A stretch of DNA of 64,000 nt. Origin: Pseudolabrys sp. (GTDB taxonomy: Bacteria; Pseudomonadota; Alphaproteobacteria; Rhizobiales; Xanthobacteraceae). The stretch covers positions 248,001 through 312,000 of the forward strand of contig JAFIGS010000017.1 in assembly GCA_017849615.1 (NCBI GenBank). The letters run 5' to 3'. The notes under the pieces were generated by a model. It saw only the letters and a list, made by a program, of their open reading frames with translations, was not told the origin of the DNA and made no database searches. Shown here one piece after another: positions 1 through 64,000 of this stretch (positions are counted from its first letter, which is position 1; every line of letters starts with the position of its first letter). Position numbers and translations under genes: made by a program.

Positions 1-302
1 AGGAGAACCGGCGCATGGGGCGCTGGATCGGCGACAAGCTGAACCAGATGGAAGGCCCCGTCCGCTTCCTCATTCCGGAAGGCGGCGTGTCGGCACTCGA
101 CGCCCCTGGCCAGGCCTTCTGGGATCCCCAAGCGGACGCCGCCTTGTTCGGCGCCATCACCGAGACGGTGCGCATCACCGCGACGCGGCAGATCATTCGC
201 CTTCCGCACCACATCAACGATCCGGCTTTCGCCGCCGCTTTGGCGCAGCACTTCCGCGCCTTGCACCAGAGCCGCGCGCGCGGCGCATCCGGCAGGACCT
301 GA
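1..302 (+). CDS. Tm-1-like ATP-binding domain protein (UPF0261), C-terminal end
   Basis: The 3' end of a gene that starts before the window; the frame is open from the first bases (codons for E-N-R-R-M-G-R-W). The visible part contains [20 protein letters not shown] and [19 protein letters not shown], which I recognise as the conserved C-terminus of UPF0261/Tm-1-like proteins (bacterial homologues of the tomato Tm-1 resistance protein; an ATP-binding fold of unknown cellular role). It ends 3 bases before a PEP-hydrolase-type TIM-barrel gene; the same two domains form one polypeptide in Tm-1, which supports the call. The internal ATG at 15 is not proposed as a start because the homology continues upstream of it. 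Confidence 0.8.
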
Positions 303-305
303 CCT

Positions 306-1190
306 ATGCCCCGTTTCTCGCGAACCGATCTCCTTGCCCGCTACCGCACCATGATCGCGCGCGGCGAGCCGATCGTCGGCGGCGGCGCCGGCACCGGCCT
401 GTCCGCCAAATGCGAGGAAGCCGGCGGCATCGACCTCATCGTCATCTACAATTCCGGCCGCTTCCGCATGGCCGGGCGCGGCTCGCTGTCCGGCATGATG
501 CCCTATGGCGATGCCAACGCCATCGTCATGGACATGGCCGGCGAAGTGCTGCCGGTGGTCAAGAACACGCCGGTCATCGCCGGCGTTTGCGGCACAGATC
601 CGTTCCGCTCGATGGATGTCTTCCTCGACGAGGTGAAGCGCATCGGCTTCTCCGGCGTGCAGAACTTCCCGACCGTCGGCCTGATCGACGGCGTGTTCCG
701 CAAGAACCTCGAAGAAACCGGCATGGGCTACGGCCTGGAGGTCGAGATGGTGGCGCTCGCCCGCGCCAAGGATCTCCTCACCACGCCCTACGTGTTCTCC
801 GAAGCCGATGCCGCCGCCATGGCCAAGGCCGGCGCCGACATCATCGTCTGCCATCTCGGCCTCACCACCGGCGGCTCGATCGGCGCCGAAACCGCGCTCA
901 AGCTCGCCGACTGCCCCGCGCTCGTCGATGGCTATGCGCAGGCCGCGCTGGCGGTGAAGCCGGACGCCATCATTCTCGTCCACGGCGGCCCGGTCGCCGA
1001 GCCGCCGGATGCCGACTTCATCATGAGGAACACGCGGCACTGCCACGGCTTCTACGGCGCCTCTTCCATGGAGCGCCTGCCCGTCGAGTCCGCGATCCGC
1101 GACCAGACGAGGGCTTTCAAGACCATCGGCCGCAAGGGCGGCACAGACAACCCGGCGGAGACAACCCGCCGATCAAGCGCCACCCGGTAA
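306..1190 (+). CDS. Phosphoenolpyruvate hydrolase family TIM-barrel protein
   Basis: A 294-residue protein of the PEP-hydrolase/IGPS-like TIM-barrel family (the second domain of Tm-1). Recognisable blocks are [19 protein letters not shown] near residues 23-41, [44 protein letters not shown] and a C-terminal [14 protein letters not shown]. The last ~15 residues are low complexity. It follows the Tm-1-like gene by 3 bp, so the pair is probably co-translated. The family is assigned a C-C or PEP hydrolase activity mostly by annotation; the true substrate is not known to me. It sits at the head of the molybdenum hydroxylase operon, so a role on a small keto acid from that pathway is possible but is only inferred. 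Confidence 0.8.
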
Positions 1191-1220
1191 AGCCGGCGCA
1201 GCGGACAGGAGAAATGTGAC

Positions 1221-3818
1221 ATGTCGGGGCAATTGATCGGATCCCTCATCCTCTGGCTCATCGTGGCCGTGATCGTCATCGCGATCATCGTCTATCTGGT
1301 GAACTGGCTCTATCGCCGCTCCTCGAAGGAGGTGTCCTTCGTCCGAACCGGTCTGTTCGGCGAAAAGGTGGTGATCAACGGCGGCGCCTTCGTGCTGCCG
1401 ATCATCCACGACGTCACGCCGGTCAACATGAACGTCCTGCGCATGGCGGTCACCCGCGCCAATGACGAGGCGCTGATCACCCGCGACCGGATGCGCGTCG
1501 ATATCGACGCCGAATTCTATGTGCGCGTGCGTCCGCAGCGCGAAGCCGTATCCGTCGCCGCCGCCACGCTCGGCCGCCGCACGCTGCAGCCCGACCAGCT
1601 CAACACCTTGCTCTCCGGCCGGCTCGTCTCGGCGCTGCGTTCGATCGCGTCCGAAATGACCATGGAGGAAATGCACGAGAAGCGCGGCACTTATGTCCTG
1701 CGCGTCAAGGAATCCGCCGCGGAGGCCTTCGACCAGAACGGCCTGGAGCTGGAAAGCGTCGCCATCACCAATCTCGACCAGACCGATCTGCAATATTTCA
1801 ACCCATCCAACCGCTTCGACGCCGAAGGTCTGACGCGCATCATCGGCGAGATCGAGGAAAAGCGGAAGCTGCGCAACGACATCGAACAGGATGCGATGAT
1901 CAAGATTCGCACCCGCAACCTCGAGGCCGAGCGGCTGTCGCTCGATATCGAGCGCGACAGCGAGTCCGCCAAACTCGAACAACAACGCGAGATCGAGATC
2001 CGCCGCGCCATGCAGCGCGCCGAGGTAGCACGCGAGCGTGCCGCCCGCGATACCGAAGCCGAACAGGCGCTGATCCAGTCCCGCGAGGAAATCGAGAAAT
2101 CCCGCATTTCCAACGAGCGCGCCATCAGCGAAGCGCGCATCGCCTCCGAGCGCGACATCCGCCACAAGGAAATCGAGCGCACCCGCGCGGTCGAGGAAGC
2201 CGAGATCGCCGCGCGCGAGCTGGTCGAGAAGGCCCGGATCGCCAACGAGCAGACCATCAACGCCGCCCGCATCGCCTCCGAACGCGAAATTCGCCAGAAG
2301 GAAATTGAGCGCATGCGCGTGCTCGAGGCTGCCGAAATTTCGGCCCGCGAATCCACCGACAAGGCGCGCGTACTTCAGGAAGCGGCGGTGAACGTCGAGC
2401 GCATCGCCCGCGAGCAGGAAGTTCGCCACCTCGAAATCGAGCGCACCCGCACCCTCGAACAGGAAGACATCGCCGCGCGCGAAGAGATCGAAGCCGCTCG
2501 TATCGCCCAGGAAGAGCGCGTTCAGGCCCTGCAGATCGCGCGCAACAAAGCGATCAACGCCGCGGAAATCGCCGCGCGCGAGTCGACCGAGGCCGCGCGC
2601 ATCGCGCAGGAGAAAGCGACGCGTGAGCTGGATATCCAGCGCATGGCGGCGCTTGAGGCCGAGGAAATCAAGAAACGCGACAGTGTCGAGCGTCAGCGCA
2701 TCGCCACGGAGCTCAAGCTCGAACAGGAGCGCATCGCCTCGACCAAGACGCGCGAAATGCTCCAGATCGACCAGAAAAAGACCATCGAGGTCGCCGAGGA
2801 GGAGCGCGCCATCACGCTCGCCGCCAAGAAGGCCGAGCGCACCGACGCCGACAAGGCGCTGCGCCAGGCCGAAATCGTGGCGCGGCAGGAAGTCGAGAAG
2901 ATCGACATCGCCCGCGAGCAGGCGCTCGAGGCCGCCCGGGTCGAACGCCGGCGCGCGCTCGAACAACTCGAGATCGCCCGGAACCAGTCGCTGCAGGAAG
3001 CGCAGATCACCTCGAACGAGGAAGTCGAGCGCGCGCGCATCTCGTCCGATCGCGGCCTCGACGAGGCCCGCATCGGCCGCCAGCGCGACCTGCGCAAGCT
3101 GGAGATCGAGCGCGAACGCGACGTCGAGAACGCGGCGATGGAAAAGGCCATCGCGCTCTACGCCAAGTCGCTCGAGGAGTCGGCGGCGCAGGTGAAGGCC
3201 GAGCTCGCCCGCGCCAAAGCCGTAGAAGCCGAAGAAGCCGTCAAAACCGTACAAGAGAGCGAAGGCGCTAAACGGCGCAAGGTGGTGGAAGTCACCCTCG
3301 CCGAAAAGGCCGCGGAAGAGACGCGCATCGCCGCCGCGGCCGACAAGGTCCGCCGCGCCGTCGAGGCGGAATCGCAGAAACTGCTCTACGAGGCCGAGAA
3401 CGTTCTCTCCGATGGCGCGCGCTACGGCCTGTTCCGCCGCCGCCTGCTCGACCGCATCGAGGGCATCGTGCGCGAGAGCGTCAAGCCGATGGAGCGCATC
3501 GAGGGGATCAAGATCCTGCATGTTGACGGTCTTGCCGGCGGTAACGGCGTTGCCGGCAGCGCCGGGCGTTCGCCGACGGACGAGGTGATCGAGAGCGCGC
3601 TGCGCTACCGCGTCCAGGCGCCGCTGATCGACGAGGTGCTCAAGGAGATCGGCATCGAAGGCGGCAATCTCGCCAAGATGGGCGGCCTCATCCGCGAAGC
3701 GAGCGACATGCAACGCATCGGCAAGGAGGCGCCGAAGGAACCAGGCGCGAAGGCCAAGGACGGCGGCGGTGACGGTAGTAGCGGCGGTAGCGGCTCCGGC
3801 CGCAAGGCCAAGGAGTAA
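1221..3818 (+). CDS. Flotillin-like SPFH/band 7 protein with very long hendecad coiled coil
   Basis: An 865-residue membrane-anchored protein. Residues 4-30 are one hydrophobic segment (IGSLILWLIVAVIVIAIIVY) followed by basic YRRSSK, so the bulk should be cytoplasmic. Residues ~36-200 are the SPFH/band 7 domain (KEVSFVRTGLFGEKVVINGG, DRMRVDIDAEFYVRV). Residues ~205-720 are an almost unbroken charged coiled coil with Ile/Leu every 11 residues (RIAxERxI pattern), followed by a flotillin-like C-terminal region and a Gly/Ser-rich tail. Typical flotillins are about 430-560 residues, so the rod is unusually long. The start follows GGAGAAATGTGAC; the gene lies 30 bp after the PEP-hydrolase gene and 6 bp before an SRPBCC gene, inside the operon. 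Flotillins organise membrane microdomains; a scaffold role for the downstream enzyme complex is my inference. Confidence 0.85.
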   Translation: MSGQLIGSLILWLIVAVIVIAIIVYLVNWLYRRSSKEVSFVRTGLFGEKVVINGGAFVLPIIHDVTPVNMNVLRMAVTRANDEALITRDRMRVDIDAEFYVRVRPQREAVSVAAATLGRRTLQPDQLNTLLSGRLVSALRSIASEMTMEEMHEKRGTYVLRVKESAAEAFDQNGLELESVAITNLDQTDLQYFNPSNRFDAEGLTRIIGEIEEKRKLRNDIEQDAMIKIRTRNLEAERLSLDIERDSESAKLEQQREIEIRRAMQRAEVARERAARDTEAEQALIQSREEIEKSRISNERAISEARIASERDIRHKEIERTRAVEEAEIAARELVEKARIANEQTINAARIASEREIRQKEIERMRVLEAAEISARESTDKARVLQEAAVNVERIAREQEVRHLEIERTRTLEQEDIAAREEIEAARIAQEERVQALQIARNKAINAAEIAARESTEAARIAQEKATRELDIQRMAALEAEEIKKRDSVERQRIATELKLEQERIASTKTREMLQIDQKKTIEVAEEERAITLAAKKAERTDADKALRQAEIVARQEVEKIDIAREQALEAARVERRRALEQLEIARNQSLQEAQITSNEEVERARISSDRGLDEARIGRQRDLRKLEIERERDVENAAMEKAIALYAKSLEESAAQVKAELARAKAVEAEEAVKTVQESEGAKRRKVVEVTLAEKAAEETRIAAAADKVRRAVEAESQKLLYEAENVLSDGARYGLFRRRLLDRIEGIVRESVKPMERIEGIKILHVDGLAGGNGVAGSAGRSPTDEVIESALRYRVQAPLIDEVLKEIGIEGGNLAKMGGLIREASDMQRIGKEAPKEPGAKAKDGGGDGSSGGSGSGRKAKE
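2091..2618 (+). repeat. 132-bp in-frame coding repeats within the flotillin coiled coil
   Basis: Residues 291-334, 335-378 and 379-422 of the flotillin-like protein align as three successive 44-residue units, each four 11-residue turns. In unit coordinates Ile/Val recurs at 6, 17, 28 and 39, Arg precedes it, and unit ends read AAREL, SAREST and AAREE. A shorter 33-residue unit follows (IEAARIAQ to TEAARIAQ). At DNA level this is a 132-bp period with a 33-bp subperiod. It encodes protein and is not a CRISPR or mobile repeat. Confidence 0.8.
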
Positions 3819-3824
3819 TAGGCC

Positions 3825-4262
3825 ATGGCCCGCGTTTATGCCTCCAGCGTCATCGGCGCTTCCGCAAGCCGGGTCTGGGCCCGCGTGCGCGACTTCAACG
3901 GCTTGCCGAACTGGCATCCCGGCATCGCCGAAAGCCGGATCGAGAACGGCGAACCGTCGGACAAGGTCGGCTGCGTCCGCGCCTTCTCGCTCAGGAACGG
4001 CGACCGGCTGCGCGAGCAGCTGCTCGGCCTGTCCGACTACGACATGTTCTGCACCTACTCGATCCTGAACTCGCCCATGCCGCTGACGAATTACGTCGCG
4101 ACCTTGCGGCTGACCCCGATCACCGACCACGACCGCACCTTCATCGAATGGTCGGCCGACTTCGACTGCGCGCCCGACAAGGAAGCCGAACTGGTGTCCG
4201 GCATCGGCGCCAACGTGTTCCAGGGCGGCTTCGACGCCCTCAAGCGCGCGTTCGGAGGCTGA
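3825..4262 (+). CDS. SRPBCC (START/Bet v1-like) family protein, first of a tandem pair
   Basis: A 145-residue protein with the SRPBCC N-terminal pattern VYASSVIGASASRVWARVRD followed by FNGLPNWHPGI and a C-terminal amphipathic helix (FQGGFDALKRAFG). It shares the blocks DKVGCVRxFxLxxGxxLREQLLxLSD and PLxNYVAxxRLxPITD with the next gene, so the two are tandem paralogues. SRPBCC folds bind hydrophobic ligands; in CO dehydrogenase operons the SRPBCC protein CoxG takes part in membrane attachment of the enzyme. This copy lacks the long C-terminal extension of CoxG. Its position directly before the FAD subunit suggests an accessory role for that enzyme, but a small-ligand binding or cyclase role is equally possible. 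Confidence 0.75.
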   Translation: MARVYASSVIGASASRVWARVRDFNGLPNWHPGIAESRIENGEPSDKVGCVRAFSLRNGDRLREQLLGLSDYDMFCTYSILNSPMPLTNYVATLRLTPITDHDRTFIEWSADFDCAPDKEAELVSGIGANVFQGGFDALKRAFGG

Positions 4263-4263
4263 C

Positions 4264-4716
4264 GTGCCGAGGGTCGTCCGCAGCACGATCATCGATGTCC
4301 CAGTCGAGCGGCTGTGGGCCGTCGTGCGCGATTTCAACGCGCACGACCAGTACCATCCGATTGTCGCCACCAGCACCATCGAACGCGGCTATCCGGTCGA
4401 CAAGGTCGGCTGCGTGCGCCACTTCTTCCTCGCCGATGGCAGCGAGCTGCGCGAACAATTGTTGTCGTTGTCCGATCTGGAAATGACCTACAGCTACTGC
4501 TTGCTCGACACGCCGATCCCCCTCTTCAACTACGTCGCCCATATCCGCCTGCTGCCGGTGACCGACGGCAATCGCAGCTTCTGGCACTGGGAAAGCCGCT
4601 TCACCACGCCGCCCGGGCGCGAGGAAGAACTCGCGCAAAAGGTGGGTGAGGACGTCTACGTCGCCGGTATGGAAGCCGTGCGCCGGCTTCCCGAACTTCA
4701 ACGAGAAGGCATCTGA
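4264..4716 (+). CDS. SRPBCC family protein, second of a tandem pair (GTG start)
   Basis: A 150-residue paralogue of the preceding gene: PRVVRSTIIDVPVERLWAVV, then DKVGCVRHFFLADGSELREQ, then PLFNYVAHIRLLPVTD, aligned without obvious gaps. The start is GTG at 4264, one base after the TGA of the previous gene, typical of translational coupling; no ATG is available near the conserved N-terminus. The stop at 4716 is one base before the ATG of the FAD-subunit gene. The function is as uncertain as for its neighbour; two different copies may act as a heterodimer or bind different ligands (inference). Confidence 0.75.
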   Translation: MPRVVRSTIIDVPVERLWAVVRDFNAHDQYHPIVATSTIERGYPVDKVGCVRHFFLADGSELREQLLSLSDLEMTYSYCLLDTPIPLFNYVAHIRLLPVTDGNRSFWHWESRFTTPPGREEELAQKVGEDVYVAGMEAVRRLPELQREGI

Positions 4717-4717
4717 C

Positions 4718-5542
4718 ATGGCACTTCAAGTCCGCGTCGCCACCACCATGGCCGAAGCCGCCGGCATTCTCGGGTCGGACCAGCGCACCCGCCTGCTCTC
4801 CGGCGGCACACTGGTCATGCGCGACATCAACGAAGGCCGTTTTCTCGACGGCACGCTGCTGCGGCTCACCGATCCCGCCTATCATCAGATCAATGCCTCC
4901 GGCGCACGCGTCGAACTCGGCGCCGGCGCGACTATGGCGATGGTGCTGGCCAATCGCGACCTTGCTTTCCTGCATCCGGTCGCCCGCGCTATCGGCGGCC
5001 CCGCCATCCGGCAAATGGCGACAATCGGCGGCAACCTGTTCGCCGCAACGCCTTACGGTGATTTCGCCGTCGCACTGCTGGCGCTCGACGCGCAGGTGAT
5101 GGTGCAGTCGGGCTACGGCTCGGCCCGCGCGGTCGCGATCGAGGAGTTCCTCAATGCGCGCGAGCGCGGCGCCTCCGGTCTCGTCACCAGCGTCCAGTTC
5201 GCCAAACCGCAGAACGCTGCGGACTTTCGCTTTCGCAAGGTCAGCCGGGTCAAGCCGAAAGGCGTCTCCGTGATGAGCATTGCCGTTCATCTGCCGAATT
5301 CCGCAAGCCGTATCGGCCAGGCACGCGTGGCCTACGGCGCGATGGCGCCGGCACCGGTTCGGGCGCGCGGCGTCGAACGTGCCCTCGAAGGCAAGCCGCT
5401 CGATGCCGCCGCCATTCAGGCCGCGAAGGCCGCCGCTCTCGAAGGCACCCGCCCCGTCACCGATGCCATCGCATCCGACTGGTATCGCCGCGAAGTCGCG
5501 CCCGTGCATCTCGGCCGGCTGCTGGCCGGCGAAGGACGCTGA
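4718..5542 (+). CDS. Molybdenum hydroxylase FAD-binding subunit (CoxM/xanthine dehydrogenase family)
   Basis: A 274-residue FAD-binding medium subunit of a xanthine-dehydrogenase/CO-dehydrogenase-family enzyme. It takes electrons from the 2Fe-2S subunit to FAD. Residues 1-165 carry the FAD-binding blocks LLSGGTLVMRDINEG and GGPAIRQMATIGGNLFAATP; the C-terminal part (DFRFRKVSRVKPKGVSVMSI, then YGAMAPAPVRA) is the CO-dehydrogenase flavoprotein C-terminal domain. I chose ATG 4718, immediately after the upstream stop; the frame stays open upstream but that part overlaps the SRPBCC gene. The order FAD, 2Fe-2S, Mo subunit is that of CO-dehydrogenase-like operons. The substrate is unlikely to be CO, because the Mo subunit lacks a recognisable AYRCSFR loop. 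Confidence 0.88.
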   Translation: MALQVRVATTMAEAAGILGSDQRTRLLSGGTLVMRDINEGRFLDGTLLRLTDPAYHQINASGARVELGAGATMAMVLANRDLAFLHPVARAIGGPAIRQMATIGGNLFAATPYGDFAVALLALDAQVMVQSGYGSARAVAIEEFLNARERGASGLVTSVQFAKPQNAADFRFRKVSRVKPKGVSVMSIAVHLPNSASRIGQARVAYGAMAPAPVRARGVERALEGKPLDAAAIQAAKAAALEGTRPVTDAIASDWYRREVAPVHLGRLLAGEGR

Positions 5543-5552
5543 GGAGAACCGC

Positions 5553-6035
5553 ATGGCCAAAAGTCCCGTCCAGTTTCGTCTCAATGGTTCGGACCGCGCG
5601 ACCTTCGTCGATCCCGGCGACAATCTCCTCGTCACGCTGCGGCGGGGCCTCAATGAGTTCGGCCCGAAATACGGTTGCGGCCAGGGCGCTTGCGGCGTCT
5701 GCACCGTTCTGATCGACGGCGAGCCACACTTGTCCTGTCTCACTTTGGCGGTCGCCTGCGAAGGCCGGCATGTCGAGACCGTGTCCGGCATGGCGGACGG
5801 CCCTAACCTGCATCCGTTGCAAAACGCGTTCATGGACAATTTCGCGGCCCAATGCGGCTTCTGCACGCCGGGCATGCTGATGGCGGCGCGCGCCCTGCTC
5901 GAGCGCAATCCGAATCCGACCCGCGAAGAAGTGATCGAAGGCATCGCCGGCAATATCTGCCGCTGTACCGGTTACGAGCCGATCATCACCGCCATCCTTG
6001 CCGCCGCCGGCAACCGCGGCCAGCGGCAGGCCTGA
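5553..6035 (+). CDS. Molybdenum hydroxylase 2Fe-2S subunit (CoxS family)
   Basis: A 160-residue small subunit that carries electrons from the molybdenum centre to FAD. All eight cluster Cys are visible: plant-type cluster C42, C47, C50 and C62 (YGCGQGACGVC, then SC), and the alpha-helical cluster C101, C104, C136 and C138 (CGFCTPGM, then CRCTGY). The length is normal for the family. GAGGAGAACC precedes ATG 5553, a clear ribosome binding site; the open frame upstream is read-through into the FAD gene. Ten bp separate it from the FAD subunit and 11 bp from the Mo subunit. Confidence 0.93.
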   Translation: MAKSPVQFRLNGSDRATFVDPGDNLLVTLRRGLNEFGPKYGCGQGACGVCTVLIDGEPHLSCLTLAVACEGRHVETVSGMADGPNLHPLQNAFMDNFAAQCGFCTPGMLMAARALLERNPNPTREEVIEGIAGNICRCTGYEPIITAILAAAGNRGQRQA

Positions 6036-6046
6036 AGGAGAACGCG

Positions 6047-7792
6047 ATGCTCGAATTCAGGAAAGACCTTTTTGCCAACGAGCGCGACGACAATCTCAAC
6101 GTCGTCGGCAAGGGCGTTCAGCGCCAGGACATGCCGGGTCATGTCACCGGCCGCTCGCCGTTCTTCGATGACCACGCCTTCGAGGGCCTGCTGCACCTCA
6201 AGGTCGTGCGCAGCCCGCATCACCATGCGCGCATTCGCTCCATCGACACCAGCGCCGCCGAGCGCGCGCCCGGCGTGAAGCGCATCCTGCGCGCCGCCGA
6301 TGTGCCGTTGAACAAGAACACGCTGCTGAGCCTGATCGGATTCGGCAAGGACGACGAGCCTTCGCTCGCCGTCGACAAGGTCCACTACAAGGGCGAGCCG
6401 GTCGTCGCCGTCATCGCCGACAGCGAAGCCGCGGCGCTCGCCGCGCGCAACCTTGTGCGTATCGACTACGAGACCGTGCCCCACGTATTCGATGTCGAAG
6501 ACGCGCTCAAGCCTGGCGCTCCCGTCGTCAACGATACCTATCCGAACAATTACTTCGAGTATCACGAAAAATTCGACCATCAGAAGCTGCGCTTCGGCGA
6601 CACCGAAAAGGCGTTCCGTTCAGCCGACATCGTGATGGAAGAGCGCTATCAGATGTCGCCGATCGAGCATGCGCCGACGGAGACCAACGGCACCATAGCG
6701 GCGCCGGAGCAGGACAACCGCTTTGTCGTGCATTCCTGCGCGCAGGGCCTGTTCTTCTCGCTGGGCACGTCCGCCAAGATCCTCAAGCTCGATTCCAACC
6801 GGCTGCACTTCATCGGCGGCACGGTCGGCGGCGGTTTCGGCGGCAAGGTGGATTCGATCACCGAGCCGCTCGCCATCCTCGGCGCGATGATGACCGGCCG
6901 TCCGGTGCGCTATGTGCTCGATCGCGAAGAGGAGATGCTGTACGGCTCGCCGCGCGGTGCCGAACGTATCTACGTCAAGGACGGCGTGATGCGCGACGGC
7001 CGCATCGTCGCGCGCCATATCAGATCGTACTTCGACGCCGGCGCGTATACGCGCCTCTCCTCCTACGCCGCGGTCAAATGCACGGCGCATATTCCCGGCC
7101 CCTACTGGGTGCCGAATGTGTCGTCGGACGTCTACGTCGCCTACACCAATCGATGTCCGTCAACCGCCATGCGCGGCTTCGGCATCACGGCGGTCGATTT
7201 CGCCATCGAAGTGCAGATGGACAAGCTGGCCCATGCTATCAACATGGACCCGATGGAGTTCCGCATCCTCAACGCCTATCGCGACGGGGACATGAAGCCG
7301 CACCGGCGCGTCGCCAAGAACACCGCGCTGATCGAATGTGTGCAGGTGGCGGCGGAAAAGGCGCACTGGCCGATCTCCGACAATGCCAAGCGCATGTCGT
7401 CGCTGGTCGGCGGCGGCGAAGGCGAACGCAGCCAGATCCCGGCAACGCCGATCGACCAGCGCGGTCAAATTGGCCGCCCCGAGACCCGCAACGCGCCATC
7501 GACACAGACTTTGCCGGCCGGCACCTCGCGCATCGCGCTGTCGAAGCAGCCCGAGATGGAGGGCAGCCGCGACGCCCGGCCCGCCGCCGCCAACGTGCCG
7601 CGCTACGAGCCGGCGCGTCCGATGGGCCAACCCGCCGTGCAGGCACCCGCGCCGCTGGCGCCGATGCCGCCTCCGGCATCACCGCCATACGCCGCGCCGC
7701 CGCATGCACCGCCGCCGGCCCCGCCACCGGGCGCGACACCGCAGCACGGCGCGATGCGCTTCTCATCCGTCTTCGGCACCAGGAGGCGCTGA
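6047..7792 (+). CDS. Molybdopterin-binding subunit, N-terminal half, with Pro-rich tail
   Basis: The first half of a xanthine-dehydrogenase-family large subunit (581 residues). Residues 20-150 form the aldehyde oxidase/xanthine dehydrogenase a/b hammerhead domain; residues ~165-440 form the first molybdopterin-binding domain with Q233 (CAQGLF), GGGFGGK at 261-267 and AMRGFG at 374-379. From about residue 450 the chain turns into a Pro/Ala-rich, probably disordered tail (PPPASPPYAAPPHAPPPAPP) and stops. The second Mo domain, including the catalytic Glu, is the separate gene starting 2 bp downstream. AAGGAGAACGCG precedes ATG 6047. Canonical subunits are one chain of roughly 750-800 residues. 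Confidence 0.88.
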   Translation: MLEFRKDLFANERDDNLNVVGKGVQRQDMPGHVTGRSPFFDDHAFEGLLHLKVVRSPHHHARIRSIDTSAAERAPGVKRILRAADVPLNKNTLLSLIGFGKDDEPSLAVDKVHYKGEPVVAVIADSEAAALAARNLVRIDYETVPHVFDVEDALKPGAPVVNDTYPNNYFEYHEKFDHQKLRFGDTEKAFRSADIVMEERYQMSPIEHAPTETNGTIAAPEQDNRFVVHSCAQGLFFSLGTSAKILKLDSNRLHFIGGTVGGGFGGKVDSITEPLAILGAMMTGRPVRYVLDREEEMLYGSPRGAERIYVKDGVMRDGRIVARHIRSYFDAGAYTRLSSYAAVKCTAHIPGPYWVPNVSSDVYVAYTNRCPSTAMRGFGITAVDFAIEVQMDKLAHAINMDPMEFRILNAYRDGDMKPHRRVAKNTALIECVQVAAEKAHWPISDNAKRMSSLVGGGEGERSQIPATPIDQRGQIGRPETRNAPSTQTLPAGTSRIALSKQPEMEGSRDARPAAANVPRYEPARPMGQPAVQAPAPLAPMPPPASPPYAAPPHAPPPAPPPGATPQHGAMRFSSVFGTRRR

Positions 7793-7793
7793 C

Positions 7794-8822
7794 ATGGCAC
7801 GGCACAAAGGCCGCGGCATGGCCTCGATCAACTATCCGATCGGCATGAATCTCGGCGGCGACCCCAGCCAGGCGCTGATCCATTCCAACCCGGACGGCAA
7901 GTTCACCGTCGCGCTCTCGGCCATCGATCTCGGCCAGGGCATGAAGCAGGTGACGCGGCAGGTGGCGGCGGAAACGCTCGGTGTCCCTGTCGAGGATGTC
8001 TATGTCGACACCGCCGACAGCGACACCGGTCCGCACGACATGGGCTCCTTCGCCTCGCGCGGCACGCACCGGATGGGCAACGCGGTGATCGCCGCGGCGC
8101 GCGAAGCGCGCGGCGTGCTGCTGGAAGCGGCGGCGGAAGAGCTCGAGGTCAACGCCGCCGATCTCGTCACCGACGGCCGTGGCAACATCCATGTGCGCGG
8201 CGCGCCGTCACGCTCGATCACCGTGCGCGCCACGGCGCAGGCCGCGCAATTCAAGCAGGGCAAGACCATCGCCGGGCGCGGCATCTTCCTCATCCCGCTG
8301 TCGGCCGTCGATGCCGAGACCGGCGAGATGAATCCCAACACCGCCTTCGCCCATGCCTGCCTCGTGGCCGATGTCGAGGTCGACGACGAGACCGGCGAAG
8401 TGGCTCTGCTCGGCATCACCAGTTCCTATGAACTTGGCCGCGCGCTCAATCCGAAAATGGTCGAGCAGCAACTGGTCGGCGGCGCCTGGATGGGCCAGAG
8501 CCACGCACTATATGAAACGCCTGAACCCTATTACCCGAATCCCGAGCACGGCCCGCGCGATTTCAACGAATATCTGATGCCGGGTCCCGGCGACATCGCG
8601 CCCTACTCGGTGACCATCCTCGAGCGCCCGGCGCCGGACGGCCCGTTCGGCGGCAAGGGCCCTGGCGAGATGTGCGCCAATCCGGTGCTGCCGGCGGTCG
8701 CCAACGCGGTGTTCAATGCCGTCGGCGTGCGTGTCGATGAATTGCCGATCACGCCGGAGAAGGTGCTGCGCGGCCTGCGCGCCAATGGCGGCGCCAAACC
8801 GCAAGCGCGGCGGGGCAACTGA
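7794..8822 (+). CDS. Molybdopterin-binding subunit, C-terminal half
   Basis: The second half of the molybdenum subunit, 342 residues, beginning where a canonical chain reads GRGIA (here MARHKGRGMASINYP). It contains the molybdopterin contact block DLGQGMKQVTRQVAAETLG (45-63), TGPHDMGSFASRGTHRMGN, and GGKGPGEM with E292 as the expected catalytic Glu. The N-terminal partner has no copy of these blocks and this protein has no hammerhead domain, so the two must assemble. ATG 7794 comes one base after the upstream TGA and AGGAGG lies at 7781-7786, so this looks like an established split and not a recent frameshift. Confidence 0.88.
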   Translation: MARHKGRGMASINYPIGMNLGGDPSQALIHSNPDGKFTVALSAIDLGQGMKQVTRQVAAETLGVPVEDVYVDTADSDTGPHDMGSFASRGTHRMGNAVIAAAREARGVLLEAAAEELEVNAADLVTDGRGNIHVRGAPSRSITVRATAQAAQFKQGKTIAGRGIFLIPLSAVDAETGEMNPNTAFAHACLVADVEVDDETGEVALLGITSSYELGRALNPKMVEQQLVGGAWMGQSHALYETPEPYYPNPEHGPRDFNEYLMPGPGDIAPYSVTILERPAPDGPFGGKGPGEMCANPVLPAVANAVFNAVGVRVDELPITPEKVLRGLRANGGAKPQARRGN

Positions 8823-8824
8823 CC

Positions 8825-9709
8825 ATGGCCTTGCGCACGACCATCGCCGGCATTGCCAGCCCCGAGGCGCTCGCCGATGCGCTCAAGGCGGCGATGTATC
8901 TCGCCGACGATGGCATCGCGACCGCCGGCTATTTGTCGCTCGCGCTCGGCAAGCCGCTGCTGCTGGAAGGCGCGCCCGGCGTCGGCAAGACGGAGGCCGC
9001 CAAGGCGATCGCCGGCATTCTCGGCCGGCAACTGATCCGTCTGCAGTGCTTCGAGGGCATCGACGCTGCTGCCGCGCTTTATGAGTGGAATTACCCGCGG
9101 CAGATGCTGGCGATCCGCCAGGCACAGGACGGCGCCAATATCGACATTTATCGCGACGAATTCCTGATCGAACGCCCGATGCTGACCGCCCTGCGCCGGC
9201 CGGAATCCACCGTGCTGCTGATCGACGAAATCGACCGCTCCGATCATGAGTTCGAAGCGTTCCTGCTGGAGTTCCTGTCCGACTTCTCGATCTCGATTCC
9301 CGAGCGCGGCACCTTGCGCGCGGCGGATCGTCCGGTGGTGATCCTCACGTCGAACCGCACGCGCGATCTGCATGAAGCCTTGCGGCGGCGCTGCGTCTAT
9401 CACTACATCGCCTATCCCGATCCGGCGCGCGAAGCCGCGATCATCATGCTCCGCTCGTCCGCCGTCGCCGAAAGCACGGCGCGCGCCGTGGTGGCCGCCG
9501 TCGGTATCCTGCGCAACGAGCCTTTGTCCAAGCCGCCAGGCGTCGCCGAGGCGGTGGACTGGGCCGAGGCGGCGACGGCTTTGGCGCACACTGGCGCTCC
9601 CTGGCCGGAAGCGTTCCGCCGCTCCATCGGCGCCGCGATCAAGGATGAGGAAGATCTCGCTCATTTGCGGCCGCGGCTTGCACAATTCATCCCGGGGATG
9701 GCGGCATGA
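8825..9709 (+). CDS. MoxR-type AAA+ ATPase, CoxD-like
   Basis: A 294-residue cytoplasmic AAA+ ATPase. Walker A GAPGVGKTE is at 49-57, Walker B VLLIDEIDRSD at 130-140, sensor 1 region VVILTSNRTRDL, and the arginine-finger region ALRRRCVYHYI. CoxD-type MoxR proteins are needed to mature the active site of CO dehydrogenase, where CoxD helps insert S and Cu next to Mo. It follows the Mo subunit by 2 bp and overlaps the next gene by ATGA, the usual coxD-coxE order, so a maturation role for this enzyme is likely. Confidence 0.87.
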   Translation: MALRTTIAGIASPEALADALKAAMYLADDGIATAGYLSLALGKPLLLEGAPGVGKTEAAKAIAGILGRQLIRLQCFEGIDAAAALYEWNYPRQMLAIRQAQDGANIDIYRDEFLIERPMLTALRRPESTVLLIDEIDRSDHEFEAFLLEFLSDFSISIPERGTLRAADRPVVILTSNRTRDLHEALRRRCVYHYIAYPDPAREAAIIMLRSSAVAESTARAVVAAVGILRNEPLSKPPGVAEAVDWAEAATALAHTGAPWPEAFRRSIGAAIKDEEDLAHLRPRLAQFIPGMAA

Positions 9710-10818
9710 TCGGCAACGTCCCAGGCGCGGTGCGGCCGCTGATCGGCTTTCCGGCGCTGCTGCGCGGCCACGGCTTCTTGGTCGCGCCGGAGCAGACGGT
9801 CAGCTTCCTCGAAGCGGTCGAATTGCTCGGCCCGCGCACCATTGAGCATGTCCGCAAGGCGGCTGTGGCGACGCTCGCACCGCATCCCGAACAACGCCCG
9901 CTGTTCGACGCGCTGTTCGACATGCATTTCATCGGCGCCTTCGGCGAGCCCGGCGAGGAGCGTTTCGAGCCCGACGACGAAATGCAGGTGCAGGACGATG
10001 TCGGCACCGAAGAGATTGTCATCGGCGAGGAGGTCAACGAGACCGGCCAGAGCGCGACCCGCGCGGAAGCGCTGGCGGTTCGCGAATTGCGCGTGCCCGA
10101 CGACACCGACGCCTTGCGGCGCTTTGGCGATGCCTTGCCCAATGCGCTGCCGCGGCGGCGCGGCTATCGCCGCAAAGCGGCGCGGCGCGGCAAGGGCGTC
10201 GATCTGGCGCGCAGCCTGCGCGCCGCCATGCGCAACGAAGGCGAGGTGATGGACCTCAAGCGGCTGCGGCGCGCCACGCGCCCGCGCCCCATTCTTCTTT
10301 TGATTGACGTGTCCGGCTCGATGAAACAGCGCAGCGACGCACATATGACCCTCGGTCATGAAATCGTGCACGCCATGCCCCGGGTGGAGGTGTTCACCTT
10401 CGGCACAAGGCTGACCCGCCCGACCCGCGCCTTGCGGCTGCGCAACCGCCAACAGGCCCTCGCCGAGGTCTCCGGCCTGGTCGCCGACTGGGACGGCGGT
10501 ACCCGGATCGGCGACGCGCTCGAGGCCTTCCTCGCGGTGCCGCGCTTTGCCGGCTACGCCCGCGGCGCCAACGTCATCGTGCTGTCCGACGGCCTCGAGC
10601 GCGGCGACCCCACGACCATGATCCGCGCCGTCAACCGCCTCGCCGCCCGCGCCCACCGCATCGACTGGTTCACCCCGCTCGCCCTCGACCCCGGCTACAG
10701 CCCGCAAACCGAGGCGCTGCGCGCCATCCGGCCGCTGCTGTCCTCGCTCGGCGACGCCAGTTCAACGTCGCGGCTGTGCCGCGCCATCCTCGCCATCGGG
10801 GAGACACGCGCCGCATGA
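9706..10818 (+). CDS. VWA domain protein, CoxE-like
   Basis: A 370-residue protein of the CoxE/VWA-containing family, partner of the MoxR ATPase. The N-terminal ~190 residues are a helical region with an acidic middle (EPGEERFEPDDEMQVQDD) and a basic patch (RRRGYRRKAARRGKG). The C-terminal von Willebrand A domain has the MIDAS motif DVSGSM at 201-206, a downstream DGGTRIGDAL threonine block and VIVLSDGLERGD. It overlaps the ATPase gene by 4 bp. It is expected to act in the cytoplasm in cofactor maturation of the molybdenum hydroxylase. Confidence 0.87.
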   Translation: MIGNVPGAVRPLIGFPALLRGHGFLVAPEQTVSFLEAVELLGPRTIEHVRKAAVATLAPHPEQRPLFDALFDMHFIGAFGEPGEERFEPDDEMQVQDDVGTEEIVIGEEVNETGQSATRAEALAVRELRVPDDTDALRRFGDALPNALPRRRGYRRKAARRGKGVDLARSLRAAMRNEGEVMDLKRLRRATRPRPILLLIDVSGSMKQRSDAHMTLGHEIVHAMPRVEVFTFGTRLTRPTRALRLRNRQQALAEVSGLVADWDGGTRIGDALEAFLAVPRFAGYARGANVIVLSDGLERGDPTTMIRAVNRLAARAHRIDWFTPLALDPGYSPQTEALRAIRPLLSSLGDASSTSRLCRAILAIGETRAA

Positions 10819-10899
10819 CGCCGACCGATCCCGCAAACGCATCAAAGAAACCGCGCGCCGGAGCGACCGGCGTGGCCGTCAATTAAGGAGGAGGCTCTC

Positions 10900-11748
10900 A
10901 TGGCTTTGGAAATCAAGGTGCTCGATTACGGCGATATCGAGCTTGAATCGAGCTTCCTGGTGCTCGGGCGCGATTGCGGCCGCGTGCGCCGCGTCCACAC
11001 CTTCGGCTTTCTCATCCTGGGCGGTCCGTGGCCGATCGTCGTCGACACCGGCTACCGTCACAACCAGATCATGGAAAGCCTCGGTATGCGCGGCCTCCAG
11101 TTCCACGAGAACATGATCGAGAACCAGCTCGCCAAACACGGCGTGCGCATGGGTGACGTGCGCTACGTGCTGCACACGCATCTGCATATCGATCACGCCG
11201 GCAAGGACGAACTGTTCCCGATGAACACCACGGTGATCATCAACCGCCGCGAACTGGAATACTCGGTGTCCGGCCTGATGCATCCGCAGTATCCGGCGCC
11301 GGACATCAAGCATCTGATCGACCGCCTCCATACCAGGGACGCGCTGCGCCTCGAGGATCTCGAACTCACCGGCATGATCGAATTGTTCCCCGGCTGCTAC
11401 CTGGAAATGGCCGGCGCGCACACCGAAGGCTCGATGAACATCCACGTCGACACCGCCGAGGGCCGCGCCACCATCTGCGGCGACGTGATCTACGACTTCA
11501 ACGACCAGATCGTGAATCCCTTCCACGAGATCCACGCCAACGAGCCGCGCACCACCGGCAATCACGGCGTCTCCAAGCGGGAGGAAAAAGCGGCGATCAA
11601 GAAGCTGCTCAACAGCTCGAAGTTCCTGCTGCCGATCCACGACAAGCCCGCCAAGATCGCCGGCGGCCAGGTGATCGGCCGTATGGACATGGCCGTTCCG
11701 GGTCCGGTGGTGCAGAGCCTGCCGCCGCGCAACTGGTTCGCGGTCTAG
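10900..11748 (+). CDS. Metallo-beta-lactamase-fold lactonase (N-acyl homoserine lactonase family)
   Basis: A 282-residue hydrolase. The dinuclear zinc motif HTHLHIDHAG lies at 92-101; further ligands are in GAHTEGSMN, ICGDVIYDF and the C-terminal LPIHDKP. The length and the HTHLHIDH form fit the AiiA/AttM-like lactonase branch. The strong ribosome binding site AAGGAGGAG precedes ATG 10900. With an SMP-30 lactonase-fold protein next door, I favour a ring-opening lactonase in the pathway fed by the molybdenum hydroxylase; quorum-quenching activity is possible but nothing nearby supports it. Confidence 0.82.
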   Translation: MALEIKVLDYGDIELESSFLVLGRDCGRVRRVHTFGFLILGGPWPIVVDTGYRHNQIMESLGMRGLQFHENMIENQLAKHGVRMGDVRYVLHTHLHIDHAGKDELFPMNTTVIINRRELEYSVSGLMHPQYPAPDIKHLIDRLHTRDALRLEDLELTGMIELFPGCYLEMAGAHTEGSMNIHVDTAEGRATICGDVIYDFNDQIVNPFHEIHANEPRTTGNHGVSKREEKAAIKKLLNSSKFLLPIHDKPAKIAGGQVIGRMDMAVPGPVVQSLPPRNWFAV

Positions 11749-11798
11749 GCAACGAATGGGCGCATGAAACGACGCCCAACGCTTCGAGGGGATTCGCC

Positions 11799-13388
11799 AT
11801 GACAACGCACGTCGCCGTCCGGCCCGGCTTCGCCGATCTCGTCGATCTGTGGGCGCCGGTGCGCCAGATCGGCACCGGCTTTCAGTTTACCGAAGGACCG
11901 ATCTGGCATCCGAAGGACGGCTACCTGCTGTTCTCCGACATGCCGGGCGACGTGCGCCGCCGTTACGATTCAAGCGGCATTCGCGAGGTGATGAAGCCGG
12001 CGAACAAGTGCAACGGCATGACCTACGATGCCGAGCTGAACCTCATCGTCTGCGAACACGCCACCTCCTCGCTGGTGCGCGAGCGGCCGGACGGCCGGCG
12101 CGAGGTGATCGCCTCGCACGTCGACGGCATGGAGCTCAACAGCCCCAACGACGTCTGCGTCAAATCGGATGGCTCTATTTACTTCTCAGATCCCTGGTAC
12201 GGCCGCATGCCGGTTTACGGCGTCGAGCGGCCGCGCCAGCTCGGCTTCCAGGGCGTCTATCGCGTGCCGCCCGGCAGCGGCAAACCGCAATTGCTGGTGG
12301 ACCGCTATCTGTTCGATCAACCCAACGGGCTCTGCTTCTCGCCCGATGAGAAGCTACTCTACATCAACGATACGGTGCAGCAGGTCATCCGCGTCTTCGA
12401 CGTGCAGTCCGACGGCAAATTGTCGGGCGGGCGGATGTTCGCTTCGGGCATCTACTCCCCCACCGAGCCGGGCGTTCCGGACGGCATGAAGTGCGATGCG
12501 TCTGGCAATATATGGGTCTGCGGGCCGGGCGGCGTCTGGGTCTATGCGCCGGATGGCGGACTGATCGGCAAGCTGCACGTGCCCGAACTGGTCGGCAACC
12601 TGACCTGGGGCGGCAGAGACTTCCGCACCCTATTCATCACGGCGTCCCACTCCGTCTATACGGTGGAGACCAAGGTCGGCCCGCGCACCGAGCCCTACAT
12701 GCGACAGGGCGCGGCGAGCAACGCATCGGCGCCGCAGGCCAGCGCCAGCATCGCCCGCAACGGCACGAAGAAGGTGGCATCCGGCTATTCGCTCGATCCG
12801 TCGCGCTGCGCGCTCATCATTCAGGACATGCAGAACGATGTGGTGATGGACGGCGGCGCCTTCGCCGCTTCCGGCTCGCCGGGCCATTGCCGCGAGCAGA
12901 ACGCCATCGGCAACGCGTCGCGGCTGGCCGCCGCCGCTCGCGCACGCGGCATTCCCGTGATTCATGTCTGGTTCGTGGTCGAGGCCGGCTGCCCCGGCGT
13001 CACCATGAATGCCCCGCTGTTCGAAGGGCTTGCGGACGCCAACGCGCTGGTGCGTGGCAGTTGGGGTTCGGCTCCGGTGCCCGGCCTCGAAGCCCAGCCC
13101 GGCGATCATGTCGTCGAGAAGCAGCGCATGAGCGCCTGGGAAGGAACGCGGCTGGAGACGGTGCTGAAGTCGCTCAAGCGCGACATCGTCATCGTCACCG
13201 GCGCCTGGACCAACATGTCGATCGAGCACACCTCGCGCACCGGCGCCGACAAAGGCTACTACATGGTGGTGCCGGAAGATTGCTGTTCGACGATGAATGC
13301 CGAATGGCACACCGCCTCGGTCAACTACGCCCTGCAGAACGTCGCCGTGGTGACCGACAGCGAAGCGCTGACCGGCGCATGGTCGTGA
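11799..13388 (+). CDS. SMP-30/gluconolactonase - isochorismatase-like fusion protein
   Basis: A 529-residue two-domain protein. Residues ~20-295 are an SMP-30/gluconolactonase/LRE six-bladed propeller with the metal ligands E32 (FTEGPIW), N176 (DQPNGL) and D228 (VPDGM). An Ala/Ser linker (~303-328) leads to an isochorismatase/cysteine-hydrolase domain, ~333-529. Of the expected Asp-Lys-Cys triad, D343 (IIQDMQND) and K441 (VVEKQRMSAW) are present but the nucleophile is S474 (TNMSIEHT where TNVCVEST is usual). The domain could be a Ser variant, a non-hydrolytic binder, or act by the Cys-independent chemistry of true isochorismatases. It is the last gene of the plus-strand operon, 50 bp after the lactonase. 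Confidence 0.85.
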   Translation: MTTHVAVRPGFADLVDLWAPVRQIGTGFQFTEGPIWHPKDGYLLFSDMPGDVRRRYDSSGIREVMKPANKCNGMTYDAELNLIVCEHATSSLVRERPDGRREVIASHVDGMELNSPNDVCVKSDGSIYFSDPWYGRMPVYGVERPRQLGFQGVYRVPPGSGKPQLLVDRYLFDQPNGLCFSPDEKLLYINDTVQQVIRVFDVQSDGKLSGGRMFASGIYSPTEPGVPDGMKCDASGNIWVCGPGGVWVYAPDGGLIGKLHVPELVGNLTWGGRDFRTLFITASHSVYTVETKVGPRTEPYMRQGAASNASAPQASASIARNGTKKVASGYSLDPSRCALIIQDMQNDVVMDGGAFAASGSPGHCREQNAIGNASRLAAAARARGIPVIHVWFVVEAGCPGVTMNAPLFEGLADANALVRGSWGSAPVPGLEAQPGDHVVEKQRMSAWEGTRLETVLKSLKRDIVIVTGAWTNMSIEHTSRTGADKGYYMVVPEDCCSTMNAEWHTASVNYALQNVAVVTDSEALTGAWS

Positions 13389-14083
13389 CGCCCTGACGAG
13401 CGCCAGCGCATTACGAACCGTTCAGCAGCCGATAACAACTGACGGTCGGAATTGCGCCGCCCTATCAGCATCAGGGCGACGGACAATCCGGCCACCGGGA
13501 TCGGGAGCGACATCGAGGGCGCGTCGAGAACATTCGCCGTGCGCGGGTTGCGCAGCACGAGGCCGTGCGACATGGCTGGCGGATCACTTCGGCCGCCTTG
13601 CGCGGGATAATGGCGCGCTCGGGCGACTTCATGCGCCGCCACACCTTGAAGCCGGCATAGGCGGCTTTGACGGCAGCATTGACATCTACGGCTTCGGCCC
13701 AGGCCACGGCGCCGAGGCTCTCGCCCGTTGCTGGATTGTGCGTTTCCTGAGTCGGTCCGGCGCGTGCCTTGTGCCAGGCACCGCCATGGTACAGGTCGCA
13801 TTTGACGGCGGGCAAAACGAACGTGGCAGGCTTCCTCAATGCGGTCACCATGGCAGGCCTTCGCTCCGTGACGACGACAAAAATGGCGCGCCGACTTCCT
13901 TGGTTTCGGTCAGCGCGGCGACGGTGCTCAGCGCAAAGCCGGCAGCGACGTGGACATCGACGGCCCCCGAGCGCCGGAGGATAATCTGTGGTTGCACGGC
14001 TGGTGAAGGCGAACCGATATTCCGCTATCGCGTTCGATCATGTAATGGGTGGGATGTCTCCGGCCAACGGCAATGAGGCATTG
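13389..14083. other. Gene-poor interval around the aldehyde dehydrogenase remnant
   Basis: Apart from the remnant, I see no intact gene in this ~695-bp interval. The minus-strand stretch at about 13852-13985 can be read as protein-like sequence (AAGFALSTVAALTETKEVG) that then loses frame, so it may be further decayed coding DNA, but I cannot assign a family. No tRNA, IS end or clear terminator was found. Confidence 0.45.
13560..13851 (-). pseudogene. Aldehyde dehydrogenase N-terminal remnant
   Basis: Read on the minus strand from ATG 13851, about 90 codons resemble an aldehyde dehydrogenase N-terminus: CDLYHGGAWHKA, THNPATGESLGAVAWAEAVD, VNAAVKAAYAGFKVWRR and ERAIIPRKAAEVIR. After AEVIR the similarity ends; the nucleotide-binding core, catalytic Cys and Glu are missing, and the frame runs to a stop at 13471 in unrelated-looking sequence. 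A full enzyme has about 480 residues, so this is a decayed fragment. Confidence 0.65.
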
Positions 14084-14707
14084 ATGCCGAAAAAGCGTCC
14101 GTCTTCGTCCAGCCAGGCTGCCGCGCCCTCGAGCGCGCGGCGCGCCTCGCAGAAGAACCTCACTGTCAGCCTGCCCGAACTGCTCGTCGGCGGATCGGAT
14201 ATCCGGTTCCGCGAACTCATCGCCGATCTGTTTGCTGCCGCGGCCGGCATGCTGGCCTTGCGCCGCGCGCTGGCGACCTCGGTCGGCCTGAGCGCCGCCG
14301 AATACGCCATCCTGCTCGCCACCTGGCACCTGCAAAAGAAGGGCCCCGTCGGCATCAATACGCTGGCCGGTCAGTTGCATGTGGCCGCCGCCAATGTGAC
14401 GGCGGAGGTCGGCAAGCTGGTCAAGAAAGGCATTCTCGACAAGAAGCCGCACCCGCGCGACACCCGCGCCGTGCTCATCGAGCTGACCGCCGAAGGCAAC
14501 GCCATTCTCGGCGAACTCACGCCGCTATTGCAGCGCATCAACGATCGCCTGTTCGCCGAGATCAATGCCAGCGCCATGGAAGCGGTCGCCAGCTTCCTCA
14601 CCCACATCGCCGACGAAACGCCCAATTCGATCCGGCTCGCCAAGAATTTCAAACTCGACGCGAAGCGCCAGGGCCGTGCTTCGCGCGCGCGACTTCCGAG
14701 GACTTGA
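14084..14707 (+). CDS. MarR family transcriptional regulator
   Basis: About 207 residues from ATG 14084. A Ser/Ala/Lys-rich N-terminal arm (MPKKRPSSSSQ) is followed by a winged helix-turn-helix: SLSAAEYAILLATWHLQ-like block, GINTLAGQLHVAAANVTAEV as the HTH, and KKPHPRDTRAVLIELTAEG as the wing. I chose 14084 because GAGG lies 5 bases upstream; an earlier in-frame start at 13988 would add 32 residues of non-conserved sequence. It precedes the oxidoreductase gene by 7 bp. It is the only MarR gene in the window, so it is one candidate for binding the palindromes of the 30-53 kb region, although no such palindrome lies at its own promoter. Confidence 0.82.
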   Translation: MPKKRPSSSSQAAAPSSARRASQKNLTVSLPELLVGGSDIRFRELIADLFAAAAGMLALRRALATSVGLSAAEYAILLATWHLQKKGPVGINTLAGQLHVAAANVTAEVGKLVKKGILDKKPHPRDTRAVLIELTAEGNAILGELTPLLQRINDRLFAEINASAMEAVASFLTHIADETPNSIRLAKNFKLDAKRQGRASRARLPRT

Positions 14708-14714
14708 AGACAAC

Positions 14715-15809
14715 ATGCAGGTACTGGTGATCGGGGCCGGCGTGGTCGGCCTCGCCGCGGCGCGGGCCGCAGCGCAGAGGGGCCACGAAGTGATCGTCGC
14801 CGAGGCGGAGAACGCCATCGGCACCGGCGTGTCGTCTCGCAATTCCGAAGTCATCCATGCCGGCATGTATTACCCGACCGGCTCGGTGCGCGCGAAACAC
14901 TGCGTCGCGGGCCGGCGCATGCTCTACGAATTCTGCGCTTCGCACGGCGTGCCGCACCGGAAATGCGGCAAGCTGATCGTCGCCACCAACGACGACGAGA
15001 CGAAAAAGGTTGAGCAGATCTCCGCCCAAGGCAAGATCAACGACGTCGAAGGCCTGACCATGCTGACGGCGGCGCAGGCGAAAGCTCTTGAGCCGGCGCT
15101 GACATGCACCGCGGCGCTGCTGTCCTCAGAGACCGGCATTGTCGAAGCGCATGGCGTGATGCTGGCGCTGCGCGGCGATCTCGAAGACGCCGGCGGCGTC
15201 ATTGCCTTCAACACGCCGGTCACCGGCGCGGTGCGCCAGGACGGGCAATGGCTGGTGTCCTTTGGGGGCAGTGAAGCCGGCGAGATGGCGTTCGATGCCG
15301 TCATCAACTGCGGCGGCCTGTCGGCCCAGAAGATCGCCCGCGCGATGCCGGATTATCCGGCCGACCGCGTGCCCAGGCGCGTGCTCGCCAAGGGCAACTA
15401 CTTCACCTATGCCGGCAAGCCGGCCTTCACCCACTTGATCTATCCGACGCCGGTGACCGGCGGCCTCGGCGTTCATGTCACGCTCGATCTCGCCGGGCGT
15501 ATGCGCTTTGGCCCCGACGTCGAATGGATCGAGGAAGAGTATTATCCGGTCGATCCGAAGCGGGCCGATGCTTTCTATGAGCGCATCCGCACCTACTGGC
15601 CGGCGCTGAAGGACGGCGCGCTGGCGCCGGATTATTCCGGTATCCGGCCGAAGCTGACCGGACCGGGCGAGCCGGCCGCGGATTTTCTCATCGACACGCC
15701 GGCCGAGCATGGCCTGCCCGGCCTGGTGCAGATGTTCGGCATTGAATCGCCGGGGCTGACCAGTTCGCTGTCACTCGGCGAATTCGTCGCTGGCGCGATC
15801 GAAGGCTGA
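14715..15809 (+). CDS. FAD-dependent oxidoreductase, L-2-hydroxyglutarate oxidase-like
   Basis: A 364-residue DAO-family flavoenzyme. The N-terminal dinucleotide-binding motif is VLVIGAGVVGLAAARAAAQRG, followed by SSRNSEVIHAGMYYPTGSVRAKHC, which is typical of L-2-hydroxyglutarate dehydrogenase/oxidase relatives. The C-terminal DYSGIRPKLTGPG and GIESPGLTSSLSLGEFV blocks complete the family pattern. ATG 14715 was chosen because the GxGxxG motif starts within six residues; the open frame upstream overlaps the MarR gene. It probably oxidises a 2-hydroxy acid; the exact substrate is not shown. It converges on the next gene with one base between the stops. Confidence 0.83.
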   Translation: MQVLVIGAGVVGLAAARAAAQRGHEVIVAEAENAIGTGVSSRNSEVIHAGMYYPTGSVRAKHCVAGRRMLYEFCASHGVPHRKCGKLIVATNDDETKKVEQISAQGKINDVEGLTMLTAAQAKALEPALTCTAALLSSETGIVEAHGVMLALRGDLEDAGGVIAFNTPVTGAVRQDGQWLVSFGGSEAGEMAFDAVINCGGLSAQKIARAMPDYPADRVPRRVLAKGNYFTYAGKPAFTHLIYPTPVTGGLGVHVTLDLAGRMRFGPDVEWIEEEYYPVDPKRADAFYERIRTYWPALKDGALAPDYSGIRPKLTGPGEPAADFLIDTPAEHGLPGLVQMFGIESPGLTSSLSLGEFVAGAIEG

Positions 15810-15810
15810 T

Positions 15811-17211
15811 TTATCCGCCGCGCAGCAACCGCGCGGCCGATCGGCCGGCCAGCCGCCCCAGCGTGGTCGCCGTCAGCAGGCCATTGCCGGACAGGTAGCC
15901 CGCGGCCGTGTCGCCGGAGACGCCCGCGGCGGCACCACCAGCGGCGAACAGGTTCGCAAACAGTGAGCCGTCCTGACGCTGCACGCGCGCATCGCCATCG
16001 ACGACGAGACCGCCCTGGGTGTGAAACAGCGCGCCGGTGACCTTCACCGCATGGAACGGCGGCGTGAGCAGCTGTTTGTCCGAGAACGCGCGGCCGAAAC
16101 GATCGGTACCGTTGCGGGCTTTGAGTTCTTCGGTCTCTTTATATTCGGCGACCAGCACCTCCGCCGGAACGCGCATGCGCGCCGCAAGCTCGTCGAGAGT
16201 ATCGGCCGTCAGCAGCGCGCCGCCCTTCTCCGCCGCGCGGAAGTCCTCGAACTGCCGCGCAATCCCGGCAATCCGCGCGTCGAACACATCGAAGGCGATT
16301 TCGCCGGGCTGGCGCAGCACCTGCGCCGCCTGCTCCGAATAGCCATGCGTCTCATCGCTGAACCTGCGGCCCTGTGCATTGACCTGGAAGCCGCCTTCGG
16401 CAACCACCGCCCAGGTGATGAGAATATTGTGCGGCGTCGCCACCGAACCGTGGCCCTGATAGGCCGACAGATGCGAAAGCTGCGCCCCGAGCGCGCGGCC
16501 CCACAGCACCGCCTCGCCCTGATTGCCGGGATGGCCGAAATAGAGCGCATCCGCCATGTCCGGGATCAGTTCGCGCACCAGTGCGGCGTTGCCGCCATAG
16601 CCGTTGCAGGCGAGCACAAGCGCGTCGCAGCCGATCCTTTCACGCCCATCATCCGCACGCGTCAGCTCGATGCCGCGCATGCGGCCCTGCTCATCGGCGA
16701 ACAGAGTTTCGACGCGGCTCGCCGTCAGGATGGTAACGTCAGCAGCTTCCGCGGCGCTGCGCAGGCGGTCGATCAGTTCGGCGCCGGAGCGCGTCGGCAG
16801 GCCATGCATGCGCAGCGCGGAATGGCCGGGATAAGTGAAGTTGTCGATAACGTCGAACGGGAGGCCGTAAGCGTCGGCCAACCATTCGACCATCGGTCCC
16901 GCCTCGCGCGCGACGACTTCGACGATGGCCGCGTCGTTCTCGCCATGCGCCTTGCGCTGGATATCCTGCGCGAACAATTCGGCATTGTCGTCGATGGCCT
17001 TGGCGCGCTGGAAGCGCGTGCCCGCCGCCGGGATCAAACCCGCCGACAGAGCGGTCGAGCCGGCCGGCACGGCGTCGCGCTCGATCACGATCGGATCGGC
17101 GCCCACCTCCTTCGCCGCCAGCGCCGCGCACAAACCCGCCGCGCCGGCGCCGACGATGACCAGCGGCACCTCGGCGTCGAAACGCGCAGGCAGCGGCAGG
17201 ACCCGGCTCAT
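15811..17211 (-). CDS. FAD-dependent oxidoreductase, fumarate reductase/ketosteroid dehydrogenase-like
   Basis: A 466-residue flavoprotein with PLVIVGAGAAGLCAALAAKE at the N-terminus (FAD Rossmann motif), STALSAGLIPAAGT, a mid-protein HGSVATPHNILITWAVVAEG and a C-terminal GGLVVDGDARV, NLFAAGGAAAGVSG, GYLSGNGLLTATTLGR, the usual FAD-closing block of the fumarate reductase flavoprotein family. ATG 17211 overlaps the stop of the upstream gene by ATGA; the longer open frame upstream is antisense read-through. It is the last gene of the hydantoinase operon, so it may dehydrogenate a pathway intermediate. Confidence 0.83.
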   Translation of the reverse strand: MSRVLPLPARFDAEVPLVIVGAGAAGLCAALAAKEVGADPIVIERDAVPAGSTALSAGLIPAAGTRFQRAKAIDDNAELFAQDIQRKAHGENDAAIVEVVAREAGPMVEWLADAYGLPFDVIDNFTYPGHSALRMHGLPTRSGAELIDRLRSAAEAADVTILTASRVETLFADEQGRMRGIELTRADDGRERIGCDALVLACNGYGGNAALVRELIPDMADALYFGHPGNQGEAVLWGRALGAQLSHLSAYQGHGSVATPHNILITWAVVAEGGFQVNAQGRRFSDETHGYSEQAAQVLRQPGEIAFDVFDARIAGIARQFEDFRAAEKGGALLTADTLDELAARMRVPAEVLVAEYKETEELKARNGTDRFGRAFSDKQLLTPPFHAVKVTGALFHTQGGLVVDGDARVQRQDGSLFANLFAAGGAAAGVSGDTAAGYLSGNGLLTATTLGRLAGRSAARLLRGG

Positions 17212-17801
17212 CCGATGCTTTTCATCACCTCGGCAATAGTGGCGATATCGGCGACCGGCCGCAGGCCTTCGATCGCGGCTTTGTGCAAAGCCACAGTCGG
17301 CGCGGCGCAGCCGTCTTCCAGCACGGTGACCTCGATATCGCGCACATGGGCATCGCGCACCGTCGAGGCGACGCCGCCATTGGTGACGATGCCGCCGACG
17401 ATCAGCTTGTCGATGCCGAACTTGCGCAGCAGCCAGTCGAGGCGGCTCATGTAGAAGGCCGAGTAAGCCAGCTTCTCGACCGTGAAATCGAGCGGCTGCA
17501 ACTCCTCGGCCACCTGCTGGCCCCACGAACCCGGCAGGAAATCGCCCTTGCGCAGAAAGGGCCGCAGCTTTCTCAGATGCGACGAGATCATCGGCTCGCC
17601 ACCGCGGCCCGGCACCAGCGTGAACATCGTGCCGCCGACGACACCACCCTTCGCGCGCACGGCATCGGCCAGCGGCTTGAGCTTTGCCGGCAAGGCGGCG
17701 GCCTCGGCGCTGATGGCGCCGCCGCGCGCATAGGCACCGTTCGGATGGATGAAGTCGTTCTGCAGATCGACCAGCAGCAGCGCCGTTGTCTTTATGTTCA
17801 T
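17208..17801 (-). CDS. Isochorismatase-like hydrolase lacking the nucleophile Cys
   Basis: A 197-residue isochorismatase-fold protein of normal length. D12 (LLLVDLQNDF) and K110 (TVEKLAYSAF) of the usual triad are present, but the Cys position is G143 (IVTNGGVASTVRDA where IVTNVCVEST is typical). Cys-dependent amidase chemistry is therefore not expected; isochorismatases proper act on vinyl ethers without Cys, so hydrolysis of a different bond is possible. ATGA overlaps join it to hydantoinase A upstream and to the flavoprotein downstream, so it is certainly part of that operon. Confidence 0.83.
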   Translation of the reverse strand: MNIKTTALLLVDLQNDFIHPNGAYARGGAISAEAAALPAKLKPLADAVRAKGGVVGGTMFTLVPGRGGEPMISSHLRKLRPFLRKGDFLPGSWGQQVAEELQPLDFTVEKLAYSAFYMSRLDWLLRKFGIDKLIVGGIVTNGGVASTVRDAHVRDIEVTVLEDGCAAPTVALHKAAIEGLRPVADIATIAEVMKSIG

Positions 17802-19858
17802 GACTTGCGCTCCACGACGAGATTGCCAAGCGCATCGACGCGGCCGGCGAGGTCCGGATCGATGAAGATGGTGGCGTCAGGCTGCTCCAGCACCGCCGGG
17901 CCTTCGATCAGCGCATTCGCCGGCAGGTCGAGCCGCGACCACACTTTGGCATCGTGCCATGCGCCGCCGTGAAACACCTTGCGGGTGCCTTTCGCGGCTT
18001 TGTCGAGCGAGGCGTCGGCGTCCGGCGCAAAGGCCGTGAGATCGAAGGCCGGGCGGCGGCCGACCGCCGCGGTGCGCAACGACACGATGCGCGTCGGAAT
18101 GCCCGGCAGCAACCGGCTGAAGGCGGCCTCATAGGTCTTGTCGAAGGCGGCGCGAATCGCGGCTTCGGTAATGCCTGTGCCGGCCTCACCGAATGTCACC
18201 GGCAGCGGCACCGCCACCGTATGCGTCTGGCCGAGATAATGCATGTCGAGCTCGAACAGCACATCGACGCGCTCGACGGCGATGCCGGCGGCATCCACCA
18301 CGGCTTTGGCTTCCTTGCCGGCCGTGACCATGCGCGCATCGAGCGCGGCCATGTCGAGACCGTCGACCATCAGATTGACGGTCTGCACCTGATCGTGGCG
18401 CAGATCGGCGATGACGCAGCCCAGCGCCGAAGTGACGCCGGGGAAGCGCGGCACCAGCGCGCCCTTGAGCCCGATCTCCTTGACCAGCGCGCTGACATGC
18501 AGCGCGCCGCCGCCGCCGAACGGCATGGCGACGAACTTGCCCGGATCGTGTCCGCGCTCGATGGAGACGAGGCGAATGGCGCCGGCCATGCGCGCATCGG
18601 CGACGCGGACGATGGCTTCGGCCGCCGCCATCACGTCGATGCTGAGCGGCTTTGCGACATGCTTCTCGATGGCGCGCTTGGCCGCCTCGACATCGAGCGC
18701 GGCGAGCTTGCCGCCGATCGGCCGCGCCGCATTGATGCGGCCGAGCACGACATGGGCGTCGGTCAAGGTCGGGCGCTCATTGCCCTGCCCGTAGCACACC
18801 GGGCCCGGCACCGAGCCGGCGCTTTCCGGCCCGACCTGCAACAGGCCGCCGCGGTCGACCCAGGCGATGGAGCCGCCGCCGGCGCCGATGGTGGTGATCT
18901 CGATCATCGGCGTGCGGATGACCATGCCGAAGTCGATGGTGGTCTGCGCCGCCAGCGACGGCTTGCCGCCGGCGACCAGCGACACGTCGAACGAGGTGCC
19001 GCCGAGATCGCCGGTGATGATGTTGTCGTGGCCGGCCGCGCGGGCAATCGCCGCCGCGGCGATGACGCCGGCCGCCGGGCCCGACAAGGCCGTGCGCACC
19101 GGCAGACGGCGCGCCGTCTTGGTCGACATCACGCCGCCGTTCGATTGCACGATGTGGAACGTGCCCTTGAACTTGTTGTCGTCGAGCGCCTTCTCCAGCC
19201 GCGCCAGATAAGCGGCGACGCCGGGCTGCAGATAGGCGTTGAGCCCGGTGGTCGAGGCCCGCTCGAACTCGCGGATCTCCGGCAGCACCTGGTGCGAGGC
19301 CGAGACATGCTCGTTATGCCAGACCGCCTGCGCCGCCTCGAAGGCGCGCTTCTCGTTGTCGGCATTGGCATAGGCATTGATGAAGATGATGGCGAGCGCC
19401 TGCGCGCCCTTCGCCTTCAGCTCTTCCGCCGCACGGCGCACCGCATCGACGTCGACCGCCGTGCGGACCGTGCCGTTCGACAAAGTGCGCTCGTCGACTT
19501 CGAGGCGAAGATCGCGGTCGGCGATCGGCGTAAAATTGCCCCACAGGCCCCAGGTCTGGCGGCGATCGCGGCGGCGCATTTCCAGCACGTCGCGGAAGCC
19601 GCGCGTGGTGATGACGCCGACGCGGGTGCCCTTGCGTTCCAACAGCATGTTGGTGCCGACCGTGGTGCCATGCACGATCGAGCCGAAGGTCTTGACGTCG
19701 CCCAGCGTTTCCAGGCCCTGCATGAAGCCGGCGGCCTCGTTGCCGCGGTTCGACGGCACCTTGGCGGTGCGGAAGGCGCGCGCCGCCTCGTCGAACAGGA
19801 ACAGATCAGTGAAGGTGCCGCCGACATCGACGCCGACGATGGCTTTCTTCTGGCTCAT
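17798..19858 (-). CDS. hyuA: Hydantoinase/oxoprolinase family protein, subunit A
   Basis: A 686-residue ATP-binding subunit of the hydantoinase A/5-oxoprolinase/acetone carboxylase superfamily. The N-terminus AIVGVDVGGTFTDLFLFDE is the actin/Hsp70-like phosphate loop; GSIVHGTTVGTNMLLERKG and TGDLGGTSFDVSLVAGG are the next nucleotide-binding blocks, and GAGGGSIAWVDRGGLLQVGP and AMPFGGGGALHVSALVKEIG complete the domain. The family couples ATP hydrolysis to opening cyclic amides (hydantoins, 5-oxoproline, caprolactam) or to ketone carboxylation. Size and the ATGA overlap with subunit B indicate a normal two-subunit enzyme. Confidence 0.9.
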   Translation of the reverse strand: MSQKKAIVGVDVGGTFTDLFLFDEAARAFRTAKVPSNRGNEAAGFMQGLETLGDVKTFGSIVHGTTVGTNMLLERKGTRVGVITTRGFRDVLEMRRRDRRQTWGLWGNFTPIADRDLRLEVDERTLSNGTVRTAVDVDAVRRAAEELKAKGAQALAIIFINAYANADNEKRAFEAAQAVWHNEHVSASHQVLPEIREFERASTTGLNAYLQPGVAAYLARLEKALDDNKFKGTFHIVQSNGGVMSTKTARRLPVRTALSGPAAGVIAAAAIARAAGHDNIITGDLGGTSFDVSLVAGGKPSLAAQTTIDFGMVIRTPMIEITTIGAGGGSIAWVDRGGLLQVGPESAGSVPGPVCYGQGNERPTLTDAHVVLGRINAARPIGGKLAALDVEAAKRAIEKHVAKPLSIDVMAAAEAIVRVADARMAGAIRLVSIERGHDPGKFVAMPFGGGGALHVSALVKEIGLKGALVPRFPGVTSALGCVIADLRHDQVQTVNLMVDGLDMAALDARMVTAGKEAKAVVDAAGIAVERVDVLFELDMHYLGQTHTVAVPLPVTFGEAGTGITEAAIRAAFDKTYEAAFSRLLPGIPTRIVSLRTAAVGRRPAFDLTAFAPDADASLDKAAKGTRKVFHGGAWHDAKVWSRLDLPANALIEGPAVLEQPDATIFIDPDLAGRVDALGNLVVERKS

Positions 19859-21594
19859 GCGCGCACCTTTCCGCGCAGCCTGGCCGTCGCGCCGTCATCG
19901 ACCGTGCCGTCGGATTTGAGCGCGACGCCGTAATCGCTCGCCGCCCGGTCACGCGACACGTAGCCAAGCGCGACGTCGTGGGCGACGCGGGCCGGCTCGC
20001 GTTTCATCGGGTCGCCGAAGCCGCCGCCGCCCGGCGTTTCCAGACGCACGCGCTGGCCGCGCCTGATGCGCACGTCGGTGATCTTGGAGACGAGGTCCGG
20101 CGAGCGCTCGCCGCTTTCGCTGTCGAAGAAGAAGCGGTTGAGCGCCGCGCTCTTGCCGCCATTGACGCCGAAGGGCGGAAACTTGCCGCGCTCGCCGAGC
20201 AGGAACACGTCGGTGTCGCCCTCGTTCAGCGCCTCGATTTCATAGATCGCGCCGCAGCCGCCGCGGTTGAAGCCGGGGCCGGCCGAGTCGGCACGCAGAG
20301 CCCACTGCGTGAACATGATCGGGTAAAGCGACTCCAGGATTTCCGCCGGCGGAATGGTCGCGGTGGAGATCGGGTTGTTGCCGTGGTTGAGGCCGTCGCC
20401 TTCCGGATTGCCGCCGAGGCCGCCGCCGAAGAAGCAGAACATCACCCAGCGCTTGTGATCGGCCCGCCAGCCGGCGAGCGACAGCGCGTTGATGGTCGCA
20501 TAGGGGCTGCCATTGGCGCGCTCCGGCGCAGCCTTGGCGAAAGCCCCGAACACGGTGTCGATGACGCGCAGGATGGTTTCGGTGTAGCCGCCGACCGGCT
20601 TGGGCGCCGAGACGCCGAGCAGCGTCGTATCGGGAATGACGAATTCGATCGGCGCGAGGCACCCGGCATTGGCCGGCACGTCGGTGAACAGGTGCTTGAG
20701 CGCGACATAGCAGCAGGCCACTGCGGTGGAGCGCGCAATGTTGAGCGGCCCGCGGCATGGCGGCGCCGAGCGCGAGAAATCGAGCGTCATGCGGTCGCCG
20801 GCGATGGTCAGGTCGAGCGCGATGCGCAACGGCTCGTCGCTGATGCCGTCATTGTCGAGGAAATCGTCGTATGAATAAGTGCCGTCCGGCAGGGCGGCGA
20901 TATTGGCGCGCATCAACGCCTCGGCGCGCGCCGATAAAGCCTGCATGACAGCCGCGACGGTGTCGTCGCCGTATTCGTCGAGCAGAGCATGGACCCGCTG
21001 CTCGCCGAGCTGCAGCGCGTTGAGCTGGCCGTTGAGATCGCCCCAGTTCGATTGCGGCACCCGCGAATTGGCGGCAAGGATGTCGGCGACGTCCTGCTGG
21101 AACACGCCGGCACGCACGATCTTCACCGGCGGCACGCGGAAGCCTTCCTGAAAGCTCTCCGTCGCCTTGGCGTTGAAATTGCCCGGCACATTGCCGCCGA
21201 CATCGAGCCAGTGGCCGACCGAGGCGAGCCAGGCGAACACCTTGCCCTTGCGCATCACCGGGCGCACCAGGCGGAAGTCGTTGAGATGCGTGCCGCCATC
21301 ATAGGGATCGTTGAAGAGATAGATGTCGCCCTCTTCAAGGTCGCCCTGCGCCCTGGCCTTGTCGATCACCGCCTTCACGGCGAAGGCCATGGCGCCGACG
21401 AAGATCGGCAGGCCCGACATGCCCTGCACCAGGGTCGCGCCGGTCTCGGCGTGATAGAGGCCGTGGCAGGCGTCGTGCGCCTCGGCGATGATCGGATTGA
21501 AGGCCGAACGGAACAGCGTGGCGTCCATCTCGTCGGCGATTTGCACCAGACGGCCATTGAGCACCGCGAGCGTGACCGGATCGAGCGTGCGCAT
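19855..21594 (-). CDS. hyuB: Hydantoinase/oxoprolinase family protein, subunit B
   Basis: About 579 residues from ATG 21594. The conserved start reads LDPVTLAVLNGRLVQIADEM, followed by GDIYLFNDPYDGGTHLND, the block AINALSLAGWRADHKRWVMF and the C-terminal VRLETPGGGGFGDPMKREP typical of hydantoinase B. A start 33 bases upstream is possible but would overlap the lyase gene; ATG 21594 gives an ATGA overlap with the lyase stop. It forms a complex with subunit A; the substrate is unknown, likely a lactam, cyclic imide or hydantoin. Confidence 0.9.
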   Translation of the reverse strand: MRTLDPVTLAVLNGRLVQIADEMDATLFRSAFNPIIAEAHDACHGLYHAETGATLVQGMSGLPIFVGAMAFAVKAVIDKARAQGDLEEGDIYLFNDPYDGGTHLNDFRLVRPVMRKGKVFAWLASVGHWLDVGGNVPGNFNAKATESFQEGFRVPPVKIVRAGVFQQDVADILAANSRVPQSNWGDLNGQLNALQLGEQRVHALLDEYGDDTVAAVMQALSARAEALMRANIAALPDGTYSYDDFLDNDGISDEPLRIALDLTIAGDRMTLDFSRSAPPCRGPLNIARSTAVACCYVALKHLFTDVPANAGCLAPIEFVIPDTTLLGVSAPKPVGGYTETILRVIDTVFGAFAKAAPERANGSPYATINALSLAGWRADHKRWVMFCFFGGGLGGNPEGDGLNHGNNPISTATIPPAEILESLYPIMFTQWALRADSAGPGFNRGGCGAIYEIEALNEGDTDVFLLGERGKFPPFGVNGGKSAALNRFFFDSESGERSPDLVSKITDVRIRRGQRVRLETPGGGGFGDPMKREPARVAHDVALGYVSRDRAASDYGVALKSDGTVDDGATARLRGKVRA

Positions 21595-22478
21595 CAGTTC
21601 TTGCCCGGCTTGTAGTCGGCGTACCATTTGCCGCGCTCTAAGGTCTCCGGCGTGCCGATCAGATCGTTGAGCGCGTTGAAGTCGAACATGCGGTCGCGGA
21701 AAGCGTCGGTGGTTCCCTGCGCGTGAAGCGTGGCGTAAAAGTCCTGCGCCGCCCTGGCGATGGCGCGGACGATACCGCCGGGGAAAATGACGAAGGAAAA
21801 GCCGATCTTCTCCAGCTCATGCGCCGGCACGATCGGGGTCTTGCCGCCTTCCACCATGTTGGCCATCAGCGGCAGGCCCTTGCCGACGCTCTCGACAACG
21901 CGCGCGAGTTCACCGCGCTCGCGCGGCGCCTCAATGAACAGCATGTCGGCGCCGGCCTCGCGATAGATGGCGACGCGCTCCACGGCGCTGTCGAAGCCCT
22001 CCACCGCCACGGCATCGGTGCGGGCGATGATAAGAGTGTCGCGCGATTGACGCGCATCGACCGCGGCCTTGATCTTGCCGGCCATTTCCATCGCCGGGAT
22101 CAGCGTCTTGTCGTCGAGATGGCCGCAGCGCTTGGGGAAATCCTGATCCTCGAGCTGGATGGCGCTGGCGCCGGCGCGCTCCAGAAGGCGCACAGTGCGC
22201 TCGACATTGAGCGCATTGCCATAGCCGGTGTCGGCATCGACCACGAGATAGGCGCCGACCCGGTCGCGGATCAGCGTCACGGTATCGACGACCTCGCTCA
22301 GCGAAACGAGGCCGATGTCGGGCCGGCCGAGCTTGGTGTAGGCAATCGCCGCGCCGGAGACATACATCGCCTCGAAGCCGGCCTGATCGGCGATCAGCGC
22401 CGTGAGCGGATCATAGACGCCCGGCGCCACCAGGATCGGCGGCCGCGACAGGCGCGCGCGCAAGTTCTTGTCAGTCAT
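21594..22478 (-). CDS. Isocitrate lyase/PEP mutase-family C-C lyase
   Basis: A 294-residue TIM-barrel enzyme of the isocitrate lyase/phosphoenolpyruvate mutase superfamily. Metal and substrate blocks are APGVYDPLTALIADQAGFEA, VVDADTGYGNALNV, AIQLEDQDFPKRCGHL (the KRCGH lid motif of true lyases) and FIEAPRERGEL. The KRCGH Cys indicates a lyase and not a PEP mutase; relatives cleave 2-methylisocitrate, 2,3-dimethylmalate or decarboxylate oxaloacetate. Between the transporter and hydantoinase genes, it should finish the pathway by releasing pyruvate or a similar keto acid (inference). Confidence 0.85.
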   Translation of the reverse strand: MTDKNLRARLSRPPILVAPGVYDPLTALIADQAGFEAMYVSGAAIAYTKLGRPDIGLVSLSEVVDTVTLIRDRVGAYLVVDADTGYGNALNVERTVRLLERAGASAIQLEDQDFPKRCGHLDDKTLIPAMEMAGKIKAAVDARQSRDTLIIARTDAVAVEGFDSAVERVAIYREAGADMLFIEAPRERGELARVVESVGKGLPLMANMVEGGKTPIVPAHELEKIGFSFVIFPGGIVRAIARAAQDFYATLHAQGTTDAFRDRMFDFNALNDLIGTPETLERGKWYADYKPGKN

Positions 22479-22481
22479 GCA

Positions 22482-23192
22482 TCATAGTCCCAGATAGGTC
22501 CGTTTAAGTTCGGGATCGGCCGCGATCTGGCCGGCCGGTCCGGACATGGCGAACTGGCCTTCGGCCAGGATGTAGGCGCGATCGGCGACTTCGAGGCTCT
22601 GCACCACGTTCTGCTCGACCAGCAGAACCGACACGCCGTCGGCATGAATGCGCTTGATGAGGCCGAACAGTTCCTCGACCAGCAGCGGCGACAGGCCGAG
22701 CGACGGCTCATCAAGAATGAGCAGTTTCGGCTCGGCCATCAGGCCACGGCCGATGGCCAGCATCTGCTGTTCGCCGCCGGACAGCGTGCCGGCATATTGC
22801 GAAGCGCGCTCGCGCAGCCGCGGGAAGATGGAGAACACCCGCTCCCGGTTCTGCGCCCGGCGCGGCTTGCCGCGGGCGTAGCTGCCGAGGTCGAGATTCT
22901 CGCGCACGCTCAGATTGGGAAACACGCGCCGGCCTTCCGGCACATGGATGAGGCCGCACGCGACGATGGCGGCGCAGCTCTCGCGCTCGATCGGCGCGCC
23001 GTCGAAACGAATGGCCCCTGCCCGGGCGCGCAGCACGCCGGACAAGGTCCGGTTCAGCGTCGATTTGCCGACGCCGTTCGAGCCGAGCACGGTGACGATC
23101 TCGCCCGCGTTCACAACGAGGTCGAGGCCACGCAGCACTTCGGTTTCGCCGTAACCGGCGCGGAGCCCTTCGATGGCGAGCAGCGCGCTCAT
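22482..23192 (-). CDS. ABC transporter ATP-binding protein, LivF family
   Basis: A 236-residue ATPase of the branched-chain amino acid-type (HAAT) importers. Walker A GSNGVGKSTL, signature LSGGEQQMLAIGRGLMAEP, Walker B LLILDEPSLGLSP, H-loop LLVEQNV. The VPEGRRVFPNLSVRENL block is typical of LivF. It overlaps LivG by ATGA and is followed by the lyase after 3 bp. These importers carry not only amino acids but also aromatic acids, amides and urea. Confidence 0.9.
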   Translation of the reverse strand: MSALLAIEGLRAGYGETEVLRGLDLVVNAGEIVTVLGSNGVGKSTLNRTLSGVLRARAGAIRFDGAPIERESCAAIVACGLIHVPEGRRVFPNLSVRENLDLGSYARGKPRRAQNRERVFSIFPRLRERASQYAGTLSGGEQQMLAIGRGLMAEPKLLILDEPSLGLSPLLVEELFGLIKRIHADGVSVLLVEQNVVQSLEVADRAYILAEGQFAMSGPAGQIAADPELKRTYLGL

Positions 23193-23938
23193 GACGACAC
23201 CGTCGCGAGCCGGACTGCCGCACCATGGCCGAGATACGCCTCGATCACCGCCCGGTCGGCGGCTACGGCTTCCGGCGTGCCCTCGGCGATGAGGCGGCCC
23301 TCGGCAAGCACGAAGACCTGCTCGGCCAGACTCATCACCGCCTGCATGACGTGTTCGATCATCAGCACCGTGATGCCGCGCCTCTGCAGGCCGCGGATCA
23401 CCGGAATGATGTCGCGGATTTCCGACGGATTGAGACCCGCCAGGACCTCGTCGAGGAGCAGCAGCTTCGGCTCGGTCGCCAGGGCCTTGGCGAGTTCAAG
23501 CCGTTTGCGACCGGCGACGGTCAAGGTGTCGGCCGGCGCGTCGAGCACCGGCTCGAGACCGACTTCGCGCGCGACCTTCTCTGCCGCAGCCATGGCGTCG
23601 TCGCGGCGCGGGTGCCGCAAATAGGCGCCCACACGGATGTTCTCGCGCACCGTCAGGCCGGCGAAGGGTTGCACGATCTGGAAGGTGCGGCCGATGCCGC
23701 GCCGCGCCAGTTTGTGCGACGGCTCGCCGGTGACGTCGCGGCCGTCATAGTAGATTTCGCCTTCGCTCGGCCTGAGGAAACCGGAGATGAGCGAGAACAA
23801 GGTCGTCTTGCCGGCGCCATTCGGGCCGATCAGCGCGGTGATGCTGCCCTCGCGCACATTCATCGATACGCCGCCGACGGCGAGCAGGCCACCGAACCGC
23901 CGCGAAACACCCCGCAGATCGAGCAACGGTTCAGCCAC
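23189..23938 (-). CDS. ABC transporter ATP-binding protein, LivG family
   Basis: A 249-residue ATPase partner of LivF. Walker A GPNGAGKTTLFSLISGFL, GRTFQIVQPFAGLTVRENI (LivG-type Q-loop), a signature reading TVAGRKRLELAKALATEP in place of LSGGQ, Walker B LLLLDEVLAGLNPSE, and the H-loop MIEHVM. The degenerate signature is common in LivG. Its first codons overlap the end of the LivM gene by 8 bp. Confidence 0.9.
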   Translation of the reverse strand: MAEPLLDLRGVSRRFGGLLAVGGVSMNVREGSITALIGPNGAGKTTLFSLISGFLRPSEGEIYYDGRDVTGEPSHKLARRGIGRTFQIVQPFAGLTVRENIRVGAYLRHPRRDDAMAAAEKVAREVGLEPVLDAPADTLTVAGRKRLELAKALATEPKLLLLDEVLAGLNPSEIRDIIPVIRGLQRRGITVLMIEHVMQAVMSLAEQVFVLAEGRLIAEGTPEAVAADRAVIEAYLGHGAAVRLATVSS

Positions 23939-24905
23939 GGCGTACCTCCGCGGCGGGGCGCCTGAACTTGCCCAGCAAGGTCTTACGCAAGCCGATGATG
24001 CCGCTCGGCGAGAACCACACGACGGCGATCAGCACCATGCCGAACACGACGAGATCGAGCCCCGGCGCATGGCCGGTGATCAGCAAGGCGCCCTCGCCCA
24101 GCGCCCGCACCACCAGCGCGCCAACCAGCGGCCCGAAGATGGTGCCGGCGCCGCCGATGATCGGCGTCAACAGCGCCTCGACCGAAATCCAGGTGCCGTA
24201 GGCGATATGAGAATCGACGAACAGGAAATACTGCACATAGAAGCAGCCGGCCGCGGCGGTGACGACGCCGGAAATGACCATCGCGCCTAGCTTGACCGTT
24301 AGCGCATTGACGCCGAGTGCGCGGGCGGCGTCCTCATTCTCGCGCACCGCGATCAGCCAGGCGCCAAAGCGCGAGCGCTCGATCAGCCACGTTATGATCA
24401 ACGCCGCCGCGACCAGCGACAGGATGAGCCAGTAGAACACCGCGCGGCTCTGGAACTGCATCGCCGAGAAGCGCATGTCGAGATTGACCAAGGTGCCGAC
24501 GCCCGCGCCGGTGATCGGCGCGACGCTGGCGACGATGCGCAGCACTTCGGCGAAGGCCAGCGTCACCAGCGCGAAGTATGAGCCACGCAGGCCGGCGCGG
24601 AAGGCCAGCCAGCCGACAACAGTCCCAACAACCGCCCCCGCGACCATGCCGCAACCGAAGGCCAGCCAGGCATTGACGCCGTACTTCACCTGCAGGATCG
24701 CGGTGACGTAGGCGCCGGTGCCGAAGAAGATGGCGTGGCCGAACGAATACTGCCCGCCATAGCCGCCGAGGATGTTCCAGCCCTGCCCGGCCAGCGCCAA
24801 CATCAGCGTCACGACGAGGAAGTTGAGGACGACATTGGACTGCACGAACAGCGGCAGCACCGCGAGCGCGACAATGACGAGCGCGACAGGCACAAACGAC
24901 TTCAT
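23931..24905 (-). CDS. ABC transporter permease, LivM family
   Basis: A 324-residue inner-membrane permease with about eight to nine hydrophobic helices and the LivM signature ENEDAARALGVNALTVKLGAM. GGYGGQYSFGHAIFFGTGAY and PIIGGAGTIFGPLVGA are conserved permease blocks. ATG 24905 was chosen: it forms an ATGA overlap with LivH and starts the first membrane helix; the longer open frame is antisense to LivH. It pairs with LivH to form the channel. Confidence 0.9.
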   Translation of the reverse strand: MKSFVPVALVIVALAVLPLFVQSNVVLNFLVVTLMLALAGQGWNILGGYGGQYSFGHAIFFGTGAYVTAILQVKYGVNAWLAFGCGMVAGAVVGTVVGWLAFRAGLRGSYFALVTLAFAEVLRIVASVAPITGAGVGTLVNLDMRFSAMQFQSRAVFYWLILSLVAAALIITWLIERSRFGAWLIAVRENEDAARALGVNALTVKLGAMVISGVVTAAAGCFYVQYFLFVDSHIAYGTWISVEALLTPIIGGAGTIFGPLVGALVVRALGEGALLITGHAPGLDLVVFGMVLIAVVWFSPSGIIGLRKTLLGKFRRPAAEVRRG

Positions 24906-25774
24906 GCCTTCGCTCCGAACAGGCCCTGCGGACGCACCAGCAGCACGGCGATGAAGATCAGGAAGATACCGACCTGGCCGAGCGAGTCGCCGAGGAACAG
25001 GCTGCACAGGCTTTCGACGACGCCGATGGTCAGCCCGCCGATCAGCGCGCCCGGCACCGAGCCCATGCCGCCAAGCACCACGATGGTGAACGCGACCAGC
25101 ACGAAGGCGTTGCCCGCGCCCGGATTGACGTAATAGGACGGCATCAGCAGGCACGCGGCGATGGCGACGCAGGCGGTGCCGAGACCGAAGGTGACGGCAT
25201 AAATATGGGGAACGTCGATGCCCTGAAGCTGGGCGCCGAGTTTCTCCTTGGCCACGGCGCGGATGGCGCGGCCGGTATCGGTCAGGCTCATGATGAGCCA
25301 CAGCGCGATGGCGACGACGAACACCGCAACAAAGCCGACCAGTCGCGGCACCGCCAGGAACGTGAAGCCGAGATTGATGGTCGCGAAGGCGTAAGGCACG
25401 TCGATGGTGCGGGTATCGCCGCGGAAGTTCACCAGCAGCGCATTCTCGATGACGACAGCAAGGCCGAGCGTCACCAGCAGCATGTTGCGGTCCTCACCAT
25501 GCGAGGCGGGGCCGATGACAAAGCGCTGCAAGACGTAGCCGAGCGCGAAGAACACCGGCGCCAGGACGAACAGCGACAGATAAGGGTCGATGCCGAGCGT
25601 CTTGAAAGCGAAATAGCAAGCGAACATCGCCGCGGTCAGCATGGCGCCGTGGGCGAAGTTGATGATGTGCAACACGCCATAGATCAGGGTCAGTCCAAGC
25701 GCGATCAGCGCATAGACGGCTCCGGTCATGAGACCGTTGAGCAGCACCGGAATGAGGATGACGGGCGACAGCAC
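24902..25774 (-). CDS. ABC transporter permease, LivH family
   Basis: A 290-residue membrane protein. LNGLMTGAVYALIALGLTLI, GVLHIINFAHGAMLTAAMF and VVLGGMGSVPGALIGGLTIG are the conserved LivH blocks; the cytoplasmic loop TDTGRAIRAVAKEKLGAQLQ contacts the ATPase. It begins 61 nt after the substrate-binding protein gene, with a strong hairpin in the gap. Confidence 0.9.
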   Translation of the reverse strand: MLSPVILIPVLLNGLMTGAVYALIALGLTLIYGVLHIINFAHGAMLTAAMFACYFAFKTLGIDPYLSLFVLAPVFFALGYVLQRFVIGPASHGEDRNMLLVTLGLAVVIENALLVNFRGDTRTIDVPYAFATINLGFTFLAVPRLVGFVAVFVVAIALWLIMSLTDTGRAIRAVAKEKLGAQLQGIDVPHIYAVTFGLGTACVAIAACLLMPSYYVNPGAGNAFVLVAFTIVVLGGMGSVPGALIGGLTIGVVESLCSLFLGDSLGQVGIFLIFIAVLLVRPQGLFGAKA

Positions 25775-25795
25775 TATATTCTACACACCGCGACC

Positions 25796-25821
25796 GCGGG
25801 CGGCCCTGTCGGACCGCCCGC
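25796..25821 (-). promoter_or_regulatory. GC-rich stem-loop between the binding-protein and LivH genes
   Basis: Perfect 8-bp inverted repeat GCGGGCGG / CCGCCCGC around a 10-nt loop, in the only sizeable gap of this operon. No T-run follows on the minus strand, so it is probably not a full terminator. Such hairpins after binding-protein genes commonly stabilise the upstream mRNA or attenuate downstream transcription; that role is inferred. Confidence 0.5.
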
Positions 25822-25835
25822 GCCGCATTCGGGGG

Positions 25836-27065
25836 TCAGGTAACCGGGAACATCGGCTTGGCGTCGGCGAACTTCGCCGGCAGGATGACCTTGATGTCAT
25901 TGCCCTGTACCTGCGTGTTGCACGGCGCCGCGCCTTCGTTCTGGCCGTTGACGAACTTGGTCGGACCGTACGGCATGATATGGTTGGCCCAGGTCGACGA
26001 GGCCAGCGCCTCGGTCACCTTGGCGCGGTCGGCGGAGCCGGCACGCTCCAGCGCGTCGGCGACGAGACCGATACAGGCGTAGTTCAGATACACCTCGTAG
26101 GTGAAGAACTGACCTTTCGCCTCGACCGTCTTCTTGAGCGCCTGCGCCTTGTCGCTCAGCGGATTGAACCAGTGATTGCAATCCATGATGCCCTTGGCGG
26201 CTTCCGGGAATTCCTTGACGAACTTGTAGGACGAGGCCGCCCCGCCGAGCACCGAGTAGATGCCCTTCGGCTTGACCTGCTGCTGCTGCATGGTGCGGGC
26301 GAGCAGGACGTATTCGTTGTAGTAGTTCGCCGGAATGACGAGGTCCGGGTTCTGCGCCTTGATCTTCAAGACGATGGTGTTGAAGTCGCGGGTCGGCGTC
26401 GGATGGGAGATGGTCTCCAGCACCTGAAAGCCCTGCGTCGGCAGCTTCTCGTTGAGCAGTTTGGCAAGACCGGCGCCAAACAGCGAGTCTTCGTGCACGA
26501 TCATCACGGTCTTGGCCGGCTTGCCGGCGTTGTTATTGATCGTGACCAGGTTCTCCAGCGCCGCATTGGCGATGACGCCGAAGCCGGGGCCGAAGCGGAA
26601 GGTGTTCTTGAGGCCGCGGGTCACGATGTTGTCGGCAACGCCGACGTCAACGACGTAAGGCAGATCGTAGCGCGCCGCCGCCTGCGTGGTGGCGAGGCAG
26701 ATGCCGGAGGCATAGCCGCCGACGATGCACGACACGCCGGCCGCGTTCATCTTCTCGACTTCGGCGGTGCCGCCGGCCGGGGTCGACTGCGCATCGCCGA
26801 CCACCGCATCGAACTTGGCGCCGCCCAACGACTTGATGCCGCCGGCCGCGTTGATTTCCTCGATCGCCAGCATGGCGCCGAGCTGACCCTGTGTGCCCGA
26901 GTAGGACAGCGGACCGGTGACCGGCTGCAGCACGCCGATCTTGATGGGCGCGCCCTGCGCGCGCAGCACCGCCGGCATGGCGATGGTGCCGGTCGCGGCC
27001 GCCGCCGCGCCCAGCGCGGTGCTGGCGATGAACCGGCGGCGGCTCAGTGAAAACGTGTCAGACAT
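25836..27065 (-). CDS. Periplasmic substrate-binding protein of the Liv-type transporter, Tat-exported
   Basis: About 409 residues, a type I periplasmic binding protein. The N-terminus SLSRRRFIASTALGAAAAAT is a twin-arginine (Tat) signal, with cleavage probably after VLRAQG/LRA; the mature part starts APIKIGVLQPVTGPLSYSG. Tat export means it folds in the cytoplasm first. Start choice: ATG 27065 has GGGGAG 6 bases upstream; an equally spaced GTG at 27071 would overlap the regulator stop (GTGA). The ligand cannot be read from sequence, but context suggests a cyclic amide, an amide acid or a dicarboxylate. Confidence 0.88.
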   Translation of the reverse strand: MSDTFSLSRRRFIASTALGAAAAATGTIAMPAVLRAQGAPIKIGVLQPVTGPLSYSGTQGQLGAMLAIEEINAAGGIKSLGGAKFDAVVGDAQSTPAGGTAEVEKMNAAGVSCIVGGYASGICLATTQAAARYDLPYVVDVGVADNIVTRGLKNTFRFGPGFGVIANAALENLVTINNNAGKPAKTVMIVHEDSLFGAGLAKLLNEKLPTQGFQVLETISHPTPTRDFNTIVLKIKAQNPDLVIPANYYNEYVLLARTMQQQQVKPKGIYSVLGGAASSYKFVKEFPEAAKGIMDCNHWFNPLSDKAQALKKTVEAKGQFFTYEVYLNYACIGLVADALERAGSADRAKVTEALASSTWANHIMPYGPTKFVNGQNEGAAPCNTQVQGNDIKVILPAKFADAKPMFPVT

Positions 27066-27067
27066 GG

Positions 27068-27937
27068 TCACTCCCCTCTCCTGTTGATCTCACGTTGCGG
27101 CCGATGACGGGCCGGGTTGGCATGCTTTGATTTCGCGCGAACCGCTCTGGTCGCCTTCCGGACGGCATCGACCTGGCGCATGACGGGCGACCAGGACAGT
27201 CCGGCGGCCTCGCCGGACCGCACCAGATCGATCTCGAAGGCGTATCTGTCGGGCCGATACAATGCGTGCAGGTGCTCGACGCCGCGGCCGTTTTGATCCT
27301 GCACGACACGCACGAGCTCGATGAGCGGCGACCCGGTGTGAACGCCCAGCGCCGCCGCGGCATCCGGCCCGGCAAGCACCGCGCTGATGCGTTGGCGCGC
27401 GCGATCGACCTTCACGCCGGCGCGGTCGATGAGGTCGAGCAGCGGCCGCGACGCCAGATCCTGCCTCGAGAATGTCAGCGATACGCTTTCCGGCACATGC
27501 GTGGTGAGATAGGAGAATGGCTGGCCGTCCACCGAACGCACGCGCACCGCGCGCTGCAGCATTTCCGTGGGGCCAACACCGAGCGCTTCCGCGACCGCGC
27601 CTTCGGCCGGAACATAATCGAACGACATCAGCTTGACCCCCGTGCGGCGGCCCATCTCGGCGAGGTTGGCCAGCACGCCGGAAATATCGGCAGTCATCGG
27701 CGCCGGCGCCGGCCGGTAGATCACGCGGGTCCCGGCGCTGCGGCGACGCTCGATCAGCCGTTCGCGCTCCAGTTCGCCGAGCGCGCGGCGCACGGTGACG
27801 CGGGAAACGCCGTGAAGTTCGGCAAGTTCGTTTTCGGTGGAAAGGCGCGTGCCGAAGCCGACGGCGCCGCTCAGGATGCGGTCACGCAGGATCAGATAAA
27901 CCTGCTTTGCCTTTGCTTCGCCGAGCCAGTCGCGCAC
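27068..27937 (-). CDS. GntR family transcriptional regulator (HutC/UTRA type)
   Basis: A 289-residue regulator. The N-terminal winged helix includes AKQVYLILRDRILSGAVGFG, RLSTENELAELHGVSRVTVR (HTH) and RALGELERERLIERRRSAGT; the C-terminal UTRA ligand domain contains YLTTHVPE and LIELVRVVQDQNGRGVEHLH. It is the first gene of the eleven-gene minus-strand operon and faces the LeuC-like gene across a 125-bp gap, so it most likely controls both directions in response to a pathway intermediate. Confidence 0.88.
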   Translation of the reverse strand: MRDWLGEAKAKQVYLILRDRILSGAVGFGTRLSTENELAELHGVSRVTVRRALGELERERLIERRRSAGTRVIYRPAPAPMTADISGVLANLAEMGRRTGVKLMSFDYVPAEGAVAEALGVGPTEMLQRAVRVRSVDGQPFSYLTTHVPESVSLTFSRQDLASRPLLDLIDRAGVKVDRARQRISAVLAGPDAAAALGVHTGSPLIELVRVVQDQNGRGVEHLHALYRPDRYAFEIDLVRSGEAAGLSWSPVMRQVDAVRKATRAVRAKSKHANPARHRPQREINRRGE

Positions 27938-27982
27938 GATCTGTCCCTGTTCTGGAGGGTTGGCCGCGGCCGCCCCTTTACT

Positions 27983-28001
27983 TGGTATTCTTTAGCATAC
28001 A
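27983..28001. promoter_or_regulatory. AT-rich divergent promoter with possible GntR operator
   Basis: TGGTATTCTTTAGCATACA forms an imperfect inverted repeat (GTAT, 8-nt spacer, ATAC) inside an AT-rich island of an otherwise GC-rich gap between the GntR gene and the LeuC-like gene. HutC-type regulators bind short AT-rich palindromes, so this is the best operator candidate in the gap. The arms are only 4 bp, so the assignment is weak. Confidence 0.35.
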
Positions 28002-28062
28002 ATATTAGTTCGCCGCGGCAAGCCCCGCCGGCGCCGCAATTAAGAGCAAGAGACGCGACGAA

Positions 28063-29478
28063 ATGAGGCACACGCCCCAAACCCTGTTCGACAAGCTGTG
28101 GTCCAGCCACCAGATCGCGCAGCGCGAGGACGGCGCGGCCTTGTTGTTCGTCGACCGGCATTTTGTGCACGAGGGTTCGTTTCACGGCTTCTCGCAAGTG
28201 AAGTCGCGCGGACGCAAGGTCGCGGAGCCCGCCCTCACCTTCGGCATCGCCGATCATTACGTGCCGACGCACGACCGCGACAAACCGATCGCCAATCCTG
28301 AAATCGCGGAGATGGTGCGCAAGCTCGAACGCAACACCGCCGACAATAATGTCGCCCTGTTCGGCCTGCGCGACCCGCGTCAGGGCATTGTGCATGTGGT
28401 CGGTCCCGAACAGGGCCTGACCCTTCCCGGCCTGCTGATCGTCTGCGGCGACAGCCACACTTCAACGCACGGCGCCTTCGGCACCTACGCGTTCGGTATT
28501 GGTGCGTCCGAAGTCGCGCATGTGCTGATGACCCAGACCTTGTGGCAGAAGAAGCCGAAGCGCATGCGCATCAATGTCGAGGGCGACGCCGGCATCGGCA
28601 TTGCCGCCAAGGACATTGCGCTCGCCATCATCGCCCGCATTCACGCCGACGGCGCGCAAGGCCACGCCATCGAGTATGCCGGCAGCGCCATTCGCGCGCT
28701 GTCGATGGAAGGCCGTCTGACCTTGTGCAACATGTCGATCGAAGGCGGCGGCCGCTGCGGCATGGTGGCGCCTGATGAGACAACCTTCGCCTATATCGAG
28801 GGCCGGCCTTACGCTCCGATGGGCGAGGCTTTTGCTCGCGCCATCGAAGACTGGTCGAAGTTGCCGACCGATGCCGGCGCCGAATTCGACCGCGAGGTGA
28901 CGCTTGATGCCGCCAGCATTGCGCCGATCGTCACCTGGGGCACCACGCCCGACGATGCGCTGCCGATCGACGCGCGCGCGCCCGATCCATCGCGCGAAAC
29001 GGACGAGACGCGCGCCGCCTATATCCGCGGCGCGCTCGATTACATGGGCCTCAAGCCCGGCATGAAGCTGACCGACGTCGTCATCGATCGCGTCTTCATC
29101 GGCTCCTGCACCAATGCCCGCATCGAGGATCTGCGCGCCGCTGCTGCCGTGCTGTCCGGTCGCACCAGCAAGGTGCCCGGGCTCGTCTCGCCCGGCTCGT
29201 CTCTGGTCAAGCAGCAGGCCGAACAGGAAGGCCTCGACCGTATCTTCAAGGACGCCGGGCTCGAATGGGTGGAGTCGGGCTGTTCGATGTGCGTCGGCAT
29301 CAATGGCGATCTGGTGCCGGAGGGCGAGCGCTGCGCCTCGACCACCAACCGCAACTTCCGTGGCCGTCAGGGCCGCGGCGCCCGCACACATCTGATGTCG
29401 CCGGCCATGGTCGCCGCCGCTGCCGTCACCGGGCATCTTGCCGACGTGCGCCCCCTGCTCGCCGGACGCGAGGTGTAG
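28063..29478 (+). CDS. LeuC-like hydro-lyase large subunit (aconitase family)
   Basis: A 471-residue [4Fe-4S] hydro-lyase of the isopropylmalate isomerase/homoaconitase type. Cluster Cys are in LLIVCGDSHTSTHGAFG, FIGSCTNARIEDLR and ESGCSMCVGIN; FVDRHFVHEGSFHGF is the N-terminal substrate block. It resembles LeuC, but the location opposite a GntR-controlled catabolic operon, with no other leucine genes, suggests a paralogue acting on another 2- or 3-hydroxy dicarboxylate, such as a dimethylmaleate or citraconate hydratase. Confidence 0.85.
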   Translation: MRHTPQTLFDKLWSSHQIAQREDGAALLFVDRHFVHEGSFHGFSQVKSRGRKVAEPALTFGIADHYVPTHDRDKPIANPEIAEMVRKLERNTADNNVALFGLRDPRQGIVHVVGPEQGLTLPGLLIVCGDSHTSTHGAFGTYAFGIGASEVAHVLMTQTLWQKKPKRMRINVEGDAGIGIAAKDIALAIIARIHADGAQGHAIEYAGSAIRALSMEGRLTLCNMSIEGGGRCGMVAPDETTFAYIEGRPYAPMGEAFARAIEDWSKLPTDAGAEFDREVTLDAASIAPIVTWGTTPDDALPIDARAPDPSRETDETRAAYIRGALDYMGLKPGMKLTDVVIDRVFIGSCTNARIEDLRAAAAVLSGRTSKVPGLVSPGSSLVKQQAEQEGLDRIFKDAGLEWVESGCSMCVGINGDLVPEGERCASTTNRNFRGRQGRGARTHLMSPAMVAAAAVTGHLADVRPLLAGREV

Positions 29479-29480
29479 CC

Positions 29481-30095
29481 ATGGACAAGTTCACGCGCCT
29501 CACCGCCAAGGCCTGCCCGCTGATGCGGCAGAACATCGATACCGACCAGATATTACCGGCGCGCTTTCTCAAGTGGCCGCGCGACAAGGGCCTCGGCAGC
29601 GTGCTGTTCACCGACATCCGCACGGATGCGGGCGGTAACGACCTTGCCGACTTCCCGCTCAACAGACCGGCCTGGCGCAATGCCAGGGTGCTCATCGCCG
29701 GCCGCAACTTCGGCGGCGGCTCCTCGCGCGAAGCCGCGGTCTATGCCGTGTACGATTACGGCTTCCGCTGCGTCATCGCGCCGTCCTTCGGCGACATTTT
29801 TGCGCAGAACTCGGTAAAGAACGGCCTGCTCACCGCCGCCCTGCCCGAGGCTGAGGTCACCGAGCTTGCGGCCGCCATCGAGGCCGATCCGGCGCGCGAG
29901 GTCACGGTCGACCTCCAGCAACAGACCATCACCTGCGGCAACCGCAGCTACACCTTCACCATCGACCCGGTCAGCCGGAACCAACTGCTCAATGGCTGGG
30001 ATGACGTCGATCTCACCGGCAGTTATCGTGCGCAAGTCGAGGCGTTCCGCGCGCGCGACCGGCAGGCCCGGCCCTGGGCGGCGCTTGACCGCTAG
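29481..30095 (+). CDS. LeuD-like hydro-lyase small subunit
   Basis: A 204-residue swivel-domain subunit. NIDTDQILPARFLKWPRDKG and AGRNFGGGSSREAAVYAVYD are the diagnostic LeuD motifs, and IAPSFGDIFAQNSVKNGLL completes the substrate-recognition region. ATG 29481 lies 2 bp after the large-subunit stop; upstream in-frame sequence overlaps the LeuC-like gene. It forms the heterodimeric dehydratase with the preceding protein. Confidence 0.87.
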   Translation: MDKFTRLTAKACPLMRQNIDTDQILPARFLKWPRDKGLGSVLFTDIRTDAGGNDLADFPLNRPAWRNARVLIAGRNFGGGSSREAAVYAVYDYGFRCVIAPSFGDIFAQNSVKNGLLTAALPEAEVTELAAAIEADPAREVTVDLQQQTITCGNRSYTFTIDPVSRNQLLNGWDDVDLTGSYRAQVEAFRARDRQARPWAALDR

Positions 30096-30104
30096 ACGGC
30101 GAAA

Positions 30105-30122
30105 TGTTTTAAGATTGAAACA
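30105..30122. promoter_or_regulatory. Shared palindromic operator, site 1 (iorAB promoter)
   Basis: TGTTTTAAGATTGAAACA, two 8-bp half-sites (TGTTTTAA and, inverted, TGTTTCAA) around GA. It is the most diverged member of the five-site family with consensus TATTTTAR-NN-YTAAAATA. It lies 100 nt upstream of the IorA start. Confidence 0.6.
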
Positions 30123-30222
30123 ATTCCAGGGCCGGTCGGGCCGTGGAAAATGCCGCGAGGCCGGCTCCGCCGCCGCCGCTTGAAAGAGGCCGGCGCGCCG
30201 CCTTCGGGCCTGGAGCCTGAGA

Positions 30223-32373
30223 ATGGCCGAGCGCTCGTTTGCCAGGGAAGTTCAGGACCTCGAACTCGGCGAAGGCCAGGAGTTCCGGGGCGAAGGCATT
30301 CTCGCGCTGACCAAGGCCCTGCTGCAGTCCGGCGTCGCCTATGTCGGCGGCTATCAGGGCTCGCCGATCTCCCACCTGATGGACGTTCTCTCCGACGCGC
30401 AGGACCTGCTCGGCAAACTCGGGGTGCAGTTCTCCGCGTCCGCGTCCGAAGCCGCCGCCGCCGCCTCGCTGTCGGCGTCGATGATGTACCCGATCCGCGG
30501 CGCGGTGACCTTCAAGTCCACCGTCGGCACCAATGTCGCCTCGGACGCGCTGGCCAACCTCGCCTCCTCCGGCGTCGTCGGCGGCGCGCTGATCATTCTG
30601 GGCGAGGATTACGGCGAAGGCTCCTCGATCATGCAGGAGCGCTCGCACGCCTTCGCCATGAAATCGCAGATGTGGCTGCTCGATCCGCGGCCCGACCTGC
30701 CGTCGATCGTCAAGGCGGTGGAAGACGGCTTCGAACTGTCGGAAGCCTCCAACACGCCGGTGATGCTCGAGGTGCGCGTGCGCTCCTGCCACGTCCACGG
30801 GTCCTTCATCGCCAAGGACAACAAGCGCCCGGCCTTCACGCTGCAACAGGCGCTGGACAATCCGGTCCGCGACGTCAATCGCATCGTGCTGCCGCCCGCC
30901 TCCTACATTCAGGAGAAGGAGAAGATCGAGAAGCGCTGGCCCGCCGCGGTCGAGTTCATCAAGAGCCGCAAGCTCAACGAATTCTTCGACGGCGACCTCA
31001 CCGATGTCGGCATCGCCGTTCAGGGCGGCATGTACAACGGCGTTATCCGCGCGCTGCAGCGGCTCGGCCTCGCCGATGTCTGGGGCGAGACGCGCATCCC
31101 GCTCTATGTGATGAATGTCGCCTACCCGCTGATCGACGACGAACTGACGCAGTTCTGCGTCGGCAAGCGCGGCGTGCTGATCGTCGAGGAAGGCCAGCCC
31201 GAGTATATCGAACAGGCGGTCAACACCATCCTGCGCCGCCGCGACATCCCGACCCGCATCTACGGCAAGGACGTTCTGCCGATGGCCGGCGAATACACCG
31301 CCGACGTCATGCTCAAGGGTGTGCGCGACTTCCTCTCGGCCGCGCTGCCGTCGGCGTTGTCGGATGCCAGCCGCGCGCCGAACGTGCCGGCCATTGCCGA
31401 TGATCCGCGCGTCAAGGCGCTCACCGGCGTGGTGCCGCCGCGCCCACCGGGCTTCTGCGTCGGCTGTCCCGAGCGCCCGATCTTCGCCGCGGTGAAGCTG
31501 GTCGAGAAGGAGCTCGGTCAGCATCACATCGCCGCCGATATCGGCTGCCACCTGTTCTCGATCCTGCCGCCGTTCAATATCGGCGCTTCGACCATGGGCT
31601 ACGGCCTCGGCCCCGCGTCGGCGGCGGCGTTCAACGTGCCCTCGTCGAAGAAGTCGATCTCCTTCATCGGCGACGGCGGCTTCTGGCACAACGGCCTGAC
31701 CACCAGCATCGGCAACGCCGTCTACAACAAGCACGACGGCGTCATCGTCGTCGTCGACAATTATTACGCCTCGGCGACCGGCGGCCAGGACATCCTGTCC
31801 TCGCGCGCCGACAACGCCACGCGCTCGACGCAGCATCCGATCACCAAGGCCGTCGAAGGCATCGGCGCCACCTGGGTGCGCCAGGTCGATCGCACCTACG
31901 ACGTTGGCAAGATGCGCGACACATTGAAGGAAGCGCTCACCGACCGCTCGCCCGGCCCGAAAGTCATCGTCGCTTCGTCCGAGTGCATGCTCAACAAGCA
32001 GCGCCGCGAGAAGCCGCTGTTCAACAAGGCGGTGAAGGACGGCCAGCGCATGGTGCGCGAGCGCTACGGCGTCGATGAGGATGTCTGCACCGGCGACCAC
32101 GCCTGCATTCGTCTTTCCGGCTGTCCGTCGCTGACTATCAAGCACAGCGACGATCCCTTGAAGGACGATCCGGTGGCCGCCGTGGACAATGGCTGCGTCG
32201 GCTGCGGCAATTGCGGCGAGGTCGCGGAAGCCGCGGTGCTGTGTCCGTCGTTCTACCGCGCCGAGATCATCCACAACCCGACCGGCTTCGATCGCCTCAT
32301 GGCGCGTCTGCGCGGCGCGGTGATCGGCTTCCTGCAGCGCCGCCGCGCCCGCCACGCGCTTGCCCTTTCCTGA
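30223..32373 (+). CDS. iorA: Indolepyruvate ferredoxin oxidoreductase, alpha subunit
   Basis: A 716-residue thiamine-diphosphate enzyme that oxidatively decarboxylates aryl pyruvates to aryl-acetyl-CoA. Residues ~20-200 are the pyrimidine-binding domain (YVGGYQGSPISHLMDVL); FCVGCPERPIF precedes the TPP-binding domain with GDGGFWHNGLTTSIGN and a closing VVVDNYYASATGGQ. Near the C-terminus, CVGCGNCGEVAEAAVLCPS is a complete 4Fe-4S motif, while the preceding CTGDHACIRLSGCPSL has only three Cys, so the first cluster may be altered. It stands behind palindromic operator site 1. GGAGCCTGAG precedes ATG 30223. Confidence 0.9.
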   Translation: MAERSFAREVQDLELGEGQEFRGEGILALTKALLQSGVAYVGGYQGSPISHLMDVLSDAQDLLGKLGVQFSASASEAAAAASLSASMMYPIRGAVTFKSTVGTNVASDALANLASSGVVGGALIILGEDYGEGSSIMQERSHAFAMKSQMWLLDPRPDLPSIVKAVEDGFELSEASNTPVMLEVRVRSCHVHGSFIAKDNKRPAFTLQQALDNPVRDVNRIVLPPASYIQEKEKIEKRWPAAVEFIKSRKLNEFFDGDLTDVGIAVQGGMYNGVIRALQRLGLADVWGETRIPLYVMNVAYPLIDDELTQFCVGKRGVLIVEEGQPEYIEQAVNTILRRRDIPTRIYGKDVLPMAGEYTADVMLKGVRDFLSAALPSALSDASRAPNVPAIADDPRVKALTGVVPPRPPGFCVGCPERPIFAAVKLVEKELGQHHIAADIGCHLFSILPPFNIGASTMGYGLGPASAAAFNVPSSKKSISFIGDGGFWHNGLTTSIGNAVYNKHDGVIVVVDNYYASATGGQDILSSRADNATRSTQHPITKAVEGIGATWVRQVDRTYDVGKMRDTLKEALTDRSPGPKVIVASSECMLNKQRREKPLFNKAVKDGQRMVRERYGVDEDVCTGDHACIRLSGCPSLTIKHSDDPLKDDPVAAVDNGCVGCGNCGEVAEAAVLCPSFYRAEIIHNPTGFDRLMARLRGAVIGFLQRRRARHALALS

Positions 32374-32383
32374 CGGCGCGCCC

Positions 32384-33928
32384 ATGAACGCCGCCCCCGC
32401 AACGACCGCGCTCGATACGACAAAGCCGCTCGCCATCGCCGTACTCGCCATGGGCGGTCAGGGCGGCGGCGTGCTGGTCGACTGGATCGTTTCCCTTTGC
32501 GAGGCCCATGGCTGGGCCGCGCAATCGACCTCGGTGCCCGGCGTCGCGCAGCGCACCGGCGCCACGATCTATTACATCGAGGCGTTGCCGCTGCCGCCGA
32601 ATGCGCCGCCCGGCCTCAAACCCGTGCTGTCGCTGATGGCCGTACCCGGCGAAGTCGATATCGTCATCGGCGCCGAGTTCATGGAAGCCGGCCGCGCCAT
32701 CCAGCGCGGGCTGGTGACACCCGACCGCACCACGCTGATCGCCTCGTCGCACCGCGCCTATGCCGTTGTGGAAAAGCAGACGCCCGGCGACGGCATCGGC
32801 GATGCCGCCACCATGCTCAAGGCGGCCGAAGCCACCGCCAAGAAGCTCGTCGCCTTCGACATGGCAGCCGTCGGCGACAAGACCGGCAGCGCCATCTCAG
32901 CCGTATTGTTCGGCGCGCTGGCCGGGGCCGACGCCCTGCCCTTCGCGCGCGAAGCCTATGAAGCGACTATCCGCGCCGCCGGCGTTGGCGTCGAGCCGAG
33001 CCTGCGCGGCTTCGCCGCCGGCTACGAGCGCGCCAAGGCCGGGCCACCGCTCGAGATCACGCCGCCGCCGAAGAAGACCGTCGCCGCGCCGAATGCACCG
33101 CAAGGCGACTACGCCAAGCTTATCGCCCGGGCGCAGACCGAATTTCCGGCCGAGACGCAGGCGATGCTCGCTGCCGGGCTACAGCGCGTCGTCGATTTCC
33201 AGGACGTGGCCTATGGCGGCGAATATCTTGACCTCGTCAAAGGCATCCTCGCCCTGGATCGCGTCGACCGTGGCCACGCTCTGACGGCGGCGGCCACCAA
33301 ATACATCGCCGTCGCCATGGCCTATGACGACGTCTATCGCGTTGCCGACCTGAAAACGCGCGCCAGCCGCTTCGAGCGCGTGCGCAAGGAAGTCGGCGTC
33401 GCACCGGATCAGCTCGTCTACACCACCGAGTTCATGCATCCGCGCATGGACGAAGTCGCCGGCTCGCTGCCGAAGGCGCTCGGCCACTTCATCGAAGTAC
33501 GCCCCGGTCTTTTCAAGGCGCTCGACAAATTCGTCAATCGCGGCCGCCGCGTGCGCACCGGCACCATTCGCTGGTTCCTGATGCTGTACATTCTCGGCGG
33601 GCTGAAGCGCTTCCGCCGCGGCACGTTGCGTCACGCCAACGAAGTGGTGCATCGCGATGCCTGGCTGGCGCGGGTGCGGGACGCCGCGGCGAAAGACTAC
33701 GACCTCGCCGTCGAGCTTCTCAACAATCGCCGTCTGGTCAAAGGCTATTCCGACACCCATACGCGCGGGCTGTCGAAGTTCGACCGCGTCATGACCGCCG
33801 CCAATAAGCTCGAGGGCCGGCCCGACGCCGCCGAATGGGTGCGCCGCCTGCGTGAGGCCGCGCTCAAGGATGAGGAAGGCGTGGCGCTCGACGGTGCGCT
33901 CAAGACCGTCGACAGCTTCCTGCACTAG
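32384..33928 (+). CDS. iorB: Indolepyruvate oxidoreductase beta subunit fused to a DUF6537-type domain
   Basis: About 514 residues. Residues ~15-210 are the gamma/beta domain of 2-oxoacid:ferredoxin oxidoreductases (LAMGGQGGGVLVDWI, TSVPGVAQRTGATIYYIE); the C-terminal ~280 residues (PAETQAMLAAGLQRVVDFQD, YGGEYLD, FRRGTLRHANEVVHRDAWL) match the extra domain found on IorB of aerobic bacteria. Free-standing IorB is only ~200 residues. ATG 32384 was chosen 10 bp after the IorA stop over an ATG inside IorA. It converges with the SDR gene, 3 bp apart. Confidence 0.87.
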   Translation: MNAAPATTALDTTKPLAIAVLAMGGQGGGVLVDWIVSLCEAHGWAAQSTSVPGVAQRTGATIYYIEALPLPPNAPPGLKPVLSLMAVPGEVDIVIGAEFMEAGRAIQRGLVTPDRTTLIASSHRAYAVVEKQTPGDGIGDAATMLKAAEATAKKLVAFDMAAVGDKTGSAISAVLFGALAGADALPFAREAYEATIRAAGVGVEPSLRGFAAGYERAKAGPPLEITPPPKKTVAAPNAPQGDYAKLIARAQTEFPAETQAMLAAGLQRVVDFQDVAYGGEYLDLVKGILALDRVDRGHALTAAATKYIAVAMAYDDVYRVADLKTRASRFERVRKEVGVAPDQLVYTTEFMHPRMDEVAGSLPKALGHFIEVRPGLFKALDKFVNRGRRVRTGTIRWFLMLYILGGLKRFRRGTLRHANEVVHRDAWLARVRDAAAKDYDLAVELLNNRRLVKGYSDTHTRGLSKFDRVMTAANKLEGRPDAAEWVRRLREAALKDEEGVALDGALKTVDSFLH

Positions 33929-33931
33929 CCG

Positions 33932-34660
33932 TCAAATCACGATCGAGCCGACGCTCGAGCCGCCGCAGACGAACAAGGTCTGCCCGGTGACGAACGAGTT
34001 CGCCGGATCGGCGAAGAACAGAACGGCGCGGGCGACGTCGTCGCTGCGGCCGAGCCGCTTCACCGGGATCGCCGCCGCCAGACTCTGCTCGCGCGGATCG
34101 CCGACCGGGATGACGCCACGAAACATCTCGGTGTCGCCGATCGGTCCCGGCGCCACCGCGTTGACGGTGATGCCGGCTGGCGCCAGTTCCAGCGCCCAGC
34201 TCCGCACCAGGCCGACGACGCCGGCCTTGGTCGAGCCGTAAGCCGTGCGGTTGGCGAGGCCCAGCGCGCCGCGCGTTGACATCAGCACGATGCGGCCAAA
34301 AGCGCGCTCTTTCATGCCGGGCAGCACCGCTTGCGTGATGGTGAGCGCCGCGCCGAGGTGAAGCTGCGTCAGCGCCTGCAGATCCTCGATCTTGGTCTGT
34401 TCGATGCTCGCCGGCCGAATGGTGCCGGCATTGTGCACGACATGTGTCACGGCGAAGCGTTTCGCGACATCGGCGGCGGCCTGCGCTACCGCGTTGTTGT
34501 CCAGCAAATCGACCTCGACGCCGTGGAGTTTTGCAGCAGCATCCTTCGGCTTCTGCCGATCGAACACGACGACCTCATAGCCCGCGCCGAGCAGTTGCCG
34601 CGCGATCTCGGCGCCGATGCCGGATGCGCCGCCGGTGACGATAGCGGTGTTGCCGCTCAT
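33932..34660 (-). CDS. Short-chain dehydrogenase/reductase
   Basis: A 242-residue classical SDR with NAD(P) motif TGGASGIGAE, NAG (VVHNAGTIRPA), catalytic Ser (RIVLMSTRGALG) and YGSTK, then APGPIGDTEMF. All catalytic residues are intact, unlike the SDR domain two genes upstream. ATG 34660 overlaps the cyclase stop by ATGA; earlier in-frame codons are antisense to the cyclase. It is the last gene of the Rieske operon and probably oxidises a pathway alcohol. Confidence 0.88.
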   Translation of the reverse strand: MSGNTAIVTGGASGIGAEIARQLLGAGYEVVVFDRQKPKDAAAKLHGVEVDLLDNNAVAQAAADVAKRFAVTHVVHNAGTIRPASIEQTKIEDLQALTQLHLGAALTITQAVLPGMKERAFGRIVLMSTRGALGLANRTAYGSTKAGVVGLVRSWALELAPAGITVNAVAPGPIGDTEMFRGVIPVGDPREQSLAAAIPVKRLGRSDDVARAVLFFADPANSFVTGQTLFVCGGSSVGSIVI

Positions 34661-35448
34661 GCCGCCTCCACCAGCGCCAGCACGCGCAGCGGACTGCCCG
34701 AGCCGTTCTTGATCTTGAGCGGCGCCGAGAAGATCACCGCGCCCTTCGGCGGCAGTTGATCGAGATTGGTCAAGCACTGCAAACCGAAGCGGCCCTTGCC
34801 GTGCATATAGAAGTGCGCCGGGAACGGCGGATTGAAGTGATGGCCCTGGCCGTGATCGGTGCCGATGGTCTCGGTGCCAAAGCCGTGCACGTCGCGCTCT
34901 TCCACCAGCCACTTCACCGCTTCGGGCACCGGGCCCGGCGTATGCGCGCCATCCTCGCGCATGCCGGCATATTCGGCATAAGACTTCTTCGACCAGTCGG
35001 TGCGCAGCAGCACCCACTCTCCGGCGCCGATGCGGCCGTGCTTCTTCTCCCAGGCTTCGAGAAACGGCACGGTCAATTCGAAGTCGGCATTGACCGCGCT
35101 CTCGGCCGAGCAATCCACCACATTGGCCGGCGCGATGAACTTGCGCGGATCGATGGTGTCGACGGCGTTGTTCGGCAGATCCTTGCCGGAGATCCAGTGG
35201 ATCGGCGCATCGAAATGCGTGCCGGCGTGTTCGGACACCGAGAAGTTGTTCCAGTACCAGGCCGGCCCGCGCTCGTCGTAGCGCGAGATTTCCTCGAGGC
35301 GGAACGGCGCCGCCTGCCCGAATTCAGGCGGCAGCACGATGGTCGGGAATTCCTGGGTCAATGTCTGCGTGAGATCGACCACCTTGATCGCACCGGACGC
35401 AACGCGCTGCGCCATGCCGAGAAGGTCGGAAGCCGGAGTGGTCGCCAT
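34657..35448 (-). CDS. Cyclase/kynurenine formamidase-like metal hydrolase
   Basis: A 263-residue member of the cyclase family. The metal motif HAGTHFDAPIHW (HxGTHxDxPxH) is clear, with GTETIGTDHGQGH near the C-terminal metal-binding end and FYMHGKGRFGLQCLTNLDQL. Family members hydrolyse N-formylkynurenine, isatin or lactone/amide bonds. Its position among Rieske oxygenase and CoA-thioester genes suggests it opens a ring or ester made by the oxygenase; the substrate is unknown. GGAGGACAGC lies at the expected ribosome binding distance on the minus strand. Confidence 0.85.
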   Translation of the reverse strand: MATTPASDLLGMAQRVASGAIKVVDLTQTLTQEFPTIVLPPEFGQAAPFRLEEISRYDERGPAWYWNNFSVSEHAGTHFDAPIHWISGKDLPNNAVDTIDPRKFIAPANVVDCSAESAVNADFELTVPFLEAWEKKHGRIGAGEWVLLRTDWSKKSYAEYAGMREDGAHTPGPVPEAVKWLVEERDVHGFGTETIGTDHGQGHHFNPPFPAHFYMHGKGRFGLQCLTNLDQLPPKGAVIFSAPLKIKNGSGSPLRVLALVEAA

Positions 35449-35457
35449 GCTGTCCTC

Positions 35458-36699
35458 CTATCCTGCTAGTTCGCGCTCGAGCGCCTTCGGATTGGCGGCG
35501 AGTCGTGCGCGAACATCCTCGGCGATATCGCCGACGAACACATCCTCCAGGCCGCGCTGCAGCGCCTGCACCACGGCCTTCGCCAACGCCGCCGGCGTCA
35601 CCTTCGGCGGCGGTACGATCTGGAACCATTCGGTGTCGAGCGGGCCGAAGAACACGTTCATCACGCGCACGCCGCCGGAACGCAATTCGGCGCGCAGGCA
35701 TTGCGCGGCCGACAGCGAGGCCGCCTCCGCCGCCGAATAGGCGCCGTATTGCGGCCAGTTCATCAGCGCATGCACCGACAACAGGTTGACGAAGGCCGTC
35801 GCCGAGTTGACGCCGTCGGCGCCGCGGCCGCGCATCGCCGGACCGAAGGCCTGCGCCAGGCGCATCAGGCCCAGGTAACGCACGTCCATCTCCTCGCGCG
35901 CCACCGTGACGCCGTGTCGCTGCATGATACCGCCGGCGCGAATGTGCTCGGCGGTGTTGACGACGATGTCGATGCGGCCGCCATTCTGCTCGGCCTGCTC
36001 GGTCACGGACTCAGAGTCGGTGACGTCGAGCGGCACGATCTCGACGCGTTCGATCTTCCTCAGCTCGTCCTGTCCGGGAAACGGCTTCCACGGATCGGCG
36101 ATGCCGACGAAAACGATGTTGCAGCCGGCGTCCGAAAAAGCCCTGGCCATCGCCTGCCCGACCGGCGTGCGGCCGTCGGTGATCAGGACACGGCGGAACT
36201 TCGGATCGCAGGTCATTTCGCGCAGATGCGGATCGTCGGCCATGTTGGGTGTGTCTTTCTCCGGCAGCGCAATCATCACCGGCGCGCCGCCTTTGTCGAG
36301 CTTGAGATCGAGACGGACGCGCTGGCCTTCCAGCACGTCGCCATGGATGTGCGACAGAATGACCGGGCCGGCATCGAGTTTGGTCAGGCCCACGCGCCAG
36401 GGCGTGCGCTCGCGAAAGTAAGGATCGGTCGAGGTCCGGATCGTGGTCTCGGCGAGCAGCGTACCGCGATTGTCGACCGTCTTGAAGGGCAGGCGCTCCG
36501 ACAGGCATGTCGGGCAGGCGTCGCGCGGCGGATAGAACACCGTGCTGCAATCGTCGCAGGTCTGCAGTTCGAAACGACCCGCCGCCGCCGCCTTGGTCAG
36601 CCCATGCGCCGTGCGGCTGCGGATCGACTGCGGATAAAGCGGCTGCTGGGTGCGCTTGAGCGGGTCCTTGCGCCTGGGGCGTTTGAGCGGCTCGGTCAT
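35458..36699 (-). CDS. DUF35 Zn-ribbon/OB-fold protein fused to an SDR domain
   Basis: A 413-residue fusion. Residues ~40-160 are a DUF35 unit: zinc ribbon C48, C51, C62, C65 (CDDCSTVFYPPRDACPTC) and an OB fold (GTLLAETTIRTSTDPYF, VILSHIHGD). Residues ~168-413 are an SDR domain with TDGRTPVGQ as the nucleotide loop, S308 and Y321, but the catalytic Lys is E325 (YSAAEAAS). DUF35 proteins are partners of thiolase-fold enzymes, as in Ltp2-ChsH2, and this gene overlaps the thiolase-fold gene by ATGA. The SDR half may be a dead structural domain or may bind a ligand without dehydrogenase activity. Confidence 0.85.
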   Translation of the reverse strand: MTEPLKRPRRKDPLKRTQQPLYPQSIRSRTAHGLTKAAAAGRFELQTCDDCSTVFYPPRDACPTCLSERLPFKTVDNRGTLLAETTIRTSTDPYFRERTPWRVGLTKLDAGPVILSHIHGDVLEGQRVRLDLKLDKGGAPVMIALPEKDTPNMADDPHLREMTCDPKFRRVLITDGRTPVGQAMARAFSDAGCNIVFVGIADPWKPFPGQDELRKIERVEIVPLDVTDSESVTEQAEQNGGRIDIVVNTAEHIRAGGIMQRHGVTVAREEMDVRYLGLMRLAQAFGPAMRGRGADGVNSATAFVNLLSVHALMNWPQYGAYSAAEAASLSAAQCLRAELRSGGVRVMNVFFGPLDTEWFQIVPPPKVTPAALAKAVVQALQRGLEDVFVGDIAEDVRARLAANPKALERELAG

Positions 36700-37889
36700 G
36701 ACGCCCTCGCCAGCACGGCGGCGCCCGACGACAGGCCTCGGTCATAATTGATCATGCCGAAGCCGGAGACGACGGCGATCTTCGCGTCCTTCACCGGCTT
36801 GCCGATCGGCTGGTCGGTCAATTGCCGCATCGCTTCGGTGATGCCGAGGTGGCCGCCGGCGGCGCCCGCCTGCCCGGTCGACAGTTGTCCGCCCGAGGTG
36901 TTGTGCGGGAACGTGCCGTCGGTGGTGAAGGTGTGCTGGCGGATGAAGTCCTTGCCCTCGCCCTTGTTGCAGAAGCCGAGATCCTCGAACTGCATGGTAA
37001 TGATCACCGGATAATCATCGTAGGTCTGCAACAGATCGACGTCATCGGGCTTCACGCCGGCCATCTGCCACAGGTCATCGACATCCACCGCCCAGCCGCC
37101 GCGCACCTGGATCGGGTCATCGGCAAAGGCATTGTGGCGCTCGATGGTGGACAGCAACTTCACCGCGGGCAGCCTGAGCGACTTGGCCACGTCCTCACGG
37201 CAGACCAGGAACGCCTCGGCGCCGGCACACGGCATGACGCAGTCGAACAGATGCAGCGGATCGGAAATCGGCCGCGCCTTCATGTATGCGTCCAGCGTCA
37301 GCTTCTTCTTCATCATGGCGAACGGGATCGACAGCGCGTTGTCCCGTTGCGCAACGCAGATCTTGCCGAAATCCTCGCGCGTCACGCCATATTTGTTCAT
37401 GTAGTTCTTGGTGATCAGCGCGAAGGAGGCATTGGCGCCGCCGGAGCCGTAAGGATAGACCGCATCCTGCGCGAAGCGTGAGAACGACGACAAGGTCTTG
37501 CGGAAGGAATCGACGTGGTTGGTGTCGCCGGCGACCACGGTGACGAACTGCGCATCGCCATTCTGCACCGCGCGCGCGGCACGGCGCAGGCCGACCACGC
37601 CGCTCACCCCGCCCATCGGCACATGATCGAGCCAGCGCGGCGACAGGCCAAGATGCTGCGTCATGCCGACGGCGCTGTCGGCGCCGGTGGTGAAGCTCGA
37701 CAGCACCAGGCCGTCGATATCCTTCGGCGCGATGCCGGCCGTCTTCGTCAGTTGATGCAGCGCGCGGCCGATCCACCAATGCGCGGTGTCGGTCGAATAA
37801 CGCACATAAGGCACCGTCACCGGCGCGCAGACGACGACGTTGTCATAGGGAAGACGGGCGTTTCCTTGTGGGTCCTTCAAAGCACCCAT
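36696..37889 (-). CDS. Thiolase-fold protein without catalytic Cys/His; candidate acyl-CoA retro-aldolase
   Basis: A 397-residue thiolase-superfamily (SCP-x/lipid-transfer type) protein. The nucleophile-loop CASG reads GVSG (94-97), so Cys is absent, and the C-terminal GHPxGA motif reads GQAGAA (339-344), so His is absent; NTSGGQLSTG and LLQTYDDYPVIITMQ (Tyr290) remain. This pattern, with a DUF35 partner, is that of Ltp2-type aldolases that cleave 3-hydroxyacyl-CoA-like substrates, so claisen-type thiolysis is unlikely. ATG 37889 overlaps the oxygenase beta-subunit stop. An inactive or structural role remains possible. Confidence 0.82.
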   Translation of the reverse strand: MGALKDPQGNARLPYDNVVVCAPVTVPYVRYSTDTAHWWIGRALHQLTKTAGIAPKDIDGLVLSSFTTGADSAVGMTQHLGLSPRWLDHVPMGGVSGVVGLRRAARAVQNGDAQFVTVVAGDTNHVDSFRKTLSSFSRFAQDAVYPYGSGGANASFALITKNYMNKYGVTREDFGKICVAQRDNALSIPFAMMKKKLTLDAYMKARPISDPLHLFDCVMPCAGAEAFLVCREDVAKSLRLPAVKLLSTIERHNAFADDPIQVRGGWAVDVDDLWQMAGVKPDDVDLLQTYDDYPVIITMQFEDLGFCNKGEGKDFIRQHTFTTDGTFPHNTSGGQLSTGQAGAAGGHLGITEAMRQLTDQPIGKPVKDAKIAVVSGFGMINYDRGLSSGAAVLARAS

Positions 37890-38371
37890 CACATGAACAA
37901 CTGGATGTTGCCGAAGGCCGCCTCGCAATTGACGAGGTCGACGCGCTTCAGCTTGATCTTCAGCACGCCGTCGACCAGGACCAGCGTATGCGTGGCCCAG
38001 GCGGCGTAAAGCTGCTGCTCGTCCTGGCGGGTTTCGATGTAGTGCATCGGCGTCCAGGTGACGTATTCGCCCTTGGCGTCGTCGCGGCCGTCGATCTGCG
38101 GCGTCTGCAGAACGTGGTGGCAGCGGCTCTTCGGCTTCTGCGAGAAGGTACGGTTGCCCTTGAGCCGCTCGACGCGGATCTGCAGCAGCAGCTTGTCCTC
38201 GTACATCAGCGAGCCGACCAGCTTGGGATCGGTCTGGCCCCACTCCAGCGGCATCCAGTAATAGGAGTCGTCGGTGTACAGGGCGAGCCACTCCTCGAAG
38301 CGGTGCTGGTCGAGCAGCCTCGCCTCGTGGATGACGAAATCGATGATCTCTTTGTCGGTCGGGCTGGTCAT
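37889..38371 (-). CDS. Aromatic-ring-hydroxylating dioxygenase beta subunit
   Basis: A 160-residue small subunit of a Rieske oxygenase (NTF2-like fold): IIDFVIHEARLLDQHRFEEW, LALYTDDSYYWMPLEW and the C-terminal KLKRVDLVNCEAAFGNIQLF are characteristic. It has no cofactor and shapes the hexamer. It lies 10 bp after the alpha-subunit gene and overlaps the thiolase-like gene by ATGA. Confidence 0.9.
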   Translation of the reverse strand: MTSPTDKEIIDFVIHEARLLDQHRFEEWLALYTDDSYYWMPLEWGQTDPKLVGSLMYEDKLLLQIRVERLKGNRTFSQKPKSRCHHVLQTPQIDGRDDAKGEYVTWTPMHYIETRQDEQQLYAAWATHTLVLVDGVLKIKLKRVDLVNCEAAFGNIQLFM

Positions 38372-38381
38372 GCGCGCCTGC

Positions 38382-39695
38382 TTACATCGACATCGTCATG
38401 AATTTTTGCCAGGCGTGGAACTGGTTGCGCATCTGCCATTCCGTCGTGCCATTGGTCTCGGCGGTCACATCGACCGGCTCGTTCGGATCGTAGAGCCGCT
38501 GCACATTGACCCACTGATTGGCGTCGACATGCAGGCCCTCCTGGGCGCGCTCGTACATCTCCAGATCGTCATGGCCGACCACCGAAGTCGGCGCGTTGAT
38601 CAGGCGGTTATACATCTGCGTGCGCTCGAGCAGCACATCCGGCGCATCGACCAGCCGGAACGTCCAGGATTCCACCAGTGTCTTGTCCGGCCCCAGCGGC
38701 TTGAACAGGCGGATGAGCTGGATCGGCCCCTTGATCATCAGGTTCGGGAAATACACGGTGTTGTGGCGGTTTTCGCCGAGGATATGCCTGGCGCGGTCCT
38801 CGCCATAGGCCGCCACCATCTTCTCGAAATAGCCCGGGATCGCCGAGTAGTCCGAGTGAATCGAGTGATGCACGCCGGTATGGCCATGGCCGTTCGGCCA
38901 GACGCGGATGCCCATGTTCTCGAAGAACTCGTAGGGGCTCATGAACGGCGCGAAGATCTCCACCGCCATCGGCTTCTTGGTGCCCGGCGGCGCGTTCTTC
39001 CAGACATTGACTGCCGTGCCGGCCGAAGATTCGTGCGCGACCATCGGATGGCAGGTGTCGGTCTGGTTCTCGACCAGCATTTTCCAATTGCAGTTGTGCA
39101 TGTAGCGCAGCGGGCCGCCGGCCACTTCCAGCCTCCCCACGGGCGAGCGGTCGATCATGTTGTCGAAGCTCGACAGGCTCTCGCCGAAGAATTCCTCGAA
39201 GCCCAGGCCGACATCGTTGACCTTGGCGAAGACGAAGCCGCGATAATTACGGACGTGCCGCACCGGCGCCATGCCCTGTCCGGCATGGCTCTGCTCGAGG
39301 CCGGTGTTCTCGTAGCCCTTCTTCAGCGGGATCGCGAGCAGCGAGCCGTCGGTCTTGAAGCTCCAGGCGTGATACGGGCAGCGGAAGAACTTGCCGGTAT
39401 TGCCGCAGGTCTCCGTGGTGATGCGCGTGCCCTTGTGCGGGCAGCGGTTGAACAACACCTTCACCGAATTATCGGTGTGGCGCACCATCAGCACCGGCTG
39501 CAGGCCGATCGTGGTGCCAAAATAGTCGCCGGGGTTCGGCACCTGGCTGTCATGGCCGATATAGACCCAGGTATTGGCGAACAGATGCTCCATCTCGAGC
39601 TGGAACACCTCGTCGTCGATATAGACGTCGCGGTGCACTTCGGCCGGACGCACCAGGTTACGGACTGCTTCGACGTTGTCGCGGTATCTCGCCAT
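38382..39695 (-). CDS. Rieske non-heme iron oxygenase alpha subunit
   Basis: A 437-residue catalytic subunit. The Rieske 2Fe-2S ligands are C85, H87 (CPHKGT), C106 and H109 (CPYHAWSF). The mononuclear iron site is NWKMLVENQTDTCHPMVAH, with bridging D213 and iron ligands H216 and H221; the third ligand Asp should be in the C-terminal third. Length and the separate beta subunit place it among two-component dioxygenases of the benzoate/salicylate type. It should hydroxylate or demethylate an aromatic acid, receiving electrons from the reductase encoded just upstream. Confidence 0.92.
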   Translation of the reverse strand: MARYRDNVEAVRNLVRPAEVHRDVYIDDEVFQLEMEHLFANTWVYIGHDSQVPNPGDYFGTTIGLQPVLMVRHTDNSVKVLFNRCPHKGTRITTETCGNTGKFFRCPYHAWSFKTDGSLLAIPLKKGYENTGLEQSHAGQGMAPVRHVRNYRGFVFAKVNDVGLGFEEFFGESLSSFDNMIDRSPVGRLEVAGGPLRYMHNCNWKMLVENQTDTCHPMVAHESSAGTAVNVWKNAPPGTKKPMAVEIFAPFMSPYEFFENMGIRVWPNGHGHTGVHHSIHSDYSAIPGYFEKMVAAYGEDRARHILGENRHNTVYFPNLMIKGPIQLIRLFKPLGPDKTLVESWTFRLVDAPDVLLERTQMYNRLINAPTSVVGHDDLEMYERAQEGLHVDANQWVNVQRLYDPNEPVDVTAETNGTTEWQMRNQFHAWQKFMTMSM

Positions 39696-39716
39696 CGTCC
39701 TACTCCGTTTCCGCCG

Positions 39717-40685
39717 TCACAGATCGAGAACCAGACGCGGGCTCTTCGAGCGTGACACGCAAATCTGCATCTTTTTCCCCTCGGCCTTTTCGGCATCGGT
39801 GAGGATGTAGTCGCGGTGGTCCGGCACGCCCTCGATCACGTCCACCTGGCAGATGCCGCAATCGCCGCGCTTGCAGTCGTGCAGCGGATCCTTGCCGGCG
39901 TCGATCAGCACGTCGAGGATGGTTTTATCGGGGGGAATTAGAAAACTTTCGCCCGTACTTTTCAAGACGACCTCGAACGCCCCGTCGCCGGCGACCGGCG
40001 CCGCCGCGGTGAACAGTTCAAAGCGCAGCCGGCCGTTCTCCCAGCCCAGTTCCTTGGCCGCGGCGATGGCGGTATCGATCATCGCGCGCGGGCCGCAGCA
40101 ATAGACCGGCTCATTGCCGCTCAAGGACGCCATCAGGCCGCGGATGTCGAACACCTTACCCGCCGCGTCGTCGATATGCAGCGCAAGCCTGTCGCCGCAC
40201 AAGGCCTCCAGCTCCTTGATGAAGGCGAGCTGTTCGCGCGAGCGCCCGGCGTAATAGAGCCGGTATGGCCGCTTGTCGGTGGTCAGCGCAGCCGCCATCG
40301 AGGCAATCGGCGTAATGCCGATACCGCCGGCGATCAGCACCACCGCTTCGCTGCCCGGATTGAGCGGAAAATTGTTGGACGGCGCCAGCACCTCGACGCT
40401 GTCGCCGGATTTGAGCGCATGCATGAAGCGCGAGCCGCCCTGGCTCGGGTCTTCGAGCCGGATGCCGAGGCTGTAGGCCGTCGGCCGCGTCGTCGCCTGC
40501 GCGTCGTCGCGCAGATTGATCAGCGAATAGGAGCGGTCGTCGCCGCCGGGCAGCTTGATGCGGATATGCGCGCCGGGCTGCCATGACGGCAGCGGCTCGC
40601 CATGCGGCCGCGCCAGGACAACCGCGCGAACCAGCGGCGTTTCGGACCGCACCTCGGTCACGGTCAATGTCAGGGTTTCGGCCAT
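39717..40685 (-). CDS. Phthalate-dioxygenase-reductase-type oxidoreductase
   Basis: A 322-residue single-chain reductase: N-terminal flavin domain (HIRIKLPGGDDRSYSLINL), NAD domain (VVLIAGGIGITPIASMAAAL, RLYYAGRSREQLAF, EPVYCCGPRAMIDTAI), C-terminal plant-type 2Fe-2S (LHDCKRGDCGICQVDVI, then MQICVSRS). It passes electrons from NAD(P)H to the Rieske oxygenase. It is the first gene of the operon; its ATG lies only 5 bases downstream of a perfect 24-bp palindrome and has no visible Shine-Dalgarno sequence. Confidence 0.92.
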   Translation of the reverse strand: MAETLTLTVTEVRSETPLVRAVVLARPHGEPLPSWQPGAHIRIKLPGGDDRSYSLINLRDDAQATTRPTAYSLGIRLEDPSQGGSRFMHALKSGDSVEVLAPSNNFPLNPGSEAVVLIAGGIGITPIASMAAALTTDKRPYRLYYAGRSREQLAFIKELEALCGDRLALHIDDAAGKVFDIRGLMASLSGNEPVYCCGPRAMIDTAIAAAKELGWENGRLRFELFTAAAPVAGDGAFEVVLKSTGESFLIPPDKTILDVLIDAGKDPLHDCKRGDCGICQVDVIEGVPDHRDYILTDAEKAEGKKMQICVSRSKSPRLVLDL

Positions 40686-40690
40686 GTGCG

Positions 40691-40714
40691 GATTATTTTA
40701 GGTCTAAAATAATC
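40691..40714. promoter_or_regulatory. Shared palindromic operator, site 2 (Rieske operon promoter)
   Basis: Perfect 24-bp palindrome with the 18-bp core TATTTTAGGTCTAAAATA (40694-40711). On the minus strand, TTGCCA, 18 nt, TAAAAT forms a plausible -35/-10 promoter whose -10 is inside the palindrome, so a bound repressor would block polymerase. The ATG of the reductase gene starts 5 bases further on. It is also 27 bp beyond the stop of the racemase-fold gene. Confidence 0.75.
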
Positions 40715-40741
40715 TGCTTGGCAACGCCCCGGCCCCTTCTT

Positions 40742-41515
40742 TTACAGCCCCTTCGGGTTGGTCATGAACTCTTCGATGATCTCCGGCGGCGCCTTGACGA
40801 ACTCGCCGGCGCGGCTGACGCCGACACCCGCCAGTTTGCGCAATTTCACCGCCAGTTCCGCCATTTTCATCGCGATCGGAATGCCGTTGATCACAGGCGC
40901 GCCGTCCACCGCGTGGCCGTGGATGGCCGAGAACAGCAGCATCGGAATGCCGCCGCCGGGGATCAGTACCTCGCAGCCGTCCGCGACCAGCGGTTTGGCC
41001 TGTTCGGCGAACAGGTCTTTCACCTCTTCGGCCAGCGCTTCGGACTCATAGGCGTTGAGAATCTGTCCCGGCTCGAACTGCATCGCATGAATGCCGGTGA
41101 CGCGATGGCCGAGGCCATATTTGGCGATCTGGTGACGAAACCACGGTATGTAGCGGGTATTGATGGTGACGATGCCGGCGCGCTGGCCGAGCTGGCAGCT
41201 ATACAACATCGAGGCTTCGCCAAGCGCCACCACCGGGATGTTCACAACTGAACGCGCTTCGTAGAGCCCGGCATCCTGGAAGTGGCCGATAACAAAAGCG
41301 TCGTAACCATCTCGCTCGGCGCGCACCGCGTTGCAGATGACCTCGCGGGCGCAGCGCATTTCGACGATCGGATGCGCATAGGAATCGTGCGGCGTAATGC
41401 CGTGCACCTCCACCTCGGTTCCCGGATCGACAATACTCTTCAGGTGGGCGCGGAGCCGGTCCCAATAGGTCTTGCCGTTCTCGTAGTCGACGTAGCTTTG
41501 ATACCAGATGCGCAT
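40742..41515 (-). CDS. Asp/Glu/hydantoin racemase-fold protein lacking both catalytic Cys
   Basis: A 257-residue protein recognisable by GHFQDAGLYEARSVVNIPVV, ALGEASMLYSCQLGQRAGIV and the C-terminal VADGCEVLIPGGGIPM. In hydantoin racemases the first block has ACFGDPG and the second LGCAGM; here the Cys positions are H78 and about G188, so two-base racemisation is not possible. It might be a decarboxylase, isomerase or binding protein of the same fold. It is divergent from a CoA ligase, with operator site 3 between them. Confidence 0.78.
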   Translation of the reverse strand: MRIWYQSYVDYENGKTYWDRLRAHLKSIVDPGTEVEVHGITPHDSYAHPIVEMRCAREVICNAVRAERDGYDAFVIGHFQDAGLYEARSVVNIPVVALGEASMLYSCQLGQRAGIVTINTRYIPWFRHQIAKYGLGHRVTGIHAMQFEPGQILNAYESEALAEEVKDLFAEQAKPLVADGCEVLIPGGGIPMLLFSAIHGHAVDGAPVINGIPIAMKMAELAVKLRKLAGVGVSRAGEFVKAPPEIIEEFMTNPKGL

Positions 41516-41569
41516 GATGCCTCCCGTGGCCCTGCCCGCCCTTGTGCGAATTCCGTTGCCGGTCCAAGA

Positions 41570-41587
41570 TATTTTAAGTTAGAAATA
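41570..41587. promoter_or_regulatory. Shared palindromic operator, site 3 (racemase-fold / CoA ligase divergent promoter)
   Basis: TATTTTAAGTTAGAAATA, extended by one matching base on each side. Left half TATTTTAA; inverted right half TATTTCTA. It is the only site serving two divergent starts, 54 nt from the racemase-fold ATG (41515) and 9 nt from the CoA ligase ATG (41597), so it probably controls both. Confidence 0.65.
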
Positions 41588-41596
41588 TTTTCCAGA

Positions 41597-43249
41597 ATGT
41601 CCATGACATCACAGCCGTTCTCGTCCGAGCCGAACCCCGCCGCCGCAGCGCTGGTGCGGCAATTGTCGCAGAGCTTCGCGCCGGGCGACCGCACGGTGCC
41701 GGCCATGCTGACGCGTCAGACGGCCCGGTATGGCGATAAGCCGCTCGTGATATTTGGCGGACAAACGTGGACTTATACGCGGACGCGCAATGAGGCCGCC
41801 GCGTTCGGCGCCACCCTGCTCGCGGCGGGCATCAAGCGCGGCGATCGCGTGGCGCTGATCTGCTCCAACCGCTTCGAATTCATGCGCGCCTTTCTCGGCT
41901 GCGCCTGGATCGGCGCCGTGTCCGTGCCGGTCAACACCGCCTCGCGCGGGCAGCAACTGCAGCACATCCTGACCAACTCGGCCGCCCGCCTTCTCATTAT
42001 CGAAAGTCAGTTCGCGGGCAATCTCGACCATCTCGATTTCAAAGCCCTGCCGCTCGAAATGCTGTGGACTATCGATGCCGAGAAGCCGCTTCAGGCCGGT
42101 GATACTGCGTCGCAGCCGATGCCGGAATCCAGCGACACCTGCGAGGCCGCCGCCATGCGTCCGCGCGACATGCTCACCATTCTCTACACCTCCGGCACGA
42201 CCGGGCCGTCGAAAGGCGTCTGCTGCCCGCACGCGCAGTATTTCTGGTGGGGCGCCAACACCGCGGCCCTGCTCAGCCTCGGCGGCGACGACAGGCTGCA
42301 ATCGACGCTACCCCTTTTCCACACCAATGCGCTCAACACCTTCTTCCAGGCGATGCTGATGGGCATCAGCGTTACCTATGAGAAGCGGTTTTCGGCGTCG
42401 GATTTCTATGCGGCGCTGACGCGCTCGCAGGCCAGCGCCACATATGTGCTCGGCGCCATGGTGCCCATCCTGCTGTCGCGGCCGCGCTCGCCCGAAGAGA
42501 GCGCCCATGGCGTCAAGGTCGCGCTGGCGCCCGGCGTTCCGGCACGCTTCCACGAGGAGTTCACGGCGCGGACCGGCATCCAACTCGTCGACGGCTGGGG
42601 CTCGACCGAAACCAATTTCGCCATCGGCACGACATGGGATCGGCAGCAGCCCGGCACCATGGGCACGGTGTTCGCCGGCTTCGAGGCGCGCGTCGTCGAC
42701 GCCGACGACAACACCGTTCCGGATGGCGAGCCCGGCGAATTGCTCGTTCGCGCAAACGAACCCTTCGCCTTCGCCACCGGGTACTTTGCCGCCCCGGAAA
42801 AGACCGTCGAAACCTGGCAGAATCTGTGGTTTCATACGGGCGACCGCGTCGTGCGCCAAAGCGACGGCTATTTCCGTTTCGTCGATCGCATCAAGGATGC
42901 GATCCGCCGGCGCGGCGAAAACATCTCGTCGTTCGAGGTCGAGCAGGTTCTGCTCAGCCACCCTGCGGTTGCGCTGGCCGCCGCCTTCCCGGTGCGTTCG
43001 TCTCTGGCCGAGGACGAAGTCATGATCGCCGCGGTTTTGCATCCGCAGCAGACGCTCGATCCGCTCGACCTGATCCGGTACTGCGAACCGCGCCTGCCCT
43101 ATTTCGCAGTGCCGCGTTACGTCGATATCGTTGACGCTCTGCCGACCACGGAAAACGGCAAGGTTCAGAAATACAAGCTGACCGAACGCGGCGTGGGCGC
43201 CGGGACCTGGGATCGCGAAGCCGCCGGCTATACAGTCAAGCGCACTTAA
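41597..43249 (+). CDS. AMP-forming acyl-CoA ligase (CaiC/carnitine-CoA ligase-like)
   Basis: A 550-residue adenylate-forming enzyme. Motifs in order: TILYTSGTTGPSKGV (P-loop), VDGWGSTETNFAIG, LWFHTGDRVVRQSDGYF (A5/A7), DRIKDAIRRRGENISSFEVE (hinge, A8) and the catalytic Lys block TTENGKVQKYKL. It activates a carboxylic acid with ATP and CoA. ATG 41597 or 41603 both fit; no clear ribosome binding site precedes either because the operator occupies the space. The frame stays open upstream only as antisense to the racemase-fold gene. Confidence 0.87.
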   Translation: MSMTSQPFSSEPNPAAAALVRQLSQSFAPGDRTVPAMLTRQTARYGDKPLVIFGGQTWTYTRTRNEAAAFGATLLAAGIKRGDRVALICSNRFEFMRAFLGCAWIGAVSVPVNTASRGQQLQHILTNSAARLLIIESQFAGNLDHLDFKALPLEMLWTIDAEKPLQAGDTASQPMPESSDTCEAAAMRPRDMLTILYTSGTTGPSKGVCCPHAQYFWWGANTAALLSLGGDDRLQSTLPLFHTNALNTFFQAMLMGISVTYEKRFSASDFYAALTRSQASATYVLGAMVPILLSRPRSPEESAHGVKVALAPGVPARFHEEFTARTGIQLVDGWGSTETNFAIGTTWDRQQPGTMGTVFAGFEARVVDADDNTVPDGEPGELLVRANEPFAFATGYFAAPEKTVETWQNLWFHTGDRVVRQSDGYFRFVDRIKDAIRRRGENISSFEVEQVLLSHPAVALAAAFPVRSSLAEDEVMIAAVLHPQQTLDPLDLIRYCEPRLPYFAVPRYVDIVDALPTTENGKVQKYKLTERGVGAGTWDREAAGYTVKRT

Positions 43250-43292
43250 AATCGCTTGCGACGCGGGCGCTTGTTGACTCGTCAAAACCGAT

Positions 43293-43310
43293 CATTTTAA
43301 GATTAAAATA
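43293..43310. promoter_or_regulatory. Shared palindromic operator, site 4 (Liv-type transporter operon)
   Basis: CATTTTAAGATTAAAATA; halves CATTTTAA and, inverted, TATTTTAA. It stands 183 nt upstream of the substrate-binding protein start and is followed by AATTGCCGG, as at site 5. A second, unrelated perfect palindrome, TTGACTCGTCAA, lies 8 bp before it at 43274-43285 and may bind another regulator. Confidence 0.65.
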
Positions 43311-43493
43311 ATTGCCGGCAGCGGCAAGCATGTGCGCAGGCGTGGACTGTTGTCCTTCGCCGCGAACTTGGCGCAGGACATGCATGTCGAGGCGGCATGA
43401 GAAGCAGACCGGGATTTCCGGCCGGCCTCTGACGGCGTGAATTCTTTCGACGTTTCGTGAACAAGCGACAGCACCAAGGGCAGGAAGATCACC

Positions 43494-44648
43494 ATGCGAA
43501 AACTCGTATTCGGCGTCTCAGCGTTTGCCGGTTTGCTTCTTGCATGTACGGCGCACGCGCAGGAGATCACGGTCGGCTTTGTGACATCGCTCAGCGGACC
43601 TGCTTCCTCGATCGGCATCAACTACGAAAAGGGCATGAACGCCGCCTACGCTTACAAGGACGAAGTGAGCGGCGTGAAGATCAAGCTGATCAAGCTTGAT
43701 GACGGCTCGGATCCCTCTCAGGCGACCAAGAACGCGCGCAAGCTTGTCGAGCAGGACAAGGTCGATGTGATGATCGGCACCTCGAGCGCGCCGGGCACGA
43801 ACGCGATGATGACCATCGCCAACGAATTGAAGGTGCCCTTCTTCGCGGTGTCGCCGGTCAATGTTCCGATCCCGGCCGACGGCCATCCGTGGGGCGTCAG
43901 CATGGTGCAGACGCCGCAACTGATGGTGAAGGTCATCGCCGACCGCATGCAGCGCGATGGCGTCAAATCGGTCGGCTTCATCGGCTTCTCCGACTCCTGG
44001 GGCGATCTCGTCTACAACGGCGCCAAGGCGGCCGAAGCCAATGGCGGACCCAAGGTTCTCACCAACGAGCGCTACGCGCGCACCGACACCTCCGTCACCG
44101 CGCAGGCCCTCAAGGTGGTCGCGGCGAAGCCGGAAGGCTTCCTCAATGGCGGCTCCGCAACGCAGGCTGCATTGCCGCTCCTCGAACTGCGCAAGCTCGG
44201 CTTCAAGGGCCCGTTCTTCGGCACGCCGTCGCTGCTCAACCGCGACTTCGTCCGTATCGGCGGCAAGGCCGCCGATGGCACGCAGGTGTCGGCCGGCCCG
44301 GTTGTCGTGACCAGCCAGCTCCCGAATGATCACTTCGCCAAGAAGATCGGCACCGCCTTCCACGAATCGTTCAAGAAGGTGAATGGCGGCGAAGCCGATG
44401 ACGGCTTCTCCGGCTATGCCTTCGACGGCTGGGTCGTTTTCCTCGAGGCCGCCAAGGTCGCGCTGACCAAGGCCAAGCCCGGCACGCAGGAATTCCGGCA
44501 GGCGCTGATGGATGCGATCTACGCCAACAAGAACGTCGCCGGCACCCATGCCATCTACAACTTCACGCCGAAGTCCTATTTCGGTGTCGATGAGCGCAGC
44601 CTCGTCGTGGTGAAGCTCGCCGACGGCAAGTGGGTCTACCAGCCCTAA
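43494..44648 (+). CDS. Periplasmic substrate-binding protein, Liv type (Sec-exported)
   Basis: A 384-residue type I binding protein. The N-terminus RKLVFGVSAFAGLLLACTAHAQ is a Sec signal peptide cleaved after AHA; the mature part begins QEITVGFVTSLSGPASSIGI. MIGTSSAPGTNAMMTIANEL and FIGFSDSWGDLVYNGAK are ligand-lobe blocks. In contrast to the Tat-exported homologue at 25.8-27.1 kb, it uses Sec. HAAT proteins in similar settings bind aromatic acids; with a Rieske operon under the same operator, the ligand is probably the pathway substrate. Confidence 0.9.
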   Translation: MRKLVFGVSAFAGLLLACTAHAQEITVGFVTSLSGPASSIGINYEKGMNAAYAYKDEVSGVKIKLIKLDDGSDPSQATKNARKLVEQDKVDVMIGTSSAPGTNAMMTIANELKVPFFAVSPVNVPIPADGHPWGVSMVQTPQLMVKVIADRMQRDGVKSVGFIGFSDSWGDLVYNGAKAAEANGGPKVLTNERYARTDTSVTAQALKVVAAKPEGFLNGGSATQAALPLLELRKLGFKGPFFGTPSLLNRDFVRIGGKAADGTQVSAGPVVVTSQLPNDHFAKKIGTAFHESFKKVNGGEADDGFSGYAFDGWVVFLEAAKVALTKAKPGTQEFRQALMDAIYANKNVAGTHAIYNFTPKSYFGVDERSLVVVKLADGKWVYQP

Positions 44649-44687
44649 GCAACGAACCCTCTATCGCGGCGATTTGAGCACATCACC

Positions 44688-45731
44688 ATGAACGCACAGA
44701 TCGCCGCGATATTGGCCATTGATGGCATCGCCTCGGGCGCCATCTATGTCCTGATCGCCATCGGCTTCGTCCTGATCTTCGCGGTCACGCGGATCATCTT
44801 CGTCCCGTTCGGCGACATCACCGCCTTCACCGCGCTGACGCTGGCCAGCCTGGAAAACAAGCAAATGCCGGGTACGGTCGGCATGGTCGCCGTGCTCGCC
44901 GTTATGGCCACGTTGATGGAAGTCTTCAGCCTGTGGCGCAAGGGCGCGCTCGGCAAGATTCCGGCCGCCCTCTTCTTCTATCTGGCGCTCCCGCTCATAC
45001 CGGCCGCCATCGCCTGGGCAACCGCCGGCACGCTGCTGCCGACGCCGCTGCGCCTGCTGCTCACCGTCGCCGTCATCCTGCCGATCGCGCCGCTGCTCAA
45101 CCGCATCGTCTATCAGCCGATTGCGGATGCGACCGTGCTGCTGCTGCTGATCGTATCGGTGGCGCTGCATTTCGCCATGAGCGGCCTCGGCCTGTTGTTC
45201 TTCGGCCCGGAAGGCGTGCGCACCCAGAGCCTCGTCGATTTCACCACCTTCATCGCCGGCACGCCGGTCTCCGGCCAAGCCATGCTGATCCTGGGTTCGG
45301 CGATCTTCTTCAGCTTCCTGCTCTACCTGTTCTTCAACTTCACGCTTTACGGCAAGGCGCTGCACGCCACCGCGATCAACCGCACGGGCGCGCGCCTCAT
45401 GGGTATCCGCCCGCAGCAGGCCTGCACCATAGCCTTCCTGCTCGGCTCGGTTCTCGCCGCCGTGTCCGGCATTCTGATCGCGCCGGTCAACACCATCTTC
45501 TACGACTCCGGCTTCCTGATCGGTCTCAAATCGTTCGTCGGCGCCATCATCGGCGGCATGGTGAGTTTCCCGGTCACGGCGATCGGCTCGATGTTCGTCG
45601 GCATCCTCGAGGGCTTCGCCGCGTTCCTGAGCAGCCCGTTCAAGGACGTGATCGTGTTCTCGATCCTGATCCCCGTCCTGCTGTGGCGGTCCTACACGCT
45701 GGTACACGCCGAGGAAGAGGACGAGGAATGA
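44688..45731 (+). CDS. ABC transporter permease, LivH family
   Basis: A 347-residue inner-membrane permease; IDGIASGAIYVLIAIGFVLI, GSVLAAVSGILIAPVNTIFY and KSFVGAIIGGMVSFPVTAIG match LivH. It is longer than usual because of an extra segment at about residues 70-120 (MATLMEVFSLWRKGALGKIP) carrying additional hydrophobic stretches. Forty nt separate it from the binding protein, and the stop overlaps the next start by ATGA. Confidence 0.88.
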   Translation: MNAQIAAILAIDGIASGAIYVLIAIGFVLIFAVTRIIFVPFGDITAFTALTLASLENKQMPGTVGMVAVLAVMATLMEVFSLWRKGALGKIPAALFFYLALPLIPAAIAWATAGTLLPTPLRLLLTVAVILPIAPLLNRIVYQPIADATVLLLLIVSVALHFAMSGLGLLFFGPEGVRTQSLVDFTTFIAGTPVSGQAMLILGSAIFFSFLLYLFFNFTLYGKALHATAINRTGARLMGIRPQQACTIAFLLGSVLAAVSGILIAPVNTIFYDSGFLIGLKSFVGAIIGGMVSFPVTAIGSMFVGILEGFAAFLSSPFKDVIVFSILIPVLLWRSYTLVHAEEEDEE

Positions 45732-47497
45732 GCCGCCAGATCACCATCGCGATCGGCGCCGTCGCGCTCCTCGCGCTGCTCGGGGCGCCGCTCTACCTCG
45801 CGCCGTTCTCGATCACGCTGCTCAACTATATAGGCGTCTACTCGCTGGTCGCGCTCGGCCTCGTCCTGCTGACCGGCAATGCGGGCATGGTGTCGTTCGG
45901 CCAGGCTTCCTTCATGGGCGTTGCCGCCTACGCCACGGCATGGACCTCGTCGGTCATGGGCTTCTCGCCATGGCTCGGCCTGATCCTGGCGCTGGTCGCG
46001 ACCGGGCTCATCGCCGCCATTCTCGGCGCGGTGACCTTGCGTCTCGGTGGTCACTTCCTGTCGCTGAGCACGATCGCCTGGGGCCTCGCGATCTATTTCA
46101 GCTTCGGCAACATCCCGGGGCTGGGCGCATTTGACGGCCTCTCGTCCCTGCCGCCGATCTCGATCGGCGGCATCGCGCTCGTGGACAGCGGGCAGATCTT
46201 CTACATGATCTGGGGCACGCTGCTGCTGACGATGCTGGCCATTCACAATCTGCTCGACTCCCGCGTCGGCCGCGCGCTGCGGGCGCTGCGCGGCGGCAAC
46301 ACGCTGGTGGAATCGCTCGGCGTCAACGCGCTGCAGATCCGCCTCGTCACCTTTGTCATCGCCGCGCTGTGCGCCGCCTTGTCCGGATGGCTCTACGCGC
46401 ATATGGGCCGCTTCGTTTCCCCGACGCCGTTCGACGTCACCATGAGCATCATCTTCCTGATGATGGCGATGATCGGCGGCTCCGGCTACCTGCTCGGCGC
46501 CGTTCTCGGCGCGGCCATCATCATCCTGCTCAAGAACGGCATCCAGGACGTGCTGCCGAAGATCGCGCCCGGCTCGTCCGGCCAGCTCGAAGTCGTGGTC
46601 TTCGCTTCCCTGTTCATCCTGTTCCTGCAGCGTGCGCGCAACGGCATCGTGCCTTTCATCGCGCAGTGGATTCCCGAACCCCGCCGCGAGCGGCCACCGC
46701 AGGCCGAGCTGCTGCCACGCCAGCCGCAACCGGCGAAGGAAACCGCTCTCATGCAGGTCGACGCGGTGACCCGCCGCTTCGGCGGCCTGATCGCGGTCAA
46801 CGATGTCAGCTTCGATGTCCGCGCCGGCGAGATCCTGGCGCTGATCGGCCCGAACGGCGCCGGCAAGACCACGATGTTCAATGTCATCACCGGCGCGCTG
46901 CGTCCCAGCGCCGGGCGCATCACCTTCGCCGGCAAGGACATCACCGGCGCCAACGCCGCGAAGATCGCCGCCGCCGGCATCGCCCGCACCTTCCAGCACG
47001 TCAAGCTGCGGCCGAAGATGACGCTGATCGACAACGTGCTGCTCGGCACCTATGGCCGCACCAAGGCCGGCTTCATCAGGAGCGCGCTGCGCCTCGATCG
47101 CGCCGAGGAAGCCCGCGCGCGCCACGAGGCGATGAGGCAGCTCGAACGCGTCGGCCTCGGCGACCGCCCTTACGAACTCGCCGGCAACCTGCCGCTCGGC
47201 AATCAGCGCGTTCTTGAAATCGCCCGCGCGCTCGCCGCCGACCCGGTTCTGCTGGTGCTCGACGAGCCGGCCGCCGGCCTGCGCCGTCAGGAGAAGCTGG
47301 CGCTCGCCGAACTGCTGCGCACCTTGCGCGCCGAGGGCCTCACCATCCTGCTCGTCGAGCACGACATGGACTTCGTGATGGGTCTCGTCGACCGCATCGT
47401 CGTCATGGAGTTCGGCTGCAAGCTGTGCGAGGGCGAGCCGGCCAAGGTGCGCGCCGACGCTCGCGTACAGGAAGCCTATCTCGGAGGCGTCGCCTGA
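45728..47497 (+). CDS. LivM-LivG fusion: ABC permease joined to its ATPase
   Basis: A 589-residue fusion. Residues ~1-320 are a LivM permease (FGQASFMGVAAYATAW, RALRGGNTLVESLGVNALQI, GGSGYLLGAVLGAA); after a linker (EPRRERPPQAELLPRQPQP), residues ~340-589 are a LivG ATPase with Walker A GPNGAGKTTMFNVITGAL, Q-loop GIARTFQHVKL, signature LPLGNQRVLEIARALAADP and Walker B LLVLDEPAAGL. The fusion is known in alphaproteobacteria. ATG 45728 overlaps LivH; the open frame upstream is LivH read-through. Confidence 0.9.
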   Translation: MSRQITIAIGAVALLALLGAPLYLAPFSITLLNYIGVYSLVALGLVLLTGNAGMVSFGQASFMGVAAYATAWTSSVMGFSPWLGLILALVATGLIAAILGAVTLRLGGHFLSLSTIAWGLAIYFSFGNIPGLGAFDGLSSLPPISIGGIALVDSGQIFYMIWGTLLLTMLAIHNLLDSRVGRALRALRGGNTLVESLGVNALQIRLVTFVIAALCAALSGWLYAHMGRFVSPTPFDVTMSIIFLMMAMIGGSGYLLGAVLGAAIIILLKNGIQDVLPKIAPGSSGQLEVVVFASLFILFLQRARNGIVPFIAQWIPEPRRERPPQAELLPRQPQPAKETALMQVDAVTRRFGGLIAVNDVSFDVRAGEILALIGPNGAGKTTMFNVITGALRPSAGRITFAGKDITGANAAKIAAAGIARTFQHVKLRPKMTLIDNVLLGTYGRTKAGFIRSALRLDRAEEARARHEAMRQLERVGLGDRPYELAGNLPLGNQRVLEIARALAADPVLLVLDEPAAGLRRQEKLALAELLRTLRAEGLTILLVEHDMDFVMGLVDRIVVMEFGCKLCEGEPAKVRADARVQEAYLGGVA

Positions 47498-48219
47498 TGG
47501 CCCTGCTCTCCATCCAGAACGTCAGCGTCAGCTACGGCAAGGCCGAAGCCGTGCGCAACGTGTCACTCGAGGTCGATCGCGGCCAGATCGTCACCGTGAT
47601 TGGCCCCAACGGCGCCGGCAAGACCAGCCTCCTGACCAGCGTCATTGGCATGATCCCCGCCGCCGGCCGCGTCATCTTCGACGGCACCGACATCACCGCG
47701 CTGCCGACCGAAGACCGCATCGAAATGGGCTTCTGCCTGGTGCCGGAGCGGCGCGAGCTGTTCGCCGACATGTCCGTCTACGACAACCTGCTGCTTGGCG
47801 CCTATACGCGCCGCGACGGCTCGGCGGCGATCAAGGCGTCGATGGAGGAAGTCTATGGCCGCTTCCCGCGCCTTCGCGAGCGCCGCGCGCAGAAGGCCGG
47901 CACATTGTCCGGCGGCGAGCGGCAGATGCTCGCGCTCGGCCGCGCGCTGATGGCCAAGCCGAAGCTGCTGATGCTCGACGAGCCGAGCCTTGGTCTTGCG
48001 CCGCTCATCACCCGCGAAATCTTCAAGATCATCGCCTCGCTGCATGAGACCGGCGTGTCGATCCTGCTGGTCGAGCAGAATGCGCGCGCTGCGCTCGAAA
48101 CTGCCGGCTTCGGCTATGTCATGGAGACCGGCGAGATCGTGCACTCCGGCTCGTCCGCAACGCTCATCGACGATCCGCGTTTGATCTCCACCTATCTTGG
48201 CGGCGGCGCCAGTCACTGA
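47497..48219 (+). CDS. ABC transporter ATP-binding protein, LivF family
   Basis: A 240-residue ATPase: Walker A GPNGAGKTSLLTSVIG, GFCLVPERRELFADMSVYDN, signature LSGGERQMLALGRALMAKP, Walker B LLMLDEPSLGLAP, H-loop LLVEQNARAALE. ATG 47497 shares one base with the stop of the LivM-LivG gene (TGATG). It completes the second Liv importer. Confidence 0.9.
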   Translation: MALLSIQNVSVSYGKAEAVRNVSLEVDRGQIVTVIGPNGAGKTSLLTSVIGMIPAAGRVIFDGTDITALPTEDRIEMGFCLVPERRELFADMSVYDNLLLGAYTRRDGSAAIKASMEEVYGRFPRLRERRAQKAGTLSGGERQMLALGRALMAKPKLLMLDEPSLGLAPLITREIFKIIASLHETGVSILLVEQNARAALETAGFGYVMETGEIVHSGSSATLIDDPRLISTYLGGGASH

Positions 48220-48269
48220 TCGCCCCGGTCGCGGCCGGGGCGATGCCCGATCGACCATGCGAGGGCTCC

Positions 48270-49478
48270 ATGACCGACATCTCGATCCCTTACGGCGCCT
48301 ATTGGGCAAGTCCCTTCGCCAAGTGGCAGGGCTCGCTGGCGCATCTGCATTCGCTGCGCCTTGCCGCGCATGTGACTAGGCACGCGCTCGCCAAGCGCAA
48401 CATCGCGCCGGACGTCTTCGACTTCGGCGTATTCGGCACCACGGTGCCGCAGAAAGGCGCGTTCTATGGCCTGCCCTGGCTGATGGGCGAGGCCGGCGCC
48501 GAACATGTCGGCGGCCCGACCATCAACCAGGCCTGCGCCACCGGCGTTCGCATCATGGAAGCGGCGACCTCGGAGATCGCCGCCGGCCGCGCCAAAGTCG
48601 CGCTGGCGGTCGCCGGCGATCGCACCTCGAACGGCCCGCACATCTATTATCCGTCGCCCAACGCCGCCGGCGGCACCGGCGAGCACGAAAACTGGGTGCT
48701 CGATAATTTCATGCGCGATCCTTACGCCAAACTGGCGATGGTCGAGACCGCCGAGAATGTCGCGCGCAAGCACAATGTCGGCACCGCCGAGCAGAACGCC
48801 GTCACCATGCGCCGCTACGAGCAATATGCCGAGGCGACCGCGAATGACTCGGCCTTCCTGCGCCGCTTCATGGAACTGCCCTTCGAGGTGCCGGACGAGC
48901 GCTTCGCCAAGACCGTCGGCCAGCTCAAGGGCGACGAAGGCGTGCACCCCACCACGGCCGACAAGCTCGCGGCGCTCAAGCCGGTGATGCCGGGCGGCAC
49001 CGTCACCTACGGCACGCAGACCCATCCCGCCGACGGCATGGCCGCCATCGTCATCACCACCGCCGAGCGCGCTTGCGACCTGTCCAGCGATCCCGATATC
49101 GACATCCGCATCCTCAGCTTCGGCCAGGCCCGCGTCGATCGCGGCTACATGCCGGAAGCGCCGGTGCCGGCGGCGCGCGCCGCGCTCGACCGCGCCGGCA
49201 TCGCCGCGTCCGATCTCGCCGCGATCAAGTCGCACAACCCGTTCGTCATCAACGACATCGTTTTCGCCCGCCACTTCAATCTCGACGTCATGGGCATGAA
49301 CAATTACGGCTGCTCGCTGGTCTGGGGCCATCCGCAAGGCCCGACCGGCGTGCGCGGCGTCATCGAACTGATCGAGGAGTTGGTGATGCGCGGCGGCGGC
49401 CTCGGCCTGTTCCAGGGCTGCGCCGCCGGCGACACCGCCATGGCCGTCGTGCTGTCCGTCACCGACCGGCGGCGCTGA
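48270..49478 (+). CDS. Thiolase / acetyl-CoA acetyltransferase family
   Basis: A 402-residue thiolase with intact catalytic residues: C89 in NQACATGVRIMEAA, His in WGHPQGPTG, and the second Cys in GLFQGCAAGDTA. It can therefore cleave or form 3-ketoacyl-CoA, unlike the thiolase-fold gene at 36.7 kb. GAGGG lies 5 bases before ATG 48270; an earlier ATG at 48243 is less likely. It sits 50 bp after LivF in the same operon. Confidence 0.88.
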   Translation: MTDISIPYGAYWASPFAKWQGSLAHLHSLRLAAHVTRHALAKRNIAPDVFDFGVFGTTVPQKGAFYGLPWLMGEAGAEHVGGPTINQACATGVRIMEAATSEIAAGRAKVALAVAGDRTSNGPHIYYPSPNAAGGTGEHENWVLDNFMRDPYAKLAMVETAENVARKHNVGTAEQNAVTMRRYEQYAEATANDSAFLRRFMELPFEVPDERFAKTVGQLKGDEGVHPTTADKLAALKPVMPGGTVTYGTQTHPADGMAAIVITTAERACDLSSDPDIDIRILSFGQARVDRGYMPEAPVPAARAALDRAGIAASDLAAIKSHNPFVINDIVFARHFNLDVMGMNNYGCSLVWGHPQGPTGVRGVIELIEELVMRGGGLGLFQGCAAGDTAMAVVLSVTDRRR

Positions 49479-49482
49479 TCCC

Positions 49483-51006
49483 GTGACCGCTGCGCCCGTC
49501 CCCACCGTCGTTCACATGCTCGCGGCGGCGGCGGCCGCGGCGCCGGATCGCGAGGCCCTGCGCTGCGGCGATGAGACTTTGAACTACCGCGATTACGCGT
49601 CTTGCGTCGCCGGCTTCGCCGCCGAACTCGCCGCCGCTATCGGCCCCGGCGTCGCCCAATCGCGCATCGCCGTGGTGATGGCCAATTCGATCGACACCGC
49701 CATCGCCATCTACGCCGTGGCGGCGACCGGCGCGCAACTGGTGCCGCTGAATCCGGCCTATACCGCGCACGAGCTCGGGCCGATCCTCAGCGATGCTGAT
49801 CCTGCGCTCATCGTCTTCGACGTCATGCTCGAAGGCATAGTGCGAGAATTGGCGGCGCGCATCGGCGTCGCGCGCCTTGTCGCCATCGGCGGCGACAAAC
49901 GCCTCACCGCCTGGCGCGGCGCGGGCCGCGCCATCGACAGCTTCCCCGAGCCCGACAGCCTCGGCCTGCTGCAATATACCGGCGGCACCACCGGCCGCTC
50001 CAAGGGCGTCGATCTCACGCATCGCGCCGTCGCCACCAATGTATCGCAGCGCGATGCTCTGCTGCCGAGCGAAGATGGCGAGCGCATCCTCGCTGTGACG
50101 CCGCTCTATCACTCCTACGCCATGGCGATGGGGCTGCATCTGGCCAGCCATTGCCGCGGCACACTCGTCCTGCTGCCGCGCTATCACCCGAAAGACGTGC
50201 TCGCTCTCATTGCCCGCGAGCGCATCACCCTCTTCGCCGGCAGCCCCACTCTGTTCACCGGCCTGATGGGCCACGCCGATTTCGCGCGCACCGATTTCTC
50301 GTCGCTGAAGCTGTGCTTCTCCGGCGCCTCGGCGCTGCCGGTCGAAACCTTGAGGCGCTGGGAAGACGCCACCGCCTGCGGCATTTGCGAGGGCTACGGC
50401 CAGACCGAAGCCGGCCCGGTGCTGACCTACAATCCGCGTCACGGCCTGCGCAAGGTCGGCTCGGTCGGCACCGTGCTGCCATGGACCGAGGTCCAGATCG
50501 TCGATGTCGAGACCGGCACGCAAGTGCTGCTGGTCGGCGACGCCGGCGAAGTGCGCGCCCGCGGCCCGCAGATCATGAGCGGCTACCGCAACCGTCCGGA
50601 GGAAACCGCCGCCGCGTTGCGCGACGGCTGGCTCTACACCGGCGACATCGGCGCCTTCGACGAGGACGGCTATCTCTTCATCCGCGACCGTAAGAAAGAC
50701 ATGGCCATCGTCGGCGGCTTCAACGTCTATCCGCGCGAGATCGAGGAAGTGCTGTGCGCGCACCCCGATATAGCCGAAGCCGCCGTTGTTGCCGTTGCAG
50801 ATGGCTATCGCGGCGAAGCCTTGCACGCCTATGTGACGCTGAAGGACAATGCCGGCGCCGATGCCGAGAGCCTGCTCGATTATCTCAAGGAGCGGCTGAC
50901 CAAATACAAGGTGCCGGCCCGCATCGACACCAGCGGCGCCATCCCCAAGACCGGCGTCGGCAAGATCGACAAGGTGGCGCTGCGCGCGGCGGCTGCTAAC
51001 GCCTGA
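49483..51006 (+). CDS. AMP-forming acyl-CoA synthetase (GTG start)
   Basis: A 507-residue adenylate-forming ligase, shorter than the one at 41.6 kb and from a different branch. LLQYTGGTTGRSKGVDLTH is the P-loop, GYGQTEAGPVL the A5 block, GWLYTGDIGAFDEDGYLFI A7, DRKKDMAIVGGFNVYPREIE the hinge (long-chain/aryl type) and PKTGVGKIDKVAL the catalytic Lys block. GTG at 49483 follows the thiolase by 4 bp. It overlaps the convergent dehydrogenase gene by 11 bp. It probably activates a second acid or a chain-shortened product. Confidence 0.87.
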   Translation: MTAAPVPTVVHMLAAAAAAAPDREALRCGDETLNYRDYASCVAGFAAELAAAIGPGVAQSRIAVVMANSIDTAIAIYAVAATGAQLVPLNPAYTAHELGPILSDADPALIVFDVMLEGIVRELAARIGVARLVAIGGDKRLTAWRGAGRAIDSFPEPDSLGLLQYTGGTTGRSKGVDLTHRAVATNVSQRDALLPSEDGERILAVTPLYHSYAMAMGLHLASHCRGTLVLLPRYHPKDVLALIARERITLFAGSPTLFTGLMGHADFARTDFSSLKLCFSGASALPVETLRRWEDATACGICEGYGQTEAGPVLTYNPRHGLRKVGSVGTVLPWTEVQIVDVETGTQVLLVGDAGEVRARGPQIMSGYRNRPEETAAALRDGWLYTGDIGAFDEDGYLFIRDRKKDMAIVGGFNVYPREIEEVLCAHPDIAEAAVVAVADGYRGEALHAYVTLKDNAGADAESLLDYLKERLTKYKVPARIDTSGAIPKTGVGKIDKVALRAAAANA

Positions 51007-51982
51007 CCACCGGCGGCTTGGCCAGCCCCATCTGATCCAGCGCGCGCAGGAAAGCCGAAAGCCGTTCGCGCCTATAGGCCGCCACATCCATGGTCGAGAA
51101 ATCGTAGAAGCCCTTGCCGTCGCGCAGGCCGTTGCGGCCCGCCGCCATGTTGTCCTTGACGATCTGCGGCGCCTCGAAGCGGTCGCTCTTCATCGCATCG
51201 GTCATGTAGCGGCTGGCGTAGAACAGGATGTCGCCGCCGCCCCAGTCGATGAATTCGAGCAGACCGAGAATGGCGAAACGGAAGCCGAAGCCGTATTTCA
51301 CCGCCTTGTCGATATCCTCGGCGGAGGCGACGCCCTCTTCCACCAGCCGCGCCGCCTCGTTCATGGCCAGCGCCTGGATGCGCGGCACGATGTAACCGGG
51401 CGAGGCCTTGCACTCGACCGGCACCTTGCCGATCGATCCCAGCACCGCCTTGAACTCGGCCATCACGCCACGGTCGGTGTCGTCGGTGGCGCTGAGTTCG
51501 ATCAGCGGCACGATAAAGGCCGGGTTGAGCCAGTGCGCATTGAGGAAGTGGCTCGGCCGCTTGCTGTAGCCGGACAGTTCGGTCGAGAGAAATGTCGAGG
51601 TGGTCGAGGCGATGATGGCGTCCTTGGCCGCCACCTTGTCGATCACCGCAAAGGCCTCGCTCTTGGCGTCCACCGTTTCCGGCACCGCCTCGAAGATGAT
51701 GCGCACGCCGTCGAGGCCCGCCCCGATCTCGTCGAAGCCGTAATAGGACACGCGCGCCATGATCGGATCGATATCGGCCGCGTTAAAACCGCCGATATCC
51801 GCCACCGATTTCAGCGAGGCGCGGATTTCGCGCTCGCAATCGGCGAACAGGCGCTTCTGGCCATCCTTGTCGCGCGGCTTGCCGTCGATCAGACGGACAT
51901 CATGCCCGGCATAGGCGAAGGCATGGGCGATGCCGCGGCCCATGCGGCCGGCGCCGACGCAGGCGATCACCGGCGCGCTCAT
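50996..51982 (-). CDS. 3-hydroxyacyl-CoA dehydrogenase
   Basis: A 328-residue NAD-dependent dehydrogenase of the HCDH family. Rossmann motif VIACVGAGRMGRGIAHAFAY, catalytic region SHFLNAHWLNPAFIVPLIEL (His-Glu), KASPGYIVPRIQALAMNEAA and the C-terminal DKAVKYGFGFRFAILGLLEF. It would oxidise a 3-hydroxyacyl-CoA, giving a substrate for the thiolase at 48.3 kb. ATG 51982 overlaps the upstream gene by ATGA. Confidence 0.87.
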   Translation of the reverse strand: MSAPVIACVGAGRMGRGIAHAFAYAGHDVRLIDGKPRDKDGQKRLFADCEREIRASLKSVADIGGFNAADIDPIMARVSYYGFDEIGAGLDGVRIIFEAVPETVDAKSEAFAVIDKVAAKDAIIASTTSTFLSTELSGYSKRPSHFLNAHWLNPAFIVPLIELSATDDTDRGVMAEFKAVLGSIGKVPVECKASPGYIVPRIQALAMNEAARLVEEGVASAEDIDKAVKYGFGFRFAILGLLEFIDWGGGDILFYASRYMTDAMKSDRFEAPQIVKDNMAAGRNGLRDGKGFYDFSTMDVAAYRRERLSAFLRALDQMGLAKPPVVRR

Positions 51983-53061
51983 CAGATGCCCTTTCCGAGC
52001 ATGGCGGAAAGGCTCTCGCGGCTTTCGCCGGCAAGGCCGAGCGTTTCCATGGTGCGGCCGGTCTTGCGGAAGTCATTGCCGCTCGCCGCCCCCGCGATGG
52101 CGAGAAGCCCGGCCGCCACCGGCGTCGGCACGCCCGCCCATTCGCCGAGCGAGACGATCAGGGCGAGACCCATGCCGACATCTTCCTGCAGGTAGCGATG
52201 CGTCTTCAGGTCGAGATGCTCGTGCCAGTCGCCGGAGTCGACCAGCTTGTCATGCGCGAGCTGGCCGTACATCCAGTTCGACGTCTTGTAGTGATCGGCC
52301 AGCGGAAAGTGCGGCGCCTTGTAGCCCAGCGCCTCGCGCAGCGCGATGCGCTCGGCGTCGAGCGCGTCGTGGACGCGCCGTACCGACGGCTGCGTGCCTT
52401 CCTTGTGAATGTCCCAGCGCGGGAAATGCTCGATCGGCGCCGCGCTCATGATGATCAGCGGCGGATGGATGATCGGCCCGGCATTCATCAGCGCGCCGGA
52501 CAGCGCGTCCTCCACCGGCTCGATGGCACCGGGGAACGCCGCGGAAATCACCTTGAGCGCCTTGTCGGTCAGCCGCGCCGGGAACACGCCGGTCGGCAGC
52601 CGCGTCGCGCGCGTCGTGATGGCGACTTCGTTCGGCCCGCGCTTGCGCGTCAGCCATGGCAGCGTGCCGGTTTCGGCGATGGCGACGTCTGCCTTGCAGC
52701 CTTTGGCGCGCAGCACCTTCATCATCAGATAGGAGCCGAAGGTGCCCGGCGGCAGATAGATGACCTGCCCGTCGGTCAGATGCGGCGCCAGCGCGGCCGC
52801 CAGATCCTCCTGCGCGAAGGCCGGCACCGGCGCGACGATCAGCTCGGCGCCGCGCACCGCTTCGCCGAGGTCCGTCGTCGGCTTGGCGATCCTGACGTCG
52901 CGCACGCCCTTGAAGTCGCGCACGGTGATGGCGCCGCTCTCCAGCACCGGCGCGAGCGCCGCCGCGTCACGCCGCCAGAAGCGGACCTCGTGCCCTGCTT
53001 CCGACATATCGACGGCCGCCGCGTAAGAGCCGTTGCCGCCACCTAGAACCGCGATCTTCAT
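51982..53061 (-). CDS. NAD/NADP octopine/nopaline dehydrogenase family protein
   Basis: A 359-residue protein with N-terminal MKIAVLGGGNGSYAAAVDMS, a central ETGTLPWLTRK block, and a C-terminal helical domain with DALSGALMNAGPIIHPPLII, typical of the opine dehydrogenase family. Opine dehydrogenases reductively join a keto acid to an amino acid or oxidise such adducts; many homologues in catabolic clusters have unknown substrates. GAGGG precedes ATG 53061 by about 7 bases on the minus strand. It heads a two-gene unit behind operator site 5. Confidence 0.83.
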   Translation of the reverse strand: MKIAVLGGGNGSYAAAVDMSEAGHEVRFWRRDAAALAPVLESGAITVRDFKGVRDVRIAKPTTDLGEAVRGAELIVAPVPAFAQEDLAAALAPHLTDGQVIYLPPGTFGSYLMMKVLRAKGCKADVAIAETGTLPWLTRKRGPNEVAITTRATRLPTGVFPARLTDKALKVISAAFPGAIEPVEDALSGALMNAGPIIHPPLIIMSAAPIEHFPRWDIHKEGTQPSVRRVHDALDAERIALREALGYKAPHFPLADHYKTSNWMYGQLAHDKLVDSGDWHEHLDLKTHRYLQEDVGMGLALIVSLGEWAGVPTPVAAGLLAIAGAASGNDFRKTGRTMETLGLAGESRESLSAMLGKGI

Positions 53062-53095
53062 AAGTTCACCCTCGCCGAAACGCCGCACCGGTAGA

Positions 53096-53113
53096 TATTT
53101 TAACCCTAAAATA
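53096..53113. promoter_or_regulatory. Shared palindromic operator, site 5 (opine dehydrogenase-like / HCDH unit)
   Basis: TATTTTAACCCTAAAATA; halves TATTTTAA and, inverted, TATTTTAG. It lies 34 nt upstream of the opine-dehydrogenase-like start on the minus strand and 154 nt from the divergent DUF454 gene. It is followed on the plus strand by ATTGCCGG, as at site 4. Confidence 0.7.
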
Positions 53114-53267
53114 ATTGCCGGGGAAAGGCTTTCGGACGTGAATTCCCGCCGCGCCATTTGCGTGCCGCCGCGAATAATACGCGCAACGCTATCCGGCCCG
53201 TTCGCGTTACCATGGTCGAGGCCCGCCGCCCGTCTCATGGTGGCGATCGCGAGAGGCGTTCGAGGCG

Positions 53268-53624
53268 ATGCGTCAGATCTATCTGGCTTTGGGAGTTTTC
53301 TTCGTCGGCCTCGGCTTTGTCGGCGCTTTTCTGCCCGTGCTGCCGACGACACCCTTCCTCATTGTGGCCGCCGCCTGCTTAGCGCGCTCCTCGCCACGCC
53401 TCGAAGCCTGGCTGCTCGACCATCCGGCCTTCGGCCCGACCTTGCGGGCCTGGCGCGAAAACGGCACCATTCCGTGGCGCGCCAAAATGATGGCGCTCGC
53501 CGGCATCGTCGCCGGCTTTCTCATCTTCTGGTTCGGCCGCGAGCCGGGCTGGCCGGCGGCAACGGCGGTGGCGGCGCTGATGCTGACCGGACTTGTTTAC
53601 GTCTTCAGCCGTCCCACCGCCTAG
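53268..53624 (+). CDS. DUF454 (YbaN) family inner-membrane protein
   Basis: A 118-residue membrane protein with three to four hydrophobic segments (IYLALGVFFVGLGFVGAFLP, TPFLIVAAACLAR, ALAGIVAGFLIFWF, ATAVAALMLTGLVYVF). VLPTTPFLIVAAACLARSSP and LRAWRENGTIPWRAKMMA are the conserved DUF454 blocks. The function of the family is unknown. It is monocistronic and not obviously linked to the neighbouring regulon. Confidence 0.85.
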   Translation: MRQIYLALGVFFVGLGFVGAFLPVLPTTPFLIVAAACLARSSPRLEAWLLDHPAFGPTLRAWRENGTIPWRAKMMALAGIVAGFLIFWFGREPGWPAATAVAALMLTGLVYVFSRPTA

Positions 53625-53630
53625 CGAGAC

Positions 53631-54995
53631 TCATGCCAGGCTGAGCATCGACGTCAGCTCACCGGCGGGCGCGCCCTTGTCGAAGCCGCGGATCAGGCTG
53701 AGGCTCTTCTCGATGCGGTTGGCGGCGAGACCGGACAGCGGCACCAGCGCGCGATACTTGTCCTCGACATCGCTCCATTCCACTCCGCGCGGGCCCGAGC
53801 CGCGCGGCGCCTTGCAGGTGCTGCGAAATTCCTGGCCGTTCTTCATGGTGATGATGACGGTGCTGCCATGGCGATGCGGGAAGCGATCCGGCAACGGCGC
53901 CGGGTCGGGATCGAAGGTCACCTTGTGCTGCAAGGCGGCGATGACGGGATCGGCCATCTTCTCCGCCGTCATATGCTCCCAGCTGAAGCGGCCGTCCGCG
54001 ATCGACGCCGCGACGAAGTAATACAAGCTGTGCGCGGCATCGACGAGATTGCGCGGATGCGGCGCGCCCTTGAACTTGGTCCACTGCACCGACGACGAAA
54101 TCATGATCTTCTCGACCTCTTTGGGGTCGACCTTGCCGAGACGCGCCGCGTCGGATGCCGCTTCCGCCGTGGCGTGGAACGGATGCGCGCCCGGCATCAG
54201 CTTGATCGCCATATCGGTGACGATGTCCCACGAAGCACCGAGATCGCGCGTGATGTCCTCGAAGGCCTGCCCGTTCATGGCGGAGAGGAAGCCGCGTGGC
54301 AGATCGAGCACACCGAGCTCGCCCTCGAAGCCGGCCTGCGCGGCGAGCGCCGCCTGCAAACCCGCCGCCGCCGAGCAGCCGGCGTGATATTCGCGACCGC
54401 AACTGGTGTCGGCCGAGATGGCCATGCCGCCGATCGAGGTCGCGGCCAGCGCAATGGCGTGGCCCATCTGCAACGTGTTCAGCCCGAGCAGCCGGCCGGC
54501 GGCAATCGTGCCGCCGAATACGGTCGAGACCGAGCCGTGGAAGCCGCGCTGCATGCGGCCCGGTGTCAGCGCCTCGTCGATGCGGCCGGCGATTTCATAG
54601 CCGACCACCATCGCGGCCAGCATGTCGGCGCCGGACGAGCCGAGCTTTTCGCCGAGCGCCACCGACACGGTCGAGACGATGGTGCCGATATGCGCGATGC
54701 TGCGCAGGTCGCTGTCGTCGCTCGCCGCCGCGTCGCTGGCCACCGCATTGACCCGCGCCGCCGCGACGGTCGGCAGCTTGGTGCCGACGAACCAAAGCGT
54801 GGCATCGGGCGCGCCGCCATTGGCGAGATCGAGATCGCGGATGATGCGCGCGGACTTGATGTCCTGCCCCATCGCCGTGCTCGCCACGGTGCTGGCGAGA
54901 CTCATCTTGGCGCGCTCGAGCGCTTCGGCCGGCAGCGCCTTCGTCTCAGTCGCGAAAGTCGCGAGTTGCATGGCGAGGGGCTGGTCGTTGCTCAT
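53631..54995 (-). CDS. MmgE/PrpD family protein
   Basis: A 454-residue protein of the 2-methylcitrate dehydratase/cis-aconitate decarboxylase (MmgE/PrpD) family. Conserved blocks: ALERAKMSLASTVASTAMGQ, HIGTIVSTVSVALGEKLG, GYEIAGRIDEAL, GFHGSVSTVFGGTIAAGRLL and KLMPGAHPFHATAEAASDAA. ATG 54995 was chosen because the family N-terminus starts here; an earlier in-frame ATG adds 28 non-conserved residues. It converges on the DUF454 gene and is transcribed alone. The substrate is unknown. Confidence 0.86.
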   Translation of the reverse strand: MSNDQPLAMQLATFATETKALPAEALERAKMSLASTVASTAMGQDIKSARIIRDLDLANGGAPDATLWFVGTKLPTVAAARVNAVASDAAASDDSDLRSIAHIGTIVSTVSVALGEKLGSSGADMLAAMVVGYEIAGRIDEALTPGRMQRGFHGSVSTVFGGTIAAGRLLGLNTLQMGHAIALAATSIGGMAISADTSCGREYHAGCSAAAGLQAALAAQAGFEGELGVLDLPRGFLSAMNGQAFEDITRDLGASWDIVTDMAIKLMPGAHPFHATAEAASDAARLGKVDPKEVEKIMISSSVQWTKFKGAPHPRNLVDAAHSLYYFVAASIADGRFSWEHMTAEKMADPVIAALQHKVTFDPDPAPLPDRFPHRHGSTVIITMKNGQEFRSTCKAPRGSGPRGVEWSDVEDKYRALVPLSGLAANRIEKSLSLIRGFDKGAPAGELTSMLSLA

Positions 54996-55104
54996 GGCGG
55001 TCCGTTTGTTGCGCGCGTGCGGAGGTCCCGGCAGGATGTAAAGCCCCGCTTGCCGGGGGTCAATACGACCGTCATACAATGTCGGGCGCCGGTTCCGCCC
55101 CGTC

Positions 55105-55989
55105 TCAGCGCAGGTGCTGCACCAGGAAGTCGATGAACAGCCGCACCTTCACCGACAAATGCCGCGTCGGCGCGTAAATGGCGTACAGCGTGAGCTGCGG
55201 CGTCTTGTAATCGTCGAGCGCGGTGACCAGCGCGCCGCTGTTCAATGCCTGTTCGGCGAGAAAAACCGGCAGCACGGCGATGCCCCTGCCCTTCACCGCG
55301 GCGTCGCGCAGCACCTCGGCGTTGTTGACGCAGAGCGACCACTTCGGCGCGATCCAGACGTCCTCGCCATCCGGGCCGGTGAACTTCCACTGATTTCCGG
55401 TCGATAGAAATCCGTAAGTCAGGCACTCGTGCTGGCGCAGGTCGGCCGGCGTCTTCGGCCTGCCGTGCTTCCTGAAATAGCCCGGCGAGGCGCAAACCAC
55501 GCGTTCGATATCGGCGAGCTTGCGCGCGATCAGCGACGAGGGCTCCAACTCGGCGATGCGCAGAGTGACGTCGAGACCTTCCTGGACCGGATCGACCTGC
55601 TCGTCGGTCAGCACCAGTTGAATCTGCAGATCGGGATAGACATCCATGAAATCGGCCAGCAACGGCCCGAGCTTGATGGTGCCGAACGACATCGGCGCGT
55701 TGACGCGCAGCAGGCCGCGCGGCGTCGATTGCAATTGCGTCGCCGCCTGGTCGGCGGCGTCGAGATCGGCGAGCACAGCGACGGCGCGTTCGTAGTAGGC
55801 CTGCCCGGTTTCGGTCGGCGACGCCTGCCGGGTGGTGCGGTTGAGGAGCTGCACGCCGAGATCGCGCTCCAGTTCACCGACATATTTGCTCACCGCCGAG
55901 CGCGATAGCCGCAGCTTGCGGCCGGCCTCGGCGAAGGACTTGAGCTCGACGACGTTGACGAAGGCGCGGAGGCTGGCGAGCTTGTCCAT
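55105..55989 (-). CDS. LysR family transcriptional regulator
   Basis: A 294-residue regulator: N-terminal HTH (FVNVVELKSFAEAGRKLRLS, RSAVSKYVGELERDLGVQLL) and a substrate-binding domain (GLLRVNAPMSFGTIKLGPLL, EGLDVTLRIAELEPS, CVNNAEVLRDAAVKGRGIAV). ATG 55989 gives the standard start MDKLASLRAF; an earlier start would add 17 residues. It diverges from an MhqO/MhqD-like pair and probably regulates it through the site at 56010-56032. Confidence 0.88.
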   Translation of the reverse strand: MDKLASLRAFVNVVELKSFAEAGRKLRLSRSAVSKYVGELERDLGVQLLNRTTRQASPTETGQAYYERAVAVLADLDAADQAATQLQSTPRGLLRVNAPMSFGTIKLGPLLADFMDVYPDLQIQLVLTDEQVDPVQEGLDVTLRIAELEPSSLIARKLADIERVVCASPGYFRKHGRPKTPADLRQHECLTYGFLSTGNQWKFTGPDGEDVWIAPKWSLCVNNAEVLRDAAVKGRGIAVLPVFLAEQALNSGALVTALDDYKTPQLTLYAIYAPTRHLSVKVRLFIDFLVQHLR

Positions 55990-56009
55990 GGCGGGTACGG
56001 CGGTCCCTA

Positions 56010-56032
56010 ATTGTCGCCAATTCATAGACAAT
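56010..56032. promoter_or_regulatory. LysR-type binding site ATTGTC-N11-GACAAT
   Basis: Perfect inverted repeat ATTGTC (56010-56015) and GACAAT (56027-56032) with the 11-nt spacing typical of LysR regulators, in the divergent gap of a LysR gene. A third ATTGTC half-site lies at 56051-56056, closer to the regulated gene, as expected of an activation half-site. Confidence 0.6.
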
Positions 56033-56132
56033 GCCGCCACAAATTACCAGATTGTCGTTCTCTGGAGGACGGGCCACTTTACCGGCACGAGATCAACGCG
56101 GGCCACCGAGGCCCCAGAAAAAGGAGCCTGTC

Positions 56133-57068
56133 ATGTCCGGCATCCACCACGTCACGGCGATCGCTGGTAACGCCCAGCGCAATTTCGACTTCTACACCCG
56201 CACGCTCGGCCTGCGTTTCGTCAAGCGCACGGTCAATTTCGACGATCCTGGCACCTATCACTTCTATTACGGCGATGAGGCTGGCCAGCCCGGCACCATC
56301 CTGACCTTCTTCCCCTGGGAGCATGCCGCCCCCGGCCGCGGCGGCGTCGGCCAGACGCACCAGACCGCGTTCCGCGTGCCGGCCTCCTCGATCGGCTGGT
56401 GGACGCATCGCCTCACCGAAAAAGGCGTCGCCTATGAGCCGCTGGAGAAGCGTTTCGGCGAACCGGTGCTCGCTTTCACCGATCCGGACGGCATGAGCCT
56501 CGCGCTCGTCGGCGTTCCCGGCGCGGAGAATGAGAAGGCGTGGGCGGCCGGCGGCATCCCGGCGGAGCACGCCATCCGTGGCTTCCACGGCGTGACGCTG
56601 CTGCTCGACAAGGCTGAGAAGACCGGCGCCATTCTCACCGACGTCCTCGGCTATGAGGAAGTCGCGCGTGAAGGCTCGATCATCCGCTATCAGGCCTCGG
56701 CGACGCCCGGCGCCTATGTCGACATCTACGAAGCCGGTGGCTTCCTGCCGGGCCGCATGGGTCGCGGTTCGGTGCATCACATCGCCTTCCGCGCGGCCGA
56801 TGACGCCGAGCAGGCGGCGATGGCGAGGAAGCTGACCGAGAAGCACGGCCAGCATCCGACCGAGCAGAAGGATCGCAACTACTTCCGCTCGATCTACTTC
56901 CGTGAGCCCGGCGGCGTGCTGTTCGAAATCGCCACCGACGTTCCCGGCTTCGCCGTCGATGAGCCGGTGGAGACGCTCGGCAAGGATCTGAAGCTGCCGG
57001 CCTTCCTCGAAGGCCACCGCGCCGAGATCGAGAAGGTGCTACCGGCGCTCGAAGAGGAGACCGCGTAA
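56133..57068 (+). CDS. Ring-cleaving dioxygenase, two-domain VOC family (MhqO/LinE-like)
   Basis: A 311-residue protein with two vicinal-oxygen-chelate repeats: SGIHHVTAIAGNAQRNFDFY at the start and IRGFHGVTLLLDKAEKTGAI near residue 150. Metal ligands are H6 (IHHVT), a His in QTHQTAF/RGSVHHIAF and E near FREPGGVLFEIATD. Homologues include MhqO and hydroquinone-type dioxygenases LinE/PcpA. AAAGGAG precedes ATG 56133. It forms a pair with the esterase (TAATG overlap). Confidence 0.86.
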   Translation: MSGIHHVTAIAGNAQRNFDFYTRTLGLRFVKRTVNFDDPGTYHFYYGDEAGQPGTILTFFPWEHAAPGRGGVGQTHQTAFRVPASSIGWWTHRLTEKGVAYEPLEKRFGEPVLAFTDPDGMSLALVGVPGAENEKAWAAGGIPAEHAIRGFHGVTLLLDKAEKTGAILTDVLGYEEVAREGSIIRYQASATPGAYVDIYEAGGFLPGRMGRGSVHHIAFRAADDAEQAAMARKLTEKHGQHPTEQKDRNYFRSIYFREPGGVLFEIATDVPGFAVDEPVETLGKDLKLPAFLEGHRAEIEKVLPALEEETA

Positions 57069-57697
57069 TGAGTGACGTACTTGAAGGATTCTTGCATCGC
57101 TTCGAGAAGGGATCGGCGGCATCGCCGCCGGTCCTCCTCCTCCACGGCACCGGCGCCGACGAGAACGATCTGATCGATCTCGGCCGCGCCGTGGCGCCGG
57201 GCTCGGCGCTGCTGTCGCCGCGCGGCAAGGTGCTGGAAAACGGCATGCCGCGTTTCTTCCGCCGTCTCGCCGAAGGCGTGTTCGACGAGGCCGACGTGAA
57301 GCGGCGCGCCGGCGAACTGGCGGATTTTGTCATGACGGCGCGTCAGGTTTACGGCATCGAGGCGCCGGTCGCGCTCGGTTTCTCCAACGGCGCCAACATC
57401 GCCGCAGCGCTGCTGCTGCAACGGCCGGAGGTGCTGTCCGGTGCGGTGTTGCTGCGCGCCATGGTGCCGCTGAGCGATCCGCCGAACCTGCCGATCCCCG
57501 GCACGCCGGTGCTGATTTTGTCCGGCGCGCAGGATCCGCTCGCTTCGCCGGACAATCCGGCGCGGCTGGCGGCGCAGCTCAACGAGCGTGGTGCGAAAGC
57601 CGAACAGCGCATCGTGCCCGGCGGCCATGGGCTGACGCAGGCCGACGTCAATCTGACGGCGACGTTCATGAAGAGCGTTGAAACGGCCGCCGCATGA
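57068..57697 (+). CDS. Alpha/beta hydrolase, phospholipase/carboxylesterase family (MhqD-like)
   Basis: A 209-residue serine hydrolase. LLLHGTGADENDLIDLGRAV, nucleophile elbow GFSNGANIAAALLL, Asp in LSGAQDPLASP and His in PGGHGLTQAD form the complete catalytic set. The mhqO-mhqD order is known from quinone-resistance loci, so a role in handling (hydro)quinones is likely. Confidence 0.87.
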   Translation: MSDVLEGFLHRFEKGSAASPPVLLLHGTGADENDLIDLGRAVAPGSALLSPRGKVLENGMPRFFRRLAEGVFDEADVKRRAGELADFVMTARQVYGIEAPVALGFSNGANIAAALLLQRPEVLSGAVLLRAMVPLSDPPNLPIPGTPVLILSGAQDPLASPDNPARLAAQLNERGAKAEQRIVPGGHGLTQADVNLTATFMKSVETAAA

Positions 57698-57705
57698 CAA
57701 CCTAG

Positions 57706-57806
57706 CTCCTCATCCTGAGGAGCATCCGAAGGATGCGTCTCGAAGGATGAGGCCGCGGCCTTCGTCCTTCGAGATGGCGCCTTTCGGCGCCTCCTCAGGA
57801 CGAGGG
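57706..57806. repeat. Imperfect palindromic intergenic repeat, Bradyrhizobium-type
   Basis: About 100 bp of nested inverted repeats: CTCCTCATCCTGAGGAG at one end, CTCCTCAGGACGAGG at the other, with ATCCGAAGGAT and GGCGCCTTTCGGCGCC hairpins and CTCGAAGGATGAGG / CCTTCGTCCTTCGAG between. This unit is dispersed in many Nitrobacteraceae genomes in my experience. It sits between two convergent genes and may also serve as a transcription terminator. Confidence 0.65.
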
Positions 57807-57828
57807 GCAAGCATAATGTCAGGCGGCT

Positions 57829-58416
57829 CTACTTCCCCGGCCAGCCGCGCATCGCGAGCGTGGCCACCTTGTGCAATTCGTCACGCTTGGCTCCCGCGGA
57901 GGCACGCACCGACAGGCCATCGAGCACGGTCATGAAATAGCCGGCGAGATCGACCGGCGCGACGTCGTCCGGCAGCTCACCGTCCGCCCTCGCCTTGCTG
58001 AAACGCTCGACCAGCATCGTTTCCGCTTCGGCGCGCTTGGCGCACAGATGCTCGGCCAGCACCTTGTCGCTTTCCGCAGTGGACAGCTTCACCAGCATGC
58101 AACAGTTCGGATTGCTCTCATCGACGTAGAACTCGATGACGCGGTCGAACAGACGCTCCATCATCTTGCGCGCGGTGGGCTCGTTCATCAGCTCGGTCCA
58201 GACCTGCTTGCGGACCTCGGCATACCGGTCGAGCGCGGAGTGGAAGAGCTTCTCCTTGTTGCCGAAAGCGGCGTAGAGACTCGGTGGGCTGATACCCATG
58301 GCCTGGGTCAGTTCGGAGATCGAAGCGCCCTCATAGCCATGGCGCCAGAACACGTCCAAGGCCTTGTCGAGGGCCTTTTCCGTATCGAATTCCCGTGGTC
58401 TTCCCATTGTAGCCAT
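57829..58416 (-). CDS. TetR/AcrR family transcriptional regulator
   Basis: A 195-residue regulator. The HTH is in FWRHGYEGASISELTQAMGI, SPPSLYAAFGNKEKLFHSAL; the C-terminal ligand domain includes a CCMLVKLSTAES block typical of the group with C-terminal family TetR_C. It is divergent from RND efflux genes and probably represses them via the palindrome at 58515-58534. Confidence 0.87.
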   Translation of the reverse strand: MATMGRPREFDTEKALDKALDVFWRHGYEGASISELTQAMGISPPSLYAAFGNKEKLFHSALDRYAEVRKQVWTELMNEPTARKMMERLFDRVIEFYVDESNPNCCMLVKLSTAESDKVLAEHLCAKRAEAETMLVERFSKARADGELPDDVAPVDLAGYFMTVLDGLSVRASAGAKRDELHKVATLAMRGWPGK

Positions 58417-58514
58417 TCAAGAATTTCCCTCTTCGCCGATTTCCACCCGAGCCCGGCTTTATTTTTGTAACAAGGGCTATATAAGTCCCTTGACAGTTCC
58501 CGCCAGCCGGTACA

Positions 58515-58534
58515 TCTGTAGCGCTCGTTACAGA
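58515..58534. promoter_or_regulatory. Probable TetR operator and promoter of the efflux operon
   Basis: Inverted repeat TCTGTA, 8 nt, TACAGA, a size typical of TetR family sites. TTGACA at 58490-58495 is a good -35 for the plus-strand efflux genes, with TACATC at 58511-58516 as a possible -10 (15-nt spacing), so the palindrome overlaps the start region. Confidence 0.5.
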
Positions 58535-58565
58535 ACCTACATACGTGCCGGTTGGAGAATTTGCA

Positions 58566-59765
58566 ATGGAAAAGGGACCGTACCGAGCGCGCCTTTGGGG
58601 CGCTGGACTGGTTGCCATCACGGTGGTCGTCGCGGCGGGCGCGTATCTGCTGCTGCCGATGTCAGACAGGACGAGCAAGGCCGCCGTGCCTGCCGCGCCT
58701 CCTGCCGTTCCCGTCTCGGTCGCAATCGTCGAGCCGAAATCCGTCAAGCTGTGGGATGAGTTCTCCGGCCGTCTCGAAGCCGTCGAGCGTGTCGACATCC
58801 GCTCGCGCGTTGCGGGCGCGATCGAGGCCGTACACTTCCGCGAAGGCGCGCTGGTCAACAAAGGCGACATCCTGATCACCATCGACCCCGCCCCTTACAA
58901 GGCCGAGGTCATGCGGGCGCAGGCCCAGCTTGCTGCCACCCAGGCGCGTTCGGCGCTGACGCAGACCGATCTCGAGCGCGGCAAGCAGCTCATCGATTCG
59001 CGCACGCTGTCGCAGCGCGATCTCGATCAGCGCGAGAACGCGGCGCGTGAGGCCGAAGCGAACGTGCGTGCGGCGCAGGCGAGCCTCGAATCCTCCCAGC
59101 TCAATCTCGATTACACCAGGATCCGCGCGCCGGTGGCCGGCCGTGTCGGCCGCCTCAATGTCACCGTCGGCAATCTCGTCGCCGCCGGTTCGAGCGGCCC
59201 GGTGCTGACCACACTGGTTTCGGTGAACCCGATCTACGCCAGCTTCGATGCCGACGAAGCCTCGTTGCTCCGTTCGCTCGGCTCGCTGCCGACGCAGGCG
59301 GCGCGTGACGAGATCGACCGCATCCCGGTGCAGATGATCCTCGGCGACAGCGCCACGCCGCGGCAGGGCAAACTGCAGCTGATCGACAACCAGATTGCGA
59401 CCACGACCGGCACCGTCCGCGTGCGCGCCGTGTTCGACAACAGCGACGGCGCCCTCATTCCGGGCCAGTTCGCCCGCCTCTTCCTCGGCCGCGCCGACGA
59501 CAAGCCGGTGCTGCTGGTGAACGAGCGAGCGATCGGCACGGACCAGGACAAGCGTTACGTTCTCGTCGTCGACAAGGACAAGAAGGCGGCCTACCGCGCC
59601 GTGAGCCTCGGCTCGCCGGTCGATGGCCTGCGCGTGGTCACCGACGGTGTCGCCGCCGGCGATCAGGTCATCGTCTCGGGCCTCATGCGCGTGCGTCCCG
59701 GCGCATCGGTCGTCCCCAAGCTGGTGCCGATGCTTGCTTCCAACGACCAGACGAACCGCCAGTAA
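58566..59765 (+). CDS. RND efflux periplasmic adaptor (membrane fusion protein)
   Basis: A 399-residue adaptor. An N-terminal membrane segment (GLVAITVVVAAGAYLLLP) anchors it in the inner membrane; the lipoyl domain (VDIRSRVAGAIEAVHFREGA), an alpha-hairpin (ARSALTQTDLERGKQLIDSR) and a barrel domain follow. The start ATG 58566 has GGAG 8 bases upstream; a GTG at 58545 is possible. It links the RND pump to an outer-membrane channel. No outer-membrane factor is encoded nearby. Confidence 0.9.
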   Translation: MEKGPYRARLWGAGLVAITVVVAAGAYLLLPMSDRTSKAAVPAAPPAVPVSVAIVEPKSVKLWDEFSGRLEAVERVDIRSRVAGAIEAVHFREGALVNKGDILITIDPAPYKAEVMRAQAQLAATQARSALTQTDLERGKQLIDSRTLSQRDLDQRENAAREAEANVRAAQASLESSQLNLDYTRIRAPVAGRVGRLNVTVGNLVAAGSSGPVLTTLVSVNPIYASFDADEASLLRSLGSLPTQAARDEIDRIPVQMILGDSATPRQGKLQLIDNQIATTTGTVRVRAVFDNSDGALIPGQFARLFLGRADDKPVLLVNERAIGTDQDKRYVLVVDKDKKAAYRAVSLGSPVDGLRVVTDGVAAGDQVIVSGLMRVRPGASVVPKLVPMLASNDQTNRQ

Positions 59766-59820
59766 GCGGCGGTTCGTTTCATCTTTTCGTTTTTTTCAGT
59801 TCTGAACAGCCGGTGCTGTC

Positions 59821-62800
59821 ATGAATCTTTCGCGCTTTTTTATCGACCGTCCGATCTTTGCCGGCGTACTTTCAGTCGTCATCTTTCTCGCGGGCCTTCT
59901 CGCGCTGCGCGTGATGCCGATCTCGGAATATCCCGAAGTCGTGCCGCCCTCCGTCGTGGTGCGGGCGACCTATCCGGGCGCCAACCCGCGCGTGATCGCC
60001 GAAACGGTCGCGACGCCGATTGAAGAAGCCGTCAACGGCGTCGAAGGCATGCTGTATATGAACAGCCAGTCGACGACCGACGGCGTGATGAGCCTCACCG
60101 TCACCTTCGCGCTCGGCACCGATCCCGACAAGGCGACGCAGCTCGTGCAGAACCGCGTGGCGCAGGCCGAAGCCCGCCTGCCCGAGGAAGTGCGCCAGCT
60201 TGGCATCACGACGACCAAGAGCTCGCCCGACCTCACCATGGTCGTGCACTTGCTGTCGCCGAACGGCCGCTACGACATGACCTATCTGCGCAATTACGGC
60301 ACCCTCAACGTCAAGGACCGCCTGTCGCGCATTCCCGGCGTCGGCACCGTCATGATCTTCGGCGCCGGCGACTACTCGATGCGCGTCTGGCTCGATCCGC
60401 AGAAGGTCGCCGCGCGCAGCCTGTCAGCCAGCGACATCGTCCGCGAAATCCGCGCCCAGAACGTGCAGGCCGCCGCCGGCATCGTCGGCGCGGCGCCCAG
60501 CGTGCCGGGCCTCGATCTGCAGTTGTCGTTGAACGCGCAGGGCCGCCTGAGCACCATCGAGGAATTCGGCGAGATCATCATCCGCACCGGCGCCGACGGC
60601 CAGGTGACGCGGCTGAAGGACGTGGCGCGCCTCGAACTCGGCTCGGCCGATTACGCGCTGCGCTCGCTGCTCGACAACAAGGACGCCGTCGGCATCGGCA
60701 TCATGCAGGCGCCCGGTTCCAACGCGCTCGATATCTCGGCCCAGGTCCGCAAGGCGATGGCCGAACTGAAGACCAACATGCCGGACGGCGTCGACTACGA
60801 CATCGTCTACGATCCGACCCAGTTCATCAGCGCCTCGATCGAGGCCGTCGTGCACACCCTGCTCGAGGCCATCGCGCTGGTGGTGCTCGTCGTCATCCTG
60901 TTCCTGCAGACCTGGCGCGCCTCGATCATCCCCCTGCTCGCCGTTCCGGTGTCGATCGTCGGCACCTTCGCGGTAATGCACGCCTTCGGCTTCTCGATCA
61001 ACGCACTGTCGCTGTTCGGCCTCGTGCTGGCGATCGGCATCGTGGTCGACGACGCCATCGTCGTCGTCGAAAACGTCGAGCGCAACATCGAGGAGGGCCT
61101 GCCGGCGCGCGAAGCGACCTACAAGGCCATGAGCGAAGTCTCGGGGCCCATCGTCGCGATCGCGCTGGTGCTGGTCGCGGTGTTCGTGCCGCTCGCCTTC
61201 ATCAGCGGCCTGTCCGGCCAGTTCTACAACCAGTTCGCCCTCACCATCGCCATCTCGACGGTGATCTCGGCGATCAATTCGCTGACCTTGTCGCCGGCGC
61301 TCGCCGCCCTGCTGCTCAAAGGCCACGACGCGCCGAAGGACTGGCTGACCCGCGGCATGGACAAGGTGCTCGGGCCGTTCTTCCGCCTGTTCAACAAGGG
61401 CTTCACGCGCAGCACGCAGGCCTACACCGGCGGCGTCAAAAACCTGCTGGGCCGCAAGGCGCTGGTGATGGGCGTCTATGCCGTGCTGGTGGCGGTCACC
61501 GTCGGCATGTTCAACATCGTGCCGGGCGGCTTCGTGCCGGCGCAGGACAAGCAGTATCTCGTCGGCTTCGCGCAACTGCCCGACGGCGCCACGCTCGACC
61601 GCACCGAGGATGTCATCCGCAAGATGAGCGACATCGCGCTCAAGGAGCCGGGCGTCGAGAACGCCATCGCCTTCCCGGGCCTGTCGATCGCCGGCTTCAC
61701 CAACTCGTCGAACGCCGGCATCGTCTTCGTCACGCTGAAGGATTTCAAGGAGCGCACCACGCCGAACCTGTCCGGCGGCGCCATCGCCATGGCGCTGAAC
61801 CAGAAGTTCTTCGGCATCGACGAAGCCTTCATCGCCATGTTCCCGCCGCCGCCCGTGATGGGTCTCGGCACCATCGGCGGCTTCAAGCTGCAGATCGAGG
61901 ACCGCGCCGGTCTCGGCTACAACGCGCTCGACGAGGCCACCAAGGCGTTCCTCGGCAAGGCCATGACCGCGCCGGAGCTCGCCGGCCTGTTCACCAGCTA
62001 TCGCGTGAACGTGCCGCAGCTTTACGCCGACATCGACCGCACCGCCGCGCGCCAGCTCTCGGTCGCGGTGCCGGATATCTTCGAAACGCTGCAGGCCTAT
62101 CTCGGCTCGGTCTATGTCAACGATTTCAACAAGTTCGGCCGCACCTACTCCGTGCGCGTGCAGGCCGACGCCAAGTATCGCGCCCATGCCGAGGATATCG
62201 CCCGCCTGCAGGTGCGCTCGACCACCGGGCAGATGGTGCCGCTCGGCGCCGTGCTGAAGATGAAGACGACGGCGGGCCCGGAGCGCGCGCAGCGCTACAA
62301 CGGCTTCCTCGCCGCCGACGTCTCCGGCGGCCCCGCCCCCGGCTATTCGTCGGGCCAGGCGCAGGCCGCGATCGAGCGCATCGCCGCCGAAACGCTGCCG
62401 ACCGGCATCACCTACGAATGGACCGAGCTGACCTATCAGCAGATCCTCGCCGGCAACTCCGCGGTGCTGATCTATCCGATCGCCATCCTGCTGGTGTTCC
62501 TGGTGCTGGCCGCGCTCTATGAGAGTCTCGTTCTGCCGGTGGCGATCATGCTGATCGTGCCGATGGGCCTGATGGCGGCGATGATCGGCGTCTGGCTCAC
62601 CGGCGGCGACAACAACATCTTTACCCAGATCGGCCTGTTCGTGCTGGTCGGCCTGTCGGCGAAGAACGCCATCCTGATTGTGGAGTTCGCGCGCGAACTG
62701 GAATTCGCCGGCCGGAAGCCGTTCGCGGCCGCGCTCGAGGCCAGCCGCCTGCGGCTGCGGCCGATCCTGATGACCTCGATGGCCTTCATCATGGGCGTGG

Positions 62801-63018
62801 TGCCGCTCGTAATGTCGGAAGGCGCCGGCGCCGAAATGCGTCACGCCATGGGCGTCGCCGTGTTCGCCGGCATGATCGGCGTCACCATCTTCGGCATTTT
62901 CCTCACGCCGGTCTTCTATCTCCTGGTGCGCGCGCTGTCGGGCTTCCGCCCGCTGCGCAATCACAATGCCGCGCCTGAGGAAAACAAGAGCTCTCCTGCT
63001 GCCGCTCACGCCCCCTGA
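59821..63018 (+). CDS. RND multidrug efflux permease (HAE1 family)
   Basis: A 1065-residue proton-driven efflux pump of AcrB/MexF size and layout: MNLSRFFIDRPIFAGVLSVV start, twelve membrane helices in two halves, ALSLFGLVLAIGIVVDDAIV (helix 4 with the proton-relay Asp pair), a second-half proton-relay Lys in FVLVGLSAKNAILIVEFARE, and two large periplasmic loops. It follows the adaptor by 55 nt. Substrates are probably lipophilic toxic compounds. Confidence 0.93.
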   Translation: MNLSRFFIDRPIFAGVLSVVIFLAGLLALRVMPISEYPEVVPPSVVVRATYPGANPRVIAETVATPIEEAVNGVEGMLYMNSQSTTDGVMSLTVTFALGTDPDKATQLVQNRVAQAEARLPEEVRQLGITTTKSSPDLTMVVHLLSPNGRYDMTYLRNYGTLNVKDRLSRIPGVGTVMIFGAGDYSMRVWLDPQKVAARSLSASDIVREIRAQNVQAAAGIVGAAPSVPGLDLQLSLNAQGRLSTIEEFGEIIIRTGADGQVTRLKDVARLELGSADYALRSLLDNKDAVGIGIMQAPGSNALDISAQVRKAMAELKTNMPDGVDYDIVYDPTQFISASIEAVVHTLLEAIALVVLVVILFLQTWRASIIPLLAVPVSIVGTFAVMHAFGFSINALSLFGLVLAIGIVVDDAIVVVENVERNIEEGLPAREATYKAMSEVSGPIVAIALVLVAVFVPLAFISGLSGQFYNQFALTIAISTVISAINSLTLSPALAALLLKGHDAPKDWLTRGMDKVLGPFFRLFNKGFTRSTQAYTGGVKNLLGRKALVMGVYAVLVAVTVGMFNIVPGGFVPAQDKQYLVGFAQLPDGATLDRTEDVIRKMSDIALKEPGVENAIAFPGLSIAGFTNSSNAGIVFVTLKDFKERTTPNLSGGAIAMALNQKFFGIDEAFIAMFPPPPVMGLGTIGGFKLQIEDRAGLGYNALDEATKAFLGKAMTAPELAGLFTSYRVNVPQLYADIDRTAARQLSVAVPDIFETLQAYLGSVYVNDFNKFGRTYSVRVQADAKYRAHAEDIARLQVRSTTGQMVPLGAVLKMKTTAGPERAQRYNGFLAADVSGGPAPGYSSGQAQAAIERIAAETLPTGITYEWTELTYQQILAGNSAVLIYPIAILLVFLVLAALYESLVLPVAIMLIVPMGLMAAMIGVWLTGGDNNIFTQIGLFVLVGLSAKNAILIVEFARELEFAGRKPFAAALEASRLRLRPILMTSMAFIMGVVPLVMSEGAGAEMRHAMGVAVFAGMIGVTIFGIFLTPVFYLLVRALSGFRPLRNHNAAPEENKSSPAAAHAP

Positions 63019-63063
63019 GCGACGGCAGAACGGGCATGATCCCAAAAGATCATGCTCTAAAAA

Positions 63064-63102
63064 ACGAAGCCGCCCTTCCCCGAGGGCGGCTTCGTTCGTT
63101 TT
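63064..63102. terminator. Strong bidirectional Rho-independent terminator
   Basis: 12-bp stem ACGAAGCCGCCC / GGGCGGCTTCGT around TTCCCCGA, followed on plus by TCGTTTT and preceded by an A-run that gives TTTTTT on minus. It ends the RND operon and the convergent LLM flavin gene. Confidence 0.88.
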
Positions 63103-63116
63103 GGCAGGAGGTGTCG

Positions 63117-64000
63117 CTAGCGCCAGCCCATCCCCGGCGCGACGTGCTTCAAGATCGCCTCGATGACATGGGCGTTGTAATCGACGCCCAATTGGTTCGG
63201 CACCGTCAAGAGCAGCGTATCCGCCTCGGCGATGGCCTCGTCGCCCTTGAGCTGTTCGATGAGCTTGTCCGGTTCGGCGGCATAGGACCGCCCGAAGATC
63301 GCGCGCTCCTTCTCGCTGAGAAGGCCGATCTGGTCCTGGCTCTCGTCGTCGTCGAAATACATCCGGTCCTTGTCGCTCACCAGCGCGAAGATCGAGCGCG
63401 ACACCGAGACGCGCGGGGTCCCCGCATGGCCCGCTTCCTTCCACGCGTCGCGATAGAGCCGGATCTGCTCGGCCTGCTGCACATGGAACGGCTTGCCGCT
63501 TTCGTCGATCTTCAGCGTCGATGACTGCAGATGCATGCCGAGTCTCGCCGCCCACTGCGCCGTGGCGTTGGTCGCCGCACCCCACCAGATGCGCTCGCGC
63601 AGGCCTTGCGAGAACGGCTCGAGCCGCAGCAGGCCCGGCGGATTGGGAAACATCGGCCGCGGATTCGGCTTGGCGAAGCCCTCGCCCTTCAGGAGTTCAA
63701 GAAACACTTCGGTGTGCTTGCGCGCCATGTCGGCGTCGCTCACGCCCTCGGGTGGCACATAGCCGAAATAGCGATAGCCATCGATCACCTGCTCGGGCGA
63801 GCCGCGCGACAGGCCGAGCTGCAAGCGCCCGCCGCTGATAAGATCGGCGCTGCCGGCATCCTCCGCCATGTAGAACGGGTTCTCGTAGCGCATGTCGATG
63901 ACGGCGGTGCCGATCTCGATCCTCGATGTGCGCGCGCCGATCGCCGCCAGCAGCGGAAACGGCGAGCCGAGCTGGCGCGCGAAATGATGCACCCGGAAAT
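63117..64000 (-). CDS. LLM class flavin-dependent oxidoreductase, 5' end outside the window
   Basis: At least 294 residues visible; the frame continues beyond the window's end (F-R-V-H-H-F before the annotated block). SPFPLLAAIGARTSRIEIGT, DLISGGRLQLGLSRGSPEQV and WWGAATNATAQWAARLGMHL are luciferase-like monooxygenase blocks that bind reduced FMN or F420. The in-frame GTG at 63992 is probably internal. No neighbour is visible to suggest a substrate. Confidence 0.85.
   Translation of the reverse strand, partial: FRVHHFARQLGSPFPLLAAIGARTSRIEIGTAVIDMRYENPFYMAEDAGSADLISGGRLQLGLSRGSPEQVIDGYRYFGYVPPEGVSDADMARKHTEVFLELLKGEGFAKPNPRPMFPNPPGLLRLEPFSQGLRERIWWGAATNATAQWAARLGMHLQSSTLKIDESGKPFHVQQAEQIRLYRDAWKEAGHAGTPRVSVSRSIFALVSDKDRMYFDDDESQDQIGLLSEKERAIFGRSYAAEPDKLIEQLKGDEAIAEADTLLLTVPNQLGVDYNAHVIEAILKHVAPGMGWR

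Follow-up and report, generated by a model that had tools for sequence, protein, structure and literature searches.

The bacterial iad loci degrade indole-3-acetic acid (IAA, auxin) to anthranilate, and in those described from Variovorax and Achromobacter the operator lies between iadR and iadA as one 24-bp site (Conway 2022, PMC9613470). The same account describes a second MarR protein of iad loci, IadR2 (MarR_50 in Variovorax, MarR_Bj2 in B. japonicum), which does not bind IAA; for MarR_50 it reports neither a DNA site nor a ligand. Two aerobic 2-aminobenzoate clusters are attributed to Aromatoleum (Azoarcus) evansii in a review, where a figure legend marks regulatory genes in the aerobic 2-aminobenzoate clusters without naming them (PMC8388817). 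In the accounts located on 2-aminobenzoyl-CoA (anthraniloyl-CoA) regulators, no MarR protein was found for operons of the 2-aminobenzoyl-CoA-monooxygenase (ABM) type.

MeqR2, one of the PaaX-type regulators of quinaldine degradation, responds to anthraniloyl-CoA. Such a PaaX-type repressor is the nearest known parallel to the ligand step proposed below. The quinaldine system of Arthrobacter Rue61a, described with two PaaX-related regulators, resembles the present one in having an upper pathway that ends in anthranilate and a lower pathway of CoA thioesters, but differs in that its regulators are of PaaX rather than MarR type, that it is on an actinobacterial plasmid and that the upper pathway is another one (PMC3534580). 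The MarR protein CouR, described as responsive to p-coumaroyl-CoA, offers a working model for the candidate regulator of the present locus, here called AbmR, as a MarR repressor freed when the aryl-CoA of the pathway that it controls is present (PMC4737184), although it serves a different pathway and is only weakly similar in sequence to AbmR (6c28, a CouR, E 4.8e-6).

The locus analysed here shares the iorAB/iadAB and iadCDE genes and, probably, MarR-type control with the iad loci of Variovorax and Achromobacter as these are described (PMC9613470). In contrast to their one 24-bp site, the comparison being by description, it has five putative operators; it is without IadR, the candidate regulator being another MarR type from an anthranilate operon; and its sites extend to that operon and to two importers.

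Palindromes and genes of the auxin-degradation locus

The initial annotation reported five intergenic 18-bp palindromes, with none elsewhere in the window (the whole stretch of 64,000 bases), ahead of every transcription unit between 30.2 and 53.1 kb. Direct inspection of the sequence located all five at the coordinates first given, and a search with TATTTTARNNYTAAAATA on both strands, allowing up to three mismatches, yielded exactly five matches in the 64,000 bases. The same search of 100 shuffled windows gave a mean of 0.01 matches and a maximum of 1; the observed count is far above chance expectation. A matrix built only from the 29 sites preceding ABM genes (see below) recovered, at a score of at least 12, the same five sites and no others in the window. 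Each lies in an intergenic region ahead of one of five transcription units, as delimited from gene directions: iorAB; iadC-iadD-iadE with later genes; the divergent racemase and CoA-ligase genes; Liv-thiolase-ligase; and OctDH-3HCDH.

Operator 1 (TGTTTTAAGATTGAAACA, 30105..30122), 100 bp ahead of iorA (iadA-like), is the weakest of the five, with three mismatches to the consensus. Its letters are identical in the relative G093 (L228:4411), between a MarR gene and iorA, and variants occupy the equivalent position in L020 and L054. Operators 2 (TATTTTAGGTCTAAAATA, 40694..40711; ahead of iadC), 3 (TATTTTAAGTTAGAAATA, 41570..41587; in the gap from which the racemase-family and CoA-ligase genes diverge) and 4 (CATTTTAAGATTAAAATA, 43293..43310; ahead of the Liv binding-protein gene) are kept in L020, L054 and G093, and both 2 and 4 overlap a predicted -10 hexamer. 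Operator 5 (TATTTTAACCCTAAAATA, 53096..53113), ahead of the OctDH-3HCDH pair, is identical or has one change in G080, G081 and G093, and in G082 a counterpart lies ahead of OctDH.

Judged by their sequences, the genes between the palindromes are those of an iad-type IAA degradation locus. On the forward strand, the iorA/iadA-like gene (30223..32373; PF02775), of the indolepyruvate ferredoxin oxidoreductase alpha type (a TPP enzyme) and found in many iad loci, is followed by the iorB/iadB-like gene (32360..33928; PF01558, PF20169). The reverse strand carries the iadC-like reductase with a 2Fe-2S domain (39717..40685; PF00175, PF00111), the iadD-like Rieske ring-hydroxylating alpha subunit (38382..39695; PF00355, PF00848), the iadE-like beta subunit (37889..38371; PF00866), a thiolase-like protein (36696..37880, start provisional; PF22691, ORF 36696-38291), a fusion of a ChsH2-type OB domain with an SDR (35458..36699; Pfam), a member of a putative cyclase family (34657..35448; PF04199, which we take to be the family of isatin hydrolase) and, last in the iadC run, a short-chain dehydrogenase (33932..34663, start provisional; Pfam, ORF 33932-35113). 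The iadD product shows 72-95% identity across the 80 iad loci retained, those of Bradyrhizobium and Achromobacter among them.

An Asp/Glu/hydantoin racemase-family gene (40742..41515, reverse strand; PF01177) diverges from the AMP-binding CoA ligase 1 gene (41606..43249, forward, exact start provisional; PF00501). By domain search, these are followed on the forward strand by a Liv-type ABC importer with a binding protein, two permeases and two ATPases (43494..48219) and by a thiolase and CoA ligase 2 (48243..51006), and on the reverse strand by a 3-hydroxyacyl-CoA dehydrogenase and an octopine-dehydrogenase-like protein (50996..53061, the start codon having been read). The iadD/iadE dioxygenase with iadC (from Pfam and the iadD identity) and the combination of iorAB (iadAB), Liv importer and CoA ligase in one locus, both marks of iad loci, are thus present. 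An IadR gene beside iadA was not found, nor was any regulator among the open reading frames scanned from 30.2 to 53.1 kb, in agreement with the initial annotation. The assignment to auxin degradation had not been made there.

Sites elsewhere in the genome and in relatives

Genome searches found three more strong sites outside the window, on contigs C19, C6 and C29. The site on C19 (C19:100114) is ahead of an ABM-type operon, that on C6 ahead of a Liv importer and that on C29 ahead of a TRAP importer. With TATTTTANNNNTAAAATA and at most one mismatch, there are 6 sites in this genome against 0 for the reversed control pattern, and all six precede related catabolic or importer genes; with at most two mismatches the excess is small (7 against 4). 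These counts do not refute the regulon, against which a random density of the motif in unrelated regions had been named in advance as evidence. The first pattern, with W at its ends and three mismatches, gives 50 matches against 51 for the control, so that most three-mismatch matches outside the clusters are noise. A site at C33:74298 (two mismatches, score 18) was left out of the regulon, since no gene could be linked to it.

Summed over 40 genomes of the genus, there are 77 sites with at most one mismatch against 11 for the control. In a sample of 23 new loci (L205-L227), for which one site was taken per matching genome, 21 have the site beside ABM, C6-type binding protein, iad-cluster or TRAP genes. 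All eight sites, together with a local MarR gene, are present in G093, and in three relatives the C6 and C19 pieces form a single cluster. Predicted -10 boxes are overlapped by the putative operator at four of the eight sites; the promoter search gave no match at four.

The C19 operon encodes a monooxygenase/reductase fusion together with an aryl-CoA ligase, an acyl-CoA dehydrogenase and an enoyl-CoA hydratase, the gene set of an abm operon. Compared over 200 residues, its ABM is 55-56% identical to the two ABM genes in the Aromatoleum evansii genome, both of which also have sites with the same palindrome. The NCBIfam name of the enzyme is salicylyl-CoA 5-hydroxylase/oxidoreductase, and its aryl-CoA could therefore be other than 2-aminobenzoyl-CoA.

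Trained on just the five palindromes of the window, a matrix places a site with a score of at least 15 upstream of 29 of 30 ABM genes in genomes of the family and in none of 30 within-gene controls; at a score of at least 10 the counts are 29 and 2. Positions 4, 5, 7, 12, 14 and 15 are invariant in all 29 ABM sites. Over the 30 ABM upstream regions, the real matrix matches 29 at score 13 and 25 at score 20, while 200 palindromic column permutations match a mean of 4.67 (maximum 29) and 0.84 (maximum 22), respectively. The top three permutations, however, had restored the original consensus. Among the 165 permutations matching the consensus at no more than six of the nine arm positions, the mean is 3.21 (maximum 14) at score 13 and 0.33 (maximum 3) at score 20. 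The AT-rich promoters thus give some background at score 13 and little at score 20.

Candidate regulator and rival explanations

The most likely regulator, on sequence evidence, is the MarR gene inside the C19 ABM operon, AbmR (G000:C19:96496-96975, reverse strand; PF01047 E 6.1e-12, PF12802 E 7.7e-12). It encodes a winged-helix MarR protein, and the palindrome stands at eight candidate target promoters, that of its own operon (C19:100114) included. A regulator gene with its own copy of the site is what the initial annotation had suggested looking for. AbmR and the MarR protein encoded beside iorA in L054 are 62% identical and have the recognition-helix stretch LMVSNGNVTGIIDRL in common. In G093, L020 and L054 a MarR gene adjoins iorA with the palindrome between them. 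The description of the regulon as lacking a local regulator holds for this genome, where no MarR gene was found beside iorA, but not for these relatives; the gap looks like a recent loss of the MarR gene and less like an artefact of assembly.

Both ABM and an AbmR-type MarR gene are present in 14 of 47 mapped loci. Among the 80 iad loci examined, the palindrome (score at least 15) accompanies all 23 with an AbmR-type MarR, 13 of the 32 with only IadR-type MarRs, three of these 13 being Aromatoleum loci that also have an ABM gene, and 12 of the 19 with neither type. The palindrome thus occurs outside AbmR-type loci as well and is not exclusive to them. A 100/100 branch of the MarR tree sets the 32 IadR rows apart as a group without AbmR, and only this split is used with confidence. 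In the same tree the MarR rows of abm operons and iad loci appear intermixed; the 14.1-kb protein disturbs that tree by its very long branch, of which the program itself warned. The genome has 37 matches to the MarR_2 domain, and the MarR proteins other than AbmR were set aside by identity.

In 12 Bradyrhizobium iad loci an AbmR-type MarR gene follows iadE, and in the one locus tested (L031) the best PDB match of its product is 3boq, with none to 7kym. The Bradyrhizobium gene agrees with IadR2 in its place and its type, and the AbmR-type MarR found in iad loci other than this one may be that published protein.

The initial annotation had also proposed that a single dimeric regulator acts at all five promoters, and had offered the MarR gene at 14.1 kb for this role. 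One dimeric MarR-type protein at all five is well supported by sequence; the gene suggested is not. Together with the GntR (27.1 kb), LysR (55.1 kb) and TetR (57.8 kb) genes of the window, whose domains are present, it belongs to the scanned regulator genes nearest to the sites on the contig, and it has a MarR domain. Control by any of the four is nevertheless very improbable. The window has no palindrome beyond the five, hence none beside these genes; the identity of the 14.1-kb protein is 22% to the iad MarR of relatives and does not exceed 24% with any sequence in the tree, and its helix sequence is a different one; and in relatives the palindrome is paired with an AbmR-type gene. Even less credible is the idea that the palindromes are AT-rich promoter elements conserved for reasons other than a common regulator: the overlap with -10-like hexamers at half of the eight sites would suit it, but both arms are kept, the six invariant positions hold in 29 of 29 ABM sites, and the palindromes of 21 of the 23 sampled genus loci lie beside linked genes, often with a MarR gene near.

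A division of labour, in which an IadR-type IAA-sensing MarR encoded elsewhere reads the window sites and AbmR only the ABM sites, is improbable. The 13 of 32 IadR-only loci with a palindrome indicate that IadR may read a related sequence, but a search of the genome with one Achromobacter IadR gave no clear orthologue, the best match (27%) being closest to HpaR, and the window and ABM matrices each recognise the other's sites. More serious, though still unlikely, is the possibility that the C19 MarR does run the regulon but is induced by IAA, by free anthranilate or by some other early intermediate, which would make it ordinary substrate induction. IAA is described as binding to the IadR of Variovorax and releasing it, and 3cdh, the second-best PDB match of AbmR, is reported as IAA-binding (PMC9613470). 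Against this, AbmR fits 3boq (1.8e-24) far better than the IAA-binding 7kfo (7.3e-8), the IadR-type rows form their separate group, and G034, which is without an IadD match, still has ABM, an AbmR-type MarR and two sites.

Proposed regulation and its meaning

The reading that we prefer, and regard as probable, is that AbmR represses the whole route from IAA to anthranilate, including the ABM operon and two importers, and is released by anthraniloyl-CoA. The palindrome would be the operator of this MarR-family repressor. When the inducer is absent, AbmR dimers would occupy about eight 18-bp sites, several of them covering the -10 box, and would thereby silence the IAA-to-anthranilate locus of the window through five sites, as well as the ABM operon with AbmR itself, the Liv importer on C6 and the TRAP importer on C29. 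Anthranilate, formed from IAA or imported, would be converted to anthraniloyl-CoA, and this thioester would free AbmR and turn on the entire route. Since the second AbmR-type MarR beside iorA is missing here, the C19 copy alone should serve every site.

A wider reading, offered tentatively and with slightly more doubt than belief, is that auxin breakdown is switched by sensing anthraniloyl-CoA, a distant product of auxin, and not auxin. The repressor of an anthranilate operon would have taken over the auxin locus by supplying it with both gene and operator, and may have done so repeatedly in separate lineages; here the local copy would then have been lost, leaving the distal one to run a regulon spread over three places in the genome, and the IadR2 proteins of plant-associated bacteria would be the same sensor.

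Auxin-removing bacteria shape root growth. The regulon proposed here would link auxin degradation and the anthranilate pathway. For IadR2, which was described with neither (PMC9613470), the analysis proposes both the exact letters of a site and a class of ligand. It also suggests that some auxin degraders may be induced by anthranilate and not by auxin itself.

Palindromes in the window and in the genome

All five of the 18-bp palindromes described in the initial annotation are present in the window (starting at 30105, 40694, 41570, 43293 and 53096), and they precede, as it had stated, the five transcription units spanning 30.2–53.1 kb. Its claim that the window has no further copies also holds: TATTTTARNNYTAAAATA with ≤ 3 mismatches matches only these five, the chance level being a mean of 0.01 matches (100 shuffles). 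Such 18-base, mostly A/T palindromes are conspicuous, because the G+C content of the window is 62–69%. A matrix built from 29 sites of ABM (2-aminobenzoyl-CoA-monooxygenase-type) genes yields five sites with scores ≥ 12 in the window, which are exactly the five palindromes.

A pattern scan of the whole genome (4.40 Mb in 35 contigs, the window being C35:248001–312000) gave six sites for TATTTTANNNNTAAAATA with ≤ 1 mismatch, versus none for a control pattern. Three of them lie within the window and the others at C6:3066, C29:27796 and C19:100114. With ≤ 2 mismatches there are seven sites versus four for the control, the seventh being that at 41570; the site at 30105 matches only at three mismatches.

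The site at C19:100114 is upstream of a gene for a monooxygenase/reductase fusion (NCBIfam PRK08255, score 1291.6 versus a cut-off of 1078), which is followed by genes for an SDR, a MarR, an enoyl-CoA hydratase, an acyl-CoA dehydrogenase and a benzoate-CoA-ligase-family protein. This gene set is consistent with aerobic 2-aminobenzoate (anthranilate) metabolism. At C6:3066, the site separates a Liv binding-protein gene from a divergent cupin gene, on a contig with an IS1595-type transposase near its end (L016:189–1136, G000:C6). C29:27796 is upstream of a TRAP importer; this site is kept in the related genome G093 (L230), and in G105 a TRAP importer with the site is found near the ABM operon (L234). 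In three relatives (L194, L195, L231), a Liv operon, a cupin gene, an FAD monooxygenase gene and an ABM operon form a single block with two sites. Therefore, the C6 and C19 regions look like pieces of one cluster, and the assembly probably breaks at this end of C6.

The motif upstream of ABM genes

In a family sample of 80 genomes, 38 have a match to the ABM N-terminal part (41 matches in total), and the best 30 of the 41 were fetched with their flanks. A first matrix, derived from the window, C6, C29 and iad-locus (indole-3-acetic acid, IAA, degradation) sites and containing no ABM-promoter site, scores ≥ 13 within 400 bp upstream of ABM in 29 of the 30 and ≥ 20 in 25; matrices with permuted columns also reach 13 in some cases but seldom 20. 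For the sole miss, the available upstream sequence stops about 160 bp away at a contig edge. With a matrix built solely on the five window palindromes, scores ≥ 15 occur upstream of ABM in 29/30 versus 0/30 within-gene control stretches of 400 bp, and scores ≥ 10 in 29 versus two.

For Aromatoleum (Azoarcus) evansii, a review (PMC8388817) describes two closely similar clusters for aerobic 2-aminobenzoate metabolism; two ABM genes were found there, both with the palindrome upstream (L174, L177). The palindrome also occurs in Achromobacter ABM loci (L175, L176), and none is found at a remote ABM homologue (36%) in L178. Some ABM promoters (L223, L225, L151, L152, L158, L159, L161) have paired palindromes 45–94 bp apart, which face a divergent SDR or MarR gene.

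Across 40 genus genomes, 77 sites with ≤ 1 mismatch were counted in all, versus 11 for the control pattern. The seven genomes with IadD at ≥ 87% have 5–6 sites each (37 in total); another 40 are spread over the remaining 33 genomes, which include two with an IadD relative at 70–72%. When one site was fetched per matching genome, it adjoined ABM, C6-type, iad or TRAP genes in 21 of the 23 new loci (L205–L227), the remaining two (L215, L220) having no match to any query used for the linked genes. One genome (G034) has an ABM cluster, a MarR and two sites with no IadD match; therefore, the use of the motif at ABM genes is independent of iad. In a relative, three more palindromes, at 1725, 2752 and 4285 of L192 (G082:C187), surround an FAD-linked oxidase gene, possibly a further regulon member.

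The window locus and its candidate regulator

Between the window palindromes, Pfam identifies an IorA/IorB-type pair, a Rieske dioxygenase (alpha and beta subunits) with a reductase, a PF04199 cyclase-family protein, a ChsH2-SDR fusion and a separate SDR, thiolases, two CoA ligases, a Liv importer, a racemase-family protein, a 3-hydroxyacyl-CoA dehydrogenase and an octopine-dehydrogenase-like protein. Elsewhere in the window, an ARAGORN tRNA-Val call (62264–62351, minus strand) within a 1065-aa open frame is probably spurious. The Rieske alpha subunit has at least 564 relatives in GTDB species genomes, and the core gene set recurs repeatedly across the best 80 of these loci (identity 72–95%, many from Bradyrhizobium and Achromobacter), onto which the window proteins were mapped. 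Judged from sequence, the window locus is an iad locus. According to PMC9613470, the Variovorax iad locus converts IAA to anthranilate; IAA loss requires iadDE, which also suffice for it, and homologues of iorAB occur in the locus. The iad locus is also treated in PMC11630574.

P0001, the 159-aa MarR encoded in the C19 operon, shares 62% identity with the MarR of the relative L054, whose gene lies back to back with iorA with the palindrome between the two genes. The helix stretch LMVSNGNVTGIIDRL is identical in both proteins. The MarR gene at 14.1 kb, put forward as a candidate in the initial annotation, encodes a different protein and is discarded. Both gene kinds, the ABM-operon MarR and the iorA-side MarR, are present in each of the genomes of L020, L054 and L019. 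G093, the closest by iadD (97%) among the 40 genus genomes searched, carries the local MarR, a site that matches the one at 30105 in every letter, and all eight sites of the present genome (five in the window and those on C6, C29 and C19).

The local copy is not found here: a search of this genome with the L054 MarR gives the C19 protein (62%) and no other match above 35%. At the expected place of the local gene, an aconitase/LeuCD-type gene ends 9 bp before the site. The aconitase/LeuCD-type gene pair, at 28063–30095, occupies the local-MarR position of the relatives and marks a rearrangement, a deletion or an assembly border. The absence may be an assembly fault; in the assembly as it stands, the C19 MarR is the sole AbmR-type (ABM-operon-type) protein found, and no clear IadR, the IAA-sensing MarR of iad loci, was found in this genome.

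The C19 MarR would bind all eight sites and probably act as a repressor, given the habit of MarR proteins and the sites at 40694, 43293, C6 and C29, which cover predicted -10 boxes; no promoter match was found at the other four. In Arthrobacter, the PaaX-type regulator MeqR2 reportedly responds to anthraniloyl-CoA, which offers a precedent for this compound as an inducer. PaaX-related regulators of the Arthrobacter pathway, and anthraniloyl-CoA in anthranilate-grown cells, are mentioned in PMC3534580. By analogy with the CouR model (PMC4737184) and with the proposal in PMC8388817 that a CoA thioester is the inducer in such pathways, anthraniloyl-CoA would release the C19 MarR, although salicylyl-CoA or another aryl-CoA is a possible inducer as well.

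MarR types across iad loci

With an ABM-only matrix (score ≥ 15), a site is found in all 23 of the 80 iad loci that have an AbmR-type MarR, versus 13 of the 32 with the IadR type only (three of the 13 being Aromatoleum loci that also hold an ABM gene) and 12 of the 19 with neither; among six short contigs, two have it. Therefore, the motif is strongly but not exclusively tied to AbmR-type genes, and IadR possibly recognises a similar sequence. A weak half-palindrome (AATTTTAAGCAACAAGTA type) recurs at comparable positions in many Achromobacter iad loci; in L091, for instance (L091:17583), it lies some 70 bp upstream of the Liv binding-protein gene.

Regulons under MarR control are already known for aromatic catabolism. 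In our literature searches, which covered openly available papers and most of these as listed records, no MarR regulator or operator was seen to be named for 2-aminobenzoyl-CoA operons. We propose that IadR2, the second published MarR type of iad loci, is linked to AbmR. In a MarR tree with a disturbing long branch, the 32 IadR rows are set apart at 100/100, and the AbmR-type rows from abm operons and iad loci are intermixed, which suggests that the AbmR type has been recruited repeatedly.
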